From the NCBI GenBank assembly GCA_017557625.1, contig JAFYYG010000016.1:35188-99187 (forward strand): a DNA stretch of 64,000 nucleotides, read 5' to 3'. The position numbers and the translations under genes were made by a program. Each line of letters opens with the position of its first letter. Positions within the stretch are counted from its first letter, which is position 1. Positions 1-64,000 of the stretch are shown here, one piece after another. Below the pieces are notes generated by a model, which had not been told where the DNA came from, searched no databases, and saw only the letters and a program-made list of their open reading frames with translations. The DNA is from Muribaculaceae bacterium (lineage in GTDB: Bacteria > Bacteroidota > Bacteroidia > Bacteroidales > Muribaculaceae).

Positions 1-670
1 TTTTGCGATAGTATTCCACAAGGGACTCACTGCCCGATATGCTCACGGTGAGCTCGTTAGTGTAATTCTTAACAGGCTGACAGGAGTCGTTGTGCGCCAC
101 TTGGAATGTTCCGTATGGGGTTTTCACTTCACATGGCAGTGACACATCGTTGAGTGTGGCGACTGTGGAGAACATTCCTTTCTTGACTTTTATGTTGGCC
201 TTTTCTCCACTAAAGGTTATGTTCATCTTTAGGCTCACACTAAGAGTGTCGTATAGTTCACTTGGGGCATTCACCTTGATGGGGCATTGGCTGCCATAAA
301 GCACTTTGCGCTTGATGCCGTTGTGTCCTACGACAGAGCAGTTCAGTCCCAGGTCCTTGATGGTTCGAAGCAGCACAGTGTGAGTCTCGGCGATAATGCG
401 TTCGTTGTCAACCGACGAGGCACCAAAGCCGCCTATCGAAAATGCCCGCATCATTTGAGAGATTCCTCCTTTGTTTGAGATGCTACCACCCGAACCATTG
501 TCTTCGTCTTCCTCGATGAGCATAACGCTATGCACAGTATATTCAGGCAGGTGGTGCTGCCAGTACCAAAACGCCAGTAGAGCGAAAGCAGCCACCGATG
601 CTATAATCCACCACTTGTGTCGTTTTATCTCTCTTGTGTGTCGCCTTAGGTCTATTGTGTTGTTACTCAT
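1..670 (-). CDS. Wzz-like polysaccharide chain-length determinant, partial (runs off window edge)
   Basis: This is the first 223 codons of a reading frame that is open to the window edge. It begins MSNNTIDLRRHTREIKRHKW, followed at about residues 20-36 by one hydrophobic segment (WIIASVAAFALLAFWYW). A periplasmic region follows with an acidic stretch (IEEDEDNG) and a Gly/Ser-rich linker. The short N-terminus, early transmembrane helix and extracytoplasmic domain are typical of Wzz/GumC/tyrosine-kinase-type chain-length proteins, which set surface polysaccharide length in the inner membrane. The ATG overlaps the stop of the upstream polymerase gene by 4 nt (ATGA), so translation is probably coupled. 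The missing C-terminus would show whether a BY-kinase domain is fused. Confidence 0.75.
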   Translation of the reverse strand, partial: MSNNTIDLRRHTREIKRHKWWIIASVAAFALLAFWYWQHHLPEYTVHSVMLIEEDEDNGSGGSISNKGGISQMMRAFSIGGFGASSVDNERIIAETHTVLLRTIKDLGLNCSVVGHNGIKRKVLYGSQCPIKVNAPSELYDTLSVSLKMNITFSGEKANIKVKKGMFSTVATLNDVSLPCEVKTPYGTFQVAHNDSCQPVKNYTNELTVSISGSESLVEYYRK

Positions 671-1902
671 ATATTTTTATTTTTTATTGTTGACATTTTA
701 TGCTCTTTTGCAATAGCTGTGACAAAACCTAATATCATCATGACAATTACACCTGAAGATCTGATGAATGCGGTTCCAGTTGTGCATTCTACAAGAATAA
801 AAAAAAATGCCGATGCTCCAACGATAAACACGTATTTTAACGATTCATCTTGAATAAGGGGCTTTATTTTGCCATAGGCCCAATACCAGAAATATATAAA
901 CAGTATGATACCCACAATACCAAATTGAGCAAGCTCTGCATAAAATGCATCGCATATAAAATCGGGCATCTCAGGACTTAATCCCCATACATTGTTGAGA
1001 CCATATTGAAAATATATATCAGAATAATTGGCATAAGATGCATAGGTCGCAAATGAAGCTAATCCAGAACCAAATGGAATGTAGTCAATAAGAATTTCTC
1101 CACTGGCATAATATAATGCCGGTCGTGCCATGGACTCGATAAAATCGGAATCAAAAGATTCTCCCATAGAAGAGCCAATAAAGTAATAAGAAAATTTATT
1201 CCAAACAGCAAAACCGATAACGCTAAATAATAACAAAACCAATATTAAATGCTTAAATTTAAAACTTCGCATCATGCCTGGCTTGTAGAGAAAAAGCATG
1301 AACAAGAGGAAAATACATTCTCCATAATATTTTGAGCGTGTACACATCAATCCCGCCAAAAGCGATATAACAACTATTATTTTTTGGGGGGCAAATAGGC
1401 TATTATCCTCGTTTAGATTGCAAAACATGAAAATTAATATGTTGAGGAAGATAATAATACCACCATTTGCAATGTGGCCAATGGACATCTCAATATATGG
1501 CTCTCCTATAAGCAGTAGTATTGCCACAGCTACAATATTAATGACGCTGATGACACTGATAATCTTTTTCTCGCTAGAGTTCATTATTGGCGCAATGGCA
1601 TAAACAACAAGAAATGCTAAAAATGACTTGATTTGGATGACAAAGTCTAAGAGTATATACTTGATTCCGTTACTTCCAATTGCTATAGAATAGAGAACAT
1701 AGCAAAAAAGAATAAAGATAACCACTAAAAGTGGAACATAGCGACTGCGATTCTTTCTGTTAAATATAAAGTCGGCAAAAGCGACACATGCGAGTAAAAA
1801 GCTTGCCAATTCATCAAGATATCCCAAATAATCCGTAGTGCTCATTAAAGCCAAGCACACGATGAAAATCCAAACGCATATTCTGTCAAGCTTAATAACC
1901 AT
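667..1902 (-). CDS. O-antigen polymerase/ligase-like membrane protein (Wzy family)
   Basis: A 411-residue, very hydrophobic protein with roughly ten transmembrane helices and a large extracytoplasmic loop near residues 230-320 (FDSDFIESMARPALYYASGE). This topology fits Wzy polymerases and WaaL ligases, which join or transfer undecaprenol-linked glycan units on the periplasmic face. The position between a Wza-like exporter and a Wzz-like regulator favours Wzy. Its stop codon overlaps the wzz-like start by 4 nt, and it starts 30 nt after the Wza-like gene, so the genes form one operon. Composition is AT-rich, as is common for sugar polymer loci. No catalytic motif can be assigned because the family is poorly conserved. 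Confidence 0.7.
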   Translation of the reverse strand: MVIKLDRICVWIFIVCLALMSTTDYLGYLDELASFLLACVAFADFIFNRKNRSRYVPLLVVIFILFCYVLYSIAIGSNGIKYILLDFVIQIKSFLAFLVVYAIAPIMNSSEKKIISVISVINIVAVAILLLIGEPYIEMSIGHIANGGIIIFLNILIFMFCNLNEDNSLFAPQKIIVVISLLAGLMCTRSKYYGECIFLLFMLFLYKPGMMRSFKFKHLILVLLLFSVIGFAVWNKFSYYFIGSSMGESFDSDFIESMARPALYYASGEILIDYIPFGSGLASFATYASYANYSDIYFQYGLNNVWGLSPEMPDFICDAFYAELAQFGIVGIILFIYFWYWAYGKIKPLIQDESLKYVFIVGASAFFFILVECTTGTAFIRSSGVIVMMILGFVTAIAKEHKMSTIKNKNI

Positions 1903-1932
1903 GCCATGATAGTGTGTGAAAAAAGAAGAAAT

Positions 1933-2742
1933 TTATTTCACTGCCAGAGCAATTATTAACGATGCCACTACTGAGCTAGCACTCACAATGGTAGAAATGA
2001 CCGAAAGTTTATAGGCATTGTTTTGGTTATATTTGGAATTGTCTATGCGAATCTGATTGGGCTCAACATAGATAACATCGTTCTGATGCAAGTAGAAATA
2101 TGGCGAAGAGAAGATATTGCTGTCGGCAAGGTTCAGGCGATGGTATGTCTGCTTGCCATCTTCTTCGCGTATCACCAGCACGTTGCTGCGCTCTCCATAC
2201 TCAGTGAGGTCGCCAGCGGCACTTAATGCGTCGAGCAGTGTGTATCGCTCGGAATTGACATAAATGCGTTGAGGATTCTTCACTTCGCCCATTACGTCTA
2301 TGTTAAATCCTAACAACTCAACTCTCACAAACGGATCTTTCACGTTGGCACTCACCCGCGCTCTAATGATTTCTTCCACTTCCCTGGTTGTCTTGCCAGC
2401 AACATTAATCTTACCCAGCACTGGCATCATAATATCGCCCTGCTTATCGACTATGTAAGTCTGAAGTTTTGGAGTAGCTTGGGTGTTAAGATCACCACGA
2501 TTGGCATTATTGGCTTGCAGCTGGTTATACATAGCAGTAGCCTCTGGCACCGAAGATGACACAACAATAGAGAGTTCATCGTCTGTAACAATCTTTATGC
2601 CATATCCTAAGCCCTGTGGCATCACTCCGTTTGGGGAATCTCCAAGATTACGGAAATAGGAAAGAGCGTTATTAGTCGCTGTCTTGCAGCCAGTCAACAC
2701 AAATATCGAAAAGACAAATATTATTAATTTTGTAATTTTCAT
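1933..2742 (-). CDS. Polysaccharide export lipoprotein, Wza/BexD family
   Basis: A 269-residue secreted lipoprotein. The N-terminus has a lipobox (FVLTGCK, Cys19). A Poly_export domain occupies about residues 50-130 (ELSIVV through VDKQGDIMMPVLGKI), followed by an SLBB-like segment (about 140-215; FNIDVMGEVKNPQRIYV, LHQNDVIYVEPN). A C-terminal hydrophobic helix (SVISTIVSASSVVASLIIAL) matches the amphipathic outer-membrane helix of Wza-like translocons. It should form the outer-membrane channel for the polysaccharide made by the neighbouring Wzx, Wzy and Wzz proteins. It is shorter than E. coli Wza (about 380 residues), which is usual for Bacteroidetes homologues. Confidence 0.85.
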   Translation of the reverse strand: MKITKLIIFVFSIFVLTGCKTATNNALSYFRNLGDSPNGVMPQGLGYGIKIVTDDELSIVVSSSVPEATAMYNQLQANNANRGDLNTQATPKLQTYIVDKQGDIMMPVLGKINVAGKTTREVEEIIRARVSANVKDPFVRVELLGFNIDVMGEVKNPQRIYVNSERYTLLDALSAAGDLTEYGERSNVLVIREEDGKQTYHRLNLADSNIFSSPYFYLHQNDVIYVEPNQIRIDNSKYNQNNAYKLSVISTIVSASSVVASLIIALAVK

Positions 2743-2790
2743 AATATAATATTAATATAAAATATATAATGTAACGTTAAAATACTATCT

Positions 2791-4221
2791 TTATTGTTTA
2801 CGTTTCAAAAGTTTGCCCAACAAGTCTTGCCTAATAGAGGCTGGCATTGCAACGAGCAAAACCAGGTTTCCAGCAATGAGAAAAGCAATAAGATACCACG
2901 CTGAGTTCCACCAGTAAAAAGGAATAGCCGTCAGTCCTATCATTACAATAGCGACAATTGAGCTACCATTAATCCTGATTTTAAAGAAGCGGCGAGTATC
3001 AACATATCTATATATGAATAACACTAAAAATGAGACATTTATTGAAATTGCAGCACCTGAAAGACCTAACTGTTTTATCAATATATAGTTGAGAGTCACA
3101 TTGATGAAAGCTGTTAGCGCGTAGCTTGGAATTATGAGTAGTGTCTCCTTGGAGCACTGGTAGCCCATGTCAAGAAACTGGGTCATTGAGAAAAACAGAG
3201 CAGAAATGCAGAGAGGCAAGATGTAGTAGATGCTTTCAGCATAATTATTATCAACAATATAGGGATAAAAGATTTTAAGTGCTATATTATAATTGATGAA
3301 CAAAAAAGCTAAAAAGAAGATGAACGTGTTAGCCATCTGAGAAAAGAATTGATCTCTGTCTTTACTTTGATATTGTTTTATGGCAGTTTCTTGCCAGGCT
3401 TGGTAGAAGATGGTAGTAAAGGTATAAATGATACCTGTAAAACGTACTGCAACAGCATATATTCCGTTAATATTAACCCCTAAATAAGTTGAAATAAAGA
3501 ATCGGTCGGAGGAGCTTGCCAGCCACCAACATATCATTCCAGGTATGAGCGGCACACAATAATATAAAATCTTCTTGCCAATGTGCCAGTATTCTGTTTT
3601 TAGGTCAAAATAAGTCTTGAGAAGTCCTATTTTAAAGTCTAAATATAAGTATGCTATAATACGGGCCAGGATGTTGCCCCAAAAGATTCCTACAACTCCC
3701 ATACGCAAGCACACAACAAAGATGATGCTAAAAATGCCAATGCCAAAAGCCGATAAAATGCTTGCTGTTACAAACTCCTGTTTACGCTCCAACCCCCTTG
3801 CAACTCTTAACATTACCTCAAAGACCGACATCGCCATGAGAAGCAGATATGTGAGCCACACATACTTGACATCAAAGAAAAAGTCTATAATTGATGTGAT
3901 AATGAGAAATGCAACACCTGTACACAGAAGTGTAATGTAGGTGAAAGTAATAGTACGCTTGTGGTCATTTAAGTTGTTGCGGTCAATAAGGAAACGAAAA
4001 GCACCATCCGTTAGCTGCATTGTTGCAGGCATCAGCAACAACAGCACCATTGTGAGGCACAAATCATAATATCCATAGTCACCGGTGTCCTTTACAAAGA
4101 AAGTGTAGAGTGGCACCATCGCAAACGTGATGATCTTAGACCCCAAATTTCCGATGGCATAGATGCCCAAGTCCTTCAAGAACTTCGACAACCTCTCATT
4201 ATGTGAAGCATTAAGTGACAA
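2791..4221 (-). CDS. Oligosaccharide flippase, Wzx/MATE-like
   Basis: A 476-residue polytopic membrane protein with about 12-14 hydrophobic helices. It begins with a typical flippase N-terminus (LKDLGIYAIGNLGSKIITF, then VPLYTFFVKDTGDYGYYDL). It belongs to the polysaccharide biosynthesis/MVF-like flippase group, which moves lipid-linked oligosaccharide across the inner membrane. It is the first gene of the minus-strand polysaccharide operon and is followed 48 nt later by the Wza-like gene. A 28-bp perfect palindrome lies between its start and the end of the preceding peptidase gene, so transcription may start afresh here. Confidence 0.85.
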   Translation of the reverse strand: MSLNASHNERLSKFLKDLGIYAIGNLGSKIITFAMVPLYTFFVKDTGDYGYYDLCLTMVLLLLMPATMQLTDGAFRFLIDRNNLNDHKRTITFTYITLLCTGVAFLIITSIIDFFFDVKYVWLTYLLLMAMSVFEVMLRVARGLERKQEFVTASILSAFGIGIFSIIFVVCLRMGVVGIFWGNILARIIAYLYLDFKIGLLKTYFDLKTEYWHIGKKILYYCVPLIPGMICWWLASSSDRFFISTYLGVNINGIYAVAVRFTGIIYTFTTIFYQAWQETAIKQYQSKDRDQFFSQMANTFIFFLAFLFINYNIALKIFYPYIVDNNYAESIYYILPLCISALFFSMTQFLDMGYQCSKETLLIIPSYALTAFINVTLNYILIKQLGLSGAAISINVSFLVLFIYRYVDTRRFFKIRINGSSIVAIVMIGLTAIPFYWWNSAWYLIAFLIAGNLVLLVAMPASIRQDLLGKLLKRKQ

Positions 4222-4273
4222 ATGTAAAATGTGAAATATTATGTGCCTTCTCTAACCACTAACTAACCTCTAA

Positions 4274-4301
4274 AGTTCAAGTTTCTTAAGAAACTTGAAC
4301 T
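4274..4301. terminator. 28-bp perfect palindrome at the end of the M28 peptidase gene
   Basis: Positions 4274-4287 are exactly complementary to 4288-4301 (arms AGTTCAAGTTTCTT), with no spacer. The palindrome overlaps the last two bases of the peptidase stop codon (TAG, 4302-4300 read on the minus strand). It may act as a transcript-end hairpin, but the following T-run is weak. The half-site TTCAAGTT also occurs as a 16-bp palindrome at about 25262-25277. Confidence 0.5.
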
Positions 4302-5265
4302 AATAACTATACACCACATTTGCCACTACTTGTCCCACGGCCTTTAGTGTATTCTGGTCAATCCAGCTCATGGTGTCGGTTGTGGTGTGCCAACCTGGAA
4401 AGAAATGACCATTATCACGTGTGTCAATGATGTCTATGCATCTGATGCCCATCTCGTTGACAACAATATGGTCATCGGTGATACCGCCACCAGCATAATT
4501 TGGGTCAAAATAAGAGCTATAGCCACTCCTTTGAGCCTCACCCCACACAACATCTACAACATCTTTAGCAAAGTACAACGAAGCATCCTCTTCATAAAAC
4601 TTAGCCCCTCTAGCCCCCACCATGTCGAGCAGTATGCCAAAGCGTGCCGTGTAGCCCGTCACATGTGGATTCTTAGCCCAATATTGCGTGCCCAATGCCC
4701 ACGAGTCCTCAACGTCGTTGGTGCCCCAGTCCTCGGCATCGACAAACAAGATATCAACGCCTATGTTGGGTTTCTTCTCCTTCATCAAGCGTGCCAACTC
4801 AAGGAGCACTGCCACGCCACTTGCGGCATCATTAGCACCCATCACTGGTTCACTGTGCTTTGTGGAGTCAGGGTCATTGTCGGCCCAGGGGCGACAGTCC
4901 CAATGCGCGAGCAACAAGATGCGGTCACTGTTGCTGGTGTTAAAGCTGCCAATAAAATTCTTGATATTCAAGATTTTACCATCAAAGGTGGTAACTTGTC
5001 CCTGCTGCACAATCACCGTGTCACAATTCTGCTTTAGCGATTGTTCCAACCACTCAGCACACTTGCTGTGAGCCGGAGTGCCAGGCACTCGCGGTCCAAA
5101 GTCGCACTGCGCCTTCACAAGACTGTAGGCATTACTAGCATTGAAATTCACGACTTGTGTATCCACCTCATCGGCTATAGAGGTCTCTTCAGTGGCCTTT
5201 TGAGACTTACAGCTAAACAAAGACAAAAAGGTCACAATTAATAAAATAATATTCTTCAGTTTCAT
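4300..5265 (-). CDS. M28-family zinc peptidase / glutaminyl cyclase-like lipoprotein
   Basis: A 321-residue protein with an N-terminal lipobox (LSLFSCKS, Cys19), so it is probably exported and lipid-anchored. The fold is that of M28 peptidases and glutaminyl-peptide cyclotransferases. Metal-ligand motifs are visible: HWDCRPWAD, then GANDAASGVAVLLELA (Asp ligand), VDAEDWG (acidic pair), ILLDMVGARG (Asp ligand) and a late HFFPGWHTT (His). Bacteroidales carry close relatives annotated as M28 peptidases or glutamine cyclotransferases, and sequence alone does not separate the two activities. It is followed after a palindrome by the polysaccharide operon and preceded at 57 nt by nadB; a functional link is not evident. 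Confidence 0.85.
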   Translation of the reverse strand: MKLKNIILLIVTFLSLFSCKSQKATEETSIADEVDTQVVNFNASNAYSLVKAQCDFGPRVPGTPAHSKCAEWLEQSLKQNCDTVIVQQGQVTTFDGKILNIKNFIGSFNTSNSDRILLLAHWDCRPWADNDPDSTKHSEPVMGANDAASGVAVLLELARLMKEKKPNIGVDILFVDAEDWGTNDVEDSWALGTQYWAKNPHVTGYTARFGILLDMVGARGAKFYEEDASLYFAKDVVDVVWGEAQRSGYSSYFDPNYAGGGITDDHIVVNEMGIRCIDIIDTRDNGHFFPGWHTTTDTMSWIDQNTLKAVGQVVANVVYSY

Positions 5266-5322
5266 AATTACGCTTTATGAAAATGTTCAATTAAATCAAG
5301 TGCCGCCCAAAGGTGCATTGAA

Positions 5323-6915
5323 TTAAAGTTTCAAGTCTTCCTCGTTCTTGGGCTTGGGCGGATAATCAACAGTGTAGTGCAGACCACGCGACTCCTTGCG
5401 CTCTCTGGCCTGACGCATGATGATATAGCTTACGTTGATGATGTTGCGAAGCTCGCAGATGCGGCGGCTCACAGTGCTCTCCTTGAAGAGTTTCTCGGTC
5501 TCCTGATAGAGGATATCGAGGCGGTTCCAGGCGCGGTCGAGACGCAGATTGCTGCGCACGATGCCCACATAGGCGCTCATTATCTCGCCCACCTCTTTCT
5601 CGCTCTGACTGATAAGCACCATCTCCTCAGGATGTTGTGTGCCCTTGTCGTCCCAGTCGGGGATATCGGTGCGGTAGTCGTAGTGGTTGCGGCAGGCGAT
5701 GGCATGCTTGGCGGCAGCATCGGCATATACCACAGCCTCTATCAACGAGTTGCTTGCCAAACGGTTGCCACCATGCAGACCAGTGCATGAGCACTCTCCT
5801 ACTGCATAAAGTCGCTCAATCGACGAGCAAGCATTCAAATCCACCTTGATGCCTCCGCACAGGTAGTGGGCAGCTGGCACCACAGGGATATAGTCCTTAG
5901 TGATATCTACACCTATCTCCAGGCAGTGCTTGTAGATGTTAGGGAAGTGGTGTTTTGTCTCCTCTGGGTCTTTGTGGGTCACGTCAAGGAACACATGGTC
6001 TTCGCCGCGCTGCTTCATCTCGCTGTCGATGGCGCGCGCCACCACGTCGCGAGGTGCGAGTGACAGGCGCGGGTCATACTTCTGCATAAACTCCTCACCT
6101 GCAAGGTTTCTCAAAACGCCTCCATATCCACGCATCGCCTCGGTGATGAGGAAGGCGGGACGATCGCCAGGATGATACAGTGCAGTGGGGTGGAACTGGA
6201 TGAACTCCATGTCCTGAACGGTGCCCTTGGCGCGATAGACCATGGCGATGCCGTCGCCGGTGGCGATAAGCGGATTGGTGGTGGTGTGATACACAGCGCC
6301 ACAGCCACCTGTAGCCATGAGCGTGAGGCGAGAGAGGAAGGTGTCGACCTTACCCGTCTCCTGGTTGAGCACGTAGGCGCCATAGCACTGTATGTCGGGA
6401 GTGCGACGAGTGACTATCTTGCCCAAGTGGTGCTGAGTGAGAATCTCGATTGCAAAGTGGTTGTCGAAGATGTCGATGTTGTCATGAGCCTTCACAGCCT
6501 CGATGAGCGACTGCTGAATCTCGTGGCCGGTGTTGTCGGCATGATGGAGAATGCGGAACTCACTGTGACCACCCTCACGGTGAAGGTCAAAATCGCCATT
6601 CTCGTTCTTGTCAAAATCTACACCCCACTCTATCAGAGCATTAATCTGTTCAGGAGCTTTGGTCACCACCTGCTCCACTGCCTTTGGGTCGCTGAGCCAG
6701 TCGCCAGCCACCATAGTGTCGTGGATGTGCTTCTCAAAGTTATCAACTTCCAAATTGGTGACACTTGCCACGCCTCCCTGAGCGAGGTCGGTATTGGCCT
6801 CATCGAGCGTGCTTTTGCACACGAGGGCCACCTTGCCAGTGCCGGCAACTTTCAGAGCGAAGCTCATTCCTGCCACGCCCGAACCTATAATGAGATAGTC
6901 ATATTTGTAAACCAT
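5323..6915 (-). CDS. nadB: L-aspartate oxidase
   Basis: A 530-residue flavoprotein that oxidises L-aspartate to iminoaspartate, the first step of de novo NAD synthesis. The N-terminus has the FAD-binding Rossmann motif (IIGSGVAGMSFALKVA, about residues 8-23), then TDLAQGGVASV. The succinate-dehydrogenase/fumarate-reductase flavoprotein signature follows (REGGHSEFRILHHAD). The second half contains LHGGNRLASNSLIEAVVYA and the C-terminal helical domain. Length matches the family. nadA and nadC are not adjacent. The gene follows the PBP1A gene by 50 nt, so co-transcription is possible. Confidence 0.96.
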   Translation of the reverse strand: MVYKYDYLIIGSGVAGMSFALKVAGTGKVALVCKSTLDEANTDLAQGGVASVTNLEVDNFEKHIHDTMVAGDWLSDPKAVEQVVTKAPEQINALIEWGVDFDKNENGDFDLHREGGHSEFRILHHADNTGHEIQQSLIEAVKAHDNIDIFDNHFAIEILTQHHLGKIVTRRTPDIQCYGAYVLNQETGKVDTFLSRLTLMATGGCGAVYHTTTNPLIATGDGIAMVYRAKGTVQDMEFIQFHPTALYHPGDRPAFLITEAMRGYGGVLRNLAGEEFMQKYDPRLSLAPRDVVARAIDSEMKQRGEDHVFLDVTHKDPEETKHHFPNIYKHCLEIGVDITKDYIPVVPAAHYLCGGIKVDLNACSSIERLYAVGECSCTGLHGGNRLASNSLIEAVVYADAAAKHAIACRNHYDYRTDIPDWDDKGTQHPEEMVLISQSEKEVGEIMSAYVGIVRSNLRLDRAWNRLDILYQETEKLFKESTVSRRICELRNIINVSYIIMRQARERKESRGLHYTVDYPPKPKNEEDLKL

Positions 6916-6965
6916 AGTTTCTTGAGTTTATTGATAATCGTATTTGAGTTTTATAGTTTCTTCTG

Positions 6966-9512
6966 TCATTTACTAAAGGCATTCCTTACCTTTTCTTCGA
7001 TTGCGGGGTCAACAGGACGCTCTTCCTCTTCAGTATTATTGCGAGGAGGGGCGCCTTCATCGCCATAGATGTCGTCATGAACCCTATCGCGTATGTAGCG
7101 AGTGCTGTCATAGCCACCATCGGCAGAGTTTTGGGGATAGATGGTGTCATAACCTAACGATGTGTCATCATTGTAATTATTGCCTGTGTTGAGATTACCT
7201 TCGCATGCAAAGTAACGACGGTCAAGGTCATAATCAGAGACAAACTGCTTGTGAAGATATGCCAAATTATGATTTGCCAGCACTTTGCGCAAGAAGGCTC
7301 CCACAATGGGCAACGCAGCTTTGCCGCCCTGTCCCTGCGATGACTTGAAGTGGATTTGCCTATAACTGCCACCCACCCAAGCGCCACACACCAAATCGGG
7401 GGTTGTCGCCACAAACCAGGCATCGGTGAAATTGTCGGTGGTTCCAGTCTTTCCGCCAATGCCCACGTTGCTCACATAGTTGTTGATGGCAACACCAGTG
7501 CCACCAGCATCTTTGCACACTGCCTCAAGCAGTTTGCGCATGCAGTAGGCCTGACTGTGCGACAATGCTCTGTCGGGGTCATCATAGGCCTTGCTATTGT
7601 AGATTTCTTCTTTTTCTCCGTCCTTGTTGGTACGGTATATTTTTGTCACAAGCACTGGCTTCTTAGGCTGTCCGTCGTTGATAACTGTGCAGTAGGAATT
7701 CACCAGTTCCATAAGGTTCACATCACTCGAACCAAGAAACATCGATGGCGTTTTGGTCAACGACGATCTGATGCCCATCTCAAACGCCGTGTTGGCAACA
7801 CTGTTGACACCCACGGTATTACCGACCTTCACAGCTATTATGTTGTTGCTTCGGGCAAAAGCCGACCGCAGTGTCATATTGGTGTTAGAAAACTGCCCGT
7901 TGGCATTCTTGGGCGACCACAGCTTGGATGTTCCTGTAGCTGGGTCAATATCGACAAGTGGATTATCTAGCGGAGAGTCAACATACATGTCGCAGGGCTT
8001 TATGCCTGCCTTCATTGCGGCACTATACACAAAAATCTTGAATGTGCTGCCAGGTTGGTGCTGTGCCCGCACATTATCATACTGCCACGTCTTGAAATCG
8101 ACATCACCAACCCACGCCTTCACCTCGCCAGTGTGCGGGTCCATAGCTATTAATCCACAGTGCATCTTGTGGAGCATATATTCTATCGAGTCGATTGAAC
8201 TCATATTGGCATAATGACTGCCATTCTTGCTGTAGTCAAAGAGCTTCACTTGATGCTTTTGATTCATATAGTGGTTTACCGAGTCGTAATTATTGTTATA
8301 CTTTACCATCAGCTGTTTATAGACTGGCGACTCCTCAACTCGTTTTCTTATAAAAGTGCTGTCAATCTGCCCGTTCTCGTCAACCCAGCACGGGTTGTTG
8401 CCCCACTCGCGGTCGAAATTCTGCTGCACCACTTTCATCTGTTCCCTCACGGCATCCTCAGCGCTTTTCTGCATTCGTGTGTCAATAGAGGTGTGAATCT
8501 CCAAACCGTCACGATAGAAATCAATGTTGTTTTGCTCGCACCACTGACGCATTTCTTCCACCACCGCCTGCCTGAAGTAGGGGCAAGCCACATCAAAGTC
8601 GGTATCGGGGGTATATTTTAAGTCAAGGGCATGTTTACTAAGCTCTTTATATTCTTTACGCGATAAGTGATGATGGACTAAAGCATTGTTAAGCACCACA
8701 TTACGCCGCTCAACACAGCGCTCAGATTGGGTGAGTGGATCGTAATAGGAGGTGCCTTTTAAAACTCCCACAAGCATCGCGCACTGCTCGGTGGTGAGTT
8801 TGTCGGGGGTAGTGTTGAAATACACCTTTGACGCTGTCTTGATGCCATAGGCCTGATTGCCGTAATCAACAGTGTTGGCATACATCTCAAGAATCTGCTT
8901 CTTGTCGTAGAACACCTCCAGCTCGCTGGCGAGAATCCACTCCTTGGCTTTGGTGATGAGCATTCCCACACCGGGAATTCGGCACAGCAGACCGCCGGTG
9001 TATTCGCTGGTGCGCATCTTAAACATGTTCTTAACCAACTGCTGGGTAATGGTAGAAGCACCTCTAGCACGATGATGCACAACAAAGTCTTTCAATGCGC
9101 CGCCCATACCTTTGAAGTCGATGCCATGGTGGTCGTAGAAACGCTCGTCCTCGGTGTCGATAAGCAGCGTGTAGAACATGGGGTTCACCTCATCATACTG
9201 TACAGGAGTGCGGTTCTCCCTGTAGTATTTGCCTATAAGCACACCGTCGGCACTGTAGATATAGGAGGCATTGTAGGGTCGGGGCGACATTATTTCGCCA
9301 AGCGACGGAGACTTGCCGAAAAGCCACAGGAAATTGATGTTGATGGCAACTACTGTCAGCACAAGCGTTACAAACAGTGTACACATCGCCACAAGGCTCT
9401 TAACATACCACGGCTTGCCGTCATAAAGACCCTTGTACCAAGCATTGAAACGCTTGTAACGATTGATGATGCCCCTAAAGAAGCCAACCGTTTTACTCCA
9501 AAAACCACTCAT
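6966..9512 (-). CDS. Class A penicillin-binding protein (PBP1A-type, bifunctional)
   Basis: An 848-residue peptidoglycan synthase. A short basic cytoplasmic tail is followed by one transmembrane helix (about 40-66). The family-51 glycosyltransferase domain (about 85-290) shows the catalytic motif TEDERFYDHHGID (about 120-132) and ARGASTITQQLVKN. The transpeptidase domain (about 450-760) has all three motifs: STFK (S489-K492), SNN (555-557) and KTG (688-690). The tail is rich in Asn, Asp and Tyr, with charged residues (about 790-848). It polymerises and cross-links glycan strands at the inner membrane. A TAnnTTTG box lies 41 nt upstream, and its product runs towards nadB. Confidence 0.95.
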   Translation of the reverse strand: MSGFWSKTVGFFRGIINRYKRFNAWYKGLYDGKPWYVKSLVAMCTLFVTLVLTVVAININFLWLFGKSPSLGEIMSPRPYNASYIYSADGVLIGKYYRENRTPVQYDEVNPMFYTLLIDTEDERFYDHHGIDFKGMGGALKDFVVHHRARGASTITQQLVKNMFKMRTSEYTGGLLCRIPGVGMLITKAKEWILASELEVFYDKKQILEMYANTVDYGNQAYGIKTASKVYFNTTPDKLTTEQCAMLVGVLKGTSYYDPLTQSERCVERRNVVLNNALVHHHLSRKEYKELSKHALDLKYTPDTDFDVACPYFRQAVVEEMRQWCEQNNIDFYRDGLEIHTSIDTRMQKSAEDAVREQMKVVQQNFDREWGNNPCWVDENGQIDSTFIRKRVEESPVYKQLMVKYNNNYDSVNHYMNQKHQVKLFDYSKNGSHYANMSSIDSIEYMLHKMHCGLIAMDPHTGEVKAWVGDVDFKTWQYDNVRAQHQPGSTFKIFVYSAAMKAGIKPCDMYVDSPLDNPLVDIDPATGTSKLWSPKNANGQFSNTNMTLRSAFARSNNIIAVKVGNTVGVNSVANTAFEMGIRSSLTKTPSMFLGSSDVNLMELVNSYCTVINDGQPKKPVLVTKIYRTNKDGEKEEIYNSKAYDDPDRALSHSQAYCMRKLLEAVCKDAGGTGVAINNYVSNVGIGGKTGTTDNFTDAWFVATTPDLVCGAWVGGSYRQIHFKSSQGQGGKAALPIVGAFLRKVLANHNLAYLHKQFVSDYDLDRRYFACEGNLNTGNNYNDDTSLGYDTIYPQNSADGGYDSTRYIRDRVHDDIYGDEGAPPRNNTEEEERPVDPAIEEKVRNAFSK

Positions 9513-9552
9513 TGCAGTGTTATATTATATAATATAATTATAATACAAACTG

Positions 9553-9560
9553 CAAAATTA
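9553..9560 (-). promoter_or_regulatory. -7 promoter element for the PBP1A gene
   Basis: On the minus strand this reads TAATTTTG, a match to the Bacteroidetes -7 consensus TAnnTTTG. A TTTG (plus-strand CAAA, 9583-9586) lies 22 nt upstream, slightly wider than the usual spacing. The start codon is about 40 nt downstream. Confidence 0.6.
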
Positions 9561-9582
9561 ATAAATTACTTAATATTATAGC

Positions 9583-9637
9583 ACAAAAGACCCTAAAAAA
9601 ACAAAATGCCCAAATTAAAATGGGCAAAAAAGGTCTT
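9583..9637 (-). terminator. Rho-independent terminator after the trypsin-like gene
   Basis: An inner stem of TGCCCA (9607-9612) and TGGGCA (9621-9626) is followed on the minus strand by a T-rich run. A second, outer pairing of AAAAGACC-type arms (about 9585-9592 with 9631-9638) encloses it. It separates the protease-like gene from the PBP1A promoter. Confidence 0.75.
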
Positions 9638-9668
9638 TTTAGAGATTAAACGGAAACTTTTTATGACG

Positions 9669-10268
9669 TTATGGCATAAACCGCCTGATGAAGCTGGTTT
9701 TGAATGCCCAGCAGCTGTTTTGTTCCATCTTGCGGGGCAGAGGGGCGAGGTTTTGAACATCTACATCGGTTCGGCCCATGGTAATCATGCCATAGACCTT
9801 GCCGTCGCTGCCAAAGGCTGGGCAGCCACTGCAGCCGTGAGTGATGTGGTCAACGGTAGCGAGACGGAAGTATCCTTCCAAGTTATGGTCCTTAATTACA
9901 AGGCCTTGCGTAGACACTTGCCTGGGTATGACTCCACGCATCTGCCAACATAGGATGTCGAGATGATCATTTGGCTCAGCATCGCTGTCGGCAAGCGAAA
10001 ACGGACTTTTGAGACCAGGAATTGGATAAAAAGCTACATCATAACCCATGTGGTCATCAGTAGGCAGCTGCTTCGGTATCCATTGCTCAAAATGAAGAGG
10101 ATGATAATCATTGCCATTTCGCACATAACAGGTATCAGGAAATGTGAGCACATGGCCTGCGGTAACCAGATAGTCATCGATGCAGAAAGCCGTGCCAGCA
10201 AACGACCGCTCGTTGCCCATCTGTCTGAAAATGGGCATCACGTAGGGTAAGTAGTTTATGCTTTGCAT
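9669..10268 (-). CDS. Trypsin-like serine protease-fold protein, no signal peptide
   Basis: A 199-residue single-domain protein with a trypsin-like catalytic triad. His lies in FCIDDYLVTAGHVLTF (about residue 38), Asp in HMGYDVAFYPIPG (about 75) and Ser in HGCSGCPAFGSDGKVYG (about 147). The usual GxSGGP signature reads GCSGCP here, with Cys in place of the oxyanion-hole Gly. There is no leader peptide or membrane segment, so it is probably cytoplasmic, unlike DegP/HtrA enzymes, and there is no PDZ domain. Substrate and role are unknown. It ends at a clear terminator, and upstream lie heptanucleotide arrays rather than a recognisable promoter. Confidence 0.7.
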   Translation of the reverse strand: MQSINYLPYVMPIFRQMGNERSFAGTAFCIDDYLVTAGHVLTFPDTCYVRNGNDYHPLHFEQWIPKQLPTDDHMGYDVAFYPIPGLKSPFSLADSDAEPNDHLDILCWQMRGVIPRQVSTQGLVIKDHNLEGYFRLATVDHITHGCSGCPAFGSDGKVYGMITMGRTDVDVQNLAPLPRKMEQNSCWAFKTSFIRRFMP

Positions 10269-10270
10269 AA

Positions 10271-10298
10271 AAGTTTAGTGTTTAGTGTTTAGGTGTTT
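10271..10298. repeat. Heptanucleotide array (AGTGTTT type)
   Basis: About four tandem 7-nt units (AGTGTTT, AGTGTTT, AGGTGTT) lie immediately upstream of the protease-like start codon. Confidence 0.7.
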
Positions 10299-10360
10299 CA
10301 CACTGTCGTGCTCTTCACTATTCTTGATAACAATGCAAATTCTATGCCAAGGCTTAGGAA

Positions 10361-10434
10361 ACTATGAACTGAGAACTGAGAACTGAAAACTGAGAACTGA
10401 AAACTGAGAACTAAAAACTATGAACTGTGAACTA
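10361..10434. repeat. Heptanucleotide array (GAACTGA type) entering the permease 3' end
   Basis: About ten 7-nt units vary around GAACTGA, AAACTGA and GAACTAA. The array runs into the downstream end of the permease gene, so the last codons and stop of that gene (…IVHSS, TAG) are array sequence. Confidence 0.9.
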
Positions 10435-11656
10435 TTCGCAGCCGTCTACGCATGATGGTGCTAGTGACAAGTGACGTTACAAAACCTATACCAGCAACGA
10501 GCAATAGCACTATGAGCATATCGGTCCAAACCACCTTAACAGGATAAGCGTTGACTATCACCTGAGTGGGATCAGCACCAATCTTAAGCCACCCGAAAGT
10601 TTGCTGACCCAGACACAGCAAGAGACCAATCACTATACCCATTAAAGCTCCGAGCATAGTGATTAGCCACCCTTCGGCTACAAAGATGCGTGATATCTGT
10701 TTACTAGTGGCACCGAGGTTTTGGAAAGTGCGTATGCTCTCGTCCTTCTCAATGATGAGCAGCGACAATGTGCTGATAATGTTGAAAGTGGCGATAATCA
10801 TGATGAACGTGAGCAGCAAAAATGTCACCCATTTCTCCACATTAACCATTCGGAACGACTCCGATTGCTGCATCAGCCGGTTTTTCACCACATAATTTGT
10901 TCCCAGAGCCTGTTCAAGTTGTTTCATCACATCTTTCTCCTTGGCGCCAGGCTTGAGTTTCAGCTCAATTTGGGTAGCCTCAGTGTCATAATCAAACAGT
11001 TCTCGCGCCTTATCAATGGGGATAAAGATAAGGTCTTGATCGTAAGACGCTTGCTGAACTTGGAATATACCCTTCACAAATAGCGAATCGCTGGTGAAGG
11101 CATCTATGGGATTGGCAACGTTGACCTGACCCTCACGGCGGGGTGCATAGAGATGAAGCAAGCGCAGACTGTTGGCTTGAAGACGGAGGCTCACCGCTGG
11201 TCCCACCCCAACTATAGCGTAACTGTTACCAACCTCATCTTCAAGAGCAAACGAGCCATCCACGATGACACTGTCGATAGAATTTATCTCATTATAGTTG
11301 GCAGGAACGCCTTTCAACCGAACTGGCATCTGATAATCGACAAAGATGGCTAGAGCCTGGTCTTCAATTACCGGCATCGCCTTCTCAACACCCGCCACAC
11401 GGCTTATTACGGCAATGACACTGTCGGCGTTGCCAATGGTCTTGCCTACTGCTGGACACACAGCAATCTGAGGGTCGAGTTTTGCCAACTTTCCCTTTAT
11501 CACATCAGAGAAGCCATTAAAGACGCTAAGCACGCACACCAAAGCCGCAGTGGTCACCACCACACCGCATATCGAGATTATGCTGATGATGTTCACCGCG
11601 TTGTGAGCCTTCTTCGACTTCAAATAACGCAACGCTATTTTCAATGACAGAGCCAT
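10418..11656 (-). CDS. FtsX/LolC-LolE-type ABC transporter permease
   Basis: A 412-residue inner-membrane permease. One N-terminal helix (about 20-45; AVNIISIISICGVVVTTAALV) precedes a large periplasmic MacB_PCD-like domain. Three C-terminal helices follow (WVTFLLLTFIMIIATFNIIS, WLITMLGALMGIVIGLL, IVLLLVAGIGFVTSL). The cytoplasmic loop ESIRTFQNLGATSKQISRIF is the typical FtsX-family coupling element. It most resembles LolC/LolE, which release lipoproteins from the inner membrane. The cognate LolD ATPase is not in this window. The last five codons and the stop come from the heptamer array at 10361-10434. Confidence 0.88.
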   Translation of the reverse strand: MALSLKIALRYLKSKKAHNAVNIISIISICGVVVTTAALVCVLSVFNGFSDVIKGKLAKLDPQIAVCPAVGKTIGNADSVIAVISRVAGVEKAMPVIEDQALAIFVDYQMPVRLKGVPANYNEINSIDSVIVDGSFALEDEVGNSYAIVGVGPAVSLRLQANSLRLLHLYAPRREGQVNVANPIDAFTSDSLFVKGIFQVQQASYDQDLIFIPIDKARELFDYDTEATQIELKLKPGAKEKDVMKQLEQALGTNYVVKNRLMQQSESFRMVNVEKWVTFLLLTFIMIIATFNIISTLSLLIIEKDESIRTFQNLGATSKQISRIFVAEGWLITMLGALMGIVIGLLLCLGQQTFGWLKIGADPTQVIVNAYPVKVVWTDMLIVLLLVAGIGFVTSLVTSTIMRRRLRIVHSS

Positions 11657-11657
11657 T

Positions 11658-11746
11658 ATTTTAAGTGTTAAGTGTCAAGTTTTAAGCAGGGACGAGGCCT
11701 GCCTCGTCCGTCAATCTCCAATCCCCGATCCTCGATCCCCGATCTA
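11658..11746. repeat. Heptanucleotide arrays (TTAAGTG type, then GATCCCC type) between rbfA and the permease
   Basis: Positions 11658-11689 hold about four TTAAGTG-like units. Positions 11714-11746 hold about five units of the GATCCCC/GATCCTC family. The second array runs directly into the rbfA stop codon (TAG followed on the minus strand by ATCGGGGATCGAGG). Confidence 0.85.
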
Positions 11747-12079
11747 CTTCTTAAGCAACTCGTCAATATGCTCAATATAATCGAGTGAGTCGTCTATATA
11801 GAACACCAGCTCAGGAGTCTTGCGCAACTGGTTGCGCACACGCTGAGCAAGGGCATAGCGGATGGTCTTCTCGTTGCGGTTGGCGGTTTCGACAATCTCC
11901 TGTCCTCTCTCGCTTGGGAACACACTCAGGTGCACACGGGCGATGCTCAGGTCGGGCGACACGCGCACGTTGCTCACGCTCACCAGCACACCGCGCATCT
12001 TGGCGGTGTCCTCGCGGAATATCTCACTCAAATCTTTCTGTATCTGTCGTTGTATCTTCTGTAATCTTGTTGATTCCAT
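11744..12079 (-). CDS. rbfA: Ribosome-binding factor A
   Basis: A 111-residue protein of normal RbfA length. It contains the conserved N-terminal helix (MESTRLQKIQRQIQKDLSEIF), the RVSPDLSIARVHLSVFP core and C-terminal LRKTPELVFYIDDSLDY. RbfA binds the 30S subunit and helps mature the 5' end of 16S rRNA. It lies 8 nt downstream of the disrupted YoeB-like toxin and ahead of the permease gene on the same strand. Its stop codon is the first base triplet of a GATC-type heptamer array. Confidence 0.95.
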   Translation of the reverse strand: MESTRLQKIQRQIQKDLSEIFREDTAKMRGVLVSVSNVRVSPDLSIARVHLSVFPSERGQEIVETANRNEKTIRYALAQRVRNQLRKTPELVFYIDDSLDYIEHIDELLKK

Positions 12080-12087
12080 ATTATTTA

Positions 12088-12354
12088 TTATTCGTAATGT
12101 CCAAAAACTGAAATTATTATAACTTCAACAATATCATTAAGTACCTTGTACACAATGCGATGTTTTTTATTGATTCTGCGTGAATAAGTATTGGGACCCA
12201 AATACTTGAGTTGTTCAACTTGTCCTGTCCCAGTTGTGGGATGATGTTCAATTTCAATAAGAAGTTTCTCTAATTTCTTGATAAGATGAGGACTTTCTTT
12301 TTTAAGTTTAATTAAGCCTACTTAAGCTTTCTCTGAAAAGAAGATTTTATACAT
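12088..12354 (-). pseudogene. YoeB/Txe-family mRNA-interferase toxin, disrupted by an in-frame stop
   Basis: On the minus strand the frame begins MYKIFFSEKA, hits TAA at codon 11 (12324-12322), then stays open for 77 codons and ends in TAA at 12090-12088. After the stop it reads KLKKESPHLIKKLEKLLIEI, GTGQVEQLK, SRRINKKHRIVYKV and FGHYE. This is a full-length YoeB relative (88 positions) with the expected Glu, Arg and His-Tyr active-site residues still in place. The ATG overlaps the end of the antitoxin gene by 8 nt, the standard arrangement. One substitution (for example AAA or CAA to TAA) would explain the loss. No ATG follows soon after the stop, so I infer the toxin is inactive unless read through. 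Confidence 0.85.
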
Positions 12355-12613
12355 TGGTAAGCCTATTTAAAAACTGTTCCATACTTTCATCATCTCTTTT
12401 GTAATAACCTTTGCCCGAATTATATTCAACTTCAGCTTCGGCGGCCATGTTCGCTAAATCCTCCATGCTATAAACGGTGTCGTCTTTAGTCACGGGTGTG
12501 ACTTTGAAACTGCCGTGGTCGCGGGACTTGATTATCACGTCCTCACCATTGCGTGCTTGGCGAAGATAACGGCCTTGATTGGCGCGAAAATCGCGAGTGC
12601 TTACTATTATCAT
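12347..12613 (-). CDS. YefM/Phd-family antitoxin
   Basis: An 88-residue antitoxin of the YefM type. The N-terminal Phd-fold DNA-binding part reads STRDFRANQGRYLRQA, then ARNGEDVIIKSRDHGSFKV. The C-terminal half, which would bind the toxin, is acidic and Tyr-rich (AEVEYNSGKGYYKRDDES). YefM binds its own promoter and neutralises YoeB-type ribosome-dependent RNases. The adjacent toxin frame has a premature stop, so this antitoxin now looks orphaned. A TATCTTTG (plus-strand 12651-12658) upstream is a plausible -7 element. Confidence 0.88.
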   Translation of the reverse strand: MIIVSTRDFRANQGRYLRQARNGEDVIIKSRDHGSFKVTPVTKDDTVYSMEDLANMAAEAEVEYNSGKGYYKRDDESMEQFLNRLTNV

Positions 12614-12746
12614 AATCGTTAAATTTTAAGTAGTGACTGTTTTTAGACTGCAAAGATAACACCTTTTCCTGAATTGTGTACCAAAATGGCGCACATTCTT
12701 TAGGAAACCTCAAATATTTGGCAAGTAGTAAAAAAATTGAGATATA

Positions 12747-12778
12747 TTTGGTTTTTATTAAAATTTTCTTTTCCTTTG
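12747..12778 (+). promoter_or_regulatory. Promoter of the Cys-motif/carboxypeptidase-regulatory gene
   Basis: TTTG (12747-12750) is separated by exactly 20 nt from TTCCTTTG (12771-12778), one mismatch from TAnnTTTG. The ATG lies 30 nt downstream. Confidence 0.6.
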
Positions 12779-12807
12779 CGAAAATCAACTCCACAAATCA
12801 TTTTATT

Positions 12808-13455
12808 ATGAAAGAAAAAAAGATCTGCAAGGCACTCAAAGAAATCAGGCTGAATATTGCTCAAGCCAATGATATCAATTATATTCCCGCAGAGTGCGAC
12901 CACAAGGGAGACTGCTCGGGAACATGTCCTCAATGTGAGAAAGAATTGCAATACATTGAGCAACAGTTGTTACGTCGTAAGACTCTTGGCAAGGCAGCAG
13001 TGGTTGCAGGTCTTGCTATTGGAGCAACAAGCATCGCGCCAGTGATGGCACAGACATATCATAATGTGCCAAAAGTTGTGCAAAGCAAAGAGGAACTGAA
13101 GCCTGTTGATTGTGCACCAAATGACGCTGCCGCAATAATTGTGCGTGGATGTGTCCTCGATGAGGATAATGAGCCATTGATTGGAGTGATGATTCACGTC
13201 CTTGACGAAAAAGATAAAATAACAAAACTCGGTACTGCCACTGATTATGACGGACAGTTTGCCATCAGGGTTTCAAAAGGTTGCAAGATACAGATAGCAT
13301 GTATTGGTTATAAGAAAGTGACTAAGAAACTTACCAATCCCGAGGAAAATCTAGTCATTAAAATGGATGATGATTTCACACTCATAGGAGAGGTTGTAAT
13401 TGTTAAGCAAAAAACTATGCCCGATGTCGATGCCGACATCTACGAGATGAGATAA
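12808..13455 (+). CDS. Membrane protein with N-terminal four-Cys motif and carboxypeptidase-regulatory-like domain
   Basis: I chose the ATG at 12808, just downstream of a well-spaced promoter, giving 215 residues. Residues 1-55 are soluble and contain a Cys cluster (CDHKGDCSGTCPQC, about 31-44) that could bind a metal. Residues 58-85 form a hydrophobic segment (LGKAAVVAGLAIGATSIAPVMAQ). Residues 110-200 form a CarboxypepD_reg-like beta-sandwich (VRGCVLDEDNEPLIGV, TDYDGQFAI, IACIGYKK), as found at the start of TonB-dependent receptors. The same layout occurs in Bacteroidetes TonB-family proteins with a C-terminal TonB domain. Here none follows in frame, but a TonB-like remnant lies just downstream on the other strand. 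Function is unknown; a role in envelope signalling or energy transduction is inference. Confidence 0.75.
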   Translation: MKEKKICKALKEIRLNIAQANDINYIPAECDHKGDCSGTCPQCEKELQYIEQQLLRRKTLGKAAVVAGLAIGATSIAPVMAQTYHNVPKVVQSKEELKPVDCAPNDAAAIIVRGCVLDEDNEPLIGVMIHVLDEKDKITKLGTATDYDGQFAIRVSKGCKIQIACIGYKKVTKKLTNPEENLVIKMDDDFTLIGEVVIVKQKTMPDVDADIYEMR

Positions 13456-13465
13456 TCTGGTATTT

Positions 13466-13597
13466 TTAGAAACTTATTTTGGTTTCTTCACCTTGAATCT
13501 TAAAAGTGATGGGCAGGGTGTACCACACGCTAATTGGTTCGCCAACTGCATTGCGACCTGGTGAGAAATCGGGCAGCAATTTAATAACTAAGGCTTT
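13466..13597 (-). pseudogene. Fragment of a TonB C-terminal domain
   Basis: On the minus strand an open stretch without a start codon reads LLPDFSPGRNAVGEPISV, then WYTLPITFKIQGEETKISF and a stop at 13468-13466. The pattern 'P.F.PG...G.PV.V.YTLPITF' is the last strand pair of TonB C-terminal domains in Bacteroidetes. Only about 43 residues are open, and the 5' end is cut by the end of the O-methyltransferase gene. It is therefore a remnant, left between two intact genes and facing the Cys-motif gene tail to tail. Confidence 0.7.
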
Positions 13598-14229
13598 TTA
13601 TAAAGTATTGTGAGGCCATCGCGCAAGGGCAAGATAACAGTCTCGACTCGCGGATCGTGAGCCACTAGGTCGTTGAAGTCGCGGATGCCTTGAGTTTGGT
13701 CATCCATCTTCTTGCCGTGGAGATCGGTGACTTTGCCGTCCCACAAGGTGTTGTCGGCGATGATGAACCCGCCAGGCCTCACATGGTTAATCACGAGGTT
13801 GAAATAATCCACATATTGCCGCTTGTTGGCATCGACAAATACTAAATCGAAGTCGCCGCCGAGCTGTGGCACTATCTCATTGCAGTCGCCAATGTGGAGC
13901 GTAATACGGTCGCCAACTGGTGATTGCGCAAAATGGCGGCGAAGAAAATCCTCCAGTTCATCCTCTATCTCAATGCTGTGGATGCGGGCATCTTCTTCAA
14001 GCAGCCCCTCGGCAAGGCATTGCGCCGAGTAGCCCGAATAGGTGCCAAGTTCAAGCACCCGATTAGGACGTATCATGCGCACTAGCATCTTGAGCAAACG
14101 ACCCTGCAGGTGCCCCGAGCACATGCGCGAGTAGAGCAACTCGATGTGAGTGTCACGGTCAAGCTCATGCAGATGCTCTGGCTCAGTATCGATGTGCGAC
14201 AGTATATAATTTTCAAGTTCTTGAGTCAT
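13588..14229 (-). CDS. Class I SAM-dependent O-methyltransferase
   Basis: I take the start as the ATG at 14229 (MTQELENYILSHID), because the upstream in-frame ATG at 14274 would put translation in a hydrophobic stretch without family similarity. The resulting protein of 213 residues matches the caffeoyl-CoA/catechol O-methyltransferase-like family common in bacteria. Motif I is VLELGTYSGYSAQCLAEGL. A metal/substrate Asp region is FDLVFVDANKRQYVDYF, followed by GGFIIADNTLWDGKV. The substrate is unknown. A strong promoter (TTTG-N20-TAATTTTG) lies upstream at 14303-14334. Confidence 0.9.
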   Translation of the reverse strand: MTQELENYILSHIDTEPEHLHELDRDTHIELLYSRMCSGHLQGRLLKMLVRMIRPNRVLELGTYSGYSAQCLAEGLLEEDARIHSIEIEDELEDFLRRHFAQSPVGDRITLHIGDCNEIVPQLGGDFDLVFVDANKRQYVDYFNLVINHVRPGGFIIADNTLWDGKVTDLHGKKMDDQTQGIRDFNDLVAHDPRVETVILPLRDGLTILYKKP

Positions 14230-14302
14230 AGTTATAAAGCTGACAAGCAACGAGTAAACAAGCTGACAAGGCAATGGTTAGTATGCCTCTTAATCTTAGG
14301 TG

Positions 14303-14334
14303 CAAAATTACCACAAAGTATTTGAAACAGCAAA
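14303..14334 (-). promoter_or_regulatory. Promoter of the O-methyltransferase gene
   Basis: On the minus strand TTTG (14334-14331) is followed after exactly 20 nt by TAATTTTG (14310-14303), a full consensus Bacteroidetes promoter. Together with 14359-14390 on the plus strand it forms a divergent promoter pair. Confidence 0.8.
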
Positions 14335-14358
14335 CGTTGATTGATTTTTCGTATTATT

Positions 14359-14390
14359 TTTGCGTTTATGCAATAAAACACCTAATTTTG
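14359..14390 (+). promoter_or_regulatory. Promoter of the 14420 lipoprotein gene
   Basis: TTTG (14359-14362), a 20-nt spacer and TAATTTTG (14383-14390) form a full consensus Bacteroidetes promoter. The ATG lies 29 nt downstream. Confidence 0.8.
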
Positions 14391-14419
14391 TGAATTGTAT
14401 AACACCAAAACATTATAAC

Positions 14420-15154
14420 ATGAAACTCTCAAAAGCAATTATTCTGGCTGTAGCGGTTCTTTTGATTGTGGGAGCCACAAACACAGCATGCAAACAATCC
14501 CCTAAAGACCAAGAGTCAGAGTCTCAACAGTCGAGCAAAGTTGATGAAAAAACCGATGTTTCGACAGTTGATGAGTCAAAGTTTCAAGCCACATGTGCAG
14601 GAGACATCAACCACAACACATGGAAACCTAACGAAGCTACAAGCGTGGAGTTTAATGCCTTCCCCGCCAATATCGCCGAGTGGAAACACATGCAAGAAAT
14701 GCTGGGTGATGAACCGCAGGGGGCAGCAGCACTGCAAGTGATGGCTTTTGAGCTATTCCGCAACAACCGCACCGACGGCGAGGAGGCACTACGATTGAAC
14801 AACACTCAGACCAACTACAACAGCACTGTAGAGCGCCTGCACGAGATTATGGGCAGCGACAAATATTATGCCCGCCCTTACATCGCTTGGGCAATGCTCA
14901 ACGGAGCAACTCCCGAAAATGGATATACCGTCGAACCACCCTACACCATCAAAATGAAAGTTGACCCAAACAAAAAGTACCAAGAGAGCCAGATGCTTCA
15001 CGGCACAGTCATCTACCTGCTCATCGACAGCAAGGGTTGGGACACCAACTGGCGCGGCGTAGAGGTTGTTAAGCCCGAAGGCAGCGAATACTTCGTGGTT
15101 AGCAACTGCCCGGCAATGTACACCCAGTGCAAAGAGGCAAAAACAAACAAATAA
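14420..15154 (+). CDS. Secreted protein of unknown function, probable lipoprotein
   Basis: The start at 14420 follows a consensus promoter and gives 244 residues. The N-terminus is a signal sequence (KAIILAVAVLLIVGATNTAC) ending in Cys, consistent with lipidation although the -3 residue is atypical. A Ser/Gln/Glu-rich linker follows. The mature domain starts at about residue 55 (FQATCAGDIN) and contains QMLGDEPQ-like and GAAALQVMAFELFRNNRTDG segments. It ends with VSNCPAMYTQCKEA, so two or more cysteines may pair in the periplasm. Similar proteins occur in Bacteroides, but I do not recognise a characterised family. A hairpin at 15172-15207 ends the transcript. Confidence 0.7.
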   Translation: MKLSKAIILAVAVLLIVGATNTACKQSPKDQESESQQSSKVDEKTDVSTVDESKFQATCAGDINHNTWKPNEATSVEFNAFPANIAEWKHMQEMLGDEPQGAAALQVMAFELFRNNRTDGEEALRLNNTQTNYNSTVERLHEIMGSDKYYARPYIAWAMLNGATPENGYTVEPPYTIKMKVDPNKKYQESQMLHGTVIYLLIDSKGWDTNWRGVEVVKPEGSEYFVVSNCPAMYTQCKEAKTNK

Positions 15155-15171
15155 TAAACCTAAAAAAGCTA

Positions 15172-15207
15172 ATAGCGGATGTGCAACAAAGTAGACACAC
15201 CCGCTAT
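15172..15207 (+). terminator. Hairpin after the 14420 gene
   Basis: Arms 15172-15183 (ATAGCGGATGTG) and 15196-15207 pair with one mismatch around a 12-nt loop. The T-run after it is weak. It separates converging genes and could serve both strands. Confidence 0.55.
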
Positions 15208-15230
15208 ATCCTTGTGAAATAACAGCCTGA

Positions 15231-15473
15231 TTAAGGGGTGTTATTCTTTTTAGAAGGCAATTGGGGTGTCAATCTTTGTTTTTCTTCATCATACCTTGAA
15301 CTGTTCGGAATATCCTCACGTCTTTGCCAAAGACGTATTTTCACGTCATAGCCCTCTTCTATGGCCCTTTCTATTTCGCCTTGTTCCAACTCTTCAGGAC
15401 TATACTCCATAACGCAAGAGTGTAATGAACCACAAGCTACAAATATCACTAATAACAATCTTAATATCTTCAT
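15231..15473 (-). CDS. Small lipoprotein of unknown function
   Basis: The frame starts at MKILRLLLVIF (15473) and encodes 80 residues. A short hydrophobic leader ends in SLHSCVMEY, a lipobox-like Cys. The mature part is highly charged (SPEELEQGEIERAIEEGYDV, LWQRREDIPNSSRYDEEKQR). It is the last of three small minus-strand genes (15231-16178) that appear to form an operon. I do not recognise the family. Confidence 0.55.
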   Translation of the reverse strand: MKILRLLLVIFVACGSLHSCVMEYSPEELEQGEIERAIEEGYDVKIRLWQRREDIPNSSRYDEEKQRLTPQLPSKKNNTP

Positions 15474-15496
15474 AATAAACAATTTAAATGTTTTGA

Positions 15497-15790
15497 CTAT
15501 TTATCCTCATCAGGAGTATTGAACTCATCACCTATAAGGGACATTATTCTTTGGTATTCCCTGGTTTTTACAAAGGCGGTGTCACATAATGCACTGTCAT
15601 TTTCCATGTACCACTGAAGGCCTTCCCTGAGCGCTTTATGGAATTTTATCTCACGCTCAAGCTTGTAGTTCGCCACATTATAAGGATGAATTTCATTACC
15701 ACAAACAAACATCATTTTGCCATAACAAAACGAAACAAATCCTATAAACAAGATAAAAACTGCGTAAATTATATATGGAACGTATTTCAT
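15497..15790 (-). CDS. Small single-span membrane protein, paralogue of its neighbour
   Basis: A 97-residue protein with one N-terminal transmembrane helix (VPYIIYAVFILFIGFVSFCYG) and a soluble tail. The segment LREGLQWYMENDSALCDTAF plus VKTREYQRIM matches LLDGLHWYLINDSAFWESSF plus VKTQEYKNID in the next gene (15810-16178). The two are therefore tandem paralogues. The 24-nt gap to the downstream lipoprotein gene and 19-nt gap to its paralogue suggest an operon. Function is unknown. Confidence 0.6.
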   Translation of the reverse strand: MKYVPYIIYAVFILFIGFVSFCYGKMMFVCGNEIHPYNVANYKLEREIKFHKALREGLQWYMENDSALCDTAFVKTREYQRIMSLIGDEFNTPDEDK

Positions 15791-15809
15791 TATATCCGTT
15801 TTTTATTAG

Positions 15810-16178
15810 TTAATAATGATGTCTTACTATATCACTCTCGTCTATGGTTTCCTTTGCTTTCCAGTCGGGAGAATCAAAATCGCCCCATTCCACCATACCA
15901 TCTATATTCTTGTATTCCTGAGTTTTAACAAAGGAAGATTCCCAAAATGCACTGTCGTTAATCAAATACCAATGCAGTCCATCTAACAGTGCATTAGAAA
16001 TTATCATCTCTTTCTCCAAATCGGCTTTTACAGCCTCAACAGGGCGAGGTATAGGATCGGGATGGGAATGTTTTTTTTCGTATACTAACAACCCCAATTT
16101 AAAACCAATAATTGGTGTGATCAATATGCCTAAAATCATACATATAGCAATAAGTATAGCAATAAGTACTTTCTTCAT
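15810..16178 (-). CDS. Small single-span membrane protein, paralogue of its neighbour
   Basis: A 122-residue protein. It starts with a long hydrophobic segment (VLIAILIAICMILGILITPI and onward, about 4-32). The tail is soluble and contains the same WY-x-NDSA-F-VKT-EY block as the downstream paralogue. It has a longer acidic C-terminus (WGDFDSPDWKAKETIDESD). It is first of the three-gene cluster. I do not recognise the family. Confidence 0.6.
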   Translation of the reverse strand: MKKVLIAILIAICMILGILITPIIGFKLGLLVYEKKHSHPDPIPRPVEAVKADLEKEMIISNALLDGLHWYLINDSAFWESSFVKTQEYKNIDGMVEWGDFDSPDWKAKETIDESDIVRHHY

Positions 16179-16254
16179 TTTTCCACTTTTTATTTGTTAA
16201 TGATTGATTGTTTAAAGAAGGCTTCTTTCCATCCAACAGATAACAGAAAACAGA

Positions 16255-16287
16255 AGACCGTGCCTCGATTTCTCTGGGGCACGGTCT
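16255..16287 (-). terminator. Rho-independent terminator of the 16297 lipoprotein gene
   Basis: The 10-bp perfect stem AGACCGTGCC (16255-16264) / GGCACGGTCT (16278-16287) has a 13-nt loop. On the minus strand it is followed by TCTGTTTTCTGTT. It lies 10 nt after the stop codon. Confidence 0.85.
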
Positions 16288-16296
16288 CTTGAGGTT

Positions 16297-16530
16297 TTAA
16301 CCCTCGGTCTTAGTCTCTGTATTGTTTTCAGTTGTCTGCTCACCAGCGTTGGTGTTCTGCTCGGTGGGAGCAGCAGCGTTGTCCTTAACTTCGGTGGTCT
16401 CACCCTCGGCTGCTGGGCTCACGCTCTCGGTGCTGGCGCTGCTGCCACTGGCGTCACTGGCGCTCTTGGTCTCACATGAAACAAATGTCATTGCAAATAC
16501 TGCTGCGAACAATAAAACTAACTTTTTCAT
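16297..16530 (-). CDS. Small Ser/Thr/Glu-rich lipoprotein
   Basis: The start at 16530 (MKKLVLLFAAVFAMTFVSCE) gives 77 residues. A clear lipobox (FVSC) is followed by a low-complexity tail of Ser, Ala, Thr, Glu and Asn with no hydrophobic core (TESVSPAAEGETTEVKDN). It is probably a disordered outer-membrane or periplasmic lipoprotein of unknown role. A TAATTTTG box on the minus strand (plus 16636-16643) lies about 100 nt upstream and a strong terminator follows. Confidence 0.65.
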   Translation of the reverse strand: MKKLVLLFAAVFAMTFVSCETKSASDASGSSASTESVSPAAEGETTEVKDNAAAPTEQNTNAGEQTTENNTETKTEG

Positions 16531-16975
16531 AATAGATAATTTTTTAAATGATGAATAAAATATGTGTAAACTCAAATCGTTTTTTTGTTTTGGTTTTTAT
16601 CGCCACTCGCCAACGGTTGGTTTGTGTTGACGATGCAAAATTATAACGGCGGCGACCGGAGGTGTTATAACCGCCAGGACAATTTTTGAAACAACGGGGA
16701 CAATCGCTGTAAAAAATCGGAAAACTTGTGTAACAACGGGGACATCTTTGTCACACAAAACCCTTAAGTACAGCATTTTGCAATTAATCTAAAAACAACC
16801 CGATTCTTCTCTATTTTTTCTTCCAAAAAAGTGATTTTCTCGCCAAAAAAAACCTTTTCTTGACGTTTTTTTGTGATGTTTCTAAGAAAAAACTGACAAC
16901 TGATAACTGATAACTGCCAACATTTTTGTATCTTTGCACTTCAAATGAATAATAACACATAAAAATATCACAAAA
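16531..16975. other. Intergenic region between divergent genes, with one heptamer array
   Basis: I see no gene here. It holds the minus-strand -7 box at 16636-16643, a GGCGG/CCGCC inverted pair within about 16646-16675, and two copies of AACAACGGGGACA (about 16691 and 16732). Positions 16890-16920 are a heptamer array of AACTGAC/AACTGAT units. A plus-strand -7 box TATCTTTG (16929-16936) serves the DUF3467 gene. Confidence 0.6.
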
Positions 16976-17296
16976 ATGGCAAACGATAACAAGAAACAAA
17001 ACCAGATTCAAATTGAAGTTCCCAACGATGAGATGCAGGGCCGCTATGCTAACCTTGCCGTTATCTCACACTCTCCCAACGACTTTGTGATGGACATGAT
17101 ATTTGTGGCACCCAACACTCCCAAAGCACGCGTGCAGAGCCGCATCATCATGACTCCCGAGAACGCTAAGCAATTGCTCTTCGCCATGAAGGAGAACATC
17201 GACAAATATGAGGCCAATTTCGGTGAAATCCGTCCTCGACAAATGAAAAACAACGACGGAATCATGGACTTCCCCCTGCCCAAAGGCCAGGCTTGA
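16976..17296 (+). CDS. DUF3467 family protein
   Basis: A 106-residue soluble protein matching the DUF3467 family widespread in Bacteroidetes. It shows NQIQIEVPNDEMQGRYANLA, VISHSPNDFVMDMIFVAP and SRIIMTPENAKQLLFAMKEN. The family is small, cytosolic and of unknown function, often next to RNA polymerase or stress genes elsewhere. A TATCTTTG -7 element lies 40 nt upstream. It is followed by cysS after a tandem 14-nt repeat at 17300-17330. Confidence 0.9.
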   Translation: MANDNKKQNQIQIEVPNDEMQGRYANLAVISHSPNDFVMDMIFVAPNTPKARVQSRIIMTPENAKQLLFAMKENIDKYEANFGEIRPRQMKNNDGIMDFPLPKGQA

Positions 17297-17299
17297 TTT

Positions 17300-17330
17300 A
17301 ATTCACAATGCATAATTCACAATGCATAAT
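17300..17330. repeat. Tandem 14-nt repeat (two heptamers)
   Basis: The unit AATTCACAATGCAT occurs twice in tandem, that is AATTCAC and AATGCAT alternating with a 7-nt step. It lies between the DUF3467 gene and cysS. Confidence 0.8.
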
Positions 17331-17389
17331 ATTCTAGAGAATCTAGTTAATCAAGAAATTCTAGGACTATTAAGCACAAAGAATTGACA

Positions 17390-18865
17390 ATGGATCATCA
17401 ACTTTTCATTTATAATACTCTCACTCGGCGCAAGGAGCTGTTCAAGCCACTGCAGGAACCTAATGTGGGGATGTATGTGTGCGGACCAACTGTCTATGGC
17501 GACCCGCATCTGGGCCATACCCGCCCGGCAATCACCTTCGACGTGCTGTTCCGCTACCTCAAGCATCTTGGCTATAAAGTGCGTTACGTGCGCAACATCA
17601 CCGATGTGGGACACCTTGAGCACGATGCCGACGAAGGCGAGGACAAGATAGCAAAGAAGGCACGCCTCGAGCAACTCGAGCCCATGGAGATAGCACAGTA
17701 CTACACCAACCGCTACCATGCAGCCATGCAGGCCCTCAACGTGTTGCCACCGAGCATCGAGCCTCACGCAACAGGACACATCATCGAACAGGAGCAGCTG
17801 GTGCAGGAAATCCTCGACAACGGCTACGCCTACGAGAGCAACGGCAGCGTGTATTTCGACGTTGAGAAGTATAATAAAGACCATAAATACGGCAAACTCA
17901 GCGGCCGCAACCTGGAGGATGTAATCAACAACAGTCGCGCCCTTGAGGGTGTTGGCGAGAAGCGCAACCAAGCCGATTTCGCCCTGTGGAAGAAAGCTCA
18001 ACCCGAGCACATCATGCGATGGCCATCGCCCTGGAGCGACGGTTTCCCTGGCTGGCACTGCGAATGCACTGCCATGGGACGCAAGTACTTGGGCAGCCAC
18101 TTCGACATCCACGGTGGCGGCATGGATCTCGTGTTCCCGCACCATGAGTGCGAAATCGCTCAGTCGGTGGCGAGTCAGGGCGACGACATGGTACAATACT
18201 GGATGCACAACAACATGATCACCATCAACGGTCAGAAGATGGGCAAGTCGCTTGGCAACTTCATCACCCTTGAGGAGTTCTTCACCGGCAACCACAAGAT
18301 GCTCGAGCAGGCCTACACGCCCATGACAATACGCTTCTTTATCCTGCAGGCTCACTACCGCGGAACCGTCGATTTCTCGAATGCCGCACTGCAAGCCGCC
18401 GAGAAGGCCTACGAGCGCATGCTTGACGGTTGGCACCGACTCAACGAGCTGAAAGCCTCCGAAACATCAAGCATCACCATCGATGACTATGCCGCACGCT
18501 GTGCCGAGGCAATGAACGATGACCTTAATACCGCACAGGTAATCGCCACGCTCTTCGATGCCTGCAAGGTCATCAATCAGGTGAACGACGGCAACGCCAC
18601 CCTTTCTCAGCACGACATCGACGCTCTCAAGGCAACATTCCAAGCCTATCTCTTTGATGTGCTTGGAATGCGCGACGACGCTGCCGGAGGCGACAACGTG
18701 AACCTTGAGCCTTACCGCAAGGCCGTTGACCTGCTCCTCGAGATGCGCAAAACCGCCAAGGCCAACAAGGACTGGGCGACCAGCGACCTCATCCGCGACC
18801 GCCTCAACGAAGCCGGCTTCGACGTGAAAGACACCAAAGACGGCTTTGAGTGGAAAGTGCGATAA
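17390..18865 (+). CDS. cysS: Cysteinyl-tRNA synthetase
   Basis: Charges tRNA-Cys with cysteine. I take [11 protein letters not shown] (17390) as the start, giving 491 residues; a second ATG two codons upstream is possible. The class I HIGH motif is HLGH (40-43), following the zinc ligand Cys31 in MYVCGPTVY. The other zinc ligands lie in [10 protein letters not shown] and PHHECE. KMGKS at about residues 283-287 is the KMSKS loop. The C-terminal DALR/anticodon-binding region is complete. High GC and codon use match a core gene. Confidence 0.97.
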
Positions 18866-18880
18866 GCGCTTCGCGCGTTA

Positions 18881-18998
18881 ATCGTGGATCGAGGATCGGG
18901 AATCGAAGATAGAAGATTGGGAATCGGGAATTGGAAGATGTTCCCCGTACTGCGACTCCGTCGCAGTCCACATAACACTTAAAATTTTACACTTAATG
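18881..18998. repeat. Heptanucleotide arrays (GATCGGG type, then CACTTAA type)
   Basis: Positions 18881-18942 hold about eight degenerate units (GATCGAG, GATCGGG, AATCGAA, AATCGGG). Positions 18973-18998 hold about three CACTTAA/AATTTTA units. The last unit contains the ATG of the glycosyltransferase gene (CTTAATGG). Confidence 0.85.
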
Positions 18999-19949
18999 GT
19001 AAGCGTCATAATACCGATCTACAACGTGCAGGATTATCTTGCACGTTGTATTGACTCGGTCTTGGCGCAAACTTATAAAGACCTTGAAATCATTCTCGTG
19101 GATGACGGCAGCCACGACACCAGCGGCGACATCTGCGATGAATATGACATCAAATACCGACATGTACGTGTAATACACAAAACCAACGGCGGACTTAGCG
19201 ATGCACGCAATGCCGGACTGGAAGTGGCGCAAGGTCATTATGTCACCTTTATTGACGGCGATGACTATGTGCACCCTTGTTTTGTGGAGGCACTATTACG
19301 CACCATAGAGCAGACTGGCGCACAGATTGCCGCATGCACTTGGCAAGAACTCAAAGACGGCGATACACCACGCGACGTAAACATAGAAAATGCCAAAAGC
19401 AAGACTTATACTAAATCAGAGGCGATAAACACTGTTTTTTATCAGGGCGAACTCAATCACTCGGCTTGCAGCCGTATTTTTGAGAAGCAACTCTTTGACG
19501 ACCTGCGTTTTCCCGAAGGCGCTCTCTACGAAGACCTTGCCGTTATCTATCCACTGCTGCGTAAAGTCGAGAAAGTGGCGTTGCTCAAAGCCCCAATGTA
19601 CTACTACATGCACCGAACAGGCAGCATCATCACTACAATGTCGCTGCGCCGAACACAAGTTCTCGACCACCTTGAGAAACTTGAAAAACAAGTGGCTGAA
19701 GAAGCCCCCCAATACCTGCCGGCAGTACGTAGTCGCCACCTGAGCGCCTGCTTCAACATGCTGCGGCTTATGCCAGCCCGCGACCCCAAGTGGCAACCCA
19801 CCAAGAAACGTTGCTGGGATTACATTAAAAAAATGCGCATCTCTTGCCTAAAAGACATGAAAGTGCGCGCCAAGAACAAAGCAGCTTGCATCCTATCATT
19901 TTTAGGGAGAGGTGTCACAACAATGATTATCAATAGAAATAAGGGGTGA
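18996..19949 (+). CDS. Family 2 glycosyltransferase
   Basis: A 317-residue inverting GT-A enzyme. The N-terminus is canonical (SVIIPIYNVQDYLARCIDSV, then EIILVDDGSHDTSG). The metal-binding acidic motif is TFIDGDDYVHP (about 85-95), with NGGLSDARNAGL before it. The C-terminal third is basic and may contact membrane. It transfers a sugar from a nucleotide sugar to an unknown acceptor, probably in surface glycan synthesis. It stands alone, not beside the polysaccharide operon at 1-4.2 kb. Its start codon lies in a heptamer array. Confidence 0.92.
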   Translation: MVSVIIPIYNVQDYLARCIDSVLAQTYKDLEIILVDDGSHDTSGDICDEYDIKYRHVRVIHKTNGGLSDARNAGLEVAQGHYVTFIDGDDYVHPCFVEALLRTIEQTGAQIAACTWQELKDGDTPRDVNIENAKSKTYTKSEAINTVFYQGELNHSACSRIFEKQLFDDLRFPEGALYEDLAVIYPLLRKVEKVALLKAPMYYYMHRTGSIITTMSLRRTQVLDHLEKLEKQVAEEAPQYLPAVRSRHLSACFNMLRLMPARDPKWQPTKKRCWDYIKKMRISCLKDMKVRAKNKAACILSFLGRGVTTMIINRNKG

Positions 19950-20033
19950 TAGTCTGTCTTTATTGTATAATTGTAAAAAAATCTTTCACCAAGCCGTTTT
20001 ATCTATAAAATTTGCCCGTTTGTATATACTTAC

Positions 20034-20231
20034 TTGCACATTTTATAATTATGTGCTAGTTTTGCATCACAATTCATAGGCATAAAGGTAAAATTGTTTT
20101 AGGCTTGTTTATTTTTATACATTTGTTGTTTGTCCATGAAAAACACTTTTTTTGGGTTTAGTAAATTTTAGGCTTCAAGAAAAAAACTTGAAATTATCGA
20201 GGCGGAGACGTTGATGTCCCCGCCTTGATAA
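20034..20231 (+). ncRNA. Candidate orphan transcript: promoter, Phe-rich mini-ORF and strong hairpin
   Basis: The gap between the glycosyltransferase and rhodanese genes holds TTG (20034-20036), a 20-nt spacer and TAGTTTTG (20057-20064), a good plus-strand promoter. Downstream lies an 11-codon ORF, MKNTFFGFSKF (20136-20171), with five Phe. After it come a 6-bp hairpin (TTCAAG/CTTGAA, about 20173-20191) and a 16-bp stem (20194-20209 with 20216-20231, one mismatch, one G-U, 6-nt loop). No plus-strand gene follows. This could be a small RNA, or a leader left behind after loss of its gene. No T-run follows the large stem. I infer transcription only from the promoter match. Confidence 0.35.
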
Positions 20232-20299
20232 CGTTTATAAGCTTACAGAACAAATTCTGCTCTGAAATAAATCCTAATGACCAATTCGGGTTATAAGAA

Positions 20300-20695
20300 T
20301 CATTCCACGTCTTTGCCAGCGTCCTGCCAAGCTATGATGCCACCGTCAAGGTTTATAACCTGAAAGCCAGCCTTTACCATCGCATTCGCGGCTTTTGCGC
20401 TGCGGCGTCCGCTGCGGCAATACACGGCCACGGTTTTTTGCTTATCGAGTTGCGCCGTTACCTTGTCAATGAATAAGGAGTCGTTCACGTCAATAAGTTT
20501 GGCACCAGCTATATGTCCCTCGTTATATTCCGACAGTGTTCTCATGTCGACCAACTGGATGCTCTCACGGTCGGCAATCAGTTTGGAAAACTCGTCAACA
20601 CCTACCGTCTTGAAACCGTTGTTCTTTGTCGCGCATGACGAGTAAATCACTATACCAATGACAAGAACTACCGCTATAATCAGAATGTACTTCAT
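20300..20695 (-). CDS. Rhodanese-domain lipoprotein
   Basis: I use the ATG at 20695 (MKYILIIAVVLVIGIVIYSS), giving 131 residues with a lipobox-like CATKN after the leader. The rest is one rhodanese domain: VDMRTLSEYNEGHIAGAKLI, the active-site loop VYCRSGRRSAKAA with catalytic Cys, and INLDGGIIAWQ. Such envelope rhodaneses transfer sulfane sulfur or act as redox adaptors; the partner here is unknown. It is followed by the hairpin region at 20194-20231 and preceded at 9 nt by the deoxyribosyltransferase-like gene. Confidence 0.88.
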   Translation of the reverse strand: MKYILIIAVVLVIGIVIYSSCATKNNGFKTVGVDEFSKLIADRESIQLVDMRTLSEYNEGHIAGAKLIDVNDSLFIDKVTAQLDKQKTVAVYCRSGRRSAKAANAMVKAGFQVINLDGGIIAWQDAGKDVE

Positions 20696-20704
20696 GTGTG
20701 TCAA

Positions 20705-21112
20705 TTATAAGATATTGTCAATCATTGAAAAAATATCTTCCTCCTTCTCGTAAGGATGGATGTGGAAATAGCTGTCGCCGGTTAGCATCGCCGAGAGGGC
20801 GCACTTGGAGGGGTTATAGAAGATGTGAACAGGAATCTCAAACCGCTCAGCGTAAGCCAATTCATAGCCCACACCTAACGACGGACAAGTGCACTCAGCA
20901 ATCACCACATCGCTCTCGCGCAGCCAAGTGGTGTCCTGATTATAGATAGCCGCGTCACGGTCACGAGTCTGCTCCTCAAGGCACAAATGGTCGCTGCCTA
21001 CATGCTCGGTGAGCACATCGTGTCCTTTCTGCTGCAAATAGCTGATAATTTGTCGGTAGAGCCCAGCATCTACCCTACCACCACGTATTGAGCCAGCAAA
21101 ATATATCTTCAT
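20705..21112 (-). CDS. Nucleoside 2-deoxyribosyltransferase-like protein
   Basis: Starting at MKIYFAGSIRGGR (21112) the protein has 135 residues. It carries the family signature: an N-terminal FAGSIRGGR loop, LTEHVGSDH, and SDVVIAECTCPSLGVGYELA with the catalytic Glu. The GSIRGG form and short length resemble DNPH1/Rcl-type 2'-deoxynucleoside 5'-monophosphate N-glycosidases, which would scavenge or sanitise deoxynucleotides. Exact substrate cannot be told from sequence. It overlaps no neighbour and lies 10 nt after the membrane protein gene. Confidence 0.8.
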   Translation of the reverse strand: MKIYFAGSIRGGRVDAGLYRQIISYLQQKGHDVLTEHVGSDHLCLEEQTRDRDAAIYNQDTTWLRESDVVIAECTCPSLGVGYELAYAERFEIPVHIFYNPSKCALSAMLTGDSYFHIHPYEKEEDIFSMIDNIL

Positions 21113-21122
21113 AGCATTATTA

Positions 21123-21596
21123 TTAATCATAGAAGAAAAAACTGTAAGAGTAAAGCACAAAGCTTCCCAACAAGAAACTCACCACATTAGCGATGATAGT
21201 GGCGCGCATCACAGGACGGAACTCGTAACGTTTCTTTAGAAACACACAATTTACGATCAATTCGATGAGGATTGTTGCCACCAAGGCTACAGCATAATAA
21301 AGGACAAAACTGAATAAGTCCTCATCGTTTGAAAGATTCACCTCATCCGAACTTACCCAGGGGAACCACACCGTCAACAGTCGGCCTCCATTAATGGCGA
21401 TTGACGTGTAAGCCCCAGCTATGCCACTCACCACATTACTTACGAGAGCAGTAAAAGCGACACGCGATTTGAAATACTTGCGGTCCAAAATCTGCGACAT
21501 CACTATAACCTCAATGGCTATCAAGCAAGCCATAAGCAACCACCCCATGGGCAGCGAAGCATATTTCCCGAAATAAGTATTATTTAATATAATCAT
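21123..21596 (-). CDS. Conserved membrane protein of unknown function
   Basis: A 157-residue protein with about four transmembrane helices (MGWLLMACLIAIEVIVMSQI, FTALVSNVVSGIAGAYTSIA, VLYYAVALVATILIELIVNC, IANVVSFLLGSFVLYSYSFF). A polar loop rich in Asp, Asn and Ser (SSDEVNLSNDEDL) lies between helices two and three. Two Asn-Val-Val-Ser segments in helices two and four suggest an internal repeat. I do not recognise a characterised family. Confidence 0.6.
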   Translation of the reverse strand: MIILNNTYFGKYASLPMGWLLMACLIAIEVIVMSQILDRKYFKSRVAFTALVSNVVSGIAGAYTSIAINGGRLLTVWFPWVSSDEVNLSNDEDLFSFVLYYAVALVATILIELIVNCVFLKKRYEFRPVMRATIIANVVSFLLGSFVLYSYSFFFYD

Positions 21597-21639
21597 TTTT
21601 CTAAAAGAATAATTTCAATAAATTGTGAACTATATACTG

Positions 21640-22227
21640 TTATCTTATACCCAGAAATCGGTGAGTTTGCAGCGACAGTCGCCAATGTGGGTTGGCAAGC
21701 ACAGCTTCTACGCATAGTTGCAAATTCATTTTACGTTGCCGCTCGTCAGGGACAAAACAAGGCTGAATGAAGCGGTGATCGGCGACGATAAAGTCATACT
21801 GGCTCAGGTCTTGACCTGTATAGACAACTTTCAGTTCGTCGCAGCGGTCAACCAAACAAGGCGCAAGCTCTCCGCCCGGGAAGCCGAATTTTGGCGACAA
21901 CGTCACCCAATCAATGCCTGGAGGCAGGGGTCGGGTGCCATTGGTCTCGATGGCGACCTTTTTCCCCGTGAGGTGCAGAGCTTTCAGCATCGGTTCATCG
22001 ACATATAGCGACGGCTCGCCGCCAGTCAGGATAACGAGCGGCGCATCGGGATATTTCATCACCTCATCCATAATCTCGGGCAACGACATCATAGTGTGAC
22101 TCTGGTGCTCGGTGTCACAAAAGGCACACCGCAGGTTGCACCCGCTGAAGCGGATGAACACGCTGGCGACACCTGTGTTAAAGCCCTCGCCCTGCAATGA
22201 GTAGAATATTTCGTTAACAGGATACAA
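21640..22227 (-). CDS. queE: 7-carboxy-7-deazaguanine synthase, TTG start
   Basis: Radical SAM enzyme of queuosine/preQ0 synthesis that converts carboxy-tetrahydropterin to 7-carboxy-7-deazaguanine. The cluster ligands are in CNLRCAFCDTEH (Cys-x3-Cys-x2-Cys, about residues 30-37). FYSLQGEGFNTG is the family N-terminal signature, and ILTGGEPSLYVD follows. The only possible initiator is TTG at 22227; the next upstream in-frame codons are CTA, TTA, AAC and then a stop. A heptamer array begins immediately before it. The length of 195 matches compact QueE proteins. Confidence 0.93.
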   Translation of the reverse strand: MYPVNEIFYSLQGEGFNTGVASVFIRFSGCNLRCAFCDTEHQSHTMMSLPEIMDEVMKYPDAPLVILTGGEPSLYVDEPMLKALHLTGKKVAIETNGTRPLPPGIDWVTLSPKFGFPGGELAPCLVDRCDELKVVYTGQDLSQYDFIVADHRFIQPCFVPDERQRKMNLQLCVEAVLANPHWRLSLQTHRFLGIR

Positions 22228-22229
22228 TA

Positions 22230-22441
22230 GTAAGTTTTAAGAGTTAAGTACAAAGTACAAAGGGCCAAGTACAAAGGGCCAAGTACAAAGGACCAAGAGC
22301 CAAGTAACTAAGAACTAAGTACAAAGTACCAAGTATTAAGCATCAAGTGTTAAGAAGCAAGCAACCTTTGTCCTTCCTACCTTGTCCTTCGTCCTTCATA
22401 CTTTGTCCTTCATACTTTGTCCTTCATACTTCATCCTTTAC
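22230..22441. repeat. Large heptanucleotide array with inverted halves between queE and queD
   Basis: About thirty 7-nt units. The left half alternates AAGTACA and AAGGGCC/AAGGACC. The right half alternates CCTTCAT and ACTTTGT, whose complement (ACAAAGT, ATGAAGG) resembles the left half. The two halves could fold into a long imperfect hairpin. The right end supplies the last codons (KDEV) and the stop codon of queD. Confidence 0.92.
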
Positions 22442-22762
22442 ATATGATGCCATATTGTCGCGCGACTCCCAAACGTCGGCGCGGTAGCAGTTGGGCACGG
22501 TCTCCACCACCCAGTGCGCGATATTCTCGGCTGTGGGGTTGAACTTGAGCACCTCGTTGAGGTTCTTATGGTCGATTCGGTCGTGAATGAGCTTCTTGAT
22601 AAACGTGAAGTCGCACACCAAGCCATTGCTGTCAAGCTCCTTAGCCTTGCAATAGACCTTGATGATCCAGTTGTGACCATGCAGGTTCTCGCACTTGCTC
22701 TCATAGTCAAGATAGAGCTGATGGCACGATGAAATCTCTAAAGTTTTTTCTACGTAATACAT
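22424..22762 (-). CDS. queD: 6-carboxy-5,6,7,8-tetrahydropterin synthase
   Basis: A 112-residue member of the 6-pyruvoyl-tetrahydropterin synthase fold that makes 6-carboxytetrahydropterin from dihydroneopterin triphosphate. Zinc-binding His residues lie in SSCHQLYLD and ENLHGHNWIIKVYC; the catalytic Cys lies in YESKCENLHGH. VCDFTFIKKLI and LDHKNLNE-type (IDHKNLNEVL) motifs complete the family pattern. The C-terminal KDEV and stop codon are written in heptamer-array sequence, so the native end was probably changed when the array formed. Confidence 0.93.
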   Translation of the reverse strand: MYYVEKTLEISSCHQLYLDYESKCENLHGHNWIIKVYCKAKELDSNGLVCDFTFIKKLIHDRIDHKNLNEVLKFNPTAENIAHWVVETVPNCYRADVWESRDNMASYVKDEV

Positions 22763-22801
22763 TATTAAGTAATAAGTGTTAAGTTTTAAGTGTTAAGTAG
22801 G
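22763..22801. repeat. Heptanucleotide array (TTAAGTG/TTAAGTT type)
   Basis: About five units (ATTAAGT, AATAAGT, GTTAAGT, TTTAAGT, GTTAAGT) sit directly upstream of the queD start codon. Confidence 0.85.
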
Positions 22802-22839
22802 ACCTTCCTCGTTTCTCGTTTCACCTCCCTCGTTCCACC

Positions 22840-23493
22840 TTATTCATACTCGGTGGGATCATCAATGCCGGCATCGTGGAGAGCTTCGATGCGCTCGCGG
22901 CAGGTGCCGCATTTGCCACAGTGCTTCTCGCCGCCCTTGTAGCATGAGTAGGTCATGGCGTAGTTCACGCCAAGAACTTTTCCTCGACGGGCTATGTCGG
23001 TCTTGGTGATGTTGGTATAAGGCGCATACACCTCGATGCCTTCGTATGTGCCGTGCCACATTGCCAGCGACATGGCATTAATAAAGTTTTGGCGGCAGTC
23101 GGGATAGATGGTGTGGTCACCGGCATGATTGGCAATCATCACACGCTTGAGGCCGTTGCTCTCGGCAATGCCGCAGGCTATCGCCAGCATGATGCCGTTG
23201 CGGAATGGAACCACCGTGGCTTTCATGTTCTCCTCGTCGTAGTTGCCTTCGGGGATGGCGTCGGGACTCTCGAGCAACGCGCTCTTGAAATAGCGGCGCA
23301 TAAAGTCGAGCGGGATGATGATATGCTTGACACCCAACTGCTGGCATTGCGCCACTGCATACTGCTGCTCGCGGTAGTTCTGCGTGGAACCGTAGTCAAA
23401 TGTGATGGCGAGGGCTATCTCGTCATGAAACTCATGCAGCATGGTGCACGAGTCCATGCCTCCTGAAAGGATAATCACTGCGTCTTTTGCCAT
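22840..23493 (-). CDS. queC: 7-cyano-7-deazaguanine (preQ0) synthase
   Basis: ATP-dependent enzyme converting 7-carboxy-7-deazaguanine to preQ0. The N-terminal PP-loop motif is IILSGGMDSCTML (about residues 7-19). The C-terminal zinc site has the expected four cysteines in CYKGGEKHCGKCGTCRERI (about 184-202). Length 217 is normal. It starts one base after the queF stop codon, so the two genes are translationally close and co-transcribed from the queF promoter. Confidence 0.96.
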   Translation of the reverse strand: MAKDAVIILSGGMDSCTMLHEFHDEIALAITFDYGSTQNYREQQYAVAQCQQLGVKHIIIPLDFMRRYFKSALLESPDAIPEGNYDEENMKATVVPFRNGIMLAIACGIAESNGLKRVMIANHAGDHTIYPDCRQNFINAMSLAMWHGTYEGIEVYAPYTNITKTDIARRGKVLGVNYAMTYSCYKGGEKHCGKCGTCRERIEALHDAGIDDPTEYE

Positions 23494-23494
23494 A

Positions 23495-23965
23495 TCATTT
23501 GTTATTTAGACTGTCAATGATGCGTTGTTTCACCATGTCTTGGTGCTCATCGTCGCCATAGTTGGCGAACGGCACAATGGAGATGCCTCCACGTGGGTTG
23601 AAATAGCCTGTCACTTCCAGATATTTGGGATCCATCAACTTCACCAGGTCCTTCATGATGATATTCACGCAGTCCTCATGAAAATCGCCCTGATTACGGA
23701 AGCTGAACAGATAGAGTTTCAGACTCTTGCTCTCCACCATGCGCTGGCGGGGGATGTAGCGGATAATGATATGCCCAAAGTCGGGCTGACCAGTGATGGG
23801 GCACAGAGCTGTGAACTCCGGGCAGTCGAAAGTGACGACATACTCATTGTCGGGATGCAGGTTCTCAAAGGTCTCAAGCACCGCGGGATTATAGGTGTCC
23901 TCATATTTCGTCCCCTGATTTCCAAGCAGAGTTATCCCACCGGCATTTTCCTTATTTCTTGACAT
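23495..23965 (-). CDS. queF: preQ0 reductase (NADPH-dependent 7-cyano-7-deazaguanine reductase)
   Basis: A 156-residue QueF of the short, unimodular type that reduces preQ0 to preQ1. The catalytic Cys is in [15 protein letters not shown], and the QueF signature [20 protein letters not shown] is intact (read in two parts: [10 protein letters not shown] and [10 protein letters not shown]). It is the first gene of the minus-strand queF-queC-queD-queE group. folE and tgt are not present. A well-spaced promoter lies upstream (23995-24026), and I see no preQ1 riboswitch in the 30-nt leader. Confidence 0.95.
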
Positions 23966-23994
23966 AATACTAAGATATTATCGATTTTGCGCTG

Positions 23995-24026
23995 CAAAGG
24001 TACAAAAAAGAGAATATATATACAAA
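23995..24026 (-). promoter_or_regulatory. Promoter of the que operon
   Basis: On the minus strand TTTG (24026-24023), a 20-nt spacer and TACCTTTG (24002-23995) match the Bacteroidetes consensus. The predicted transcript starts about 20 nt before queF. Confidence 0.8.
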
Positions 24027-24160
24027 GAAGACAAAGAAAAACATGGCATGACACCACAAGTTGAGGAACAGCCCTCATAATAGTATGGTTATGAGGCACC
24101 CAAGCGTAGGCGTAGTTGGTGTATTGCGCCGCAAGGGCGGCGTTCGGATACAACGGCATT

Positions 24161-25228
24161 TCACACCTCCTCGCGCAGTAAATAGTTGTTACGCAGAGAT
24201 TCAAATAGATGTGGCGCCGCTTTCAGGGTGGCGGTGTCGTGAAGGGGGTTATAGCTATCCATAATGAGTTGGGGCGTCATATCGTTGGCACCGAGCAGGG
24301 GCTTATCAACCTCAGGCACAGGCAAATTCCAGCCGAAATAGCGGTTTAGTGCCTCTATCACCATCGCTGTGCCACGCATTTTGCCCTGACGGCTGTAGCC
24401 TGCTATATGCGGGGTTGCCACAAAGGCCTTGTCGAGCAGCTCTTGGCTTATCGCTGGCTCGTTTTCCCAACAGTCGAGCGCCACGTCGCCCTGCCAGCGC
24501 AGCAGTGCCTCGTTGTCGCACACCGCCCCCCGGGCTGCGTTGAGAATCAGTTCGCAATGTTTCAAGCCTTGCAGGAAAGCCTTGTCACACAGGTGCCAAG
24601 TGGGATATTTGCCATCCTTGGTTAGCGGTGTGTGAAAGGTGATAATGTCGCACTCATGCTGTAAGCAGTGGAGAGTAGAGAGTTGAGAGTGATTTTCAGT
24701 GGAGGGTGGAGAGTGGAGAGTGGAGAGGTCGTTCCCCGATTCCCGATCCCCGATTCCCGATCCCCGTGCGTAGCACTCTGCGAGAGGTGGATCGTTGAGC
24801 AAGATGCGGTAGCCCAACTGTTGTGCCCAACGCGCCACAATGCTCCCCACATGGCCCACGCCCACCACGCCAAGGGTGATGGGATGTGTCACATGATTAG
24901 CCTGCATCCACTGCAAGATGGTGGCGTGCACCCACTGTGCCACTGCCGGGGCGTTGCAGCCTGGAGCGTTAACCACCGTGATACCGTGACTGTGGCAGTA
25001 ATCTAGGTCGATATGATCGGTGCCGATGGTTGCTGTGCCGATGAATTCCAACTTGCTGCCCTCAAGCAGCGCGCAATCGCAGCGGGTGCGGGTGCGGGTA
25101 AGCAACACATCAGCATCACGCACCACGTCGCTAGTAATCTCATTGCCAGGCACATAAAGCACTTCCTGAGCCACTTGTTCAAGAACACCTTTGAGATAAG
25201 GGATTTTGCTGTCGGCAACAATCTTCAT
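24161..25228 (-). CDS. pdxB: Erythronate-4-phosphate dehydrogenase with a repeat-derived insertion
   Basis: NAD-dependent dehydrogenase of pyridoxal-phosphate synthesis, 355 residues. The NAD-binding loop is GVVGVGHVGSIVARWA (about 119-134). Catalytic residues are in LNAARGAVCDNEAL (Arg), LDCWENEP (Glu) and TPHIAGYSRQGK (His). Between ILLNDPPLAE and CDIITFHTPL a segment of about 33 residues (about 155-187), containing GSGIGDRESG and two LSTLH copies, is translated from a heptamer array (24667-24766). Family members have a shorter loop here. The frame stays open and all active-site residues remain, so the enzyme is probably still functional. Confidence 0.93.
   Translation of the reverse strand: MKIVADSKIPYLKGVLEQVAQEVLYVPGNEITSDVVRDADVLLTRTRTRCDCALLEGSKLEFIGTATIGTDHIDLDYCHSHGITVVNAPGCNAPAVAQWVHATILQWMQANHVTHPITLGVVGVGHVGSIVARWAQQLGYRILLNDPPLAECYARGSGIGDRESGNDLSTLHSPPSTENHSQLSTLHCLQHECDIITFHTPLTKDGKYPTWHLCDKAFLQGLKHCELILNAARGAVCDNEALLRWQGDVALDCWENEPAISQELLDKAFVATPHIAGYSRQGKMRGTAMVIEALNRYFGWNLPVPEVDKPLLGANDMTPQLIMDSYNPLHDTATLKAAPHLFESLRNNYLLREEV
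24667..24766. repeat. Heptanucleotide array inside the pdxB coding sequence
   Basis: Units of GTGGAGA/GTAGAGA/GTTGAGA (24667-24730) join units of GATTCCC/GATCCCC (about 24734-24766). The same two families occur intergenically at 32341-32424 and 33229-33388. It is in frame with pdxB. Confidence 0.92.
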
Positions 25229-25277
25229 CTAAACACTAAACTCTAACTCTAAACACTAAACTTCAAGTTAACTTGAA
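25229..25277. repeat. Heptanucleotide array and 16-bp palindrome between pdxB and the membrane protein gene
   Basis: About five units around AAACACT/AAACTCT directly abut the pdxB start codon. They run into the palindrome TTCAAGTTAACTTGAA (about 25262-25277), which lies just after the end of the upstream membrane protein gene. Confidence 0.8.
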
Positions 25278-25280
25278 TAA

Positions 25281-26270
25281 TCACACTAACGCCATTGCCA
25301 CGATATAGACTGTGAGCATCGCCACCATGAGCCACATTGTCACTGGTTGGCGTGTCTCATGCCTAGTGATAACATACCAATGCCCAAACTGGATAGCGAA
25401 ACACATGTTCATCATAGGCAAGTAGAACAGAAAGTCGTTATAATCCACCAGCATCATAAGCAACACAAAGACGGACAGAGCCACAAAGAAATTATTGTAG
25501 GCTCGCACATGCACGCTGTAGTTGAGCATCGTCTTGAAGTTGCCCACGGTGAGCAGCACGGTCAACGCGGTGGTGGCGATGGCGATAGATATCGCCCAGC
25601 TCTTACCGGGATAAGACGGTACGCTAGTCCAAACCTGCGAAAACTCGGGGGCATTAAACGAAGTGAAGCTCTCGAGGCCTGTGCCGAGGGCTATCCAGTA
25701 GGGCGTAGCCAGGCCAAAAAATATCGCCAAAACAGCCTTCACATTTAACGCGCGCATATAAGCGAAACCCACGATAAACAGCGGAACGAGCAGCAGGAAT
25801 ACATAGTGGTATATCGAGAAAAACGACAGCAGCGCCATTATCAGGAACACTCCCTGCGATGCCATCTGCTGCTTGCCGTAGAGGTCAAACAGGAAGAACA
25901 GGGCGATTACCACCACCAGACACATCGCCGTGCCGGCAAAAAAGCGGGTGCTCAAAAAAGGATTCATGCCCTGCAGCAACACAAACACCGACGCAAAGAC
26001 AAAGCAGTTGTAGGTCTTGATGTAGCGGTACATGATATTGAGCGTGACAAGCAGCACGCCAATCACAATGTTGCACAGCACTGCCACAAAGCATGAGGTG
26101 TCGTTACTCGAAATCCAAGAGGCAATGTTGTGCAGTGTGCCATAGCCACGCTGAGGCACCTCGAAATTGCCGCTAGCGATGACCGACAAAATCACCATCA
26201 CCAACAGCGACAATCCAAAAAAGCCGCGATTGTTGAAATAATCTACTATGTAACTGCCCTTCTTTGCCAT
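25281..26270 (-). CDS. Conserved polytopic membrane protein (DUF6427-like)
   Basis: A 329-residue protein with about nine or ten transmembrane helices (for example GLSLLVMVILSVIASG, FVAVLCNIVIGVLLVTLNIM, AGTAMCLVVVIALFFLFDLY, VFLIMALLSFFSIYHYVFLL). Conserved short loops include NPFLSTRFFAG and YHYVFLL. Its layout resembles a Bacteroidetes-specific family of unknown function (I recall DUF6427, but could not check). Heptamer sequence flanks it on both sides. Confidence 0.65.
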   Translation of the reverse strand: MAKKGSYIVDYFNNRGFFGLSLLVMVILSVIASGNFEVPQRGYGTLHNIASWISSNDTSCFVAVLCNIVIGVLLVTLNIMYRYIKTYNCFVFASVFVLLQGMNPFLSTRFFAGTAMCLVVVIALFFLFDLYGKQQMASQGVFLIMALLSFFSIYHYVFLLLVPLFIVGFAYMRALNVKAVLAIFFGLATPYWIALGTGLESFTSFNAPEFSQVWTSVPSYPGKSWAISIAIATTALTVLLTVGNFKTMLNYSVHVRAYNNFFVALSVFVLLMMLVDYNDFLFYLPMMNMCFAIQFGHWYVITRHETRQPVTMWLMVAMLTVYIVAMALV

Positions 26271-26275
26271 TGTTA

Positions 26276-26347
26276 TCGTGAATCGAGAATCATGGAGGTC
26301 GCCTATGCTGCGACTACGTCGCAGCCACTCAACACTTAAAACTTACT
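26276..26347. repeat. Short heptamer tracts between the RlmL-like gene and the membrane protein gene
   Basis: AATCGAG-type units (about 26280-26292) and AACACTTAAAACTTA (26330-26347). On the minus strand the RlmL-like stop codon TAA is the start of a TAAGTTT, TAAGTGT, TGAGTGG heptamer series. Confidence 0.75.
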
Positions 26348-27962
26348 CCTCGTTTCCATTGTCAGCTTTTGCGTCGCGGCGTTTCCAGCCGTTGCGGCGA
26401 CCTTTGAACACAGGGCGCTCCTTGTCCTCGCCCAGGCGGGGGCCGTGGAACGAGAAGGTGCGGCGTGGACTATCTTCTTTGTATGGTCTCTCGGTGCGGT
26501 AAACGCGTGTGCCGTCTTCACGTTCGCGCATGGGGTTAACGCCACGGTCTTCGTCCTCACGACGCTTGCGCATGGGATTCACGCCGCGGTCGCCGCGCTC
26601 TCCACCTCGCTTGAAGCTTCGTTCGCCACCACTCTTGAAGCCTCGCTCACGACGCTCTCCGTCACGTTTCTTGCTGAAGCCTCCCTCACGACGCTCTCCA
26701 CGCTCTCCACCGCGCTTGAACTCACGGCGTGGCTTGTCGTCCTTGTCACGGCGAGGATATTCAGGCTTCTCGCTAGCGCGGAACTCGGTATTCTTGATGC
26801 TTCCGCCCTTGCGACGCATATCATCGAAGCTGCCGTCAAATATCACATACTCACGCAGCTCGCACTCGATGTCACCATTGAGCAGCGGATAATGCAACGA
26901 AGCCTTCAGACCCAAGTTGTCGATAAGCTCCTTGTTTGAACCAACAATCAACCAGCAGTCGTAGCCCAAGAACACCTTCTTGAGCTTGCTGCCCAAGGTT
27001 GCATAAAGCTGTGGCAGCTCGTCGCTGGTGAGGCGCTCGCCGTAGGGCGGATTGGTGATAAGCACGCCCTTCTCGGGGGCTGCCTCCTGCTCCTCGAGCG
27101 GCACTCGCTCCACCTCAATATATTGTGTGAGGCCAGCATTCTTGATGTTGGCGTTGCTGGCGGCAACTGCCTTACCCAGAATGTCGTAGCCGTAAATCTT
27201 GTGCTCAAACTCCCGCTCGCCGCTGTCGTCGTTGTAGATAGCGTCGAAGAGGTCGGCGTCATAGTCGGGCCACTTCTGGAAGGCATATTCCTGGCGATAC
27301 ACACCTGGATTGATGTTGGCGGCTATCAACGCGGCCTCAATCAGGAACGTGCCCGAGCCGCACATAGGGTCCACGAAGTTGCTCTCGCCGTCCCAGCCAC
27401 TGAGTTTGATGATGCCCGCTGCCAGCACCTCGTTGATGGGTGCGTCGGTCTGCGCCACGCGCCAGCCGCGCTTGTAGAGTGGCTCACCCGACGAGTCGAG
27501 CGAGATGGTCACATCATTGCCGCTGATGTGCACATTGAATTGGTAGTCAGGGGAATTGAGACGAATTGACGGACGTTTGCCGCACTGCTCCATGAAGTGG
27601 TCGGCGATGCCGTCTTTCACACGGTAGGTGACAAAGCGTGAGTGCTTGAACGACTCGCTATAGACGGTGCTGTCAATCGAGAACGTGCTGCTCTCGGTCA
27701 TGATGTCTTCCCAGCGGAACTGCTTTACCTGCTCATAGAGGTCGTCGGCGTCGGTAGAAGTGAACTTGTAGATGGGTTTGAGCACCCGCAACGCCGTGCG
27801 CAGGCAGAAGTTCGCCTTATACATCATCTCCTTGTCGCCCTTAAACGACACCATGCGGCGACCCTGCAACACATCCTGCGCGCCTAGCGCCGTCAGCTCA
27901 TCACTCAACACGCCCTCCAGCCCCTGGAAGGTCTTAGCAACCATTTCAAATGTCTCACTCAT
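26343..27962 (-). CDS. 23S rRNA methyltransferase, RlmL N-terminal-type, with RG-rich tail
   Basis: A 539-residue protein. A THUMP RNA-binding region spans about 45-160 (YEQVKQFRWEDIM onward). A Rossmann methyltransferase domain spans about 165-380, with motif I as DPMCGSGTFLIEAALIAANI and the catalytic motif NPPYGERL typical of N2-guanine methyltransferases. It should modify 23S rRNA, by family the G2445 position. Residues about 400-539 form a very basic, low-complexity tail with RGGERGERREGG, two FKRGGERG copies and two RGVNPMR copies. Such tails are disordered and likely RNA-binding. A -7 box (28137-28144) lies 175 nt upstream, so the leader includes repeats and hairpins. Confidence 0.88.
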   Translation of the reverse strand: MSETFEMVAKTFQGLEGVLSDELTALGAQDVLQGRRMVSFKGDKEMMYKANFCLRTALRVLKPIYKFTSTDADDLYEQVKQFRWEDIMTESSTFSIDSTVYSESFKHSRFVTYRVKDGIADHFMEQCGKRPSIRLNSPDYQFNVHISGNDVTISLDSSGEPLYKRGWRVAQTDAPINEVLAAGIIKLSGWDGESNFVDPMCGSGTFLIEAALIAANINPGVYRQEYAFQKWPDYDADLFDAIYNDDSGEREFEHKIYGYDILGKAVAASNANIKNAGLTQYIEVERVPLEEQEAAPEKGVLITNPPYGERLTSDELPQLYATLGSKLKKVFLGYDCWLIVGSNKELIDNLGLKASLHYPLLNGDIECELREYVIFDGSFDDMRRKGGSIKNTEFRASEKPEYPRRDKDDKPRREFKRGGERGERREGGFSKKRDGERRERGFKSGGERSFKRGGERGDRGVNPMRKRREDEDRGVNPMREREDGTRVYRTERPYKEDSPRRTFSFHGPRLGEDKERPVFKGRRNGWKRRDAKADNGNEE

Positions 27963-28333
27963 AATTGTCTCAATATGTTTTAGTTATTCCAGTTAAACTG
28001 GAAGTTTAATGTTTAGAGTTTAGTGTTTAGAAGCATTGACGCCTCCTGTGACGAGGTCGTTTCTCTAACCTCTAACCAATAACCTCTAACCTTCAAATTC
28101 TTAAGTGTTCAGCACTTCAGAATTTGAAATATAGTGCAAAGGTACTCCTTTTTACCGAAATAAACCACCCAATTCACACTAATTTTCAACACCGCTAATT
28201 TTTTCAGACAATTAAATACAATTAAAAACAATTTTTTTCATTAAGGACAATTTACACTGTGCACTAACTAAACGAATTTGAGCGAAACATAAAAGACACA
28301 CAATGCCCACCATACATAATAATCAAACGATTA
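27963..28333. other. Leader of the RlmL-like gene: promoter, hairpins and heptamer arrays
   Basis: No gene is seen. A palindrome TTCCAGTTAAACTGGAA lies at about 27987-28003. Heptamer arrays lie at 28001-28034 (GTTTAGA/GTTTAGT) and 28064-28094 (TAACCTC/TAACCAA). A hairpin pairs about 28093-28108 with 28113-28128 around TTCA with one mismatch. The minus-strand -7 box TACCTTTG is at 28144-28137. Beyond it the sequence is AT-rich up to the island repeats. Confidence 0.65.
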
Positions 28334-28712
28334 GAAACGACTAGAAACAACAAACCACAAATTACACGGATTATCACCAACTCTGCAACAAAAAATTTAG
28401 CACACTAATTAAACGAATTAAAACTAATTTTGAATAGCATTTAAAATGCTCTCAGACTCAGATCTTAGACAGAAGAACATAATCCCCACGCTTGGCGGGA
28501 CATAAGAACACATTTATGTTCTTTTTCTACCAACTATCACTTTTTTGATTTCAAAAAGTCGCACCTATCGGAACCCAAAAGCCTCGCAAGCTCGGGTATT
28601 TTCAAACGACCAAAAACGATTAAAAAAAACTGCACATTCACAACAAACCACAAATTACACGGATTATTACAAAAAACCGCCACAATAATTTAGCACACTA
28701 ATTAAACGAATT
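28334..28712. repeat. Left flanking repeats of the PLD-helicase island
   Basis: Two direct copies of a block lie 293 nt apart: 28347-28374 equals 28640-28667 (28 nt identical), and 28394-28419 equals 28687-28712 (26 nt identical). GAAACGACTAGAAAC (28334-28348) and CACACTAATTAAACGAATT (28401-28419, 28694-28712) recur inverted beyond the helicase gene at 32236-32250 and 32129-32147. No gene is seen between 28334 and 28800. Confidence 0.85.
28473..28526 (+). terminator. Nested hairpin with T-run in the island leader
   Basis: AAGAACATAA (28473-28482) can pair fully with TTATGTTCTT (28514-28523). Alternatively AAGAACA (28504-28510) pairs with TGTTCTT (28517-28523). T-residues follow. These are mutually exclusive stems, terminator-like, with no identifiable upstream gene. 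Confidence 0.4.
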
Positions 28713-28798
28713 GGAACGAAGGTTGGGGCCACCATGCCATAATCGGGACAGTTGAAAAAAAGTTATAATGATTATTTTTCAGAAAAAGATTTTTTTGT

Positions 28799-28806
28799 TA
28801 ACTTTG
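28799..28806 (+). promoter_or_regulatory. -7 element of the PLD-helicase gene
   Basis: TAACTTTG matches TAnnTTTG and lies 27 nt before the ATG at 28834. No clear TTTG is seen at the -33 position. Confidence 0.6.
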
Positions 28807-28833
28807 TGAGCAATAATTACAAATTTGTTTATT

Positions 28834-31800
28834 ATGGAAATTGTACCAGGGGTTTATGAGACTCTTATAAGTCAAGCTATTGAGGAGAAATTGAGAAATT
28901 TCCCAACTGATGAATACTATATTAAAAAGGATAATATTGATAGTGCTGATTCATATATGATGCTTGCAAGTTATTTGTCGGAAGTTGTATCATCAATTTT
29001 AAAAGAATATTTTAGAGAAAAGGACGCCAAACAAACAATATCAAAGCAAGTAGATGTTGTTAATCGTATTTTAAAATTCATTGATGAAGAATGGACGACT
29101 CCTAAAATAAATACTAAACCAGATATTTTAAGTGAAGATTCAAAACTACTATTTCTTAGGGGCATATATAAGAAAATAGGTTACACACAGGAGCAAATTG
29201 AGAAAAAAGCTCAAAACCATCCATTATCAGGTTATAGGGTAAGTAACCTTTTTACTGGAGGTAATGATATTTCACTTGATGATGAGGTTAAAAGAGATAT
29301 CCAAACTTCTGATAACATCGATTTTTTGGTATCTTTTATAAAGTTTGAAGGATTGAGATTAATTATAGATGATTTGGAGAAATTTGTTAAACGGGGAAAT
29401 ACAAAACTTCGTATATTGACTACCACATATATGGGAGCCACTGACCCTAAGGCTGTAAGAAGACTTTTTGAGCTTAGACAATATGGTAATGTTGAAATTC
29501 GAGCATCTTTTAATACTAATCAAGAAAGGCTTCACGCAAAAGCATATATTTTTAATCGTAGAAATAATTTTAATACAGCATATATTGGATCCAGCAATTT
29601 ATCTCGTACCGCTTTGACTAAAGGGCTTGAATGGAATATCAGAGTTACATCAATAGAGAATGCTCATATTATTAATAAAACAAAAGCTTCATTTGATAAT
29701 TATTGGAACAGTGATGATTTTGAAGTAATTGATTCAGAAGAAGCAATAAAAAAATTTGAATCCGCGATAAACAAACAAAGAAATCGTGACTTTATTCATG
29801 ATAATACCCCAGAATACATTGTAAGATTTGAAAGAAAAACTCATCAAATAAAAGTACTAGAAAAACTGCAATATGAACGTGAGATCCTTGGTAATTATAA
29901 AAATTTAATTATAGCAGCAACTGGAACAGGCAAAACAGCCATTTCTGCTTTTGATTTTAAAGACTTTAATAAGGCTATACTCAAAAATGAAAAACGTAAT
30001 GCTAGATTATTATTTGTAGTTCATAGAGAAAAGATATTAAGACAGGCAAGATCTACATTTCGTTCTGTAATGGTAGACCGAAATTTTGGTGAAATATGGA
30101 CCGGAAGAATACAACCCAATAGTGATGGTAATCTAGAACATCTTTTTATTACAATCCAAACGTTAAATAACAACTGGAATGCAATAGAAAGGATGGGAAA
30201 ATCCTATTATGATTATGTTGTTATTGACGAAGTACATCATAGTCAAGCTGGAAGTTATCGTGATATCATTTCTAAATTAACCCCTAAAATTCTAATCGGT
30301 CTCACTGCCACTCCGGAAAGAATGGATGGCAAGGACATAAAACCAGATTTTAATAACCATTTTGCCGCTGAAATACGTTTACAAGAAGCTTTAAATCAAC
30401 AATTATTGTCTCCTTTTGACTATTTTTGTGTGACAGACGATAGTGTAGATTTAAGTAGAATAGCGTGTAATGGTGATGTCTATGACCGAAATGAATTAAG
30501 TTTACTCTATGTTAATAATAGAGAACGTTTTGAACTAATTCAACGTGCATTGGAAAGATATTTAAATAATCCTCAAGATTGCAAAGCTGTTTGTTTTTGC
30601 TGTGGTATTGATCATGCTAATTTTATGGCTGAAATGTTTAATCGTTATGGCTATAAAGCTATATCAGTCACATCAAGAAATAGCAGTGAAATTGATTATT
30701 ATTCAGATCTATTAGCTCAAGGAAGAATCAATTATCTTTGTGTCGCGGACATTCTCAATGAAGGAATAGATATTCCAGAAATTGATACTGTATTATTTTT
30801 AAGACCGACAGAATCCCTTACCATTTTCTTGCAACAGTTGGGGCGAGGTTTGCGATTAGCAGATGGGAAAACATGTCTAACTGTTTTGGATTTTGTCGCT
30901 CAAGCAAATAATAGTTATAATTATGAGAGCCGATTCCGTGCTCTTGTAGGAAGGAGTTCTAGAAGTATATCAGAAGAAATTAAGAATGGCTTTAAATTCT
31001 TACCTCGTGGATGCTCCATCACAATGGAAAAACAGGCTCAAGAATATATACTTACTAATATTAGTAAAACAATTTTTGATCTTCGAAGATTGAAAAGAGA
31101 AGTTCATTCTTTTGTTCAAAATACAGGAAGAGCACTTACATTAGAAAATTTTTTAGACAACTTTAGTATTGATTGGAGACTAATTTATAAAAGTCCTGGT
31201 TCTTGGGCTAGATTAAAACAACAATCAGGTATTGATGTTGAGAATTTTAATGCTGAATCAAAATATATCAAATTACTTGAGGGTGGTTTGGCTCGTTTAT
31301 ATCATACTAATAGCTACAGTTATCTAAGCTATTTAAAAAGTTTATTGCAGAATAACATGAAACAACTTCATAGCGCAACAAAACGACATGAAAAGTTCTT
31401 TGTTTTATTCTACTACACAATTTTCATGGACCAAATAGAAAAATTGAATGAAAAATATTCAAAATCATTCAATAATATAGCAGAAGCTGTTTCTTCTTTG
31501 TTCAACTATAAATGGTTCTTAGAGGAATTTTCTTATCTTATTAATCTTCGTTTATCTCAACTTACTAAAACAACTAAATGGATTCAAATTGATAATGAAT
31601 CTGAAATCGAACTTTATGGTTGTTACTCTGCAGATGAAGCACATCTTTTATTAGAAAACAAACTTGGTAGATGGCAAGTGTTTGGCACACAATATAATTA
31701 TGACCGCAAAATTTCCATGGTATTTGTGACGTTAAACAAATCTGACAAAGATTATTCTCCTTCAACATTATATGAAGATTACGCTATATCTGCCAATCAA

Positions 31801-32058
31801 TTTCATTGGCAATCTATGAATAAAGTACGAATTAACAGTGAAGAAGGTCAAAGAATTATTCAACAAAATAGTAATGAATGGAAATTTATACTTTTTGTGC
31901 GCGACTCAAAAACTGATGAATTCGGAAATACTAATGGTTACTATTGTTTAGGACTAATAGACTATAACTCAAGCTATGGAGAATGCCCAATTAATGTTGT
32001 ATGGGATATGCAAAATCCAATTCCTGGATTTATGTTAGAAGAAGCAAAAGCAATATAA
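28834..32058 (+). CDS. PLD-nuclease / superfamily 2 helicase fusion (DUF3427-type), probable defence protein
   Basis: A 1074-residue protein using the ATG at 28834. Domains in order: an N-terminal region of unknown fold (1-155); a phospholipase-D-like nuclease (about 160-275) with the HxK half-motif HAKAYIF (H234, K236) and YIGSSNLSRTAL; an SF2 helicase core with Walker A ATGTGKT (362-368), DEVH (465-468), GLTATPERMDG and QQLGRGLRLADG; and a C-terminal DUF3427-like part. Relatives are DNA translocases in restriction-like defence loci. The gene is strikingly AT-rich compared with thyA next door and is bracketed by inverted repeats, both signs of transfer. No methylase or partner gene accompanies it, so target choice is unknown. 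Confidence 0.88.
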   Translation: MEIVPGVYETLISQAIEEKLRNFPTDEYYIKKDNIDSADSYMMLASYLSEVVSSILKEYFREKDAKQTISKQVDVVNRILKFIDEEWTTPKINTKPDILSEDSKLLFLRGIYKKIGYTQEQIEKKAQNHPLSGYRVSNLFTGGNDISLDDEVKRDIQTSDNIDFLVSFIKFEGLRLIIDDLEKFVKRGNTKLRILTTTYMGATDPKAVRRLFELRQYGNVEIRASFNTNQERLHAKAYIFNRRNNFNTAYIGSSNLSRTALTKGLEWNIRVTSIENAHIINKTKASFDNYWNSDDFEVIDSEEAIKKFESAINKQRNRDFIHDNTPEYIVRFERKTHQIKVLEKLQYEREILGNYKNLIIAATGTGKTAISAFDFKDFNKAILKNEKRNARLLFVVHREKILRQARSTFRSVMVDRNFGEIWTGRIQPNSDGNLEHLFITIQTLNNNWNAIERMGKSYYDYVVIDEVHHSQAGSYRDIISKLTPKILIGLTATPERMDGKDIKPDFNNHFAAEIRLQEALNQQLLSPFDYFCVTDDSVDLSRIACNGDVYDRNELSLLYVNNRERFELIQRALERYLNNPQDCKAVCFCCGIDHANFMAEMFNRYGYKAISVTSRNSSEIDYYSDLLAQGRINYLCVADILNEGIDIPEIDTVLFLRPTESLTIFLQQLGRGLRLADGKTCLTVLDFVAQANNSYNYESRFRALVGRSSRSISEEIKNGFKFLPRGCSITMEKQAQEYILTNISKTIFDLRRLKREVHSFVQNTGRALTLENFLDNFSIDWRLIYKSPGSWARLKQQSGIDVENFNAESKYIKLLEGGLARLYHTNSYSYLSYLKSLLQNNMKQLHSATKRHEKFFVLFYYTIFMDQIEKLNEKYSKSFNNIAEAVSSLFNYKWFLEEFSYLINLRLSQLTKTTKWIQIDNESEIELYGCYSADEAHLLLENKLGRWQVFGTQYNYDRKISMVFVTLNKSDKDYSPSTLYEDYAISANQFHWQSMNKVRINSEEGQRIIQQNSNEWKFILFVRDSKTDEFGNTNGYYCLGLIDYNSSYGECPINVVWDMQNPIPGFMLEEAKAI

Positions 32059-32340
32059 AAGGCCTCTAACCTCTCCTTAATACAAGGTTAATTGATACTA
32101 TTTTAAAAGCATCAAATTCATTAGTTTCAATTCGTTTAATTAGTGTGTTTTTTATTGGGGGGCATGTTGTTTGGTGTGAGGATATTTGTGTGTAATTGTT
32201 TGTAATTGTATGATAAAACGAGAGTCCACAATGTAGTTTCTAGTCGTTTCTGGTCGTCTGACAAAAACCTGCGGAGCAACAATTGTTCTCCTTTGTTGTC
32301 TTTGTTTGAAAAAAAATTGGTAACTTTGTCGTCATATCAG
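32059..32340. repeat. Right flank of the PLD-helicase island and thyA promoter
   Basis: No gene is seen. AATTCGTTTAATTAGTGTG (32129-32147) and GTTTCTAGTCGTTTC (32236-32250) are inverted copies of left-flank repeats. A -7 box TAACTTTG (32331-32338) with TTTG 22 nt upstream begins the thyA transcript. Confidence 0.8.
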
Positions 32341-32430
32341 TTGAGAGGGGAGAGGGATGAGGTGAGAGAACTCCGATTCACGATCCCCGATTCCCGAACT
32401 TCGATAAACGAAAAACGAAACAATGAAACA
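32341..32430. repeat. Heptanucleotide array running into the thyA start
   Basis: GGGAGAG/GGTGAGA units, then GATCCCC/GATTCCC units, then AACGAAA/CGATAAA units. The ATG of thyA lies in the last part (ACGAAACAATGAAAC). Confidence 0.85.
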
Positions 32431-33217
32431 ATATCTCGACTTATTGCAGCATGTGCTTGACAACGGCACTATCAAGCACGACCGCACTGGCACTGGCACC
32501 AAGAGCATCTTTGGGTATCAGCTGCGGTGCGACTTGAGCAAGGGGTTCCCGCTGCTCACCACCAAGAAGGTGCATCTCAAGTCTATAATCTACGAACTGC
32601 TGTGGTTCCTCAAGGGCGACACCAACGTGCGCTACCTGCAGGAGCACGGGGTGCGCATCTGGAACGAATGGGCCGACGAAAACGGCGACTTGGGACCAGT
32701 CTATGGCGGTCAGTGGCGTTCTTGGCCCGACTACAACGGCGGCCACATCGACCAAATCTCGCAGATAATCGACCAGATAAAGAACACGCCCGACTCGCGC
32801 CGCATCATAGTTAGCGCGTGGAACGTAGCCGACGTGCCCACGATGAAGCTGCCTCCGTGCCACACGCTGTTCCAGTTCTATGTCGCCAACGGCAAGCTGA
32901 GTCTGCAGCTCTACCAGCGCAGCGCCGACCTATTCCTGGGCGTGCCGTTCAACATTGCCAGCTATGCGCTGCTGTGCATGATGGTGGCGCACGTCACAGG
33001 TCTTGAGCCGGGCGAGTTTGTCCACACCTTTGGCGACGCGCACATCTACCTCAACCACATGGACCAGGTGCATGAGCAGCTCAGCCGCGAGCCACGCCCC
33101 CTGCCCCGCATGATCCTCAACCCCGAGGTGAAGAGCATCTTCGACTACCAGTACGACGACTTCCAGCTCGAAGGCTACGACCCCTGGCCACTAATCAAGG
33201 GAGTGGTCTCTGTGTAG
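32423..33217 (+). CDS. thyA: Thymidylate synthase
   Basis: A 264-residue ThyA that makes dTMP from dUMP with methylene-tetrahydrofolate. The catalytic Cys is in [14 protein letters not shown] (about 146). Phosphate-binding Arg residues lie in [12 protein letters not shown] and [11 protein letters not shown], and [20 protein letters not shown] is the dUMP/folate signature (read in parts). Length equals E. coli ThyA. It is followed by folA, which recycles the dihydrofolate it makes, and the two are probably co-transcribed. The 5' leader is mostly heptamer array. Confidence 0.97.
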
Positions 33218-33228
33218 CGCCTTTGGCG

Positions 33229-33388
33229 CGGGGATCGGGGATCGGGGATCGGAGATCGAGAATCGGGGAACGGGGATTGAGAATCGAGGATCGGAAATCG
33301 AGGATCGAATCCTCTCTACTCTCCACTCTGCACTCTATACTCTCCCCTCTCAACTGACAACTGACAACTGATAACTATGAACTATTCT
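33229..33388. repeat. Composite heptanucleotide array between thyA and folA
   Basis: About 22 units in nearly continuous 7-nt phase pass through three families: GATCGGG/GATCGAG (33229-33307), CTCTACT/CTCCACT (about 33310-33348) and AACTGAC/AACTGAT (about 33350-33380). The folA ATG falls inside the last family (GATAACTATGAACTATT). Confidence 0.95.
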
Positions 33389-33883
33389 GCAATCGTAGCA
33401 ATCGACCGTAATGGGGCGATTGGCAAGGAGGGGCAACTGCTGTGCCACCTGCCTGCCGACATGAAGCATTTTAAGGAAACCACCATGGGGCATTCCATCG
33501 TGATGGGGCGCAAGACATTTGAGTCGTTCCCAAAGGGCGCACTGCCTGGGCGGCAGAATATTGTAATCACCCGCAACCGCGACTATGCCGCCGAGGGTGT
33601 GACCGTAGCCCACAGCGTTGACGAGGCATTAGAGGCAGCCACTATGCCCGGCGAGGTGTTCATAATCGGCGGCGAGGAAATCTACCGTGCCACCTTCGAG
33701 AGGGTCAATACCATCCACCTCACCGTCATTGACCACAAATTCCGCGATGCCGACGCCCACTTCCCCCGTATCGACATGCGCTCCTGGAAAATCATCAGTG
33801 AGGAGCCCCACCCCGCCGCCGACCGCAATCCCTATCCTTACACCTTCATGACTCTGCAACGCAAGAAGTCTAATGGGCGTTAG
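33377..33883 (+). CDS. folA: Dihydrofolate reductase
   Basis: A 168-residue DHFR. Recognisable blocks are AIVAIDRNGAIGKEG, HLPADMKHFKETTMG, VMGRKTFESFP and EVFIIGGEEIY. The substrate-carboxylate Asp27-equivalent is in LPADM. The residue that is almost always Trp before HLPAD (Trp22 in E. coli) is Cys23 here (codon TGC, 33443-33445). The gene follows thyA, and its start codon lies in a heptamer array, without a visible promoter of its own. Function is secure from family, but the Cys may alter folate or inhibitor binding. Confidence 0.94.
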   Translation: MNYSAIVAIDRNGAIGKEGQLLCHLPADMKHFKETTMGHSIVMGRKTFESFPKGALPGRQNIVITRNRDYAAEGVTVAHSVDEALEAATMPGEVFIIGGEEIYRATFERVNTIHLTVIDHKFRDADAHFPRIDMRSWKIISEEPHPAADRNPYPYTFMTLQRKKSNGR

Positions 33884-34028
33884 ACACTGGATGGTCGCGC
33901 TCCGCGCTCAAAATTGAATGAAAATTGGAATGAAAATTATTCCCAGATTATATGCAATTTTATAAAAAATTTTAATCAATTTTAAGCGAAGCGCCCACCT
34001 CACCTCAAGGTATGCGTTAGCTAATGGA

Positions 34029-36380
34029 TTATCTCACAATCAGCACCTTGGTGGTTCCTGCGCCTGAGCCGTCGGCTTGGGAGGCGATGATGGTATAGAC
34101 GCCAGTTGGCACTAGGTCGCCGTTGTAGTTGCATCCGTCCCACGACACCATGCCGCCTGTTGACTTGAGCGAACAGATGACGCTGCCCGACGGATCAGCA
34201 ATCTTCACGAGAGAGTTCTCCATGAGGCCTGTGATGTTTATGGGGCCGCCATAGTCGGGGCGCACCGGGTTAGGATAAGCATAGATATTGCTGAAATTCT
34301 CCTGTCCTGGAGTGGCATCACTAACATACTCTGCAACACCAAAAGGCGTGGTGACAAATACGGCATTTCCCGTCGGGTCGCAGCACACCTGATAGATTTG
34401 GTTGGTGCCCAACACGCTATTGCTGGCGTTGAAATTCTTGATAACCTGCTGTCCGTCGGCACTCACAAGGAAGAGTCCCGACTCGTTAGTGCCTATCCAC
34501 TTGCGGTTAGCGCCATCCACAGCGATGCAGTTGACAGTCTGTCCGTCGAGCAGGTAGTCGGCAAGGTTGGTGCCGTCGTTGCGTGGCACCTTGATGTGAG
34601 TGACGTGGAAGCCGGGCTCAAACGCCTTGCTGGGGTCGAATGCTATCATTCCTGAGGTAGTTCCCATCCACACCATACCATTGTTGTCGGCAGTGATAGC
34701 GCGAATTTCATACCATGCCATGTTCTTGCCGTCCTGATCGGGCAAGGTGCCTGAGGCAAACGAGATACTATTCTTCACCGACAGATCGCTGTTATTGTTC
34801 CATATCACAATGGGTTTCTGGTAATGTCCACAAGCAAACACCTTGGTGTCGCCAGAGCCAATAGCAAACTGCGCACGCTTGAAACTGCTGTGGTTGAGGT
34901 TGCTGATGTGTGCAGTCTTATTGTAGATAAAGTCCTCAGCGGTAAGCTCCGTCTTGGTCTGCTTAGCTGGTGTGAGCACACGCACAGGATTCTCTTCATC
35001 GGTAGTCTGCACAATCCACAAGTTGCCCTGTGAGTCAAATTTCAGCGCTGGCATACGAGTTTTCTTGATAAACCCACAAGCTTCGCCAACGTAATTTGCC
35101 ACAAACTGACCATTAGTGACCTTATAAATACCCTTCTTGCGAGTGCTGAAGAAGTAGGTGTTGGCTTCATTAGGCGAGAACACAAACCATCCAGGGCAAT
35201 AGCTGCCCTCAGCATCGGGTTCTGGCATATCTTCGGGAGTGATATCTTCCCAAAAAGTACCGTCGAAAGTGTTGAATTTCGTCTTATTTGAAAGAGTGTA
35301 ATTGATGTCACGATCAAGGATGTCTTCAAGGACGGCATTGTCGCTGGTGCTAGTGAGAACAAGCTTCTCGTGGGCAACATCATAAATCATCCAGAAAGGA
35401 ATGACAGGGATGGAGATGGCGTTTGGCACCACATTAAGTGTTACAACGTCTCCGTCAGTGTGATGCAGACCCTCCTCATTGAGAAACCATGAGCCATCGC
35501 CATCAATAGAGGCGTAGATACCGCCACCCTCATGTCGCTCTACTTCTCCACCACTAGCATTAGTTGTGTAGTGAGAATCGCCCCCCACAAAGCTCGCCAC
35601 ATATCCTTCTTTACGCAATTTGTTTACCGTTATTGGCTGGCCTGCCGCCACCTGCGACTGAGAGAAAGCAAGATTCTCGCCATTAACAGTTACCGTCACC
35701 AGACTCAGCTGGTTTTTATCGAGCACAAAGAACTTGTTGTCGGCAATAGGCACCATGGGGCCCACGAGTCCCACCCTCTCGGCTTTGAAGTCGCTCATCT
35801 GCTGAATATGTTTCTTGGCTAGGGCGTAATAATAATTCCCTTCGTGGCTCGCAATAAGATACTCATCCAGTATCATTGCACTCTCCATAGCCATGTCGGA
35901 AATGAAAGACGACACTACCTCAAGCTTGCTGTCGTTGTAAATCACAAAACCAAAATCGGTAGCCACAACAACTCTATTGCCACTTGCAAATGTAATGTCA
36001 TTGATGGTTTTAGAGACAGCGATGTCGGCATTCTTTATGTCACTCATATTACTCACATCGCCATTCCTGACGTCTATCACATCGATGTTGGAGTTCTGGT
36101 ATGCCACCATTATGTAGTGCTTATCCTGGTTGTAGTAAATATTCTTTACTCCCGAGTCGCTAAGATAGTTGGCGCGGCTAAGATGCTCATTCTCTTGAGT
36201 ATCCTTGTTATAGCGATACAGATTTTCGCTGGCAAGATAATACACCTCATCGCCCACATCAATGCAGTTGGTGATATTTTCTCCCGCAAACATGGGATGA
36301 AGAATCCACTTGCCATAGTCGCTTTGCGCCTGAGCCACCATTGCCACAAGCGCCATTACCAGAGTGATGATATGTTTCAT
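34029..36380 (-). CDS. PorZ-like beta-propeller protein with T9SS C-terminal domain (copy 1)
   Basis: A 783-residue exported protein with signal peptide MKHIITLVMALVAMVAQAQ. Two beta-propeller regions follow; the N-terminal one starts WILHPMFAGENITNCIDVGD and shows YIMVAYQNSNIDVIDV. The C-terminus is a type A sorting domain (YAYPNPVRPDYGGPINITG through TKVLIVR). Size and layout match P. gingivalis PorZ (about 776 residues), part of the cell-surface attachment complex of type IX secretion. It is the most divergent of three tandem paralogues and transcribed last. Which copy, if any, is the true PorZ is not clear. Confidence 0.8.
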   Translation of the reverse strand: MKHIITLVMALVAMVAQAQSDYGKWILHPMFAGENITNCIDVGDEVYYLASENLYRYNKDTQENEHLSRANYLSDSGVKNIYYNQDKHYIMVAYQNSNIDVIDVRNGDVSNMSDIKNADIAVSKTINDITFASGNRVVVATDFGFVIYNDSKLEVVSSFISDMAMESAMILDEYLIASHEGNYYYALAKKHIQQMSDFKAERVGLVGPMVPIADNKFFVLDKNQLSLVTVTVNGENLAFSQSQVAAGQPITVNKLRKEGYVASFVGGDSHYTTNASGGEVERHEGGGIYASIDGDGSWFLNEEGLHHTDGDVVTLNVVPNAISIPVIPFWMIYDVAHEKLVLTSTSDNAVLEDILDRDINYTLSNKTKFNTFDGTFWEDITPEDMPEPDAEGSYCPGWFVFSPNEANTYFFSTRKKGIYKVTNGQFVANYVGEACGFIKKTRMPALKFDSQGNLWIVQTTDEENPVRVLTPAKQTKTELTAEDFIYNKTAHISNLNHSSFKRAQFAIGSGDTKVFACGHYQKPIVIWNNNSDLSVKNSISFASGTLPDQDGKNMAWYEIRAITADNNGMVWMGTTSGMIAFDPSKAFEPGFHVTHIKVPRNDGTNLADYLLDGQTVNCIAVDGANRKWIGTNESGLFLVSADGQQVIKNFNASNSVLGTNQIYQVCCDPTGNAVFVTTPFGVAEYVSDATPGQENFSNIYAYPNPVRPDYGGPINITGLMENSLVKIADPSGSVICSLKSTGGMVSWDGCNYNGDLVPTGVYTIIASQADGSGAGTTKVLIVR

Positions 36381-36404
36381 TATTTTGTATGCCGTTTATG
36401 GTTT

Positions 36405-36442
36405 ATATGAACTATAAACTATGAACTGAAAACTGACAACTA
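36405..36442. repeat. Heptanucleotide array (GAACTAT/GAACTGA type) between PorZ-like copies 1 and 2
   Basis: About five units (GAACTAT, AAACTAT, GAACTGA, AAACTGA, CAACTAT) end directly at the stop codon of the upstream PorZ-like gene. Confidence 0.85.
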
Positions 36443-38773
36443 TTTAATAACCGCTATCTTGGCAACAGGTTTACCGGTGGTGCTTGGTGTGGTGCCTTGA
36501 GCGGCATAAACTTTGTAAACACCAGTCTTGACAGGGTTACCACTAGTGTTGCACGCATCCCACATTGCGATGCCTCCAGTGGACTTAAGAGTCGCAACCT
36601 TTGTACCTGCAGCATCGGTGATAACCACGGTTGAGTTATTCATCAAGCCCTTGATGGTGACATAACCAGTAAACGATGACTGAACGGGGTTGGGATAGGC
36701 AAAAACGTTGCTATAGTCGGATTCCGATGGGGTAATATCGCAGAAGTACTCAAGCACGCCGCTAGCAGTTACAACAAGCAACGAATTGGTCGATTGATTA
36801 TAGCACACACTGTAAATCTGGTCGGTAGGCAGCGGGCTGTTTTTCATATTAAAATGCCTAATAATCTCTGAGCAATCAGCACTTACCAGATAAATGCCAT
36901 TAGTATTTGTTGCTATCCACTTGCGGTTTTGTGAATCAACATCAATGCAGTTGACCTGCGTGCCTTCTAGAAGAATTTCGTTCACACTAGTACCTTCATT
37001 AATGCTTAACTTGACACGGTTAATACGGAAGTCGGGATTGAAAGCATCTCGTGGGTCAAAAGAGATGAGTCCGTTCACTGTACCAATCCATATTATGCCA
37101 TTTTTGTCGGCCTTAATATAAACCCATCCGTAGGTTGTGAATTTTTTGTTGTCCTGATCCAAGAAATCCTCAAACACTTTATACTGGTTAAGACTCAAAT
37201 CATCGTTATTGTTCCAGATGATGAGTGGGTCGTTATGGTTTCCAGCCGAAAAAACTTTAGTGTCGCCAGCACCAATGTCGAATGTTATACGCTTGAAACC
37301 ATGACTTTGAGCCTTGCAGACACCGCCCAAATCGTTAACGATAACGTCGGATGGAGAAATCTCATTAAGCGCCTGTTTATTGGGAGTTATCACTAAAACA
37401 TCGGGCGAGATGTCAGTTTTTTCGGTATAGGGTTGAACCATCCACAAATTACCTTTAGAGTCGAAGTCTATTGCCACTGCCCTTTCGCTAACTAGCGCAT
37501 TTTCTCGGTCATATTGCACTACCACGTTGTTGTTCTTCACCTTTGCCACTCCGCCAATTTTACGGAATGAGTAGTAATAAGTGTCAGGCTCATTAGGCGA
37601 CACTGATATCCAGAAGTTGCCGCCAAACTCTGGATTGATGCCTGGGGGGGTAATATTGTGCCACAGCGTGCCATCCCAAGAGTTGATTTCGGTGGTAGTT
37701 GAGGAATCCCATATTTCCAGGACTCGGTTCTCGGCTGTGCGGCAAAGCAGCACACGTTGCTGATAGGGGTCATAAGTGCTCCAATATGCCCTTGCCTTGA
37801 TACTGATGCCATTTGGAGTTATTGTCTCTGCTATCGCCCCATTCACCTGATGCACTAGTCCACTGCTACTCATAATCCACCAGTTGCCGTTCTCATGCGA
37901 GGTGTAAAAACCTTCACCATTGTGGTAAGCTGCATCATTGCCATCGCTGTTGAATGTGAAGTAGTAGCCACCAGAAAAATGGCTTGCCACAAATCCACTG
38001 GGACACTTCTGTATGGACGCAGGCGCGCTATTGACAGCCAAACTAGGCTCAAAAGACAAAGTGCCATCGTCATTAGCAGTAAAATCCACTATGTAAAGTG
38101 CCGAGTTGGTTGTCAAGAAAAATCTATTGTTGTTGATAGGATAGACACGTCCATTTCCCACAGGGTTATCTGCCTGACTGTGCCATCGGGCTTGCTCTAC
38201 CTGCTCACTGGCCTTGCAATAGTAGTATTTGTTGCCCAGAATCATTATCTTGTACTCTCCTACCTGCGCTACCGAAGGTATGTTAACATCAAAGTGCCTT
38301 ACCTCCAAAACCCTGAAAGTCTCGTCTTCGATAGTGATATATCCAAACGATGTGGCGACATAGGTCCACCCTTCGGCAAAGGTTATATCATTAATCACCT
38401 TTGTTTTAGGCAGCACCACATCTTTTATTGCACTCACATTGACCACAGAGCCATCGCCCTTGATAATGTCGATATTGCAGTTGTTATAGGCAATAAAAAG
38501 GTAGTCCTTCTCGTAGTTATAGTATATTTGCTTGATGTTCATGTCGTTGATGGCCCCATTGACATCAACGACAGAATTTGCTTGATTTGTCTTGTCATAG
38601 CAAAATAAACTGCCGCTAACAAGATAGTACACTTTATCGCCCACATCAACACAGTTGGTGACTTTTTCACCAACATAGTAAGGATGTATTTTCCACTGTC
38701 CAGAACCTATCTGGGCAACAGCTATTAAGGTCGTTATAGATAAAATAAAAGTGAAAAGGCTTTTACGAATCAT
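36440..38773 (-). CDS. PorZ-like beta-propeller protein with T9SS C-terminal domain (copy 2)
   Basis: A 777-residue protein. The signal peptide is MIRKSLFTFILSITTLIAVAQ, followed by GQWKIHPYYVGEKVTNCVDV and the propeller repeat FIAYNNCNIDIIKGDG. The middle carries TYYYSFRKIGG and WIGTVNGLISFDP blade motifs, and the C-terminus is a T9SS sorting domain (FAYPNPVQSSFTGYVTIKG). It is closer to copy 3 than to copy 1: both share WKIHPY, YCYDK-like and DPYQQRVLL segments. Upstream is the terminator of copy 3, so it probably has its own promoter. Confidence 0.8.
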   Translation of the reverse strand: MIRKSLFTFILSITTLIAVAQIGSGQWKIHPYYVGEKVTNCVDVGDKVYYLVSGSLFCYDKTNQANSVVDVNGAINDMNIKQIYYNYEKDYLFIAYNNCNIDIIKGDGSVVNVSAIKDVVLPKTKVINDITFAEGWTYVATSFGYITIEDETFRVLEVRHFDVNIPSVAQVGEYKIMILGNKYYYCKASEQVEQARWHSQADNPVGNGRVYPINNNRFFLTTNSALYIVDFTANDDGTLSFEPSLAVNSAPASIQKCPSGFVASHFSGGYYFTFNSDGNDAAYHNGEGFYTSHENGNWWIMSSSGLVHQVNGAIAETITPNGISIKARAYWSTYDPYQQRVLLCRTAENRVLEIWDSSTTTEINSWDGTLWHNITPPGINPEFGGNFWISVSPNEPDTYYYSFRKIGGVAKVKNNNVVVQYDRENALVSERAVAIDFDSKGNLWMVQPYTEKTDISPDVLVITPNKQALNEISPSDVIVNDLGGVCKAQSHGFKRITFDIGAGDTKVFSAGNHNDPLIIWNNNDDLSLNQYKVFEDFLDQDNKKFTTYGWVYIKADKNGIIWIGTVNGLISFDPRDAFNPDFRINRVKLSINEGTSVNEILLEGTQVNCIDVDSQNRKWIATNTNGIYLVSADCSEIIRHFNMKNSPLPTDQIYSVCYNQSTNSLLVVTASGVLEYFCDITPSESDYSNVFAYPNPVQSSFTGYVTIKGLMNNSTVVITDAAGTKVATLKSTGGIAMWDACNTSGNPVKTGVYKVYAAQGTTPSTTGKPVAKIAVIK

Positions 38774-38856
38774 AGTGTTTATTATTTTTTATATTTCATA
38801 TATAACGAGAGAAATAGCACTAAAATTGTATTACTGGCAAAAACGTAATGAAAAAA

Positions 38857-38883
38857 CCAGAGTTCCAACGACTGGAACCCTGG
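38857..38883 (-). terminator. Rho-independent terminator of PorZ-like copy 3
   Basis: Stem CCAG/CTGG plus GTTCCA/TGGAAC, with one internal A-C mismatch and a 5-nt loop. On the minus strand it is followed by TTTTTTC. It lies 37 nt beyond the stop codon. Confidence 0.88.
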
Positions 38884-38919
38884 CAGTATTTTGGAAGCAA
38901 TCTTCCCTCTAGATTGTTT

Positions 38920-41241
38920 CTACTTTATAACCGCTATTTCGGTCAACGGCTCGCCAGTAGTGACGGTGTCGCCTTGGGAAGCATAAACCTTGTAGATGCC
39001 GGTATCAACCTTCTCTCCATTCTCATCACAAACGTCCCAAAGAGCGATGCCGCCAATCGACACCATAGTCTTGACAACATTGCCATCACCATCGGTAATC
39101 ACAACGTTAGAGTTTGCCATCAAGCCCTTGATGGTAATCATGCCTGTGAAATCGGGTTCCACGAGTTCAGGATAAGCATAAACGTTGCTGTAGTCGTCTT
39201 CGGCAGGGGTCACATCGGGGAAATATTCCACCACGCCATTAGGCGTTACCATAATCACCGAATTGGTGGCGCGGTTGCAGCACACGCTGTAAACCTTGTC
39301 GCTCGGTAGTGGACTGTTGCTGGTGTTGAAATGCTTGAAAATCTCAGAACCGTCGGGACTCACGAAATACACACCTGAAGCGTCGGTGGCCAGCCACTTG
39401 TTGTTAGCCGCATCTACATCAATATAATTGACCTCTAAACCTTCACACAGTACCCCAGAAACCTCAGCACCTTCATTCTTTGTGTAGGTAATGCGATTGA
39501 TGCGCACATCTTCGTCAAAAGCCTCTAGTGGATTGAGTGACACCACACCATTAACCGTTGCGAACCAAATCATTCCATCATTGTCGGCCTTGATGTAAAC
39601 CCATCCCCAAGGAGCGAAGCTCTTGTTATCCTGATCATTGAACGATTTGAAAACCTTGTATTGTTTCAAACTCAAATCTTCGTTATTATTCCAAATAATG
39701 ACTGGGGATTCATAATCACCCGCCGAATACACTTTAGTGTCGCCAGCGCCAATATCGAATGAAAAGCGTTTGAAACCCGAACTAAAGCAAGCTCCACCCA
39801 TATCATTGATGACAAACTTGGATGGATCAACCACAGTAAGCAATTGGTTCTCTGGGGTTATCGCAAAAGCATCTACATTATTGGTACTGCGAGACTGAGG
39901 CATCCAAAGATTGCCTTGTGAGTCAAATCTCATTGCCACGCAACGTGAGACATAAGGGCTGTTTGCTGCCGTATATGAAATTACCACACTATCATTCTGC
40001 ACTTTGCACACGCCACTGTCGAGACGGCAACAGTAGTAGTAGGTGTTAGGTTCATTGGGAGAAATAACCAAATCCTTGTTTCCTTGATTGTTAGGAGCGC
40101 CAGCAGGAGTGATGTTGCTCCATAAGGCGCCATCATATGCATTTATTTCGGTCTTGGCTCCAGAATTTGCTCCCTCTAAGACAAAATTGTCGGTAGTGCG
40201 TCCCAAAAGCACACGCTGCTGATAGGGATCATAAGTGCTATAATATGCATTAGCACTGATGCTCACTCCGTTGGGCAACACATTTTCTCCCGCTTCACCA
40301 TCAACAACATGAGTCAGTCCATCAGCACCTAGTGTCCACCAATTACCATTTTCCTGACTTGACATCAGTTTATTACCAGTGACTTTGGTGGTTTTGCTTG
40401 CATCGGGCAAAATGGTGTAGTAGTAATTCTTGGCTGGAAAACTTGCGACAAATCCTGTTGGAGTGGGCTGAACGGTGGTGGGAGCAGCAGCCACTACTTG
40501 CTTAAGAGTGAAGTTGAGAGTATCCACGCCCAAGCTGTCGGTGCCATGACCTATTGTCACAATTTGGAACGTGCTCTTGCAAGTGAGGAAAAACTTGGTA
40601 TCGTTGATTGGCAGTATGCGCCCGTCACCTTTAGCGTTGGCAACTTGTTTGTGCCATCTGGCAGCCTCGATTGTTGTGTCGGCATCACAATAATAGAACT
40701 TGCTTCCCGTACTCATCACCTTATAGCCACCAATCTCGGCAACCGATGCCACATTTGCATCATAGTTGCGCACCTCCTTGATATCGAAGGTCTCATCGTC
40801 GAGCATCAGATACCCAAACGAAGTGGCAATATATACCCTGCCGTTGCAAAAATTCACATCATTGATTGTCTTGGCCTTGTGCATTACCACATCCTTGATG
40901 GCAGGAATGTTTATTACCTCACCATTGGCCTGGATGATGTCGATATTACAGTCAGAATAAGCGACAACAAGATATTGCCTTGTGTAGTTGTAATAAATCT
41001 GTTTGATGATGATGCCGTTGAGCAAATTGTTGGCATTGAGTGCCATGTTGCTCTGCTGTTCCTTGTCGTAGCAATAGAGGCTACCACTTGACAGGTAATA
41101 AACTCTATCGCCAGCGTCAATGCAGTTTTTAGCACTGGAACCAACGAAATAGGGGTGGATTTTCCATTGCCCGGCACCAAGCTGAGCGCTTGCCAGCAAC
41201 GGCAAAGCCAGGAAAATCGCCAAGAATAATTTTTTTATCAT
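38920..41241 (-). CDS. PorZ-like beta-propeller protein with T9SS C-terminal domain (copy 3)
   Basis: I take the start as MIKKLFLAIFLALPLLASAQ (41241), which is a signal peptide; the upstream in-frame ATG adds 21 unlikely residues. The 773-residue protein has the same plan as copies 1 and 2: WKIHPYFVGSSAKNCIDAGD, VVAYSDCNIDIIQANG, blade motifs such as MIWFATVNGVVSLNP, and a type A sorting domain (YAYPELVEPDFTGMITIKG). The usual YPNP of the sorting domain is YPEL here. A strong terminator ends the transcript, so the three copies are not one simple operon. Confidence 0.8.
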   Translation of the reverse strand: MIKKLFLAIFLALPLLASAQLGAGQWKIHPYFVGSSAKNCIDAGDRVYYLSSGSLYCYDKEQQSNMALNANNLLNGIIIKQIYYNYTRQYLVVAYSDCNIDIIQANGEVINIPAIKDVVMHKAKTINDVNFCNGRVYIATSFGYLMLDDETFDIKEVRNYDANVASVAEIGGYKVMSTGSKFYYCDADTTIEAARWHKQVANAKGDGRILPINDTKFFLTCKSTFQIVTIGHGTDSLGVDTLNFTLKQVVAAAPTTVQPTPTGFVASFPAKNYYYTILPDASKTTKVTGNKLMSSQENGNWWTLGADGLTHVVDGEAGENVLPNGVSISANAYYSTYDPYQQRVLLGRTTDNFVLEGANSGAKTEINAYDGALWSNITPAGAPNNQGNKDLVISPNEPNTYYYCCRLDSGVCKVQNDSVVISYTAANSPYVSRCVAMRFDSQGNLWMPQSRSTNNVDAFAITPENQLLTVVDPSKFVINDMGGACFSSGFKRFSFDIGAGDTKVYSAGDYESPVIIWNNNEDLSLKQYKVFKSFNDQDNKSFAPWGWVYIKADNDGMIWFATVNGVVSLNPLEAFDEDVRINRITYTKNEGAEVSGVLCEGLEVNYIDVDAANNKWLATDASGVYFVSPDGSEIFKHFNTSNSPLPSDKVYSVCCNRATNSVIMVTPNGVVEYFPDVTPAEDDYSNVYAYPELVEPDFTGMITIKGLMANSNVVITDGDGNVVKTMVSIGGIALWDVCDENGEKVDTGIYKVYASQGDTVTTGEPLTEIAVIK

Positions 41242-41341
41242 AATCTTTTCAGTGTTTTTTGTTTCTCTTTCAAGTTGAGGTGGCCATACAACACACCTTA
41301 ACACATATAACGTTATTTTAGTGCAAAAATTGTGTGGAATT

Positions 41342-41812
41342 TCAATAGCTTAGGTCTTTTTCCATCTTGTTGCCAGGGTAATTGTTAAAAGCGAGCTTGC
41401 ACCACTGTCCTGCCACACTGCTCTCATAGCGCAGATAATTCTTGTTGTTTTCAAGAAAAAATGTCACGTCAACATGTCCGTTATACACACCCTCCTTGCC
41501 ACCAAAGGCCGAAATTTTCCCCTTTTTCTCTTGGATGGTGATCTTGTCGTCGATGATGGTGGTGATGAGGTTTACGGTCTCGCCCTCACTCAATATCAGC
41601 CCCTCACGCTCAATGGTCACCGAACCGTCGTCGCGAGCCAAGAGCCTCAGCTTGCTTGTACCCTCTTTTTGCTGCTGCGGTGCCGCTGCAAGGTCTAGCG
41701 AGATAAGAACTGATGTTGCTGGAGCAGTCTTTTTCTGCCTAAGAAAAAGTCCAACAAATGCCATAGCCAGAAAAAAAGCTATTGTATAAAATTCAATTGA
41801 TGTAAAGTCCAT
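41342..41812 (-). CDS. Small membrane-anchored protein of unknown function
   Basis: A 156-residue protein with one N-terminal helix (FYTIAFFLAMAFVGLFL) and a soluble beta-rich domain. Recognisable segments are LARDDGSVTIEREGLILSEG, TIIDDKITIQEKKGKI and HVDVTFFLENNKNYLRYESS. Such proteins are common in Bacteroidetes genomes near housekeeping genes, but I do not recognise a named family. It diverges from the polyprenyl synthetase gene. Confidence 0.65.
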   Translation of the reverse strand: MDFTSIEFYTIAFFLAMAFVGLFLRQKKTAPATSVLISLDLAAAPQQQKEGTSKLRLLARDDGSVTIEREGLILSEGETVNLITTIIDDKITIQEKKGKISAFGGKEGVYNGHVDVTFFLENNKNYLRYESSVAGQWCKLAFNNYPGNKMEKDLSY

Positions 41813-41925
41813 TTTTTAACACGTCAAAGGTAATAATAATCTTTGAATATTTTTCACTTTTGCAAAAAACTTACCAAAAATTATGCCTACCAAAAATATT
41901 ATTGCTAATTTTGCGCTTTGTAAGT

Positions 41926-42900
41926 ATGAAAAATCTTAATGACATAAAGCTTTTAATTTGCGACGAACTTGCCCAGCTCAACAAGACAATAGAAGAGGCT
42001 CTGACAAGCGACAACCAATTAATGAACTCCATTGTCTTTAATTTCCTGAAAGTTAAAGGCAAACAACTGCGTCCCATGCTGGCACTAATAAGCGGAAAAC
42101 TCATGGGAGGCATAAACAGGCAAGTGATAACGGCAGGTGCTGCCATTGAGATTCTACACAACGCATCGCTTATCCACGACGATGTCATCGACGACAGCAA
42201 GGAGCGCCGTGGTAATCCCACAATCAACGGTGTGTGGACTAACCACATTGCCGTGCTTGTGGGCGACTTCTTCGTGAGCAAGGCTTTGGTTTGTGCTGTA
42301 GAGACAGGCAACAAAGACATCCTTGAGGTGCTTGCCACGCTGGGGGCAAATCTCTCGCTGGGAGAAATCAATCAATATGATGTGGCACGCAACCACACCA
42401 TCACCGAAGACGCCTATTTTGATATCATCAATAAGAAGACAGCATCATTGTTTGCCAGCTGCGTGGAAGTGGGAGGTATAGCGGCAGGTGCCACGAGAGA
42501 GAACCTTAAGGCAATCATCGAGTTTGCACGTCTGCTGGGCCTATGCTTCCAAATCAAAGACGACACCTTCGACTACTTCAAAGACCATGTTGTTGGCAAG
42601 CCCACAGGCAACGACCTTCGCGAAGGAAAAGTTACTCTGCCGCTGATATATGCCCTCTCGCTCGAAGACCGCCCAGAGAGAGACTATATGCTTGGGTTAA
42701 TCAACCAACCTAATTACAGCGAAAGCGACATCGAATGCCTCGTGGAATGGGCCAAAGACTGCGGCGGTATTGACTACGCCTACAACAAAATGCACGAACT
42801 CTATGAAACTGGTGCCAAACTGCTCAATGTCTATGGCGACAACGAGTGCACACAGGCACTGAAGTCGATTTTCCAATACATCATTGAGCGAAACAAGTAG
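41926..42900 (+). CDS. Long-chain polyprenyl diphosphate synthase
   Basis: A 324-residue trans-prenyltransferase, starting at the ATG at 41926 (MKNLNDIKLLI). It has both Asp-rich motifs: LIHDDVIDDSKERRGNPT (about 80-97) and QIKDDTFDYF (about 206-215), with the GKQLRPMLAL entry motif. Family members extend farnesyl diphosphate with isopentenyl diphosphate to give the menaquinone side chain; product length cannot be read from sequence. A -7 box TAATTTTG (41906-41913) lies only 12 nt before the ATG, implying a very short leader. Confidence 0.9.
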   Translation: MKNLNDIKLLICDELAQLNKTIEEALTSDNQLMNSIVFNFLKVKGKQLRPMLALISGKLMGGINRQVITAGAAIEILHNASLIHDDVIDDSKERRGNPTINGVWTNHIAVLVGDFFVSKALVCAVETGNKDILEVLATLGANLSLGEINQYDVARNHTITEDAYFDIINKKTASLFASCVEVGGIAAGATRENLKAIIEFARLLGLCFQIKDDTFDYFKDHVVGKPTGNDLREGKVTLPLIYALSLEDRPERDYMLGLINQPNYSESDIECLVEWAKDCGGIDYAYNKMHELYETGAKLLNVYGDNECTQALKSIFQYIIERNK

Positions 42901-42935
42901 AGAGTGGAGTGCCAATAATCTCAATATTGTCTTCC

Positions 42936-42968
42936 ATAAACGATAAACGAACAACGATAAACGAAATC
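42936..42968. repeat. Heptanucleotide array (AAACGAT/AAACGAA) before the dehydrogenase start
   Basis: Four units (AAACGAT, AAACGAA, CAACGAT, AAACGAA) end three nucleotides before the ATG at 42969. The same unit family precedes thyA. Confidence 0.85.
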
Positions 42969-44165
42969 ATGAACAAAGTAATCATCATTGGCTGTGGCGG
43001 TGTGGGAACCGTAGTGGCACACAAGTGCGCAAAAAATCCCGACGTTTTTAACGAGATAGTTATCGCTTCTAGGCACAAAGAGAAATGTGATGCCGTGGCA
43101 AAAGCGATTGGTGCCCCTAACATCACTACCGACGAGGTAGATGCCGACAGCGTGCCTGAACTAGTGGCTTTGTTCAAGCGCCATCAACCAAAGTTGGTCA
43201 TTAACGTGGCCCTGCCCTATCAGGACCTCACCATCATGGATGCATGCTTGGAGTGCGGGGTGAACTATCTCGACACCGCCAACTACGAGCCGCGCGATGA
43301 GGCGCACTTCGAGTACAGCTGGCAGTGGGCCTACCGCGAGCGCTTTGAGAAGGCTGGTCTGACTGCCATCCTGGGCTGCGGCTTCGACCCGGGAGTGAGT
43401 GGCGTTTATACCGCACGTGCTGCAAAGCACCATTTCAAGGAGATTCATTACCTCGACATCGTGGACTGCAATGCCGGCAACCACGGCAAGGCATTTGCCA
43501 CCAACTTCAACCCCGAAATCAACATCCGCGAGATAACTCAGAAGGGTCGCTACTGGGAGGACGGCAAGTGGGTGCAGACTGGCGCGCTCGAGATTCACAA
43601 GCCTCTTACCTATCCCGAGATTGGTCCACGCGAGAGCTACCTCATGTATCACGAGGAATTGGAGTCATTAGTGCTCAACTACCCAACCATCAAGCGTGCA
43701 AGGTTCTGGATGACCTTTGGCGAGGAATATCTCACCCACCTGCGTGTGATTCAAGATATTGGTATGGCGCGCATCGACCCAATCATGTATAACGGCGTGG
43801 AAATTGTGCCGTTGCAGTTCCTCAAGGCTGTGCTGCCCAACCCACAAGACCTCGGCGAAAACTACACTGGCCAAACCAGCATAGGCTGCCGCATTAGAGG
43901 CATAGACAAGGACGGCAAACCTCTAACCTACTACATCTACAACAACTGCGACCACCATGCCGCATTTGAGGAGACTGGGATGCAGGCGGTTAGCTACACC
44001 ACAGGCGTGCCAGCCATGACAGGTGCTATGATGTTCCTCAAGGGACTGTGGTGCAAACCCGGCGTGCACAACGTGGAGGAATTTGACCCCGACCCATTCC
44101 TCGACGTACTCAACGAGCAAGGCCTACCCTGGCATGAGCTCTTCAACATCGACCTCGAGTTATAA
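42969..44165 (+). CDS. Carboxynorspermidine/carboxyspermidine dehydrogenase (saccharopine dehydrogenase family)
   Basis: A 398-residue NAD(P)-dependent enzyme. The N-terminal Rossmann motif is VIIIGCGGVGTVVAHKCA. Further markers are ALPYQDLTIMDACLECGVNY, AILGCGFDPGVSGVYTARAA and TYYIYNNCDHHAAFEE. These features and the length match carboxynorspermidine dehydrogenase, which condenses putrescine or diaminopropane with aspartate semialdehyde in polyamine synthesis of gut Bacteroidetes. The decarboxylase partner is not in this window. A double hairpin terminator follows. Confidence 0.88.
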   Translation: MNKVIIIGCGGVGTVVAHKCAKNPDVFNEIVIASRHKEKCDAVAKAIGAPNITTDEVDADSVPELVALFKRHQPKLVINVALPYQDLTIMDACLECGVNYLDTANYEPRDEAHFEYSWQWAYRERFEKAGLTAILGCGFDPGVSGVYTARAAKHHFKEIHYLDIVDCNAGNHGKAFATNFNPEINIREITQKGRYWEDGKWVQTGALEIHKPLTYPEIGPRESYLMYHEELESLVLNYPTIKRARFWMTFGEEYLTHLRVIQDIGMARIDPIMYNGVEIVPLQFLKAVLPNPQDLGENYTGQTSIGCRIRGIDKDGKPLTYYIYNNCDHHAAFEETGMQAVSYTTGVPAMTGAMMFLKGLWCKPGVHNVEEFDPDPFLDVLNEQGLPWHELFNIDLEL

Positions 44166-44202
44166 CAAACCACTAATTTTCACGAATTTACACAAATAAT
44201 TA

Positions 44203-44242
44203 AATCACTCAGCCATTGAGATTTCCCAGTGGCTGAGTGATT
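44203..44242 (+). terminator. Rho-independent terminator of the carboxynorspermidine dehydrogenase gene
   Basis: Perfect 13-bp stem AATCACTCAGCCA (44203-44215) / TGGCTGAGTGATT (44230-44242) with a 14-nt loop, followed by GTTTTGA. Confidence 0.85.
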
Positions 44243-44251
44243 GTTTTGACT

Positions 44252-44292
44252 AAAATGAGACAAATGGGGTCAGACCCCATTTGTCTCATTTT
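44252..44292. terminator. 19-bp perfect hairpin between converging genes
   Basis: 44252-44270 pairs without mismatch with 44274-44292 around a CAG loop; the arms contain GAGACAAATGGGGT. It ends at the stop codon of the transporter gene and has T-runs on both sides, so it can end transcription in both directions. Confidence 0.88.
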
Positions 44293-45744
44293 TTATTTTG
44301 AAATTGCCAGGCAGGGTTGTGCGACAAATTTGCCTTTCACGTCTTCTATTTGCTGGTTGTTCTTTTCCTCAACAATTAAATGTCGGTCTTCCTTGCAGGT
44401 GAAACCAATGAAGAATATCGTCATAATGCAGGCAATAATCATCATTACGAATACCAATGTCCATCCACTGCGCTCGGCGACATAACCAATGAGGAAGTTG
44501 GCGAAAAATGCTGTTCCAACAACATATCCCATGAAACCGATGAGACCATTAGCTGTAGCGGCGGCATTCTTGTTGACAAGTTCTAAAGCCTGCAGTCCCA
44601 CAAGCATTTGAGGCCCATAGATGAAGAATCCTATAGCAATGAGGCATCCTACAACCACGTTGATGTTGTTCAAATTTTGCCAGTAAATAACGATGGCGAT
44701 GATGATTATAGCCATGAATATCATGGTCGGGAGAGCACGGCGACCTTTAAAGAGTTTATCGCTTATCCACCCGCAGATTATGGTGCCTGGAATAGCGGCG
44801 AACTCAAAGGCGAAATAGGCCCATCCGCTTTCCTTAATGCTCACACCCTGGCTTCCCAAGATGGTTGGTGCCCAGTCAAGACATCCGTAACGTATCATAT
44901 ATATGAAAGAGTTGGCGATGGCGATATACCACAGGAACTTGTTACACAGCACTGTCCTGAAGATTTCGCGTAAGCTCAAAGTTCGCTCACACTTCTTCTC
45001 GTCATAGTTCTTTGGTGCCACGCCGCTCCACTTCTCGATAGAGGGCAATCCGCACGATTGTGGGGTGTCGCGTATGAGCATATAGGCGATAATGGCGATA
45101 AGTAATGCAACGGCGGCAGGGAAGGCATAGGTACCGATGAGGAAATACATCTTCTCGTCATTAGCATAGAACCAGTTACCGAACCAGATGGCACCATAAG
45201 ATGCCATGGGACCTATCATCGCACCACCCAAATTGAGGGCGCAGTTCCAAAAACTCATCCATGTGCCACGCTCTTTGATAGAGAACCAGCGTGTCATCAC
45301 GCGGCTGCAAGCCGGTGCCCCCATTCCCTGGAACCATCCCACCAGCAAGTTGAAGGCTCCCATCAGGAATATCGCGAGCCCTTTCTGATTGCTGAAAAAT
45401 TGCACCGGCACTATCATAAACATCATGGCGATTGCCGAGAGGATGAGGCCTAAAGGAAGGAAACGGCGCGCATTGCTGCGGTCGCTCATGCTTGCCATTA
45501 CAAATTTCGACACTCCGTAGGCTATCGCGTTCATCGCCAATGCCGCGCCGAGTTCACCAGTAGTGAATCCCAACGGTACCAACATGGGAATCGCCAACGC
45601 CAAGTTCTTCCTTACAAGATAGAATCCGGCATATCCAATGAAAATGCCGAAAAACACTTGCCAACGCAGGCGGCGATAATCGGCATCGGCCTGTACACCA
45701 GTCCTTTCGGGTTTATATGCTGGGGGAGATAAAAAATTGCTCAT
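44293..45744 (-). CDS. MFS organophosphate antiporter, GlpT/UhpT/UhpC family
   Basis: A 483-residue permease with about twelve transmembrane helices. The first helix region WQVFFGIFIGYAGFYLVRKNLALA is the family signature (YxxYLVRKN-like). The loop SMSDRSNARRFLPLGLILSA and VGWFQGMGAPACSRVMTRWF are typical of glycerol-3-phosphate and hexose-phosphate/phosphate antiporters. Substrate cannot be settled between glycerol-3-phosphate and hexose phosphate; no linked kinase or phosphodiesterase helps. The central loop is long and hydrophilic (KWSGVAPKNYDEKKCERTL). Confidence 0.9.
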   Translation of the reverse strand: MSNFLSPPAYKPERTGVQADADYRRLRWQVFFGIFIGYAGFYLVRKNLALAIPMLVPLGFTTGELGAALAMNAIAYGVSKFVMASMSDRSNARRFLPLGLILSAIAMMFMIVPVQFFSNQKGLAIFLMGAFNLLVGWFQGMGAPACSRVMTRWFSIKERGTWMSFWNCALNLGGAMIGPMASYGAIWFGNWFYANDEKMYFLIGTYAFPAAVALLIAIIAYMLIRDTPQSCGLPSIEKWSGVAPKNYDEKKCERTLSLREIFRTVLCNKFLWYIAIANSFIYMIRYGCLDWAPTILGSQGVSIKESGWAYFAFEFAAIPGTIICGWISDKLFKGRRALPTMIFMAIIIIAIVIYWQNLNNINVVVGCLIAIGFFIYGPQMLVGLQALELVNKNAAATANGLIGFMGYVVGTAFFANFLIGYVAERSGWTLVFVMMIIACIMTIFFIGFTCKEDRHLIVEEKNNQQIEDVKGKFVAQPCLAISK

Positions 45745-45903
45745 AATCCTATAAATTACTGTCTTAAAAAAGTGATACTTAACTCTAAAATGATTACTTT
45801 ACTCTATATCACATTTTTGTCTTCAGGTAATCATTTGTATCTACACTTTTTCTGGATTTCAGCAATAAATAAGCGTAATAAAAAAGCAATATGACAAAAA
45901 ACA

Positions 45904-45936
45904 ACCCAAGCAACCTCATCAGACAATTGCTTGGGT
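45904..45936 (-). terminator. Rho-independent terminator of metK
   Basis: Perfect stem ACCCAAGCAA (45904-45913) / TTGCTTGGGT (45927-45936) with a 13-nt loop. On the minus strand it is followed by TGTTTTTTG. Confidence 0.88.
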
Positions 45937-45964
45937 AATACTCTGGTATTTTTTAAGAACAATC

Positions 45965-47245
45965 CTACAATCCTAAGGCTTTCTTGATTTCGTCCACATA
46001 ATCAAGCTTCTCCCAGGTAAAGAGTTCCACCTCAATGGTGCGCTCACCTTCGTAAAGCGACTTGAAGTGCTTGGTGATGACTTGTGGCTCGCGGCCCATG
46101 TGACCGTAGGCTGCCGTCTCCTGATAAATGGGGCTGCGCAGTTTCAAGCGCTTCTCAATCTCAAAAGGTGTCATCTTAAATATGCCATTCAGTTTATGAG
46201 CAATCTCGGCATCGCTCATGTCTATATGACTAGTGCCGAAGGTGTTGACATAGATGCTGATTGGCTCGGCAACGCCAATGGCATAAGATACCTGCACGAG
46301 CATCTCGTCGGCAATGCCGGCTGCCACTGCGTTCTTGGCGATGTGACGAGCTGCATAGGCAGCACTGCGGTCCACCTTGCTTGGGTCTTTACCACTGAAG
46401 GCGCCACCGCCGTGAGCGCCTCGCCCGCCATAAGTATCAACGATGATTTTGCGGCCTGTGAGGCCAGTGTCACCATGAGGACCGCCAATCACAAACTTGC
46501 CCGTTGGGTTAACATGAAGAATAAGCTTGTCGTCAAAAAGTTTCTTCACATCATCAGGAAGCTTCTCGATGACGCGCGGCAGCAAGATGGTGCTGATGTC
46601 GTTGCGTATGCGTTGCAACATTTTCTTGTCAGCTTCCTCCTGAGTGATGCCGTCGGCTTTGATGAAGTCGTCGTGCTGAGTGCTGATGACGATGGTGTGG
46701 ATACGCACTGGACGACGAGTCTTGTCGTCATATTCCACAGTCACCTGGCTCTTTGCATCGGGGCGAAGGTAGGGTATCAACCGACCCTTGCGCAAGGTGG
46801 CAAGCTCACGCAGCAGCATGTGTGCCAAGTCGAGGGTCAAAGGCATGTAGTTGGGGGTTTCGTTACAGGCGAAGCCAAACATCATGCCCTGATCGCCGGC
46901 TCCCTGCTCCTCGCTGGTAGCACGGTCCACACCACGGTTGATGTCGTCGCTCTGCTCATGAATTGCCGAGAAAACGCCGCACGAGTCGGCGTCAAACTTA
47001 TACTCGCTCTTGTTGTAGCCTATGCCACTGATTACTTGTCGGGTCACCTCCATCAGGTCGATGTAAGTCTTACTTTTCACCTCGCCGGCAATCACCACCT
47101 GGCCGGTGGTCACAAGAGTCTCACATGCCACACGGCTGTGGGGATCAAACGCCAAAAAATGGTCGAGCAGCGCGTCGCTAATCTGGTCGGCAACTTTATC
47201 GGGATGTCCTTCCGATACCGACTCACTAGTAAACAAATAGTTCAT
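45965..47245 (-). CDS. metK: S-adenosylmethionine synthetase
   Basis: A 426-residue MAT enzyme that makes SAM from methionine and ATP. Signatures present: [20 protein letters not shown] near the N-terminus, [20 protein letters not shown] in the middle, and [20 protein letters not shown] in the phosphate-binding loop. Length is slightly longer than E. coli MetK (384), as is usual in Bacteroidetes. The 155-nt leader carries a SAM-II-like aptamer and a hairpin that reaches the start codon, so product feedback on translation is expected. A clean terminator follows. Confidence 0.97.
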
Positions 47246-47274
47246 TTTTCCAAATTGTTTTTAATGTGGAAAAA
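47245..47274 (-). promoter_or_regulatory. Start-codon hairpin of metK
   Basis: Eight base pairs join 47245-47252 and 47267-47274 (TTTTTCCA/TGGAAAAA). The pairing includes the A of the metK ATG. It could be the switch between ribosome access and occlusion downstream of the aptamer. Confidence 0.5.
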
Positions 47275-47302
47275 CGCTAAGATTCTGTGAAATGAGGGAT
47301 TA

Positions 47303-47360
47303 TTCGCAGTTTTAGCATTTTTTTTAGTGGTTGCAAGCAGCCAAATTTTTCCACTGGGTT
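47303..47360 (-). promoter_or_regulatory. SAM-II (SAM-alpha)-like riboswitch aptamer upstream of metK
   Basis: On the minus strand P1 is AGTGG (47355-47351) with CCACT (47330-47326). The loop contains AAAATTTGGCTG and then CTTGCAA directly before the P1 3' strand. After P1 an A-rich segment leads to the conserved GCTAAA (47316-47311), which can pair with TTTGGC in the loop to form the pseudoknot. This order (stem, UUG/UUU loop, UUGCA before the stem, GCUAAA after) is that of SAM-II riboswitches, known in Bacteroidetes. The gene it precedes makes SAM, which supports the call. I cannot run a covariance model. Confidence 0.65.
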
Positions 47361-47407
47361 AATAATGTATTTATACTTTTCAGGGTTCAGCCCATAATTT
47401 GTGGGTG

Positions 47408-47415
47408 CAAAGGTA
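47408..47415 (-). promoter_or_regulatory. -7 element of metK
   Basis: On the minus strand TACCTTTG matches TAnnTTTG. Transcription would begin near 47401, giving a leader of about 155 nt with the aptamer inside it. Confidence 0.65.
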
Positions 47416-47500
47416 ATGCTTTTTTTCGGATCCACAAATATTACTACTAAAATATCTAAAATAATCATTTTTTAGAGCATTTCAGCAGGTTTCAGCAGTA

Positions 47501-47544
47501 ACAACAGTGAATGGGTGAATCGTCGTTACACCATTCACTGTTGT
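47501..47544 (-). terminator. Strong hairpin after the first DUF2795 gene
   Basis: 47501-47517 pairs with 47529-47544 with a single bulged G (arms ACAACAGTGAATGG). The 11-nt loop and long stem suggest a transcript end, but no T-run follows on the minus strand. Confidence 0.55.
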
Positions 47545-47586
47545 CCATCTAACTGATTATTAGAGAATATACTGCCACATCAACGA

Positions 47587-47811
47587 TTAATGTTCCTCTT
47601 TATTGAAGAGAAAGTCCTCGTCGTCGGTAGGACAGTCGGGCCAAATCTCTATAATAGACTCGTAGGTTTCGCCCTCATCTTCTAACTCCTGCAGGTTTTC
47701 AACAACTTCAATAGGCGCTCCGCTGCGATAAGCGTAATCAATAAGTTCCTCCTTAGTTGCCGGCCAAGGCGCGTCAACAAGATGTAATGCTAATTCAAGT
47801 GTCCAATACAT
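47587..47811 (-). CDS. DUF2795 family small protein (copy 1)
   Basis: A 74-residue acidic cytosolic protein beginning MYWTLELALHLVDAPWPATK and containing RSGAPIEVVENLQELEDEG and IEIWPDCPTDDEDFLFN. It belongs to DUF2795, small helical proteins of unknown function. It is about 74 percent identical, by my count, to the gene at 55710-55934. The more usual form of the C-terminus (EDIWPDYPT) is that of the second copy, so this copy may be the diverged one. Its leader contains strong hairpins (47832-47917). Confidence 0.85.
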   Translation of the reverse strand: MYWTLELALHLVDAPWPATKEELIDYAYRSGAPIEVVENLQELEDEGETYESIIEIWPDCPTDDEDFLFNKEEH

Positions 47812-47831
47812 AATAATAAATTTGGTTTTAA

Positions 47832-47932
47832 ATCGGATTTCACTCCGATGATTAATAATACATTTTCCTTAATCCCTAATCGGTCATTAGACCGCACGGT
47901 CTAATGTCCGATTTGGGTTAATTACAAATTTA
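47832..47932 (-). repeat. Two inverted repeats and a -7 box upstream of DUF2795 copy 1
   Basis: 47832-47837 pairs with 47844-47849 (ATCGGA/TCCGAT). 47874-47917 is a long hairpin of 19 paired positions with two T-T mismatches and a CA loop (arms contain AATCGG and CATTAGACCG). A minus-strand TAAATTTG box lies at 47932-47925. The CCGAT/ATCGG core also forms the palindrome in the transposase gene at 48779-48802, so these may be REP-like elements. Confidence 0.6.
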
Positions 47933-48021
47933 CAAAAAATTTGGCAAAAAAGCAATACCCACAAGAATATTTCCTCGTTTTTTCAGAAGAATAAGAGTAT
48001 GTAATGTGTTGAGGTGTTAAG

Positions 48022-49173
48022 CTATCTGCGTTTTATAATCCTGGCGTTGCCGTTAAAGTTGCAGATTTCGGCGGCAAGGGCGTTGAGGTTATGGAAGCGG
48101 CTGTAGTCGGTGTGTGAAGGCACACCGTTGACAGGTGCCATGTTATCAACTCCCCATGGCGCGAGAATCAGCAGGCTCCCGTTAGCGCAAGCCTCAAATC
48201 GCGTCCGCTCCGGCTTCCAATAGGCGTTAATCGGGTCTTTTTGGATATGGATAATTGGGTATCCCTTCTTCAGGCATTCGTTTTTCATTATCAGTTCACC
48301 CCGAGAGATGCCAGGCGTCACAATCACTGTAGCGCCCTGAATGACGGCTGCCACCCATTGCTGATGTTGGCGGACATAGTCGCTGGTAGTCTCGTAGGGT
48401 TCCCTGGTTACGGGATGCCGCCGGTGGCACTGCACCTGCAGCTTGTTTGCCCATCGTAGCAAGAAGATATTGCCAAAGGTGCCATAATCGCGTTCTCCAA
48501 TCCTCACATGAAGGCTTCGCTGCATCATCTGTGGCAAGGCCCGGCGTAAAATGGCTCGGCGCGGGTTGTCGTGAACATAGGCAATCATCGCCTCTTGGTG
48601 TTGCTGGTCGATGCACACGGTGTCATCGTAATTGTCATCGAAAAGTGGTCGATGCTCCCTGCCCACCATTGCGTAGTACTCTTGCCGTCGGCGCTTTGAA
48701 ATGTTGCGAATGAGCGCCCCCTCGTTGTTGTAGAGGCGGGCTTTCTCGCGCAGCCATTGCGGTGCATTCTCGCTGTAGCAATCGTCCGATATCGGACGAT
48801 TGGTAGAATGATCCTGGCCTTGTTGCCGCTGCCAGTAGCTGGTGCAAGCCGCTTTGAAAGCCTGCATGATATCTCCCAAGCTCCATTGCATGGGCTCCAG
48901 CACTTCTAACACACCATGGAAATGGTCGGGCATGCACACGCAAGCGTGAACCGCCACGCGATTGCCATGAGTCTCCTGTTTCTCAGGTATCATCTCCCAA
49001 ATCTGCTTCACCACTTCACCCAGAGGAGAAAGCATGACATCGAGGTGTGTGACATCCTTGCCCAACTGTCCAAGCAGCGGTTCTCTTTGGCTCACCGCCA
49101 ATGTGATAAGATAGACCCCTCTACCGTAGTAGTCGTGGCCTGGATTGCGTGGACGATAGGATGTCATTGCCAT
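48022..49173 (-). CDS. REP-associated tyrosine transposase-like protein (Y1/HUH, RAYT)
   Basis: A 383-residue protein with an N-terminal Y1_Tnp domain (about 10-215). GRGVYLITLAVSQREPLLGQ is the RAYT start. The HUH metal motif is CVCMPDHFHGVLEV (H84, H86). The likely nucleophile is Tyr182 in PLFDDNYDDTV, followed by AYVHDNPRRAIL. The C-terminal 165 residues (about 215-383) are an extension without recognised motif; E. coli RAYT is only about 165 residues long. RAYTs nick single-stranded REP hairpins and are usually domesticated, single-copy genes. A 24-bp palindrome flanked by GTAG lies inside this gene. Confidence 0.85.
   Translation of the reverse strand: MAMTSYRPRNPGHDYYGRGVYLITLAVSQREPLLGQLGKDVTHLDVMLSPLGEVVKQIWEMIPEKQETHGNRVAVHACVCMPDHFHGVLEVLEPMQWSLGDIMQAFKAACTSYWQRQQGQDHSTNRPISDDCYSENAPQWLREKARLYNNEGALIRNISKRRRQEYYAMVGREHRPLFDDNYDDTVCIDQQHQEAMIAYVHDNPRRAILRRALPQMMQRSLHVRIGERDYGTFGNIFLLRWANKLQVQCHRRHPVTREPYETTSDYVRQHQQWVAAVIQGATVIVTPGISRGELIMKNECLKKGYPIIHIQKDPINAYWKPERTRFEACANGSLLILAPWGVDNMAPVNGVPSHTDYSRFHNLNALAAEICNFNGNARIIKRR
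48775..48806. repeat. 24-bp perfect palindrome flanked by GTAG, inside the transposase gene
   Basis: Positions 48779-48790 (CAATCGTCCGAT) are exactly complementary to 48791-48802. GTAG stands on both sides (48775-48778 and 48803-48806). GTAG is the conserved tetranucleotide next to REP hairpins recognised by RAYTs in gammaproteobacteria. Confidence 0.75.
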
Positions 49174-49199
49174 TACAACAGGTAAATGTGTTGAGGTGT

Positions 49200-52100
49200 T
49201 TATGCCGTTTGTGGGATGATGACAGTGTGGATTGTGTCGATGTACTTGGCCAGCGGTAGCATATAAGGCGTGAACACCACCAGTCTCTCGTCAAATGGTG
49301 CTTCGTTCACTACTATCTCTTTGGTTATATCGCCATTTTCGCAGACGTATGAGATTATCGTCATCAAGAAATCCTCTTGGTCGGCATTCAACTCATTTCC
49401 AGATATGAACTCTGAGAAGCGACGCACAGCGTTCTTGCGGTCAACACCCAATATCGAGCGAATGAAGATTGCTACATTGCTGCCACAAGGCATACCCTGC
49501 GTGAAGCGGTTATAATCGTCTTTGCTGCCAAGTTCTTGCCACAGGATGCGTTCAAGTTCGTCAACGTCGGCCTTAGTGAGTTGCTCCATGTCATAAATCT
49601 TTTGCAAGACAGGAAGGTTGCGGTTCTGAGATAGGAAGTCAAGAACGTTCTGCTTGTAAGACACACGAGGTGTAATGCCTTCGACCATTCCCTCATCGCT
49701 AATCTTGTCCTCGATGTCAACCGAGAACCATTTATTGTCGCCACCAACCAAGAACTTAATCAACTCACGCAAGTCTTTCCTCACCTTTTCAAGCCATTTC
49801 AGTGATACGTTCTGCCAAGCCGTGTTGCTCAACACTTCTTTGATTGTGGTCATCTTGGCTTGCACTTGAGGAAGTGTTGCTTTTTCTTGCAGCTTCTCGG
49901 CTATGGTCTGAACATTCTGAACTGCTTTGACCGAACTCGTCTCACCGTCGAGCAGCGACAACTCAATCAGCATTGTGAGAACGTCAAACTTCTTTGCGCC
50001 CTCGTTCATTGTGTTCTTGGGCAGTAATGGTGCTATCTCGTTGCTCAGAGTGTTCACGTCAACCTCCGAGATATAAACCCATGAGTCATCATCCTTGAAG
50101 TGGCTGACATCAGCCCACTTCTCTCTTACAGAGATATGGCTGTCGCTCAATGCTGCCACTTGCTCTTTAAGTGTAGCCTTTGTTTCATCGTGAAGCCCTC
50201 GTGCAAACTCATCCTCTTGCCACTTTTGGTGCTGCAAGTGGAAAGCTATCTTGGATTGTAGAGTGACGATTTTCTCAGTCAACGACTGCACTGGTTTCGC
50301 TATGTTGCCGTCAGGGTTCTTGTCAAAATACTCGAAGTTTCTGCACCAATCGAAGATGTAGAAATACTCTTTGTCCTGTCCTGTGCCGAATATGTTCTTT
50401 GACAATCGTGTGCCTCGACCTATCATCTGCATGAATTTGATTTTACTCTTGACAATCTTGAAGAACACAAGGTTCAGTACATCTGGAACATCTATTCCTG
50501 TGTCGAGCATATCCACGCTCACGGCAATCTGTGGATTACCGTCTCTAATCTCAAATTTGTCGATTAGGTCTTTGCTGTAGGTAACGTAGTTGTCGATTAA
50601 CGCACAGAACTCGCTGCTCTCTCCAGCATACTCGGGATAGAGTGCATTGAAACGCTCGACAATCATCTCAGCGTGGCGGTGATTGTAGGCAAAGATTATG
50701 GTCTTGCCGATTCGCTCTCCACTCTGCACCTTCAAACCGTTCTCCATCAAATCTTGCAGAACCTTATCTATAGTATCCTCGTTGAAGATATAACTGAATA
50801 TCTCATCGCTGCGGATGTCACGTTTGGCACTCTCACCGTCAATCGCCTTTTTTGCTTGCTCATATTCCCACACCTTTTCAAGCTGCTCTTTTTCCTCTTT
50901 GCTTAAGTCATTGTATTTGATACCCTCTTTCAGAATCAGTGAGCCACGCTTGAGTCCCTTGTAGTTCACAAGGTAGCCTTCGGCAACAGCATCCTCAAGT
51001 TCGTAAGCGTAATTGGGTACACCCTGTTCCATTTGGAACGTCTCGTAGGTGCTGCGGTCAACCTCGTCACGGGGTGTCGCTGTCAAGCCCACAAGCAAGC
51101 AATCGAAATAGTTGAAGATTGCCGAATACTTGCCGAATATTGAACGGTGAGCCTCGTCAATGATAATCAAGTCGAACCTACCAACCGAAAACGCTTTCTC
51201 ATCGCTGTCAATATAGTTAATCATCGTCTGATAGGTCGAGAACGTGATTCTTGCGTTAGTGTCGGGGTCTTTGTCCTCGCTCAATATTGATGTTGTCATG
51301 TGAGGCAGCAGCTTCACGAAATTTTTGTGGGCTTGGCTCACCAATGGGATGCGATCGGCAAGAAACAGCACGTTCTTCACCCATCCGTTTCGAGCAAGCA
51401 CATCGACCAGCGATATTGACACCCTTGTCTTTCCTGTTCCTGTCGCCATCACAAGCAAGCCACGACGGTGCTTAATGTTGAAATGCTCACACACACTCTT
51501 TATCGCCATCTTCTGATAGTGGCGGTCGGTGATGCTGTCCTTAACGCTGAAATCGGTTATATCGTGTCGCTGACGTTTCTGTATCAGCAACTCCAGGTCG
51601 CTCTCGGTGTGGAACGCATACAGCCGACGAGGTGGATAGCCCAAACCGTCAATGATATAGGTTTCAAAGCCGTTAGTATAATATATAACAGGCTTAACCC
51701 CATAACGATTCTCAAGGCACTCAGCATAGAGTTCGGCTTGATGTTTGCCCTTGATTGGTGATACGCTTGTACGCTTGGCTTCAATCACGGCAAGCGGTAG
51801 TCCATTGCCACCAAACAGCACATAGTCGCAATAGCCTACACCTTCGTTATTGGGCATTCCTTCAACCTCAACTTCGATGCAAGCCTTTGAGGGCTGTATA
51901 GCACCTTCTATACTCAATACTTCCCACCCTGCCTCTTTGAGCATAAGGTCGATATAGAGTTTGCGAGTCTCTGCCTCTGAAATGTCAAGTGCTATCTCTT
52001 GCACAGGAGTCTTGTCCTCAACAGCCTCTTTGGGTGCAGCCTCAACGATTGTTGACTGTGCATTGACCTCGACGGCCTTTGGTGTCACAATTGGGGCTTG

Positions 52101-52523
52101 TGGGCTATTGGGGATTAAGGTTCTGTCAAATGGAACTATCTCTTTGATGACAGTGAGTTTGTGCAATATTGCAGCAACGACATTATAGATATTGAGCAGA
52201 CAGAAGAACGATTCTTTCTTGGTCACTTTTATGTTATGAGCAGCGTTATTACCCACTTTGCGTACATAGTGGACTGCCATCATAACACGGTCGTCACCGA
52301 TAAACTCTCGGAACACCTCACCATCTACAAGTTCGAACAGCGATGCCCTCTCGGGTATCTCCACGTTCTTCATTAGGTATAGCGCACGGACAATATACTC
52401 CAATGCCTTTCTTGCACTCACGGCACTGAGTTCGGGATTGCTAACTTGCAGTTCCTCGGCAGCCGAACAGAACCTATGAAGGTCTGTCAAGCCTAATTCC
52501 TGTAGATAGTCGAAGTTGCGCAT
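49200..52523 (-). CDS. hsdR: Type I restriction enzyme HsdR (EcoEI/DUF4145-type)
   Basis: A 1107-residue motor-nuclease subunit. Residues about 1-130 form a DUF4145-like helical domain (ELSAVSARKALEYIVRALYL). The PD-(D/E)xK nuclease is at about 190-300 (D233; VIEAK with E248 and K250). The SF2 motor has Walker A ATGTGKT (360-366), DEAH (456-459), GLTATPRDEVDRS and QMIGRGTRLSKN. The C-terminal EcoEI_R_C region binds the rest of the complex. It translocates DNA with ATP and cuts far from unmethylated sites. It is last of the restriction genes, 21 nt after the EVE gene. Confidence 0.95.
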   Translation of the reverse strand: MRNFDYLQELGLTDLHRFCSAAEELQVSNPELSAVSARKALEYIVRALYLMKNVEIPERASLFELVDGEVFREFIGDDRVMMAVHYVRKVGNNAAHNIKVTKKESFFCLLNIYNVVAAILHKLTVIKEIVPFDRTLIPNSPQAPIVTPKAVEVNAQSTIVEAAPKEAVEDKTPVQEIALDISEAETRKLYIDLMLKEAGWEVLSIEGAIQPSKACIEVEVEGMPNNEGVGYCDYVLFGGNGLPLAVIEAKRTSVSPIKGKHQAELYAECLENRYGVKPVIYYTNGFETYIIDGLGYPPRRLYAFHTESDLELLIQKRQRHDITDFSVKDSITDRHYQKMAIKSVCEHFNIKHRRGLLVMATGTGKTRVSISLVDVLARNGWVKNVLFLADRIPLVSQAHKNFVKLLPHMTTSILSEDKDPDTNARITFSTYQTMINYIDSDEKAFSVGRFDLIIIDEAHRSIFGKYSAIFNYFDCLLVGLTATPRDEVDRSTYETFQMEQGVPNYAYELEDAVAEGYLVNYKGLKRGSLILKEGIKYNDLSKEEKEQLEKVWEYEQAKKAIDGESAKRDIRSDEIFSYIFNEDTIDKVLQDLMENGLKVQSGERIGKTIIFAYNHRHAEMIVERFNALYPEYAGESSEFCALIDNYVTYSKDLIDKFEIRDGNPQIAVSVDMLDTGIDVPDVLNLVFFKIVKSKIKFMQMIGRGTRLSKNIFGTGQDKEYFYIFDWCRNFEYFDKNPDGNIAKPVQSLTEKIVTLQSKIAFHLQHQKWQEDEFARGLHDETKATLKEQVAALSDSHISVREKWADVSHFKDDDSWVYISEVDVNTLSNEIAPLLPKNTMNEGAKKFDVLTMLIELSLLDGETSSVKAVQNVQTIAEKLQEKATLPQVQAKMTTIKEVLSNTAWQNVSLKWLEKVRKDLRELIKFLVGGDNKWFSVDIEDKISDEGMVEGITPRVSYKQNVLDFLSQNRNLPVLQKIYDMEQLTKADVDELERILWQELGSKDDYNRFTQGMPCGSNVAIFIRSILGVDRKNAVRRFSEFISGNELNADQEDFLMTIISYVCENGDITKEIVVNEAPFDERLVVFTPYMLPLAKYIDTIHTVIIPQTA

Positions 52524-52544
52524 CTGTCTGATAGTTTGAAAGTG

Positions 52545-52949
52545 TTATTTGAAGAAACTGTCTATGTATTTCAACAAGTCACCCTTAATGCGATGATGCC
52601 CTTGCATACTTGTATTTTCTCCATATTTCCTTAACATGGAAAGATGCAGTTGGGGAGCATCAGTTTTCTTAATTAATCTAAGACGGATGAATCTCGTATT
52701 AGGAGGAAAACGATTTGGCTCTTTTCTTAAAGAATAAGCACTGTCATCTACAGAATCTTTCAATGGTATATCTGTCTTTTCAACTACCATCTTATATTCA
52801 ATCCTTTGAATTGGTGCTGTAGTATAAATGTAAACAATGTCATTTACAGACAAATGATTTGCTTGTGTGTACTCAACAAAATCATTCTCTGCAAGCCAGT
52901 CATTCATTCTAAACTCTTTTGTACTTGAAATGAAAATCCAATGTTCCAT
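52545..52949 (-). CDS. EVE-domain (PUA-like) protein within the type I restriction operon
   Basis: A 134-residue protein covering one EVE domain. The family pattern is visible: MEHWIFISSTKEF at the start, then NHLSVNDIVYIYTTAPIQRI and EYKMVVEKTDI, and FIRLRLIKKTDAPQLHLSML later. EVE and related YTH/ASCH domains bind modified bases in nucleic acid, and several are parts of modification-dependent defence systems. Its position between hsdS and hsdR, 7-21 nt from each, means it is expressed with them. I infer a role in sensing modified DNA or tuning restriction; direct evidence is absent. Confidence 0.75.
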   Translation of the reverse strand: MEHWIFISSTKEFRMNDWLAENDFVEYTQANHLSVNDIVYIYTTAPIQRIEYKMVVEKTDIPLKDSVDDSAYSLRKEPNRFPPNTRFIRLRLIKKTDAPQLHLSMLRKYGENTSMQGHHRIKGDLLKYIDSFFK

Positions 52950-52956
52950 ATACCTT

Positions 52957-54084
52957 TTAATTGAAGTAGTAGTCCATGCGGCTGTTGAACAATGTCTCGG
53001 TCTCCTTGATAGATTGCCGTATCAAAGATTTTTGTTTCTCTATTACCTTAACTTTCGAGGCGAACTGTTGTTGTAGAGGGAGGGAGGGGAGAATGATAGG
53101 TATAGACCCAACAAGTTTCATATTGAGATTTGCTTGATTTCCACCTTGAGCCATTGCTCTAATATTATCGTATTTAATGAACAATTGTTCATATATGAAA
53201 TCTAAGTCACAAATTGTTTCATCTAACATTATGGCAGCACATGCTTGATTTGTTGCTGCTTTTATTTTCAATTTAGCAATTTGTCCTCTAGTTTTACCTT
53301 GACCATACATCGCCATTAATAGAGTGTTTGGTGGATATATCTTGCAATTTGTTTGGTCTATTGCCAATTGTGTAATAGTTTCTTCTGTATCAGTTATTTC
53401 GCAATTATGTACTTCGGTTGTTTTAACCCAATGAATATCACCTCCATAATACAATTCTTCTTGTTCTCGACTAGGAGTTGCTCCTGTTCCAATTGTGCTA
53501 ATCAGTCCCAATTTCTTCACTTCCCAGCCTTTTTCATTGGTGATTGGGTCGCCAAACATAGAGTAGAAGATGGATTGTGCGAGTTGGTCGTACTCTTTGA
53601 GTTGTGCCTTTTTCTTATCTATAATACTTGAAATTAGGTCAAGTTCAGCAACAATTCGTTCTTGCTCAGCAAGAGGGGGTACATTTATTTCAAACTCTCC
53701 TAATTGGGATAGTTTTAGATTGTTTCTAACAGCACCACGTGAATAAGCATTAATATATGTCATGCAATAATCGCTCTTCAAATAATACATGAGATAGTTT
53801 TGATTAATATTAGAAGAGACTTTGAATATAACATATATAGGACTGACGCTAACAAAATCTTCTTTATCTTGACATGCGACTGAACCAACATTTATTCTTG
53901 ATGGGTTATAGGCAAAGCAACCTCTTGGCACAACTTTATAATTTGATGTATTTTCACTTGCCACTTTCTTGCCGAAGAATTCTTGACAGAATCCTTTAGA
54001 ATTGGTGACACTAAAAACAGGATATCCTCTGCCTTTATCCCTTGTTGAGTTTTCACTAATATATTTACCTAATTTCTCTTTCAT
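52957..54084 (-). CDS. hsdS: Type I restriction enzyme specificity subunit HsdS
   Basis: A 375-residue specificity subunit with two target-recognition domains. The first (about 1-125) ends with NLKLSQLGEFEINVPPLAEQ and the second (about 185-340) with MKLVGSIPIILPSLPLQQQF. These conserved ends lead into the two coiled-coil helices (QERIVAELDLISSIIDKKKA; FASKVKVIEKQKSLIRQSIK). The TRDs pick the two halves of a bipartite DNA target. Its ATG overlaps the hsdM stop by 4 nt. The TRDs are AT-rich compared with hsdM, as is usual for swapped specificity domains. Confidence 0.95.
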   Translation of the reverse strand: MKEKLGKYISENSTRDKGRGYPVFSVTNSKGFCQEFFGKKVASENTSNYKVVPRGCFAYNPSRINVGSVACQDKEDFVSVSPIYVIFKVSSNINQNYLMYYLKSDYCMTYINAYSRGAVRNNLKLSQLGEFEINVPPLAEQERIVAELDLISSIIDKKKAQLKEYDQLAQSIFYSMFGDPITNEKGWEVKKLGLISTIGTGATPSREQEELYYGGDIHWVKTTEVHNCEITDTEETITQLAIDQTNCKIYPPNTLLMAMYGQGKTRGQIAKLKIKAATNQACAAIMLDETICDLDFIYEQLFIKYDNIRAMAQGGNQANLNMKLVGSIPIILPSLPLQQQFASKVKVIEKQKSLIRQSIKETETLFNSRMDYYFN

Positions 54085-55580
54085 TTTTTCAAGAAATTAG
54101 TTTTAAAATCCTTGAAAGCCTCAGATATTTCACTTTGTAAAGTTTCTATTCTCTCAAGAATAATATCGGGAGCGTCATATTCAACCTTAACCCTCTCAAC
54201 TTCTTTGTATTTATTGATGCTGAGGTCGTAGTCGTTGTTGCGGATGTCCTCGACAGGAACGAAGAACGACTGTTCTTTACGAGTTCTTTGTTCCTCGCCT
54301 TCCAAGTTCTTGAAACGAGCAATCACGTCAGGGATGTCATTCTCTTGGCACTCGCTCCGTCTTTGGTCGAGGGTATAGCCATCGGCTTTCATATCATAGA
54401 ACCATACCTTATCAGTACCGCCAGCGTTCGTCTTGGTGAAAATCAGAATAGCAGTCGAAACTCCTGCATAGGGAAGGAACACTCCACTTGGCATAGAGAT
54501 AACGGCTTGCAAACGTTGATTGTCAACCAACTCATGGCGCAGTGCTTTGTGGGCAGTGCTGTTGCCGAAGAGCACACCGTCAGGGACAATAGAGGCACAA
54601 CGACCACCCATTTGCAGCATACGGATGAAAAGGCTCATAAACAGCAACTCGGTTTTCTTGGTCTTGGTGATTGCAAGCAATGATTTGCTCACAGCCTCAT
54701 AGTCGAGACTTCCTGTGAACGGTGGATTGGCAAGGCAAAGGGTGTAGCGGTTCTCATCGGTGTTATCGGTCGAAAGGCTGTCACGATATTGAATGTCTGG
54801 ATTGTCAACACCATGTAACATCAAGTTCATTGCACCGATGCGAAGCATGGTAAAGTCGGTGTCGAAGCCGTGCAGCATCTCGTTCTTGTAGTGGTTGGCA
54901 TTCTCACGCTTGAGCAGTTCGCTCTTGTAATGCTCTTGAATGTACTTGGCACTCTCAACGATAAATCCTGCGCTACCCATAGCGGGGTCGCAAATGGTGT
55001 CTTTAAGGGTGGGCTGCATCAGTTCGACCATCATTCGGATTATGTGTCGAGGTGTACGGAACTGGCCGTTGTTACCTGACGCTGCCATCTTGCCGAGAAT
55101 ATACTCGTAGGTATCACCCATAGTGTCACGGTTATTCATGTCGAGGTGGTCGATCCCCTCAACTATTTTGGTCAAGGTGCGAGGACTCTGAATGAGGAAG
55201 GTGGCATTCTCCATAAAACGGCTGTAGGCACTCTCCTTGCCCTCGTTGAGCGTCTTTATATACACAAATACATCCTTGCTCACGATGCGGTACATGGTCT
55301 CGGGGTCCTTGTTCTTGAAAACACTCCACCGCAAGTCGTTGTAGGGAACGTCACGGTCGGTCTCGGGATTGTGCCACGAGCCATAACTGAATGTGGGTTC
55401 GCTCACTGCGACACCAAAAGCATTAGCGTTAGCCTCTTTGATGCGCTGAGCATCATCGAGCATCTTCATAAAGAACAGATAGGTCATCTGTTCGAGGATG
55501 GTTATTGAGTTAGTGATACCTCCTGTCCAAAAGGTGTCCCAAATGCTGTCAATACGGTTTTTGATTTCTCCTGTAATCAT
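54081..55580 (-). CDS. hsdM: Type I restriction enzyme methyltransferase subunit HsdM
   Basis: A 499-residue N6-adenine methyltransferase. The N-terminal HsdM_N helical domain (about 5-140) includes LEQMTYLFFMKMLDDAQRIK. The SAM-binding motif is DPAMGSAGF (198-206), and the catalytic motif is NPPF (285-288). It is the first gene of the hsdM-hsdS-EVE-hsdR operon. A minus-strand -7 box TATCTTTG (55608-55601) lies 20 nt upstream. Together with HsdS it protects host sites, so the operon should be active as modification even if restriction is lost. Confidence 0.96.
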   Translation of the reverse strand: MITGEIKNRIDSIWDTFWTGGITNSITILEQMTYLFFMKMLDDAQRIKEANANAFGVAVSEPTFSYGSWHNPETDRDVPYNDLRWSVFKNKDPETMYRIVSKDVFVYIKTLNEGKESAYSRFMENATFLIQSPRTLTKIVEGIDHLDMNNRDTMGDTYEYILGKMAASGNNGQFRTPRHIIRMMVELMQPTLKDTICDPAMGSAGFIVESAKYIQEHYKSELLKRENANHYKNEMLHGFDTDFTMLRIGAMNLMLHGVDNPDIQYRDSLSTDNTDENRYTLCLANPPFTGSLDYEAVSKSLLAITKTKKTELLFMSLFIRMLQMGGRCASIVPDGVLFGNSTAHKALRHELVDNQRLQAVISMPSGVFLPYAGVSTAILIFTKTNAGGTDKVWFYDMKADGYTLDQRRSECQENDIPDVIARFKNLEGEEQRTRKEQSFFVPVEDIRNNDYDLSINKYKEVERVKVEYDAPDIILERIETLQSEISEAFKDFKTNFLKK

Positions 55581-55649
55581 TGGTATATGGTTTTAATCTA
55601 CAAAGATACGATATTTTTTGAATATCATCACAGAAACGGGTTTACAAAA

Positions 55650-55688
55650 AAGAGGACACTGGAAATAAAAGTGTTCCAATATCCTCTT
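55650..55688 (-). terminator. Rho-independent terminator of DUF2795 copy 2
   Basis: 55650-55664 pairs with 55674-55688 (13 of 15 positions; arms AAGAGGA and TCCTCTT at the base) with a 9-nt loop. On the minus strand it is followed by TTTTTTG. It insulates the hsdM promoter from upstream transcription. Confidence 0.85.
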
Positions 55689-55709
55689 ATAATGTTTTTA
55701 TCTGTTTTC

Positions 55710-55934
55710 TTAATATTCCTCTTCGTTGAAGAAGAAGTCGTCGTCGTTAGTGGGATAGTCGGGCCAGATGTCTTCTATTGAATCGTATATGTCGCCCTCG
55801 TCTTCTATCTCTTGCAGGTTCTCGATAACCTCCATAGGAGCTCCACTTCTCATGGCGTAATCAATAAGCTCATCCTTGGTAGCTGGCCAGGGTGCATCCT
55901 CCAGTTTTGTAGCTAATTCAAGTGTCCAATACAT
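55710..55934 (-). CDS. DUF2795 family small protein (copy 2)
   Basis: A 74-residue acidic protein beginning MYWTLELATKLEDAPWPATK and ending NDDDFFFNEEEY, with RSGAPMEVIENLQEIEDEG in the middle. It is a close paralogue of the gene at 47587-47811, in the same orientation. The two bracket the transposase and restriction operon. A minus-strand -7 box TACTTTTG (55984-55977) lies 43 nt upstream and a strong terminator follows, so this looks like a complete single-gene unit. Function of the family is unknown. Confidence 0.88.
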   Translation of the reverse strand: MYWTLELATKLEDAPWPATKDELIDYAMRSGAPMEVIENLQEIEDEGDIYDSIEDIWPDYPTNDDDFFFNEEEY

Positions 55935-56081
55935 AATATTATTTTTTGTGTTAATAGTTCGTTAAGAAAAATTGCGCAAAAGTACTACTATATTTTCTTT
56001 CGGCAAGCGATAAAAGAGAAAAAATCATGCCAACAGCGGCCTATGGCAGTTAAAAAATGTGAATGGGCACCTGTTGGCGCG

Positions 56082-56254
56082 GGGAACGTGAATCGGGGAT
56101 GGGGGATGGGGGATAGGGGATGGGAGATGGGGGATAGAGGATGGGGATAGAGGATGGGGATAGAGGATGGGGATAGATAATTCCCGACCTTCGACCTTCG
56201 ACCTCCGATCAACGATCTTCGATCCCCGATCTTCGATCCCCGATCTCCGAACCT
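56082..56254. repeat. Heptanucleotide array downstream of the PorW-like gene
   Basis: Left part: GGATGGG, GGATAGG, GGATAGA units with some 6-nt steps (56082-56176). Right part: TTCGACC, TTCGATC, CCCGATC units in steady 7-nt phase (about 56186-56254). The two parts are partly complementary and could pair. No gene is seen between 55985 and 56267. Confidence 0.9.
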
Positions 56255-56267
56255 TGCGCCTGCGGCG

Positions 56268-59200
56268 CTACTTATTCTTCCCGGCTTCTTTGCGCTCGCG
56301 TTCTCGTTGCTTGCGCTGCTCTTCGCGCTCTTTCTGCCGTTTCTTGGCTTCTTCTTTTTTGCGCTTTTGCTCCTCTTTCTTGCGTTTTTGCTCTTCTTTC
56401 TTCTTTTTCTCGCGCTCCTTTTGACGCTCTTTGCGCTCTTTCTCCTTTTGCTTGCGAGCTTCCTCTTTGGCTTTCTGCTTGTCTTTGCGTTCTTTCTCGG
56501 CAAGCTTCTTAGCGTCTTCTTTCTCGCGTTCTTTCTGCTTCTGGAGTTCCTCACGCTCTTTCTCGGCGGCCTTTATCGAGTCTTCCTTAGCCTTCTCGGC
56601 GGCACGCTGTTCCTTCTCGCGTTCTTTCTGCTCGCGTTCGAGCTGTTTCTGGCGCTCCTTCTCCTCACGTTCGAGCTGCTTCTGACGCTCCTTTTCGGCC
56701 TTCTTAGCCTCTTTTTCGTTGCGCTTGTTGTCCTTATTATCTTTGTCTGTAGTGTCTTTATCGTTCTTGCCTTGCTTCTCGGCCTCTTGCTGCTTCTTAG
56801 CCTCGTCTTCGGCACGCAGACGCTCTGCCTCGCGCTCACGCTCTTGCTGACGCTTGAGTTCCTCCTCGCGCTTCTTGGCCTCCTCGGCTTTGCGCTTCTC
56901 CTCCTCCTTGCGCTGTTCCTCGAGCTGACGCTGCTCGGCGCGGCGGCGTGCCTCCTCGAGCAATGCAGGGTTGCCTTGCTGCTCAGGAGTATCTACCTTA
57001 GGTTTCTCCTCCTTCTTCTCATCGGCCTTTTCTTTCTTCTCGTCCTTCTTCTTAACGTCTTTTTCGTCTTTCTTCTCATCGGCCTTGCCTTGACCCTTCT
57101 TCACCGACTTAGTGGGCTTATCCTCGTCGGTTTCTTCTCCGCCGCTATCGTCTTCGGCACCATCGTCCTTCTTCTCGTCATCGACGGCGTCGTCAGGAAT
57201 CTGCTCTTCCACCTTCTCCTCATTTAGCTCATCGAGATATCGGAAGTATTCCTCAAATGTGCGTCCCTCTTTTAGCAGCAGGTTGAAGTTCTCGTCGCTG
57301 ATGATGACATAGTGCGCCTGAGCGGGCACCACTTTCTCCTCGTCTTTCTCCCACTTGTCGCGGTAGATTTCCACCTCACGATAGTTGGGGAATCCTTTCA
57401 CCACTATCAGACCTAAGTTTCCAAACGTCATCTGCTCCAAGTCGAAGTCGCGCATCAGGAACGAGTTGAAGTTATGTTTTGCCACCTCATAGAGCAACTG
57501 GTTGGGCGACACAGAGTCGGTAGAGAACACCAGCACAAAGAGCTGAGGCTTGTTCTTGCCTTCCTTGAACGGTGTGAACTCCTTGCCCTCGCCAGTGGCG
57601 GTGGTGTCGTTCGACAGTCGCATCGACCACAGCATGCCACGAGTGTTGGATGAGCCGCCGTTGATCTTGCGACCCTGGTTGAGCTGCTTGACAAATGCCG
57701 AAGCGGTAGGTGTGATGTCGGTCTCGGGATAACGCTCAAGCATCTCCTTGATGGTGCTCTTGAATTTCTCGGAGTTGCCCTCGGTGACATAGGCCAACGC
57801 GTCGATAAACATGAACTTAGGCATGATTTTCGAGAGCGGATAGGTCTTCATCATCTCCACATAGGCAGCATGCACAGTGGCGTTGTCGTTGTTGAGATAG
57901 GCAGTATAGGCCTGATCGTAAAGCTCTTCCTGAACCAGATTCATGCGCTTGAGGTTCTCGAGATAGTTGGGATCTTGCATTGCCTGGCCATACTTAGAGT
58001 CGGCGAATTCGTCCAAAATCTTCTGCCGGTAGCGTTCGGCATCGGTGAATTCCCCGCTCCGGTAGTAGAGCAGGTACATATTATAATATGTGTCGAGCCG
58101 GTAGGTGTTGTCGGGATATCGCTCCATCAGTTCCTCAAATTCATAGATTGCCGCTGGCAGGTCGGCAAGTTTGTCCTTGAGGATGACACCCATGTTGTAG
58201 AGGCCTTCCTGAATCACGTCGTTGGAGTTCTGTATCTCCTCCTCGGTCTTTGGTATCTGCTTGAGGTAGTATTCCTCGTAGTGCGGGTCTTCGGCACGTT
58301 TAAGGGCCTCTTTGTCAACCTGCGTGGAGTCGTTACCCTGCACCTGCGTGGAGTCATTCATGGCGAGGTTCTCTTCTTCCTCCTCATTATTCTCATCAAG
58401 CGAGAAGGTGTTCTTGTTTCGCCGTCGCCAGTTATCCTCAAGCTTGCGGTTTCCCCACTGTTGCTGGAACGCCGTCTTGCCGGAGTTTTTTGTCATCGTG
58501 TTATAGAAATACCACGAATTGTCGCTGTTGATATTATAGGTAGCGGGTTGCTGGGCATTACCCTTCAAACCACTATTGCCTTGCTGCTGGGCGAGGTAGG
58601 CCTCGCGATCTGCATTTTCTTTTTCTTCCTTCTCTTTCTTCTTAAGGTCTTCGATGATTTTGGCAATCACCTTCTTCTGCTCATCAAGCGGCATCTGCGA
58701 GAGCCTTAGCAGTGAGTCTTGCAGTGTGACGTTGCCCGAATACACCGCAAGCTCATCAAGCACATCGCTGCGCTGCTTGAGTTCCTTGTAGTTGGGATAG
58801 TTCTCGCTCAGCTGCGGAATCGCCTCGCTGTAGCATGGCTGCGCCTTGTCGTACTTGTGCTGGGCAAAGTAGATGCCACCCAGCGTGAGCTGGCTGATGG
58901 CCTTGTCGATGCCGTTGCGTGTACTCTTCTTTGCGGCAAGCTCATAGTTCTCTACGGCATGCACTGTGTCACCACGAGAGAGGTAGAGGTTGCCGATGGC
59001 GTAGTAAATCTGGTCGAGATATTCCTTGTTGCGGTCGTAGCGCGTCATGCGCTTGAGGGCTTTCACCTCGCTCTCAATGTTGCTGCCCTGGAACACGGCG
59101 CTCTGCTTGATGCGCGCGTTGAACTTGGTGCGGTAAGACGAGGAACTGCTGCTGCCCGCCTTCTTATAGGCTTGATAGGCTTTCTCCTTTTGGCCAGTCT

Positions 59201-59978
59201 CGTCATAGAGCTGACCCAGAAGGAAATAGAGTCTCACCTTCTGTCCTCCGCTGGCGCCTTTCACGGCTTTTTCCATATAGGGCACCGCCTCGGCGTTCAT
59301 CTGACTCTTGATGTAGAAGTCGGCATAGGCGAGGTTAGCAAGCTGGCTTAACCGATTGTCCTCAATGCGCTCGGGGTGGATGTGGACAAGAATGTTGTCG
59401 GCCTCGGTGGTCCAGTCCATAGCGCAGTAGCTAAGGGCCTCCCAAATCTGAGCCTCAAGCACAAGGTCGGGTTTCCACTGGAAGTGGCGCGCGATGTAGT
59501 GGAACGTCGCCGCCGAACTCAGGAAGTCGCCCTTCATGTACTGGGCCTTAGCCATCAGGTACCACGCATTGTGGATAAAGGGGTTATACTCCTCGCGCTT
59601 GAGCCATTCCTTGTATTTCGGGTCGCTGCCCTTGCCGGCTTTGCGGTTGGGCTTCTTCTTGATGGAATGCAGCGAGATGGCCTTCTGCATCTTCTCGATG
59701 GTGCGGTCAAAGTTGGTGGTGGGCTGAGTGGCCTTGGGGTTGTTATAGGCCTCGGCGGGGTGGATAAACAGCTGGGTGGAGTAGTCATCCTGGTACTCGT
59801 TCTCGAGTTTCTTGATTTGCTCCTGATAGTGCTTCTCACCGTTGTAATACACGTTATAGCGAGTGTTCATGGCATGCCAAAAGCGGCTGCCGGCAGTGTT
59901 CTTCTTGGTGCTGCACGCCGAGATGATCACTGTCGCAAGGATTAAGATGACGGGTATGTATCGATACAATTTCTTCAT
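56268..59978 (-). CDS. PorW/SprE-like T9SS lipoprotein with tetratricopeptide repeats and a long Lys/Glu-rich tail
   Basis: A 1236-residue lipoprotein (lipobox VIISACSTK). Residues about 25-900 form a TPR-type superhelix. The start GSRFWHAMNTRYNVYYNGEK is the hallmark of PorW (P. gingivalis) and SprE (F. johnsoniae), periplasmic lipoproteins that link the T9SS core ring to the motor or attachment parts. From about residue 925 to the end the sequence is charged coiled coil (EEARRRAEQRQLEEQRKEEE, KEKERKERQKEREKKKKEEQ) with little else. This tail of about 310 residues is not part of PorW/SprE proteins I know. It could span the periplasm or interact with peptidoglycan. Three PorZ-like genes elsewhere in the window support an active T9SS. 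Confidence 0.82.
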   Translation of the reverse strand: MKKLYRYIPVILILATVIISACSTKKNTAGSRFWHAMNTRYNVYYNGEKHYQEQIKKLENEYQDDYSTQLFIHPAEAYNNPKATQPTTNFDRTIEKMQKAISLHSIKKKPNRKAGKGSDPKYKEWLKREEYNPFIHNAWYLMAKAQYMKGDFLSSAATFHYIARHFQWKPDLVLEAQIWEALSYCAMDWTTEADNILVHIHPERIEDNRLSQLANLAYADFYIKSQMNAEAVPYMEKAVKGASGGQKVRLYFLLGQLYDETGQKEKAYQAYKKAGSSSSSSYRTKFNARIKQSAVFQGSNIESEVKALKRMTRYDRNKEYLDQIYYAIGNLYLSRGDTVHAVENYELAAKKSTRNGIDKAISQLTLGGIYFAQHKYDKAQPCYSEAIPQLSENYPNYKELKQRSDVLDELAVYSGNVTLQDSLLRLSQMPLDEQKKVIAKIIEDLKKKEKEEKENADREAYLAQQQGNSGLKGNAQQPATYNINSDNSWYFYNTMTKNSGKTAFQQQWGNRKLEDNWRRRNKNTFSLDENNEEEEENLAMNDSTQVQGNDSTQVDKEALKRAEDPHYEEYYLKQIPKTEEEIQNSNDVIQEGLYNMGVILKDKLADLPAAIYEFEELMERYPDNTYRLDTYYNMYLLYYRSGEFTDAERYRQKILDEFADSKYGQAMQDPNYLENLKRMNLVQEELYDQAYTAYLNNDNATVHAAYVEMMKTYPLSKIMPKFMFIDALAYVTEGNSEKFKSTIKEMLERYPETDITPTASAFVKQLNQGRKINGGSSNTRGMLWSMRLSNDTTATGEGKEFTPFKEGKNKPQLFVLVFSTDSVSPNQLLYEVAKHNFNSFLMRDFDLEQMTFGNLGLIVVKGFPNYREVEIYRDKWEKDEEKVVPAQAHYVIISDENFNLLLKEGRTFEEYFRYLDELNEEKVEEQIPDDAVDDEKKDDGAEDDSGGEETDEDKPTKSVKKGQGKADEKKDEKDVKKKDEKKEKADEKKEEKPKVDTPEQQGNPALLEEARRRAEQRQLEEQRKEEEKRKAEEAKKREEELKRQQEREREAERLRAEDEAKKQQEAEKQGKNDKDTTDKDNKDNKRNEKEAKKAEKERQKQLEREEKERQKQLEREQKEREKEQRAAEKAKEDSIKAAEKEREELQKQKEREKEDAKKLAEKERKDKQKAKEEARKQKEKERKERQKEREKKKKEEQKRKKEEQKRKKEEAKKRQKEREEQRKQRERERKEAGKNK

Positions 59979-60047
59979 TACCCAGCTATATCTTGCCTGA
60001 TATATCTTCTATTAAAACGAAGGAAGGGCGGTTTTATTGCATCTTTC

Positions 60048-60156
60048 GTGGAAGGTGGAACGAGGAAAGTGGAAAGAAGACCACACACCTCAATTGCTCG
60101 AATCCCCTTCTCCCTTCCACTTTCCACCTTCCACCTCCCACCTCCCACCTTCCACC
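60048..60156. repeat. Heptanucleotide arrays (GTGGAAG and TTCCACC types, inverted)
   Basis: About four GTGGAAG/GTGGAAA units (60048-60078) and about seven TTCCACC/TCCCACC units (60110-60156) are inverted relative to each other. They lie between the PorW-like start and the terminator of the surface protein gene. No gene is seen here. Confidence 0.9.
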
Positions 60157-60158
60157 AA

Positions 60159-60192
60159 AAAAAATGCACCCGCAGGCGCGGATGCATTTTTT
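60159..60192 (-). terminator. Rho-independent terminator of the surface adhesin gene
   Basis: A 15-bp stem with one mismatch (60159-60173 with 60178-60192; core ATGCACCCGC) and loop AGGC is flanked by A and T runs, giving a U-tract in the minus direction. Confidence 0.88.
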
Positions 60193-60213
60193 AATTTATC
60201 AACTTAAGGTAGA

Positions 60214-63200
60214 TTATTTGATAACCACCTTGCGGTTGCCGTTGATGTAGATGCCAGGAGCAGTTGGCTTGCCATTGAGCTTCTGGCCGTTGAGGTTGTA
60301 CCACTCGTTGTTGTTGCTGTCAACGCCAACGATGCTGATGCCGGTAGTAGGATCGATAGTGTATTCACCCTCTACTCTTGCGAGCTCCTCGCCTTCAGCG
60401 TCGAATACTGCTACAGTGAGAGCTGCCGACTCCTCAACTACGATACCAGTTGCTTCGTCATAGTCTTGCCAAGCCTCTTTGGTGTTGGTAGGAATCAGCT
60501 CATACTTGATAGAGCCGCCCTCAGGCATGTTCTCAACAGTCACATGAACGGTCTGAGCCTCAGCGTAAGTGCCAAACTCAACATCGAGGGTGATAACAGG
60601 TTCTGGTTCTTGAGCCTCGAGAGTTGTGAACTTAACAGGAGCGGTCCAGTCGGTAGTAGCCTTAGCATCCTCGTAGATACCTTGTACCTCTACCTCATAG
60701 TCGGTAGCTGCGTCAAGACCTTCCATAGTGTAGGTCAAAGCCTCTACATTCTCAACAGTTGTCCACTCGCCAGCGGGAACTTCGTTTGCATAGATGCCGA
60801 TAGCGTCGATGAACATGAAGTCCATGTCGGTGCAGTTGTAGTGGCGGAATGCGATATAGCCACTCTGGCCCTCGTAAGCACTCAAGTCAACAGCTACCTC
60901 GGTCCAAACTCCAGTATTTGGAGTCTGCATGTCGTCGGTTACAGGCTCGAAGCTGTTGATATCAGTATCAGTAGTCGAAACATAGATGCGGTAAGTCTCG
61001 GGATAGTCAGCGCCGTCGTCCATTACATAGTAACGGAGCGTGCCGCCCAAGTCTTCAATCTGTGGACTGATGAGCCACTGGTCGGGAGTGAGAGCGGTAC
61101 CTGCGTAGCTTCTCGACATTACGCAGTAAGTGCCCTCATATCTTGGCAATGAGCTGTTGCTGAATACATTCTCAGGATCAACAATCTGCCAGTTGTAGCT
61201 GTCGCCATCGGTGTTAACAAGAGTCCAAGCGTCAAGACCATTCTCGAATCCCTCGAAGAAGAGCTCGTCGCGGGTAGCGGCTTTGCGGTAACGAACATTG
61301 TACTTGTCTTGAACGCCTTTCCATGTAGCAACTGCGCTGTTCTCAGTGATTTCGCTAACAGCGAGGTCGGTTGGCATAGCAGAAGCACTCAGTGTGGTGA
61401 AGAGCACGCTCTCGGTCCACTCAGAAGTGCCGTCAGCATAAACGCCCTGAACCTGTACCTCATACTCGGTGCTTGCTGCCAAGCCCTCGATGTCTTGAGG
61501 ACTGGTGGCGGGAGAAATAACTGTCCACTCGCCAGCAGCGATGTCGTCACCTTCGATACTGATGTCATCGATGAGCATGAAGTCTTGACCACTGCAGTTG
61601 TAGTGACGGAAAGCGATGTAACCCTTCACGCCCTCATAAGCGCTAAGGTCGAAGGTCTTCTCATCATAAACCATGCTGGTTGAAGGAGTGGTCATGTCAT
61701 CGGTCAATGGCTCAAAGTCAGCAACATCGGTGCCTGTGGTCGATACATAGATACGGTAAGTCTCGGGCCATGAGCCGTCACCAGCGACATAGTACTTGAG
61801 TGTTCCCTTGAGGTCAACTTGTGGGCTGATGAGCCAGTTATCGGGTGTGAGGTTGGCGCTACTTGTCCAGCTTCTTGAGTAGAAGGCAATGTTGCCGCTG
61901 TGGGCTGAGAGTGAAGAAGAAGAACTCAGGTCAACCAACTGCCAGTTGTCGCCGTCACCGTCCTCATCGCTGATAGCCCAACCAGGAGCACCATCCTCTA
62001 AGTCGATAGAGTAGAATAACTCCTTGCCTGCAGCCTTGCGGTAGCGCAGGTTGTAGCTCTCGGCATCGCCAGCCCAAGTAGCTACAGCGCTCTTGGTAGT
62101 GATGTCGTCAATAGCGAGCTCGGTGGGAACTACGAACTGCAATGGAGTGGTGAAGGTCACTGCATCGCTCCAGATGCTCTTGTCGTTCTCACCGCAGTTA
62201 CCGCGAACGTAAGCAGTGTAGGTGGTGTTCTCAGTAAGGCCAGTGATGTTGTAAGTTGCCTCGCCAGTAACGTCAACAGGAACCATGTTGATAGCGTCGG
62301 CGGCTGGAGTGCCTTCAGCATAAATCACCTGCCATGCATCCTGCTCCTCGTCGCCTGGAGTCCAAGTCAAGGTAGCGCCGTTGTAAACAACGTTGCTTGC
62401 TGCTAGAGCGGTTGGACGTGGGCAAGAAACCTGGCTGATGGTGAAGGTGGTGAGAGTGCCAGCTGTTGGAGATGGGTTACTGCTTGAGCCATTACCTTGG
62501 TAGTCATAGATAACTGTTCCGTCGGGAGCTGTTACAGTGAAGCCAGTCTCATAGCCGTAGCTGCCAGCTACCCAAACGAGGTCATACTCAACGCCGTAGC
62601 ACAATGCGATAGTGCCTTCAAGAAGGTTGCCACCTGATGGAATAGTTAATTCCTCAACCAGCGCGCCACTATTGTGAACAACGACTTGAAGCTTGTTGCC
62701 GTTCCAGCCGTCACCGTAGGAGTCGGTGAGAACGTAGGTGATCTCACCCATGTCGTCCTCTTCACAAGCGAGAGTAGCGAATGATGTTGTAACCCATCCA
62801 CTCTGTCCCTCGCCATAGTCGGCTTGAACACGTACATCATAGGCATAGCCATTATCAAGAGCGTCAAAAGTGTAAGATGGTGTGGTAAGACCATGCTCTT
62901 CGGTCCACTCTTCGTCGGTAGTTTTCTTGTACTCTAAGTTCCAAATGGTCTCTTCACCACCGGGTTCCCAAGAAACATCTGCGCCATTGGTAGTGATGTT
63001 GCTAACCTGCAAGTTCTGGGGCTTGTAGTAAACAGCACCACTGCCTGGTGTGTAGGTAAAGGTGGTCTTAGGCACAAAGTTGCGCTGATTAGCACTAATA
63101 GCGTCCAGAGAACTGCTGCTGTAGCCGCTTACACTTGCACCTTCGACGCCAACGCCATAGAATCCAGAAGTCTTGTAAGTACCCTTCTGAGTCTGATAAA

Positions 63201-63630
63201 CACCAATGAGCAGATTGCCGCCCTCGTAGGTGTAGTAATTGTTGAATTCCAGGGCAATTTGTCCCGAAGTGCCATCAAGTGCTCCTTCCCAAACAACGGT
63301 AGCACCATCCAAGCCAGTGAAGGCATCGATAGTGGTTGCGCTAATCTCCTTGATGAAGATTTGGAAATTGCCACCCCAAGCGGCAGAGGGAACGGTGCTC
63401 AGATACCATGTAAGACCAGTGAGAGTTGACCCAGCAGGCAGGCTTTCAAGTTCATCGGCATTCATGACGAACTCACACTTGTTGTAAGCATCGGCCCATG
63501 TGCCATACACAGGCACATAGCTGTTGGTGTTAGTACCGTCATAAACCGTGATTGTCTGTGTCTCTTGTGCGAAAGCTGCTGTGAAAGCCGCCATCACAAA
63601 GAGCAATAAAGATAATAATTTTTTGTTCAT
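60214..63630 (-). CDS. Surface-exposed fibronectin-III / cleaved-adhesin protein secreted by T9SS
   Basis: I take the start as MNKKLLSLLLFVMAAFTAAF (63630), a signal peptide, giving 1138 residues. The N-terminal third carries FN3-like domains (LQVSNITTNGADVSWEPGG; TALAASNVVYNGATLTWTPG). Two tandem modules follow, each an FN3 unit (ITTKSAVATWAG; ITENSAVATWKG) plus a cleaved-adhesin/MAM-like jelly roll (LTPDNWLISPQVDL, YRIYVSTTGTDV, GYIAFRHYNCSG; and LTPDQWLISPQIED, YRIYVSTTDTDI, GYIAFRHYNCTD). The C-terminus (YNLNGQKLNGKPTAPGIYI) is a type IX sorting tail. It probably binds glycans or proteins outside the cell. A -7 box TAACTTTG is at 63708-63701. Confidence 0.87.
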   Translation of the reverse strand: MNKKLLSLLLFVMAAFTAAFAQETQTITVYDGTNTNSYVPVYGTWADAYNKCEFVMNADELESLPAGSTLTGLTWYLSTVPSAAWGGNFQIFIKEISATTIDAFTGLDGATVVWEGALDGTSGQIALEFNNYYTYEGGNLLIGVYQTQKGTYKTSGFYGVGVEGASVSGYSSSSLDAISANQRNFVPKTTFTYTPGSGAVYYKPQNLQVSNITTNGADVSWEPGGEETIWNLEYKKTTDEEWTEEHGLTTPSYTFDALDNGYAYDVRVQADYGEGQSGWVTTSFATLACEEDDMGEITYVLTDSYGDGWNGNKLQVVVHNSGALVEELTIPSGGNLLEGTIALCYGVEYDLVWVAGSYGYETGFTVTAPDGTVIYDYQGNGSSSNPSPTAGTLTTFTISQVSCPRPTALAASNVVYNGATLTWTPGDEEQDAWQVIYAEGTPAADAINMVPVDVTGEATYNITGLTENTTYTAYVRGNCGENDKSIWSDAVTFTTPLQFVVPTELAIDDITTKSAVATWAGDAESYNLRYRKAAGKELFYSIDLEDGAPGWAISDEDGDGDNWQLVDLSSSSSLSAHSGNIAFYSRSWTSSANLTPDNWLISPQVDLKGTLKYYVAGDGSWPETYRIYVSTTGTDVADFEPLTDDMTTPSTSMVYDEKTFDLSAYEGVKGYIAFRHYNCSGQDFMLIDDISIEGDDIAAGEWTVISPATSPQDIEGLAASTEYEVQVQGVYADGTSEWTESVLFTTLSASAMPTDLAVSEITENSAVATWKGVQDKYNVRYRKAATRDELFFEGFENGLDAWTLVNTDGDSYNWQIVDPENVFSNSSLPRYEGTYCVMSRSYAGTALTPDQWLISPQIEDLGGTLRYYVMDDGADYPETYRIYVSTTDTDINSFEPVTDDMQTPNTGVWTEVAVDLSAYEGQSGYIAFRHYNCTDMDFMFIDAIGIYANEVPAGEWTTVENVEALTYTMEGLDAATDYEVEVQGIYEDAKATTDWTAPVKFTTLEAQEPEPVITLDVEFGTYAEAQTVHVTVENMPEGGSIKYELIPTNTKEAWQDYDEATGIVVEESAALTVAVFDAEGEELARVEGEYTIDPTTGISIVGVDSNNNEWYNLNGQKLNGKPTAPGIYINGNRKVVIK

Positions 63631-63700
63631 AGAAAAACGGTTTTGGTTAATAATATAGAAAATAAACTCTAATAAATTTATGCTAAAAACATTCAAAGTG

Positions 63701-63708
63701 CAAAGTTA
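63701..63708 (-). promoter_or_regulatory. -7 element of the surface adhesin gene
   Basis: On the minus strand TAACTTTG matches TAnnTTTG; it lies about 70 nt before the ATG at 63630. Confidence 0.6.
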
Positions 63709-63764
63709 GCAATTAATGATTAAAATCACAAATTCAATGCTAAAATATTCAATGTTTTGTTGAA

Positions 63765-64000
63765 GGTTATTGGATTTATTGGATTTGGGTTATTGGTTAT
63801 CGGTTATTGGATTTGGGTTATGGGTTATTGGTTATCGGTTATTGGAGAACCCCGGTCCCCGATCCCCGTTCCTCGATCCTCGATCCCCGATCCCCGGTCC
63901 CCGATCCTCGACCCCCGATCCCCGGTCCCCGATCCTCGATCCCCGATCCCCGATCCCCGATCCTCGATCCCCGATCCCCGATCCTCGACCCCCGATCCCC
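63765..64000. repeat. Long heptanucleotide array running off the window end
   Basis: From 63765 to about 63845 the units are TTGGTTA, TCGGTTA, TTGGATT and TGGGTTA. From about 63848 to the edge they are GATCCCC, GATCCTC, GGTCCCC and GACCCCC, about 21 units. The two families join without a spacer. No gene is seen in 63709-64000. Confidence 0.95.

Follow-up and report, generated by a model that had tools for sequence, protein, structure and literature searches.

A 64,000-nucleotide stretch of a Muribaculaceae bacterium (the window) carries tandem arrays with a 7-nt step at its gene edges, and we think it somewhat probable that these are fast-turning intergenic heptanucleotide satellites, shaped by expansion in steps of 7 nt, by copying between gaps and by selection. 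Among segments with local scores of 14 or higher, the window yields 18 at lag 7 (1107 bases) and 14 at lag 14. Lags 12 and 13 contribute one apiece, and lags 4, 5, 6, 8, 9, 10, 11 and 15 contribute nothing; when the sequence was shuffled locally with its composition preserved, every lag gave 0 save lag 8 (0.4). Counts beyond the window come from stretches of MAGs, with the contigs of the bacterium's own genome (G000) and of congener G042 partly picked for holding arrays: G000 has 74 lag-7 segments in 461 kb sampled (85 at a lower threshold, dispersed over many loci), and the single-contig congener G060 has 0 in 420 kb sampled. Across samples of 25 genomes, lag 7 accounts for 244 segments, and lags 9, 8, 10, 6, 11 and 5 account for 49, 33, 12, 11, 5 and 0. 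As in heptanucleotide tandem repeats of the STRR or LSSR type, the 7-nt step is above chance and the arrays are dispersed and mainly non-coding.

The sharp step confirms the 7-nt arrays of the preliminary description, all six of whose example loci were recovered to within about 10 nt by Tandem Repeats Finder (TRF) or lag-7 scans (Table 1). Its uniform period of 7 breaks down at 56097-56177, where a 13-nt step (89% matches) fits better than a 7-nt one (78%). Since the window (contig positions 35188-99187) ends where contig C75 ends (99,187 bases), its last array meets an assembly break.

Table 1. Arrays of the window and the genes flanking the reference gap (window coordinates).
Coordinates	Strand	Feature	Position and basis
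10273..10298	-	GTTTAGT array on + strand (CTAAAC family)	Left side of gap preceding gene 10418-11656; TRF; lag-7 segment 10273-10292
10360..10433	+	AACTGAR array	Right side of gap holding 10273..10298 array; overlaps 3' end of minus-strand gene 10418-11656 (MacB/FtsX type, Pfam); lag-7 score 42.8
11712..11744	+	ATCCCCG array	Lag-7 scan
16891..16921	+	AACTGAY array	54 nt upstream of called start of + gene
18876..18934	-	GATCGGG-type array (CCCCGAT family)	10 nt past cysteinyl-tRNA synthetase stop
22231..22354	-	TTAAG/AAGTACA/AAGGGCC array	Start side of minus-strand gene
22384..22438	+	CCTTCGT/CCTTCAT array	Opposite side of gap holding 22231..22354; TRF, lag-7
22751..22798	-	TTAAGTG array	Lag-7 scan
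24667..24766	-	Composite GGGGATC + CTCTCCA array (sense order)	In frame within pdxB
28004..28092		Facing arrays GTTTAGT (28004-28030) and CTCTAAC (28063-28092)	TRF, lag-7
32374..32420	+	Short CGATTCC/CGATAAA array	Ends 2 nt before thyA
32423..33217	+	thyA, thymidylate synthase	PF00303 E 2.9e-127; NF002497 481 bits, cut-off 327
33229..33308	-	GGGGATC array	11 nt past thyA stop
33312..33385	+	CTCTCCA array, then AACTGAY units across folA start codon	Lag-7; CTCTCCA and AACTGAC units share one segment
33377..33883	+	folA, dihydrofolate reductase	PF00186 E 3.2e-58
36406..36441	+	AACTATR/AACTGAM array	Lag-7
42926..42965	+	TTGTCTTCC core, then ATAAACG units	Ends 4 nt before + gene
56080..56142	-	GGGGATR array	Lag-7
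56185..56250	+	CGATCTY/CGATCCC array	17 nt from stop of minus-strand gene 56268-59978
60048..60156		Facing arrays GTGGAAR (60048-60076) and CCTTCCA (60105-60156)	TRF, lag-7
63781..63845	-	GGTTATY array	Lag-7; TRF start 63765
63850..64000	+	CCCCGAT array, at least 21 units	Cut by end of contig C75; TRF, lag-7

With genes called by a simple hexamer model, coding sequence in 461 kb of G000 holds 409 of 4070 array bases compared with a coding fraction of 0.82. Of 200 arrays that could be assigned to a gene edge, in a set that extends to other genomes, 120 are no more than 10 nt away from it. This strong crowding upholds the earlier placement of the arrays at gene boundaries, although those at 24667-24766 sit inside the reading frame of pdxB (24161-25228), where they encode residues 154-187. 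The pdxB of congener G140 has a different two-family array at the loop matching that of G000, and in-frame arrays also lie inside mutS2.

The arrays are also oriented. Considering arrays that differ by at most one mismatch from one of ten reference units, which form nine families, and that lie inside the gaps left by the hexamer model of genes, 144 of 163 found no farther than 50 nt from an edge follow a mirror-symmetric polarity, 67 of 68 on the start side and 77 of 95 on the stop side; the expected sign of AATGCAN was fixed after the counts were seen, and because related genomes share arrays the p-values are too small. G140 lacks an overall polarity (6/13). AACTGA arrays were forward in all 22 start-side cases, the orientation next to start codons seen in the published TAACTGA repeats, and showed no polarity at stop edges (8 forward, 6 reverse; 6/14). 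A rule of the GGGNATC type, with the G-rich strand antisense upstream of ORFs and sense after stops, held for 3/3 arrays on the start side and 10/12 on the stop side. The start-side rule first emerged when skew was counted in G000 and G042, and GC skew alone was rejected as the polarity rule: it separated start-side arrays 62 to 6 and stop-side arrays only 68 to 48, and, with AATGCAN skewed the other way, it masked the polarity of individual families. Array-free leaders lean toward C over G as well (537 vs 324, 110 ties), more weakly than start-side arrays, and seven named loci (13089-22385 bases) obeyed no skew rule (p = 1).

Eleven heptamers, picked as references after looking, account for 222 of 269 arrays, and one genome holds 10 of them. 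Several positions vary among the units of an array; in AACTGAN arrays, five are conserved at 0.91-0.97 and two are freer (0.60, 0.43). The proposal that one slippage process with freely varying unit sequences made all the arrays is not supported, given this small set of units, the fixed polarity of most families and the copying of some blocks. AACTGAN in direct repeats, which is also the unit of the TAACTGA repeats, gave 21 three-unit matches in G000 and occurs in that form in 36 of 76 genus genomes; phylum-wide, it was found in 43 of 395 genomes (reversed control in 14) and three-unit AATGCAN in 4 (reversed control in 1). Three TTAAGTG units (at most three mismatches) occur in 62 of 101 genus genomes, and their reversed control, abundant in many genomes, reads as a real AATTCAC family and is therefore no neutral control. 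CCCCGAT pairs (at most one mismatch) number 52, 103 and 85 in G000, G042 and G049, compared with 0-5 in each of the remaining 70 genomes of the genus that were counted. Over 143 of 198 arrays, taken from four genomes with at least eight arrays each, unit-family sharing was 0.131 within and 0.096 between genomes, with 45 of 1000 permutations as high. The order of families inside composites was not concordant above chance (8-15 pairs a genome).

We used the gap between thyA and folA as a reference for comparison between species. Among 20 congener stretches chosen from the best matches, one without the genes, 13 of 19 have arrays in this gap, often with other units (GAATGCG, AACTCAC, AACGATAAACGAAT and AATGCAC included); gap size is 37-344 nt, plus one gap of 1113 nt, and near-identical orthologous proteins can flank no array or quite different units. 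Counting both directions, 227 of 423 orthologous gaps were arrayed where the partner was arrayed, against 188 of 825 where it was not. The expected variation in presence between relatives is thus borne out across species. Conservation of the same array sequences as ordinary functional leaders, which would have told against an active process, is largely excluded inside the genus, as only 56 of 180 doubly arrayed pairs have a unit family in common (0.31, vs 0.24 with a gap drawn at random from the same genome). Orthologues of the 22231..22354 gap in G042, G140 and G133 have TTAAGTG units and then diverge, and the 22751..22798 TTAAGTG array also occurs in these genomes, followed by species-specific modules; in two neighboring gaps, each of the three adds its own module after TTAAGTG, identical in both gaps. 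At 21597-21639 of the window, nothing but the seed-like AACTATATACTG stands in G000, and its counterpart in G140 is a long array of the AACTGTG type. In the best-aligned array pair, from G042 and G140 (95% identity; a pair selected post hoc), the two length differences are 35 and 14 nt, both multiples of 7. Indels divisible by 7 were not clearly enriched between these distant genomes, at 7/38 in array context vs 11/85 elsewhere in a strict set of 19 arrayed and 25 array-free pairs (a first, too permissive set went unused).

Some blocks have been copied between gaps of one genome, most clearly in G042 and G049. Sequence outside the arrays matches another gap in 25 of 36 arrayed vs 76 of 192 arrayless gaps of G042, and in 8 of 12 vs 6 of 26 gaps of G049. 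The core AATCTCAWCACTGYCTTCCATAAAC (at most three mismatches) has 44 copies in G042 and 46 in G049 and is carried by 9 of 101 genomes (reversed control, 0). A composite of this core and a REP-like palindrome occurs in both orientations in G042, with modules GTAGGGACAAGGCGTGCCTTGTC; REP palindromes are headed by GTAG (the GTAG rule). In G000, runs of 42 and 35 identical nt, non-repeat junctions included, stand at unrelated gaps, such as the 42 identical nt shared by the block at 42926..42965 and a site near 16586 (-) of L016 in the same genome. Block copying inside arrays is marginal in G000, with no shared-block excess at k = 18-24, and outside-array matches there are no commoner in arrayed gaps (13/52) than in arrayless ones (48/193). 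G140 (0/11 vs 5/26) and several other sampled genomes likewise have no excess.

In the explanation we favor, lag-7 seeds at gene edges would lengthen and shorten by 7 nt, most simply through slipped-strand mispairing of the replicative polymerase. With a unit family established in a genome, blocks of array, at times with adjoining non-repeat sequence, may be copied to other gaps in both orientations, for which ectopic recombination, template switching and REP-like mobility are candidate routes. Judging from position and polarity, selection would filter the survivors: arrays would mostly be kept out of coding sequence, the G-poor strand would read as leader upstream of starts, and in-frame arrays would be retained at indel-tolerant positions of proteins. 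Because such turnover would outpace speciation, one gap would often hold different units in different species. Weighing against this account are the weak signal of 7-nt multiples among indels, the outside-array matches of G000 and G140, the chance-level order of families in composites, unit-family sharing that is only slightly greater within than between genomes, the C lean of array-free leaders, and the absence of polarity in G140 and for AACTGA at stops.

Since the possible explanations overlap, their probabilities are not mutually exclusive. Pure local slippage, with an independent origin in each gap, a preferred 7-nt slip, no copying and shared units as a mutational preference, is unlikely in our view. 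It agrees with the sharp step across the 25 genomes, the seed in G000 opposite a long array in G140, the shared-block result in G000 and, as far as the published accounts at hand go, the recurrence of identical units in other phyla, but against it stand the non-repeat junctions and modules that unrelated gaps share in identical form, genome-specific abundance such as that of CCCCGAT pairs, and polarity relative to gene edges; slippage alone leaves the stop-edge polarity without explanation. Miniature elements of MITE or REP type, mobilized in trans and bearing arrays as ends or passengers, would turn the mirror polarity into terminal inverted repeats and fit the palindrome-core composite, present in both orientations with a core in tens of copies, as well as the GTTTATC and GATAAAC arrays that face each other between thyA and folA in both G140 and G011; a MITE with an internal minisatellite, BrickBuilt of Porphyromonas, offers a precedent (Klein 2015, PMC4596501). 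We nevertheless hold this to be rather improbable. No clean empty site with target duplication was noticed by eye in the pairs inspected, arrayed gaps of G000 share no more outside sequence than other gaps, and the complementarity of arrays facing each other in one gap does not exceed that of arrays from different gaps (inverted similarity 7.2 vs 6.4 for same-genome swaps, p = 0.76; 81 of 91 pairs, the remainder in genomes with too few pairs), so matched hairpin arms were rejected. Some gaps score very high for inverted similarity between their facing arrays. Of 101 genomes, 92 carry the Y1_Tnp family, G060 among them, and the one gene examined (L115 2241-2579) has neither arrays beside it nor flanking palindromes of the GTAGGGACAAGGCGTGCCTTGTC type.

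Selection of the arrays as regulatory leaders or terminators, for example for the OB-fold RNA-binding protein (S1, Csp) that MacGregor suggested as recognizer (PMC4679880), could account for the start-side polarity, the uneven conservation of AACTGAN positions and the slightly stronger folding of composite gaps (p = 0.034; 35 composite and 45 array-free gaps sampled). It is quite improbable, given orthologues with near-identical proteins that lack the array or have other units, the arrays inside pdxB and mutS2, and single-array gaps that fold like array-free ones (p = 0.42; 45 sampled). Synthesis templated on a heptamer, whether by a reverse transcriptase or by a special polymerase, would produce a fixed period, a limited unit set and abundance differing by genome, but we give it hardly any credence: units vary at several positions within arrays, and no candidate emerged among DinB-type polymerases. 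These polymerases (PF00817) occur in 96 of 101 genomes, with a second copy present in G060 and lacking in array-rich G000 and G140; like Y1_Tnp, they were rejected as trans-acting candidates, as neither separates array-rich genomes from G060. A bolder version of our explanation, a genome-wide self-propagating heptamer system in which arrays serve as landing pads for copying gap contents, with mirror polarity and species-specific rewriting of gaps, is speculative and unlikely.

Paludibacter and Porphyromonas gingivalis are members of the Bacteroidales, and the STRR of cyanobacteria are dispersed heptanucleotide repeats. The preliminary description knew of no such system in the Bacteroidales; TAACTGA arrays have in fact been reported in Beggiatoaceae, cyanobacteria and five Bacteroidetes, Paludibacter included (MacGregor 2015, PMC4679880). 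In the sections of that paper available to us, they share with our arrays a unit, the 7-nt step, a mainly intergenic position with some arrays inside ORFs, forward orientation just upstream of start codons (BOGUAY and Flexibacter), mixing with other heptamers (Microcystis, Gramella, Aequorivita and Elizabethkingia) and matching gaps without arrays in relatives. Related heptamers are rarely repeated in BOGUAY, unlike the 10 of 11 reference units in one genome here, and those sections contain neither a common polarity rule nor arrays lying well inside conserved enzymes. GGGNATC arrays, as GGGAATC or GGGGAYT, occur in Xanthomonas and Nostoc (Rehm 2015, PMC4692102). According to the portion of that account at hand, they resemble our CCCCGAT/GATCGGG family in polarity and lie between the same genes in relatives with variable length and sequence; they prefer four units and are treated as a single family, whereas we see many. 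Both papers cite the polymerase with a preferred 7-nt slip proposed by Mrazek et al. The STRR and the long simple sequence repeats (Mrazek 2007) are likewise dispersed with a heptanucleotide step, in other lineages. BrickBuilt, in the available part of its description in Porphyromonas gingivalis (PMC4596501), is also an intergenic tandem repeat within a dispersed element, but its unit has 23 nt and comes with subunits for leader and tail, unlike our 7-nt step, many families and lack of defined ends. Heptamer arrays, multi-family genomes and variation between relatives are thus already published in the consulted parts of PMC4679880 and PMC4692102. Apparently new are the single polarity rule across families, the replacement of unit families at orthologous gaps and the in-frame arrays of pdxB and mutS2.

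Heptanucleotide arrays have so far been noted in scattered bacteria. Because this genus includes array-rich genomes, array-poor genomes and a single-contig genome with array-free samples, orthologous gaps allow seeding, growth, copying and selection to be separated, and the polarity rule at both gene ends constrains any mechanism. The arrays in pdxB and mutS2 offer a route by which such repeats turn into protein sequence. Taken together, our results point to the arrays of this gut-type bacterium as a fast-turning form of a repeat type already described in a few other bacteria.

The preliminary description held that a 7-nt step underlies the repeats, and a self-similarity scan bore this out: autocorrelation in the window gave 186 hot positions at lag 7 and none at lags 2-6 or 8-12, with shuffles at about zero. 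The multiples 14, 21 and 28 gave 203, 109 and 151, compared with 26, 2 and 13 at lags 13, 20 and 26, so lag 7 is the only strong short period. Eighteen lag-7 segments in the window reach a score of at least 14. At the same threshold, samples outside it contained 56 in 397 kb of the source genome (3.05 Mb, 76 contigs, 88% complete) and 44 in 400 kb of G042, a member of the same genus, while the single-contig congener G060 had none in the 420 kb sampled. All seven relatives of one window protein in named genomes are MAGs, with the titles Muribaculaceae (three), uncultured Bacteroidales (three) and Porphyromonadaceae (one); rumen or omasum is given in three titles, and three carry RUG isolate names, which denote a rumen collection. 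Positions 56097-56177 hold a 13-nt-step array of GGATGGGGATAGA within a 7-nt array. A second array type in gaps, TCTAGA spaced about 8-11 nt (L101 and other G042 loci), may account for part of the lag 8-10 signal of that genome.

The arrays form an ordered set. Eleven heptamers, picked after inspection of the arrays, cover 222 of 269 arrays at no more than one mismatch, compared with 29% for shuffled units; the source genome holds 10 of the 11, covering 75 of its 85 arrays. In AACTGAN arrays two positions are far more variable than the other five. The proposed crowding at gene boundaries is also confirmed, as 120 of 200 family-assigned gap arrays have a gene edge no more than 10 nt away and called genes hold only 409 of 4070 array bases, though 82% of the sequence is coding. 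A 1077-aa open frame at 28825-32058, perhaps of foreign composition, was not called by the coding model used here. Most families run in a fixed direction from gene edge into gap (144 of 163 arrays within 50 nt; 67/68 at starts, 77/95 at stops), and beyond 100 nt the figure is 3 of 8. By genome, the rule holds for 41/42 arrays in G042, 13/13 in its congener G049 and 46/52 in the source genome; the exceptions are the congener G140 (6/13) and AACTGA arrays at stops (6/14). The GGGNATC family shares its direction rule with the GGGNATC repeats of Xanthomonas and Nostoc, for which PMC4692102 already describes it.

Orthologous gaps were compared between relatives, a check that the preliminary description had proposed. 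Array presence varies: among 19 relatives taken from the best matches in 101 genus genomes, the thyA-folA gap has lag-7 segments in 13 at a low threshold and lacks them in six. Its units are often unlike between species, and the gaps of G001 and G049 have CTCTCC or AACTGA units in common with the window. Across 1248 orthologous gap pairs, with both directions counted, arrays recur above expectation (227/423 vs 188/825), and orthologous gaps share a unit family just slightly more often than random gaps. The array site thus tends to recur while the sequence there changes. A long structured element (TTGCCGCGCAAGCGCGGAAATTAGAGAGCC...; L102, L103) fills the thyA-folA gap of G001 and G133; G001 also has a similar element in its counterpart of the window gap at 59979-60213.

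Some blocks are also copied between gaps. In many of the gaps inspected in G042, TTAAGTG units are followed by a REP-like palindrome, the core AATCTCATCACTGTCTTCC and ATAAACN units; in G049 gaps, CAGTTAT units take first place in the same order. The core with ATAAAC occurs in nine of 101 genus genomes (44 times in G042, 46 in G049, one to six in seven others), and its reversed control matched none of the 101. Additionally, two neighbouring gaps carry TTAAG-type units on the start side in the source genome, G042, G140 and G133; the module that follows is species-specific, and identical in both gaps for the latter three. Copying in the source genome is seen in single cases only, with 42 and 35 identical nt spanning junctions, and tests for it there were weak or negative.

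Arrays lie well within coding sequence in two genes, pdxB and mutS2.

Genes with internal arrays
Gene	Coordinates	Best match
pdxB	window 24161-25228	NCBIfam PRK00257, 353 bits (under cut-off 434)
mutS2	L016 2917-5418 (source genome)	TIGR01069, 810 bits (cut-off 400)

Within a variable loop of the window's pdxB, residues 154-187 are encoded by a composite array that keeps the reading frame. The equivalent loop of G140 contains a different two-family array, and the loops of G042, G133 and G053 are shorter and have no lag-7 segment. In mutS2, an in-frame GGGAATC/CTCTCCC composite separates the ATPase from the C-terminal SH3-like domain. Because MutS2 is reported to restrain recombination, a link between this array and array spread is conceivable. 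A seventh in-gene segment (G140, L099 418-450) falls in a doubtful gene call at a stretch end.

The array at 63850-64000 extends to the end of its contig, and another contig of the same genome, C74, opens with its unit (3-17). Arrays therefore probably break this assembly, making array counts from MAGs low estimates.

PMC4679880 describes TAACTGA arrays in Beggiatoaceae, Thiocystis, 15 cyanobacteria and five Bacteroidetes, with other heptamers intermixed in some hosts, relatives lacking the array in the equivalent gap, and occasional arrays within ORFs. Both PMC4679880 and PMC4692102 credit Mrazek 2007 with heptanucleotides as the commonest class and with the polymerase-step idea. A 2025 survey (PMC12699852) records that short repeats are dense in Bacteroidota and that some prokaryotic phyla are enriched in units of 6-9 nt. 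We found no report of such arrays for Muribaculaceae or Bacteroides in the open-access literature searched. We conclude that the heptanucleotide arrays are a real, ordered and fast-evolving set, and a rich example of an already known kind. We infer that they enlarge in 7-nt steps; copying of blocks from gap to gap is demonstrated for some of the arrays, while position and polarity support a selective filter on which arrays remain.
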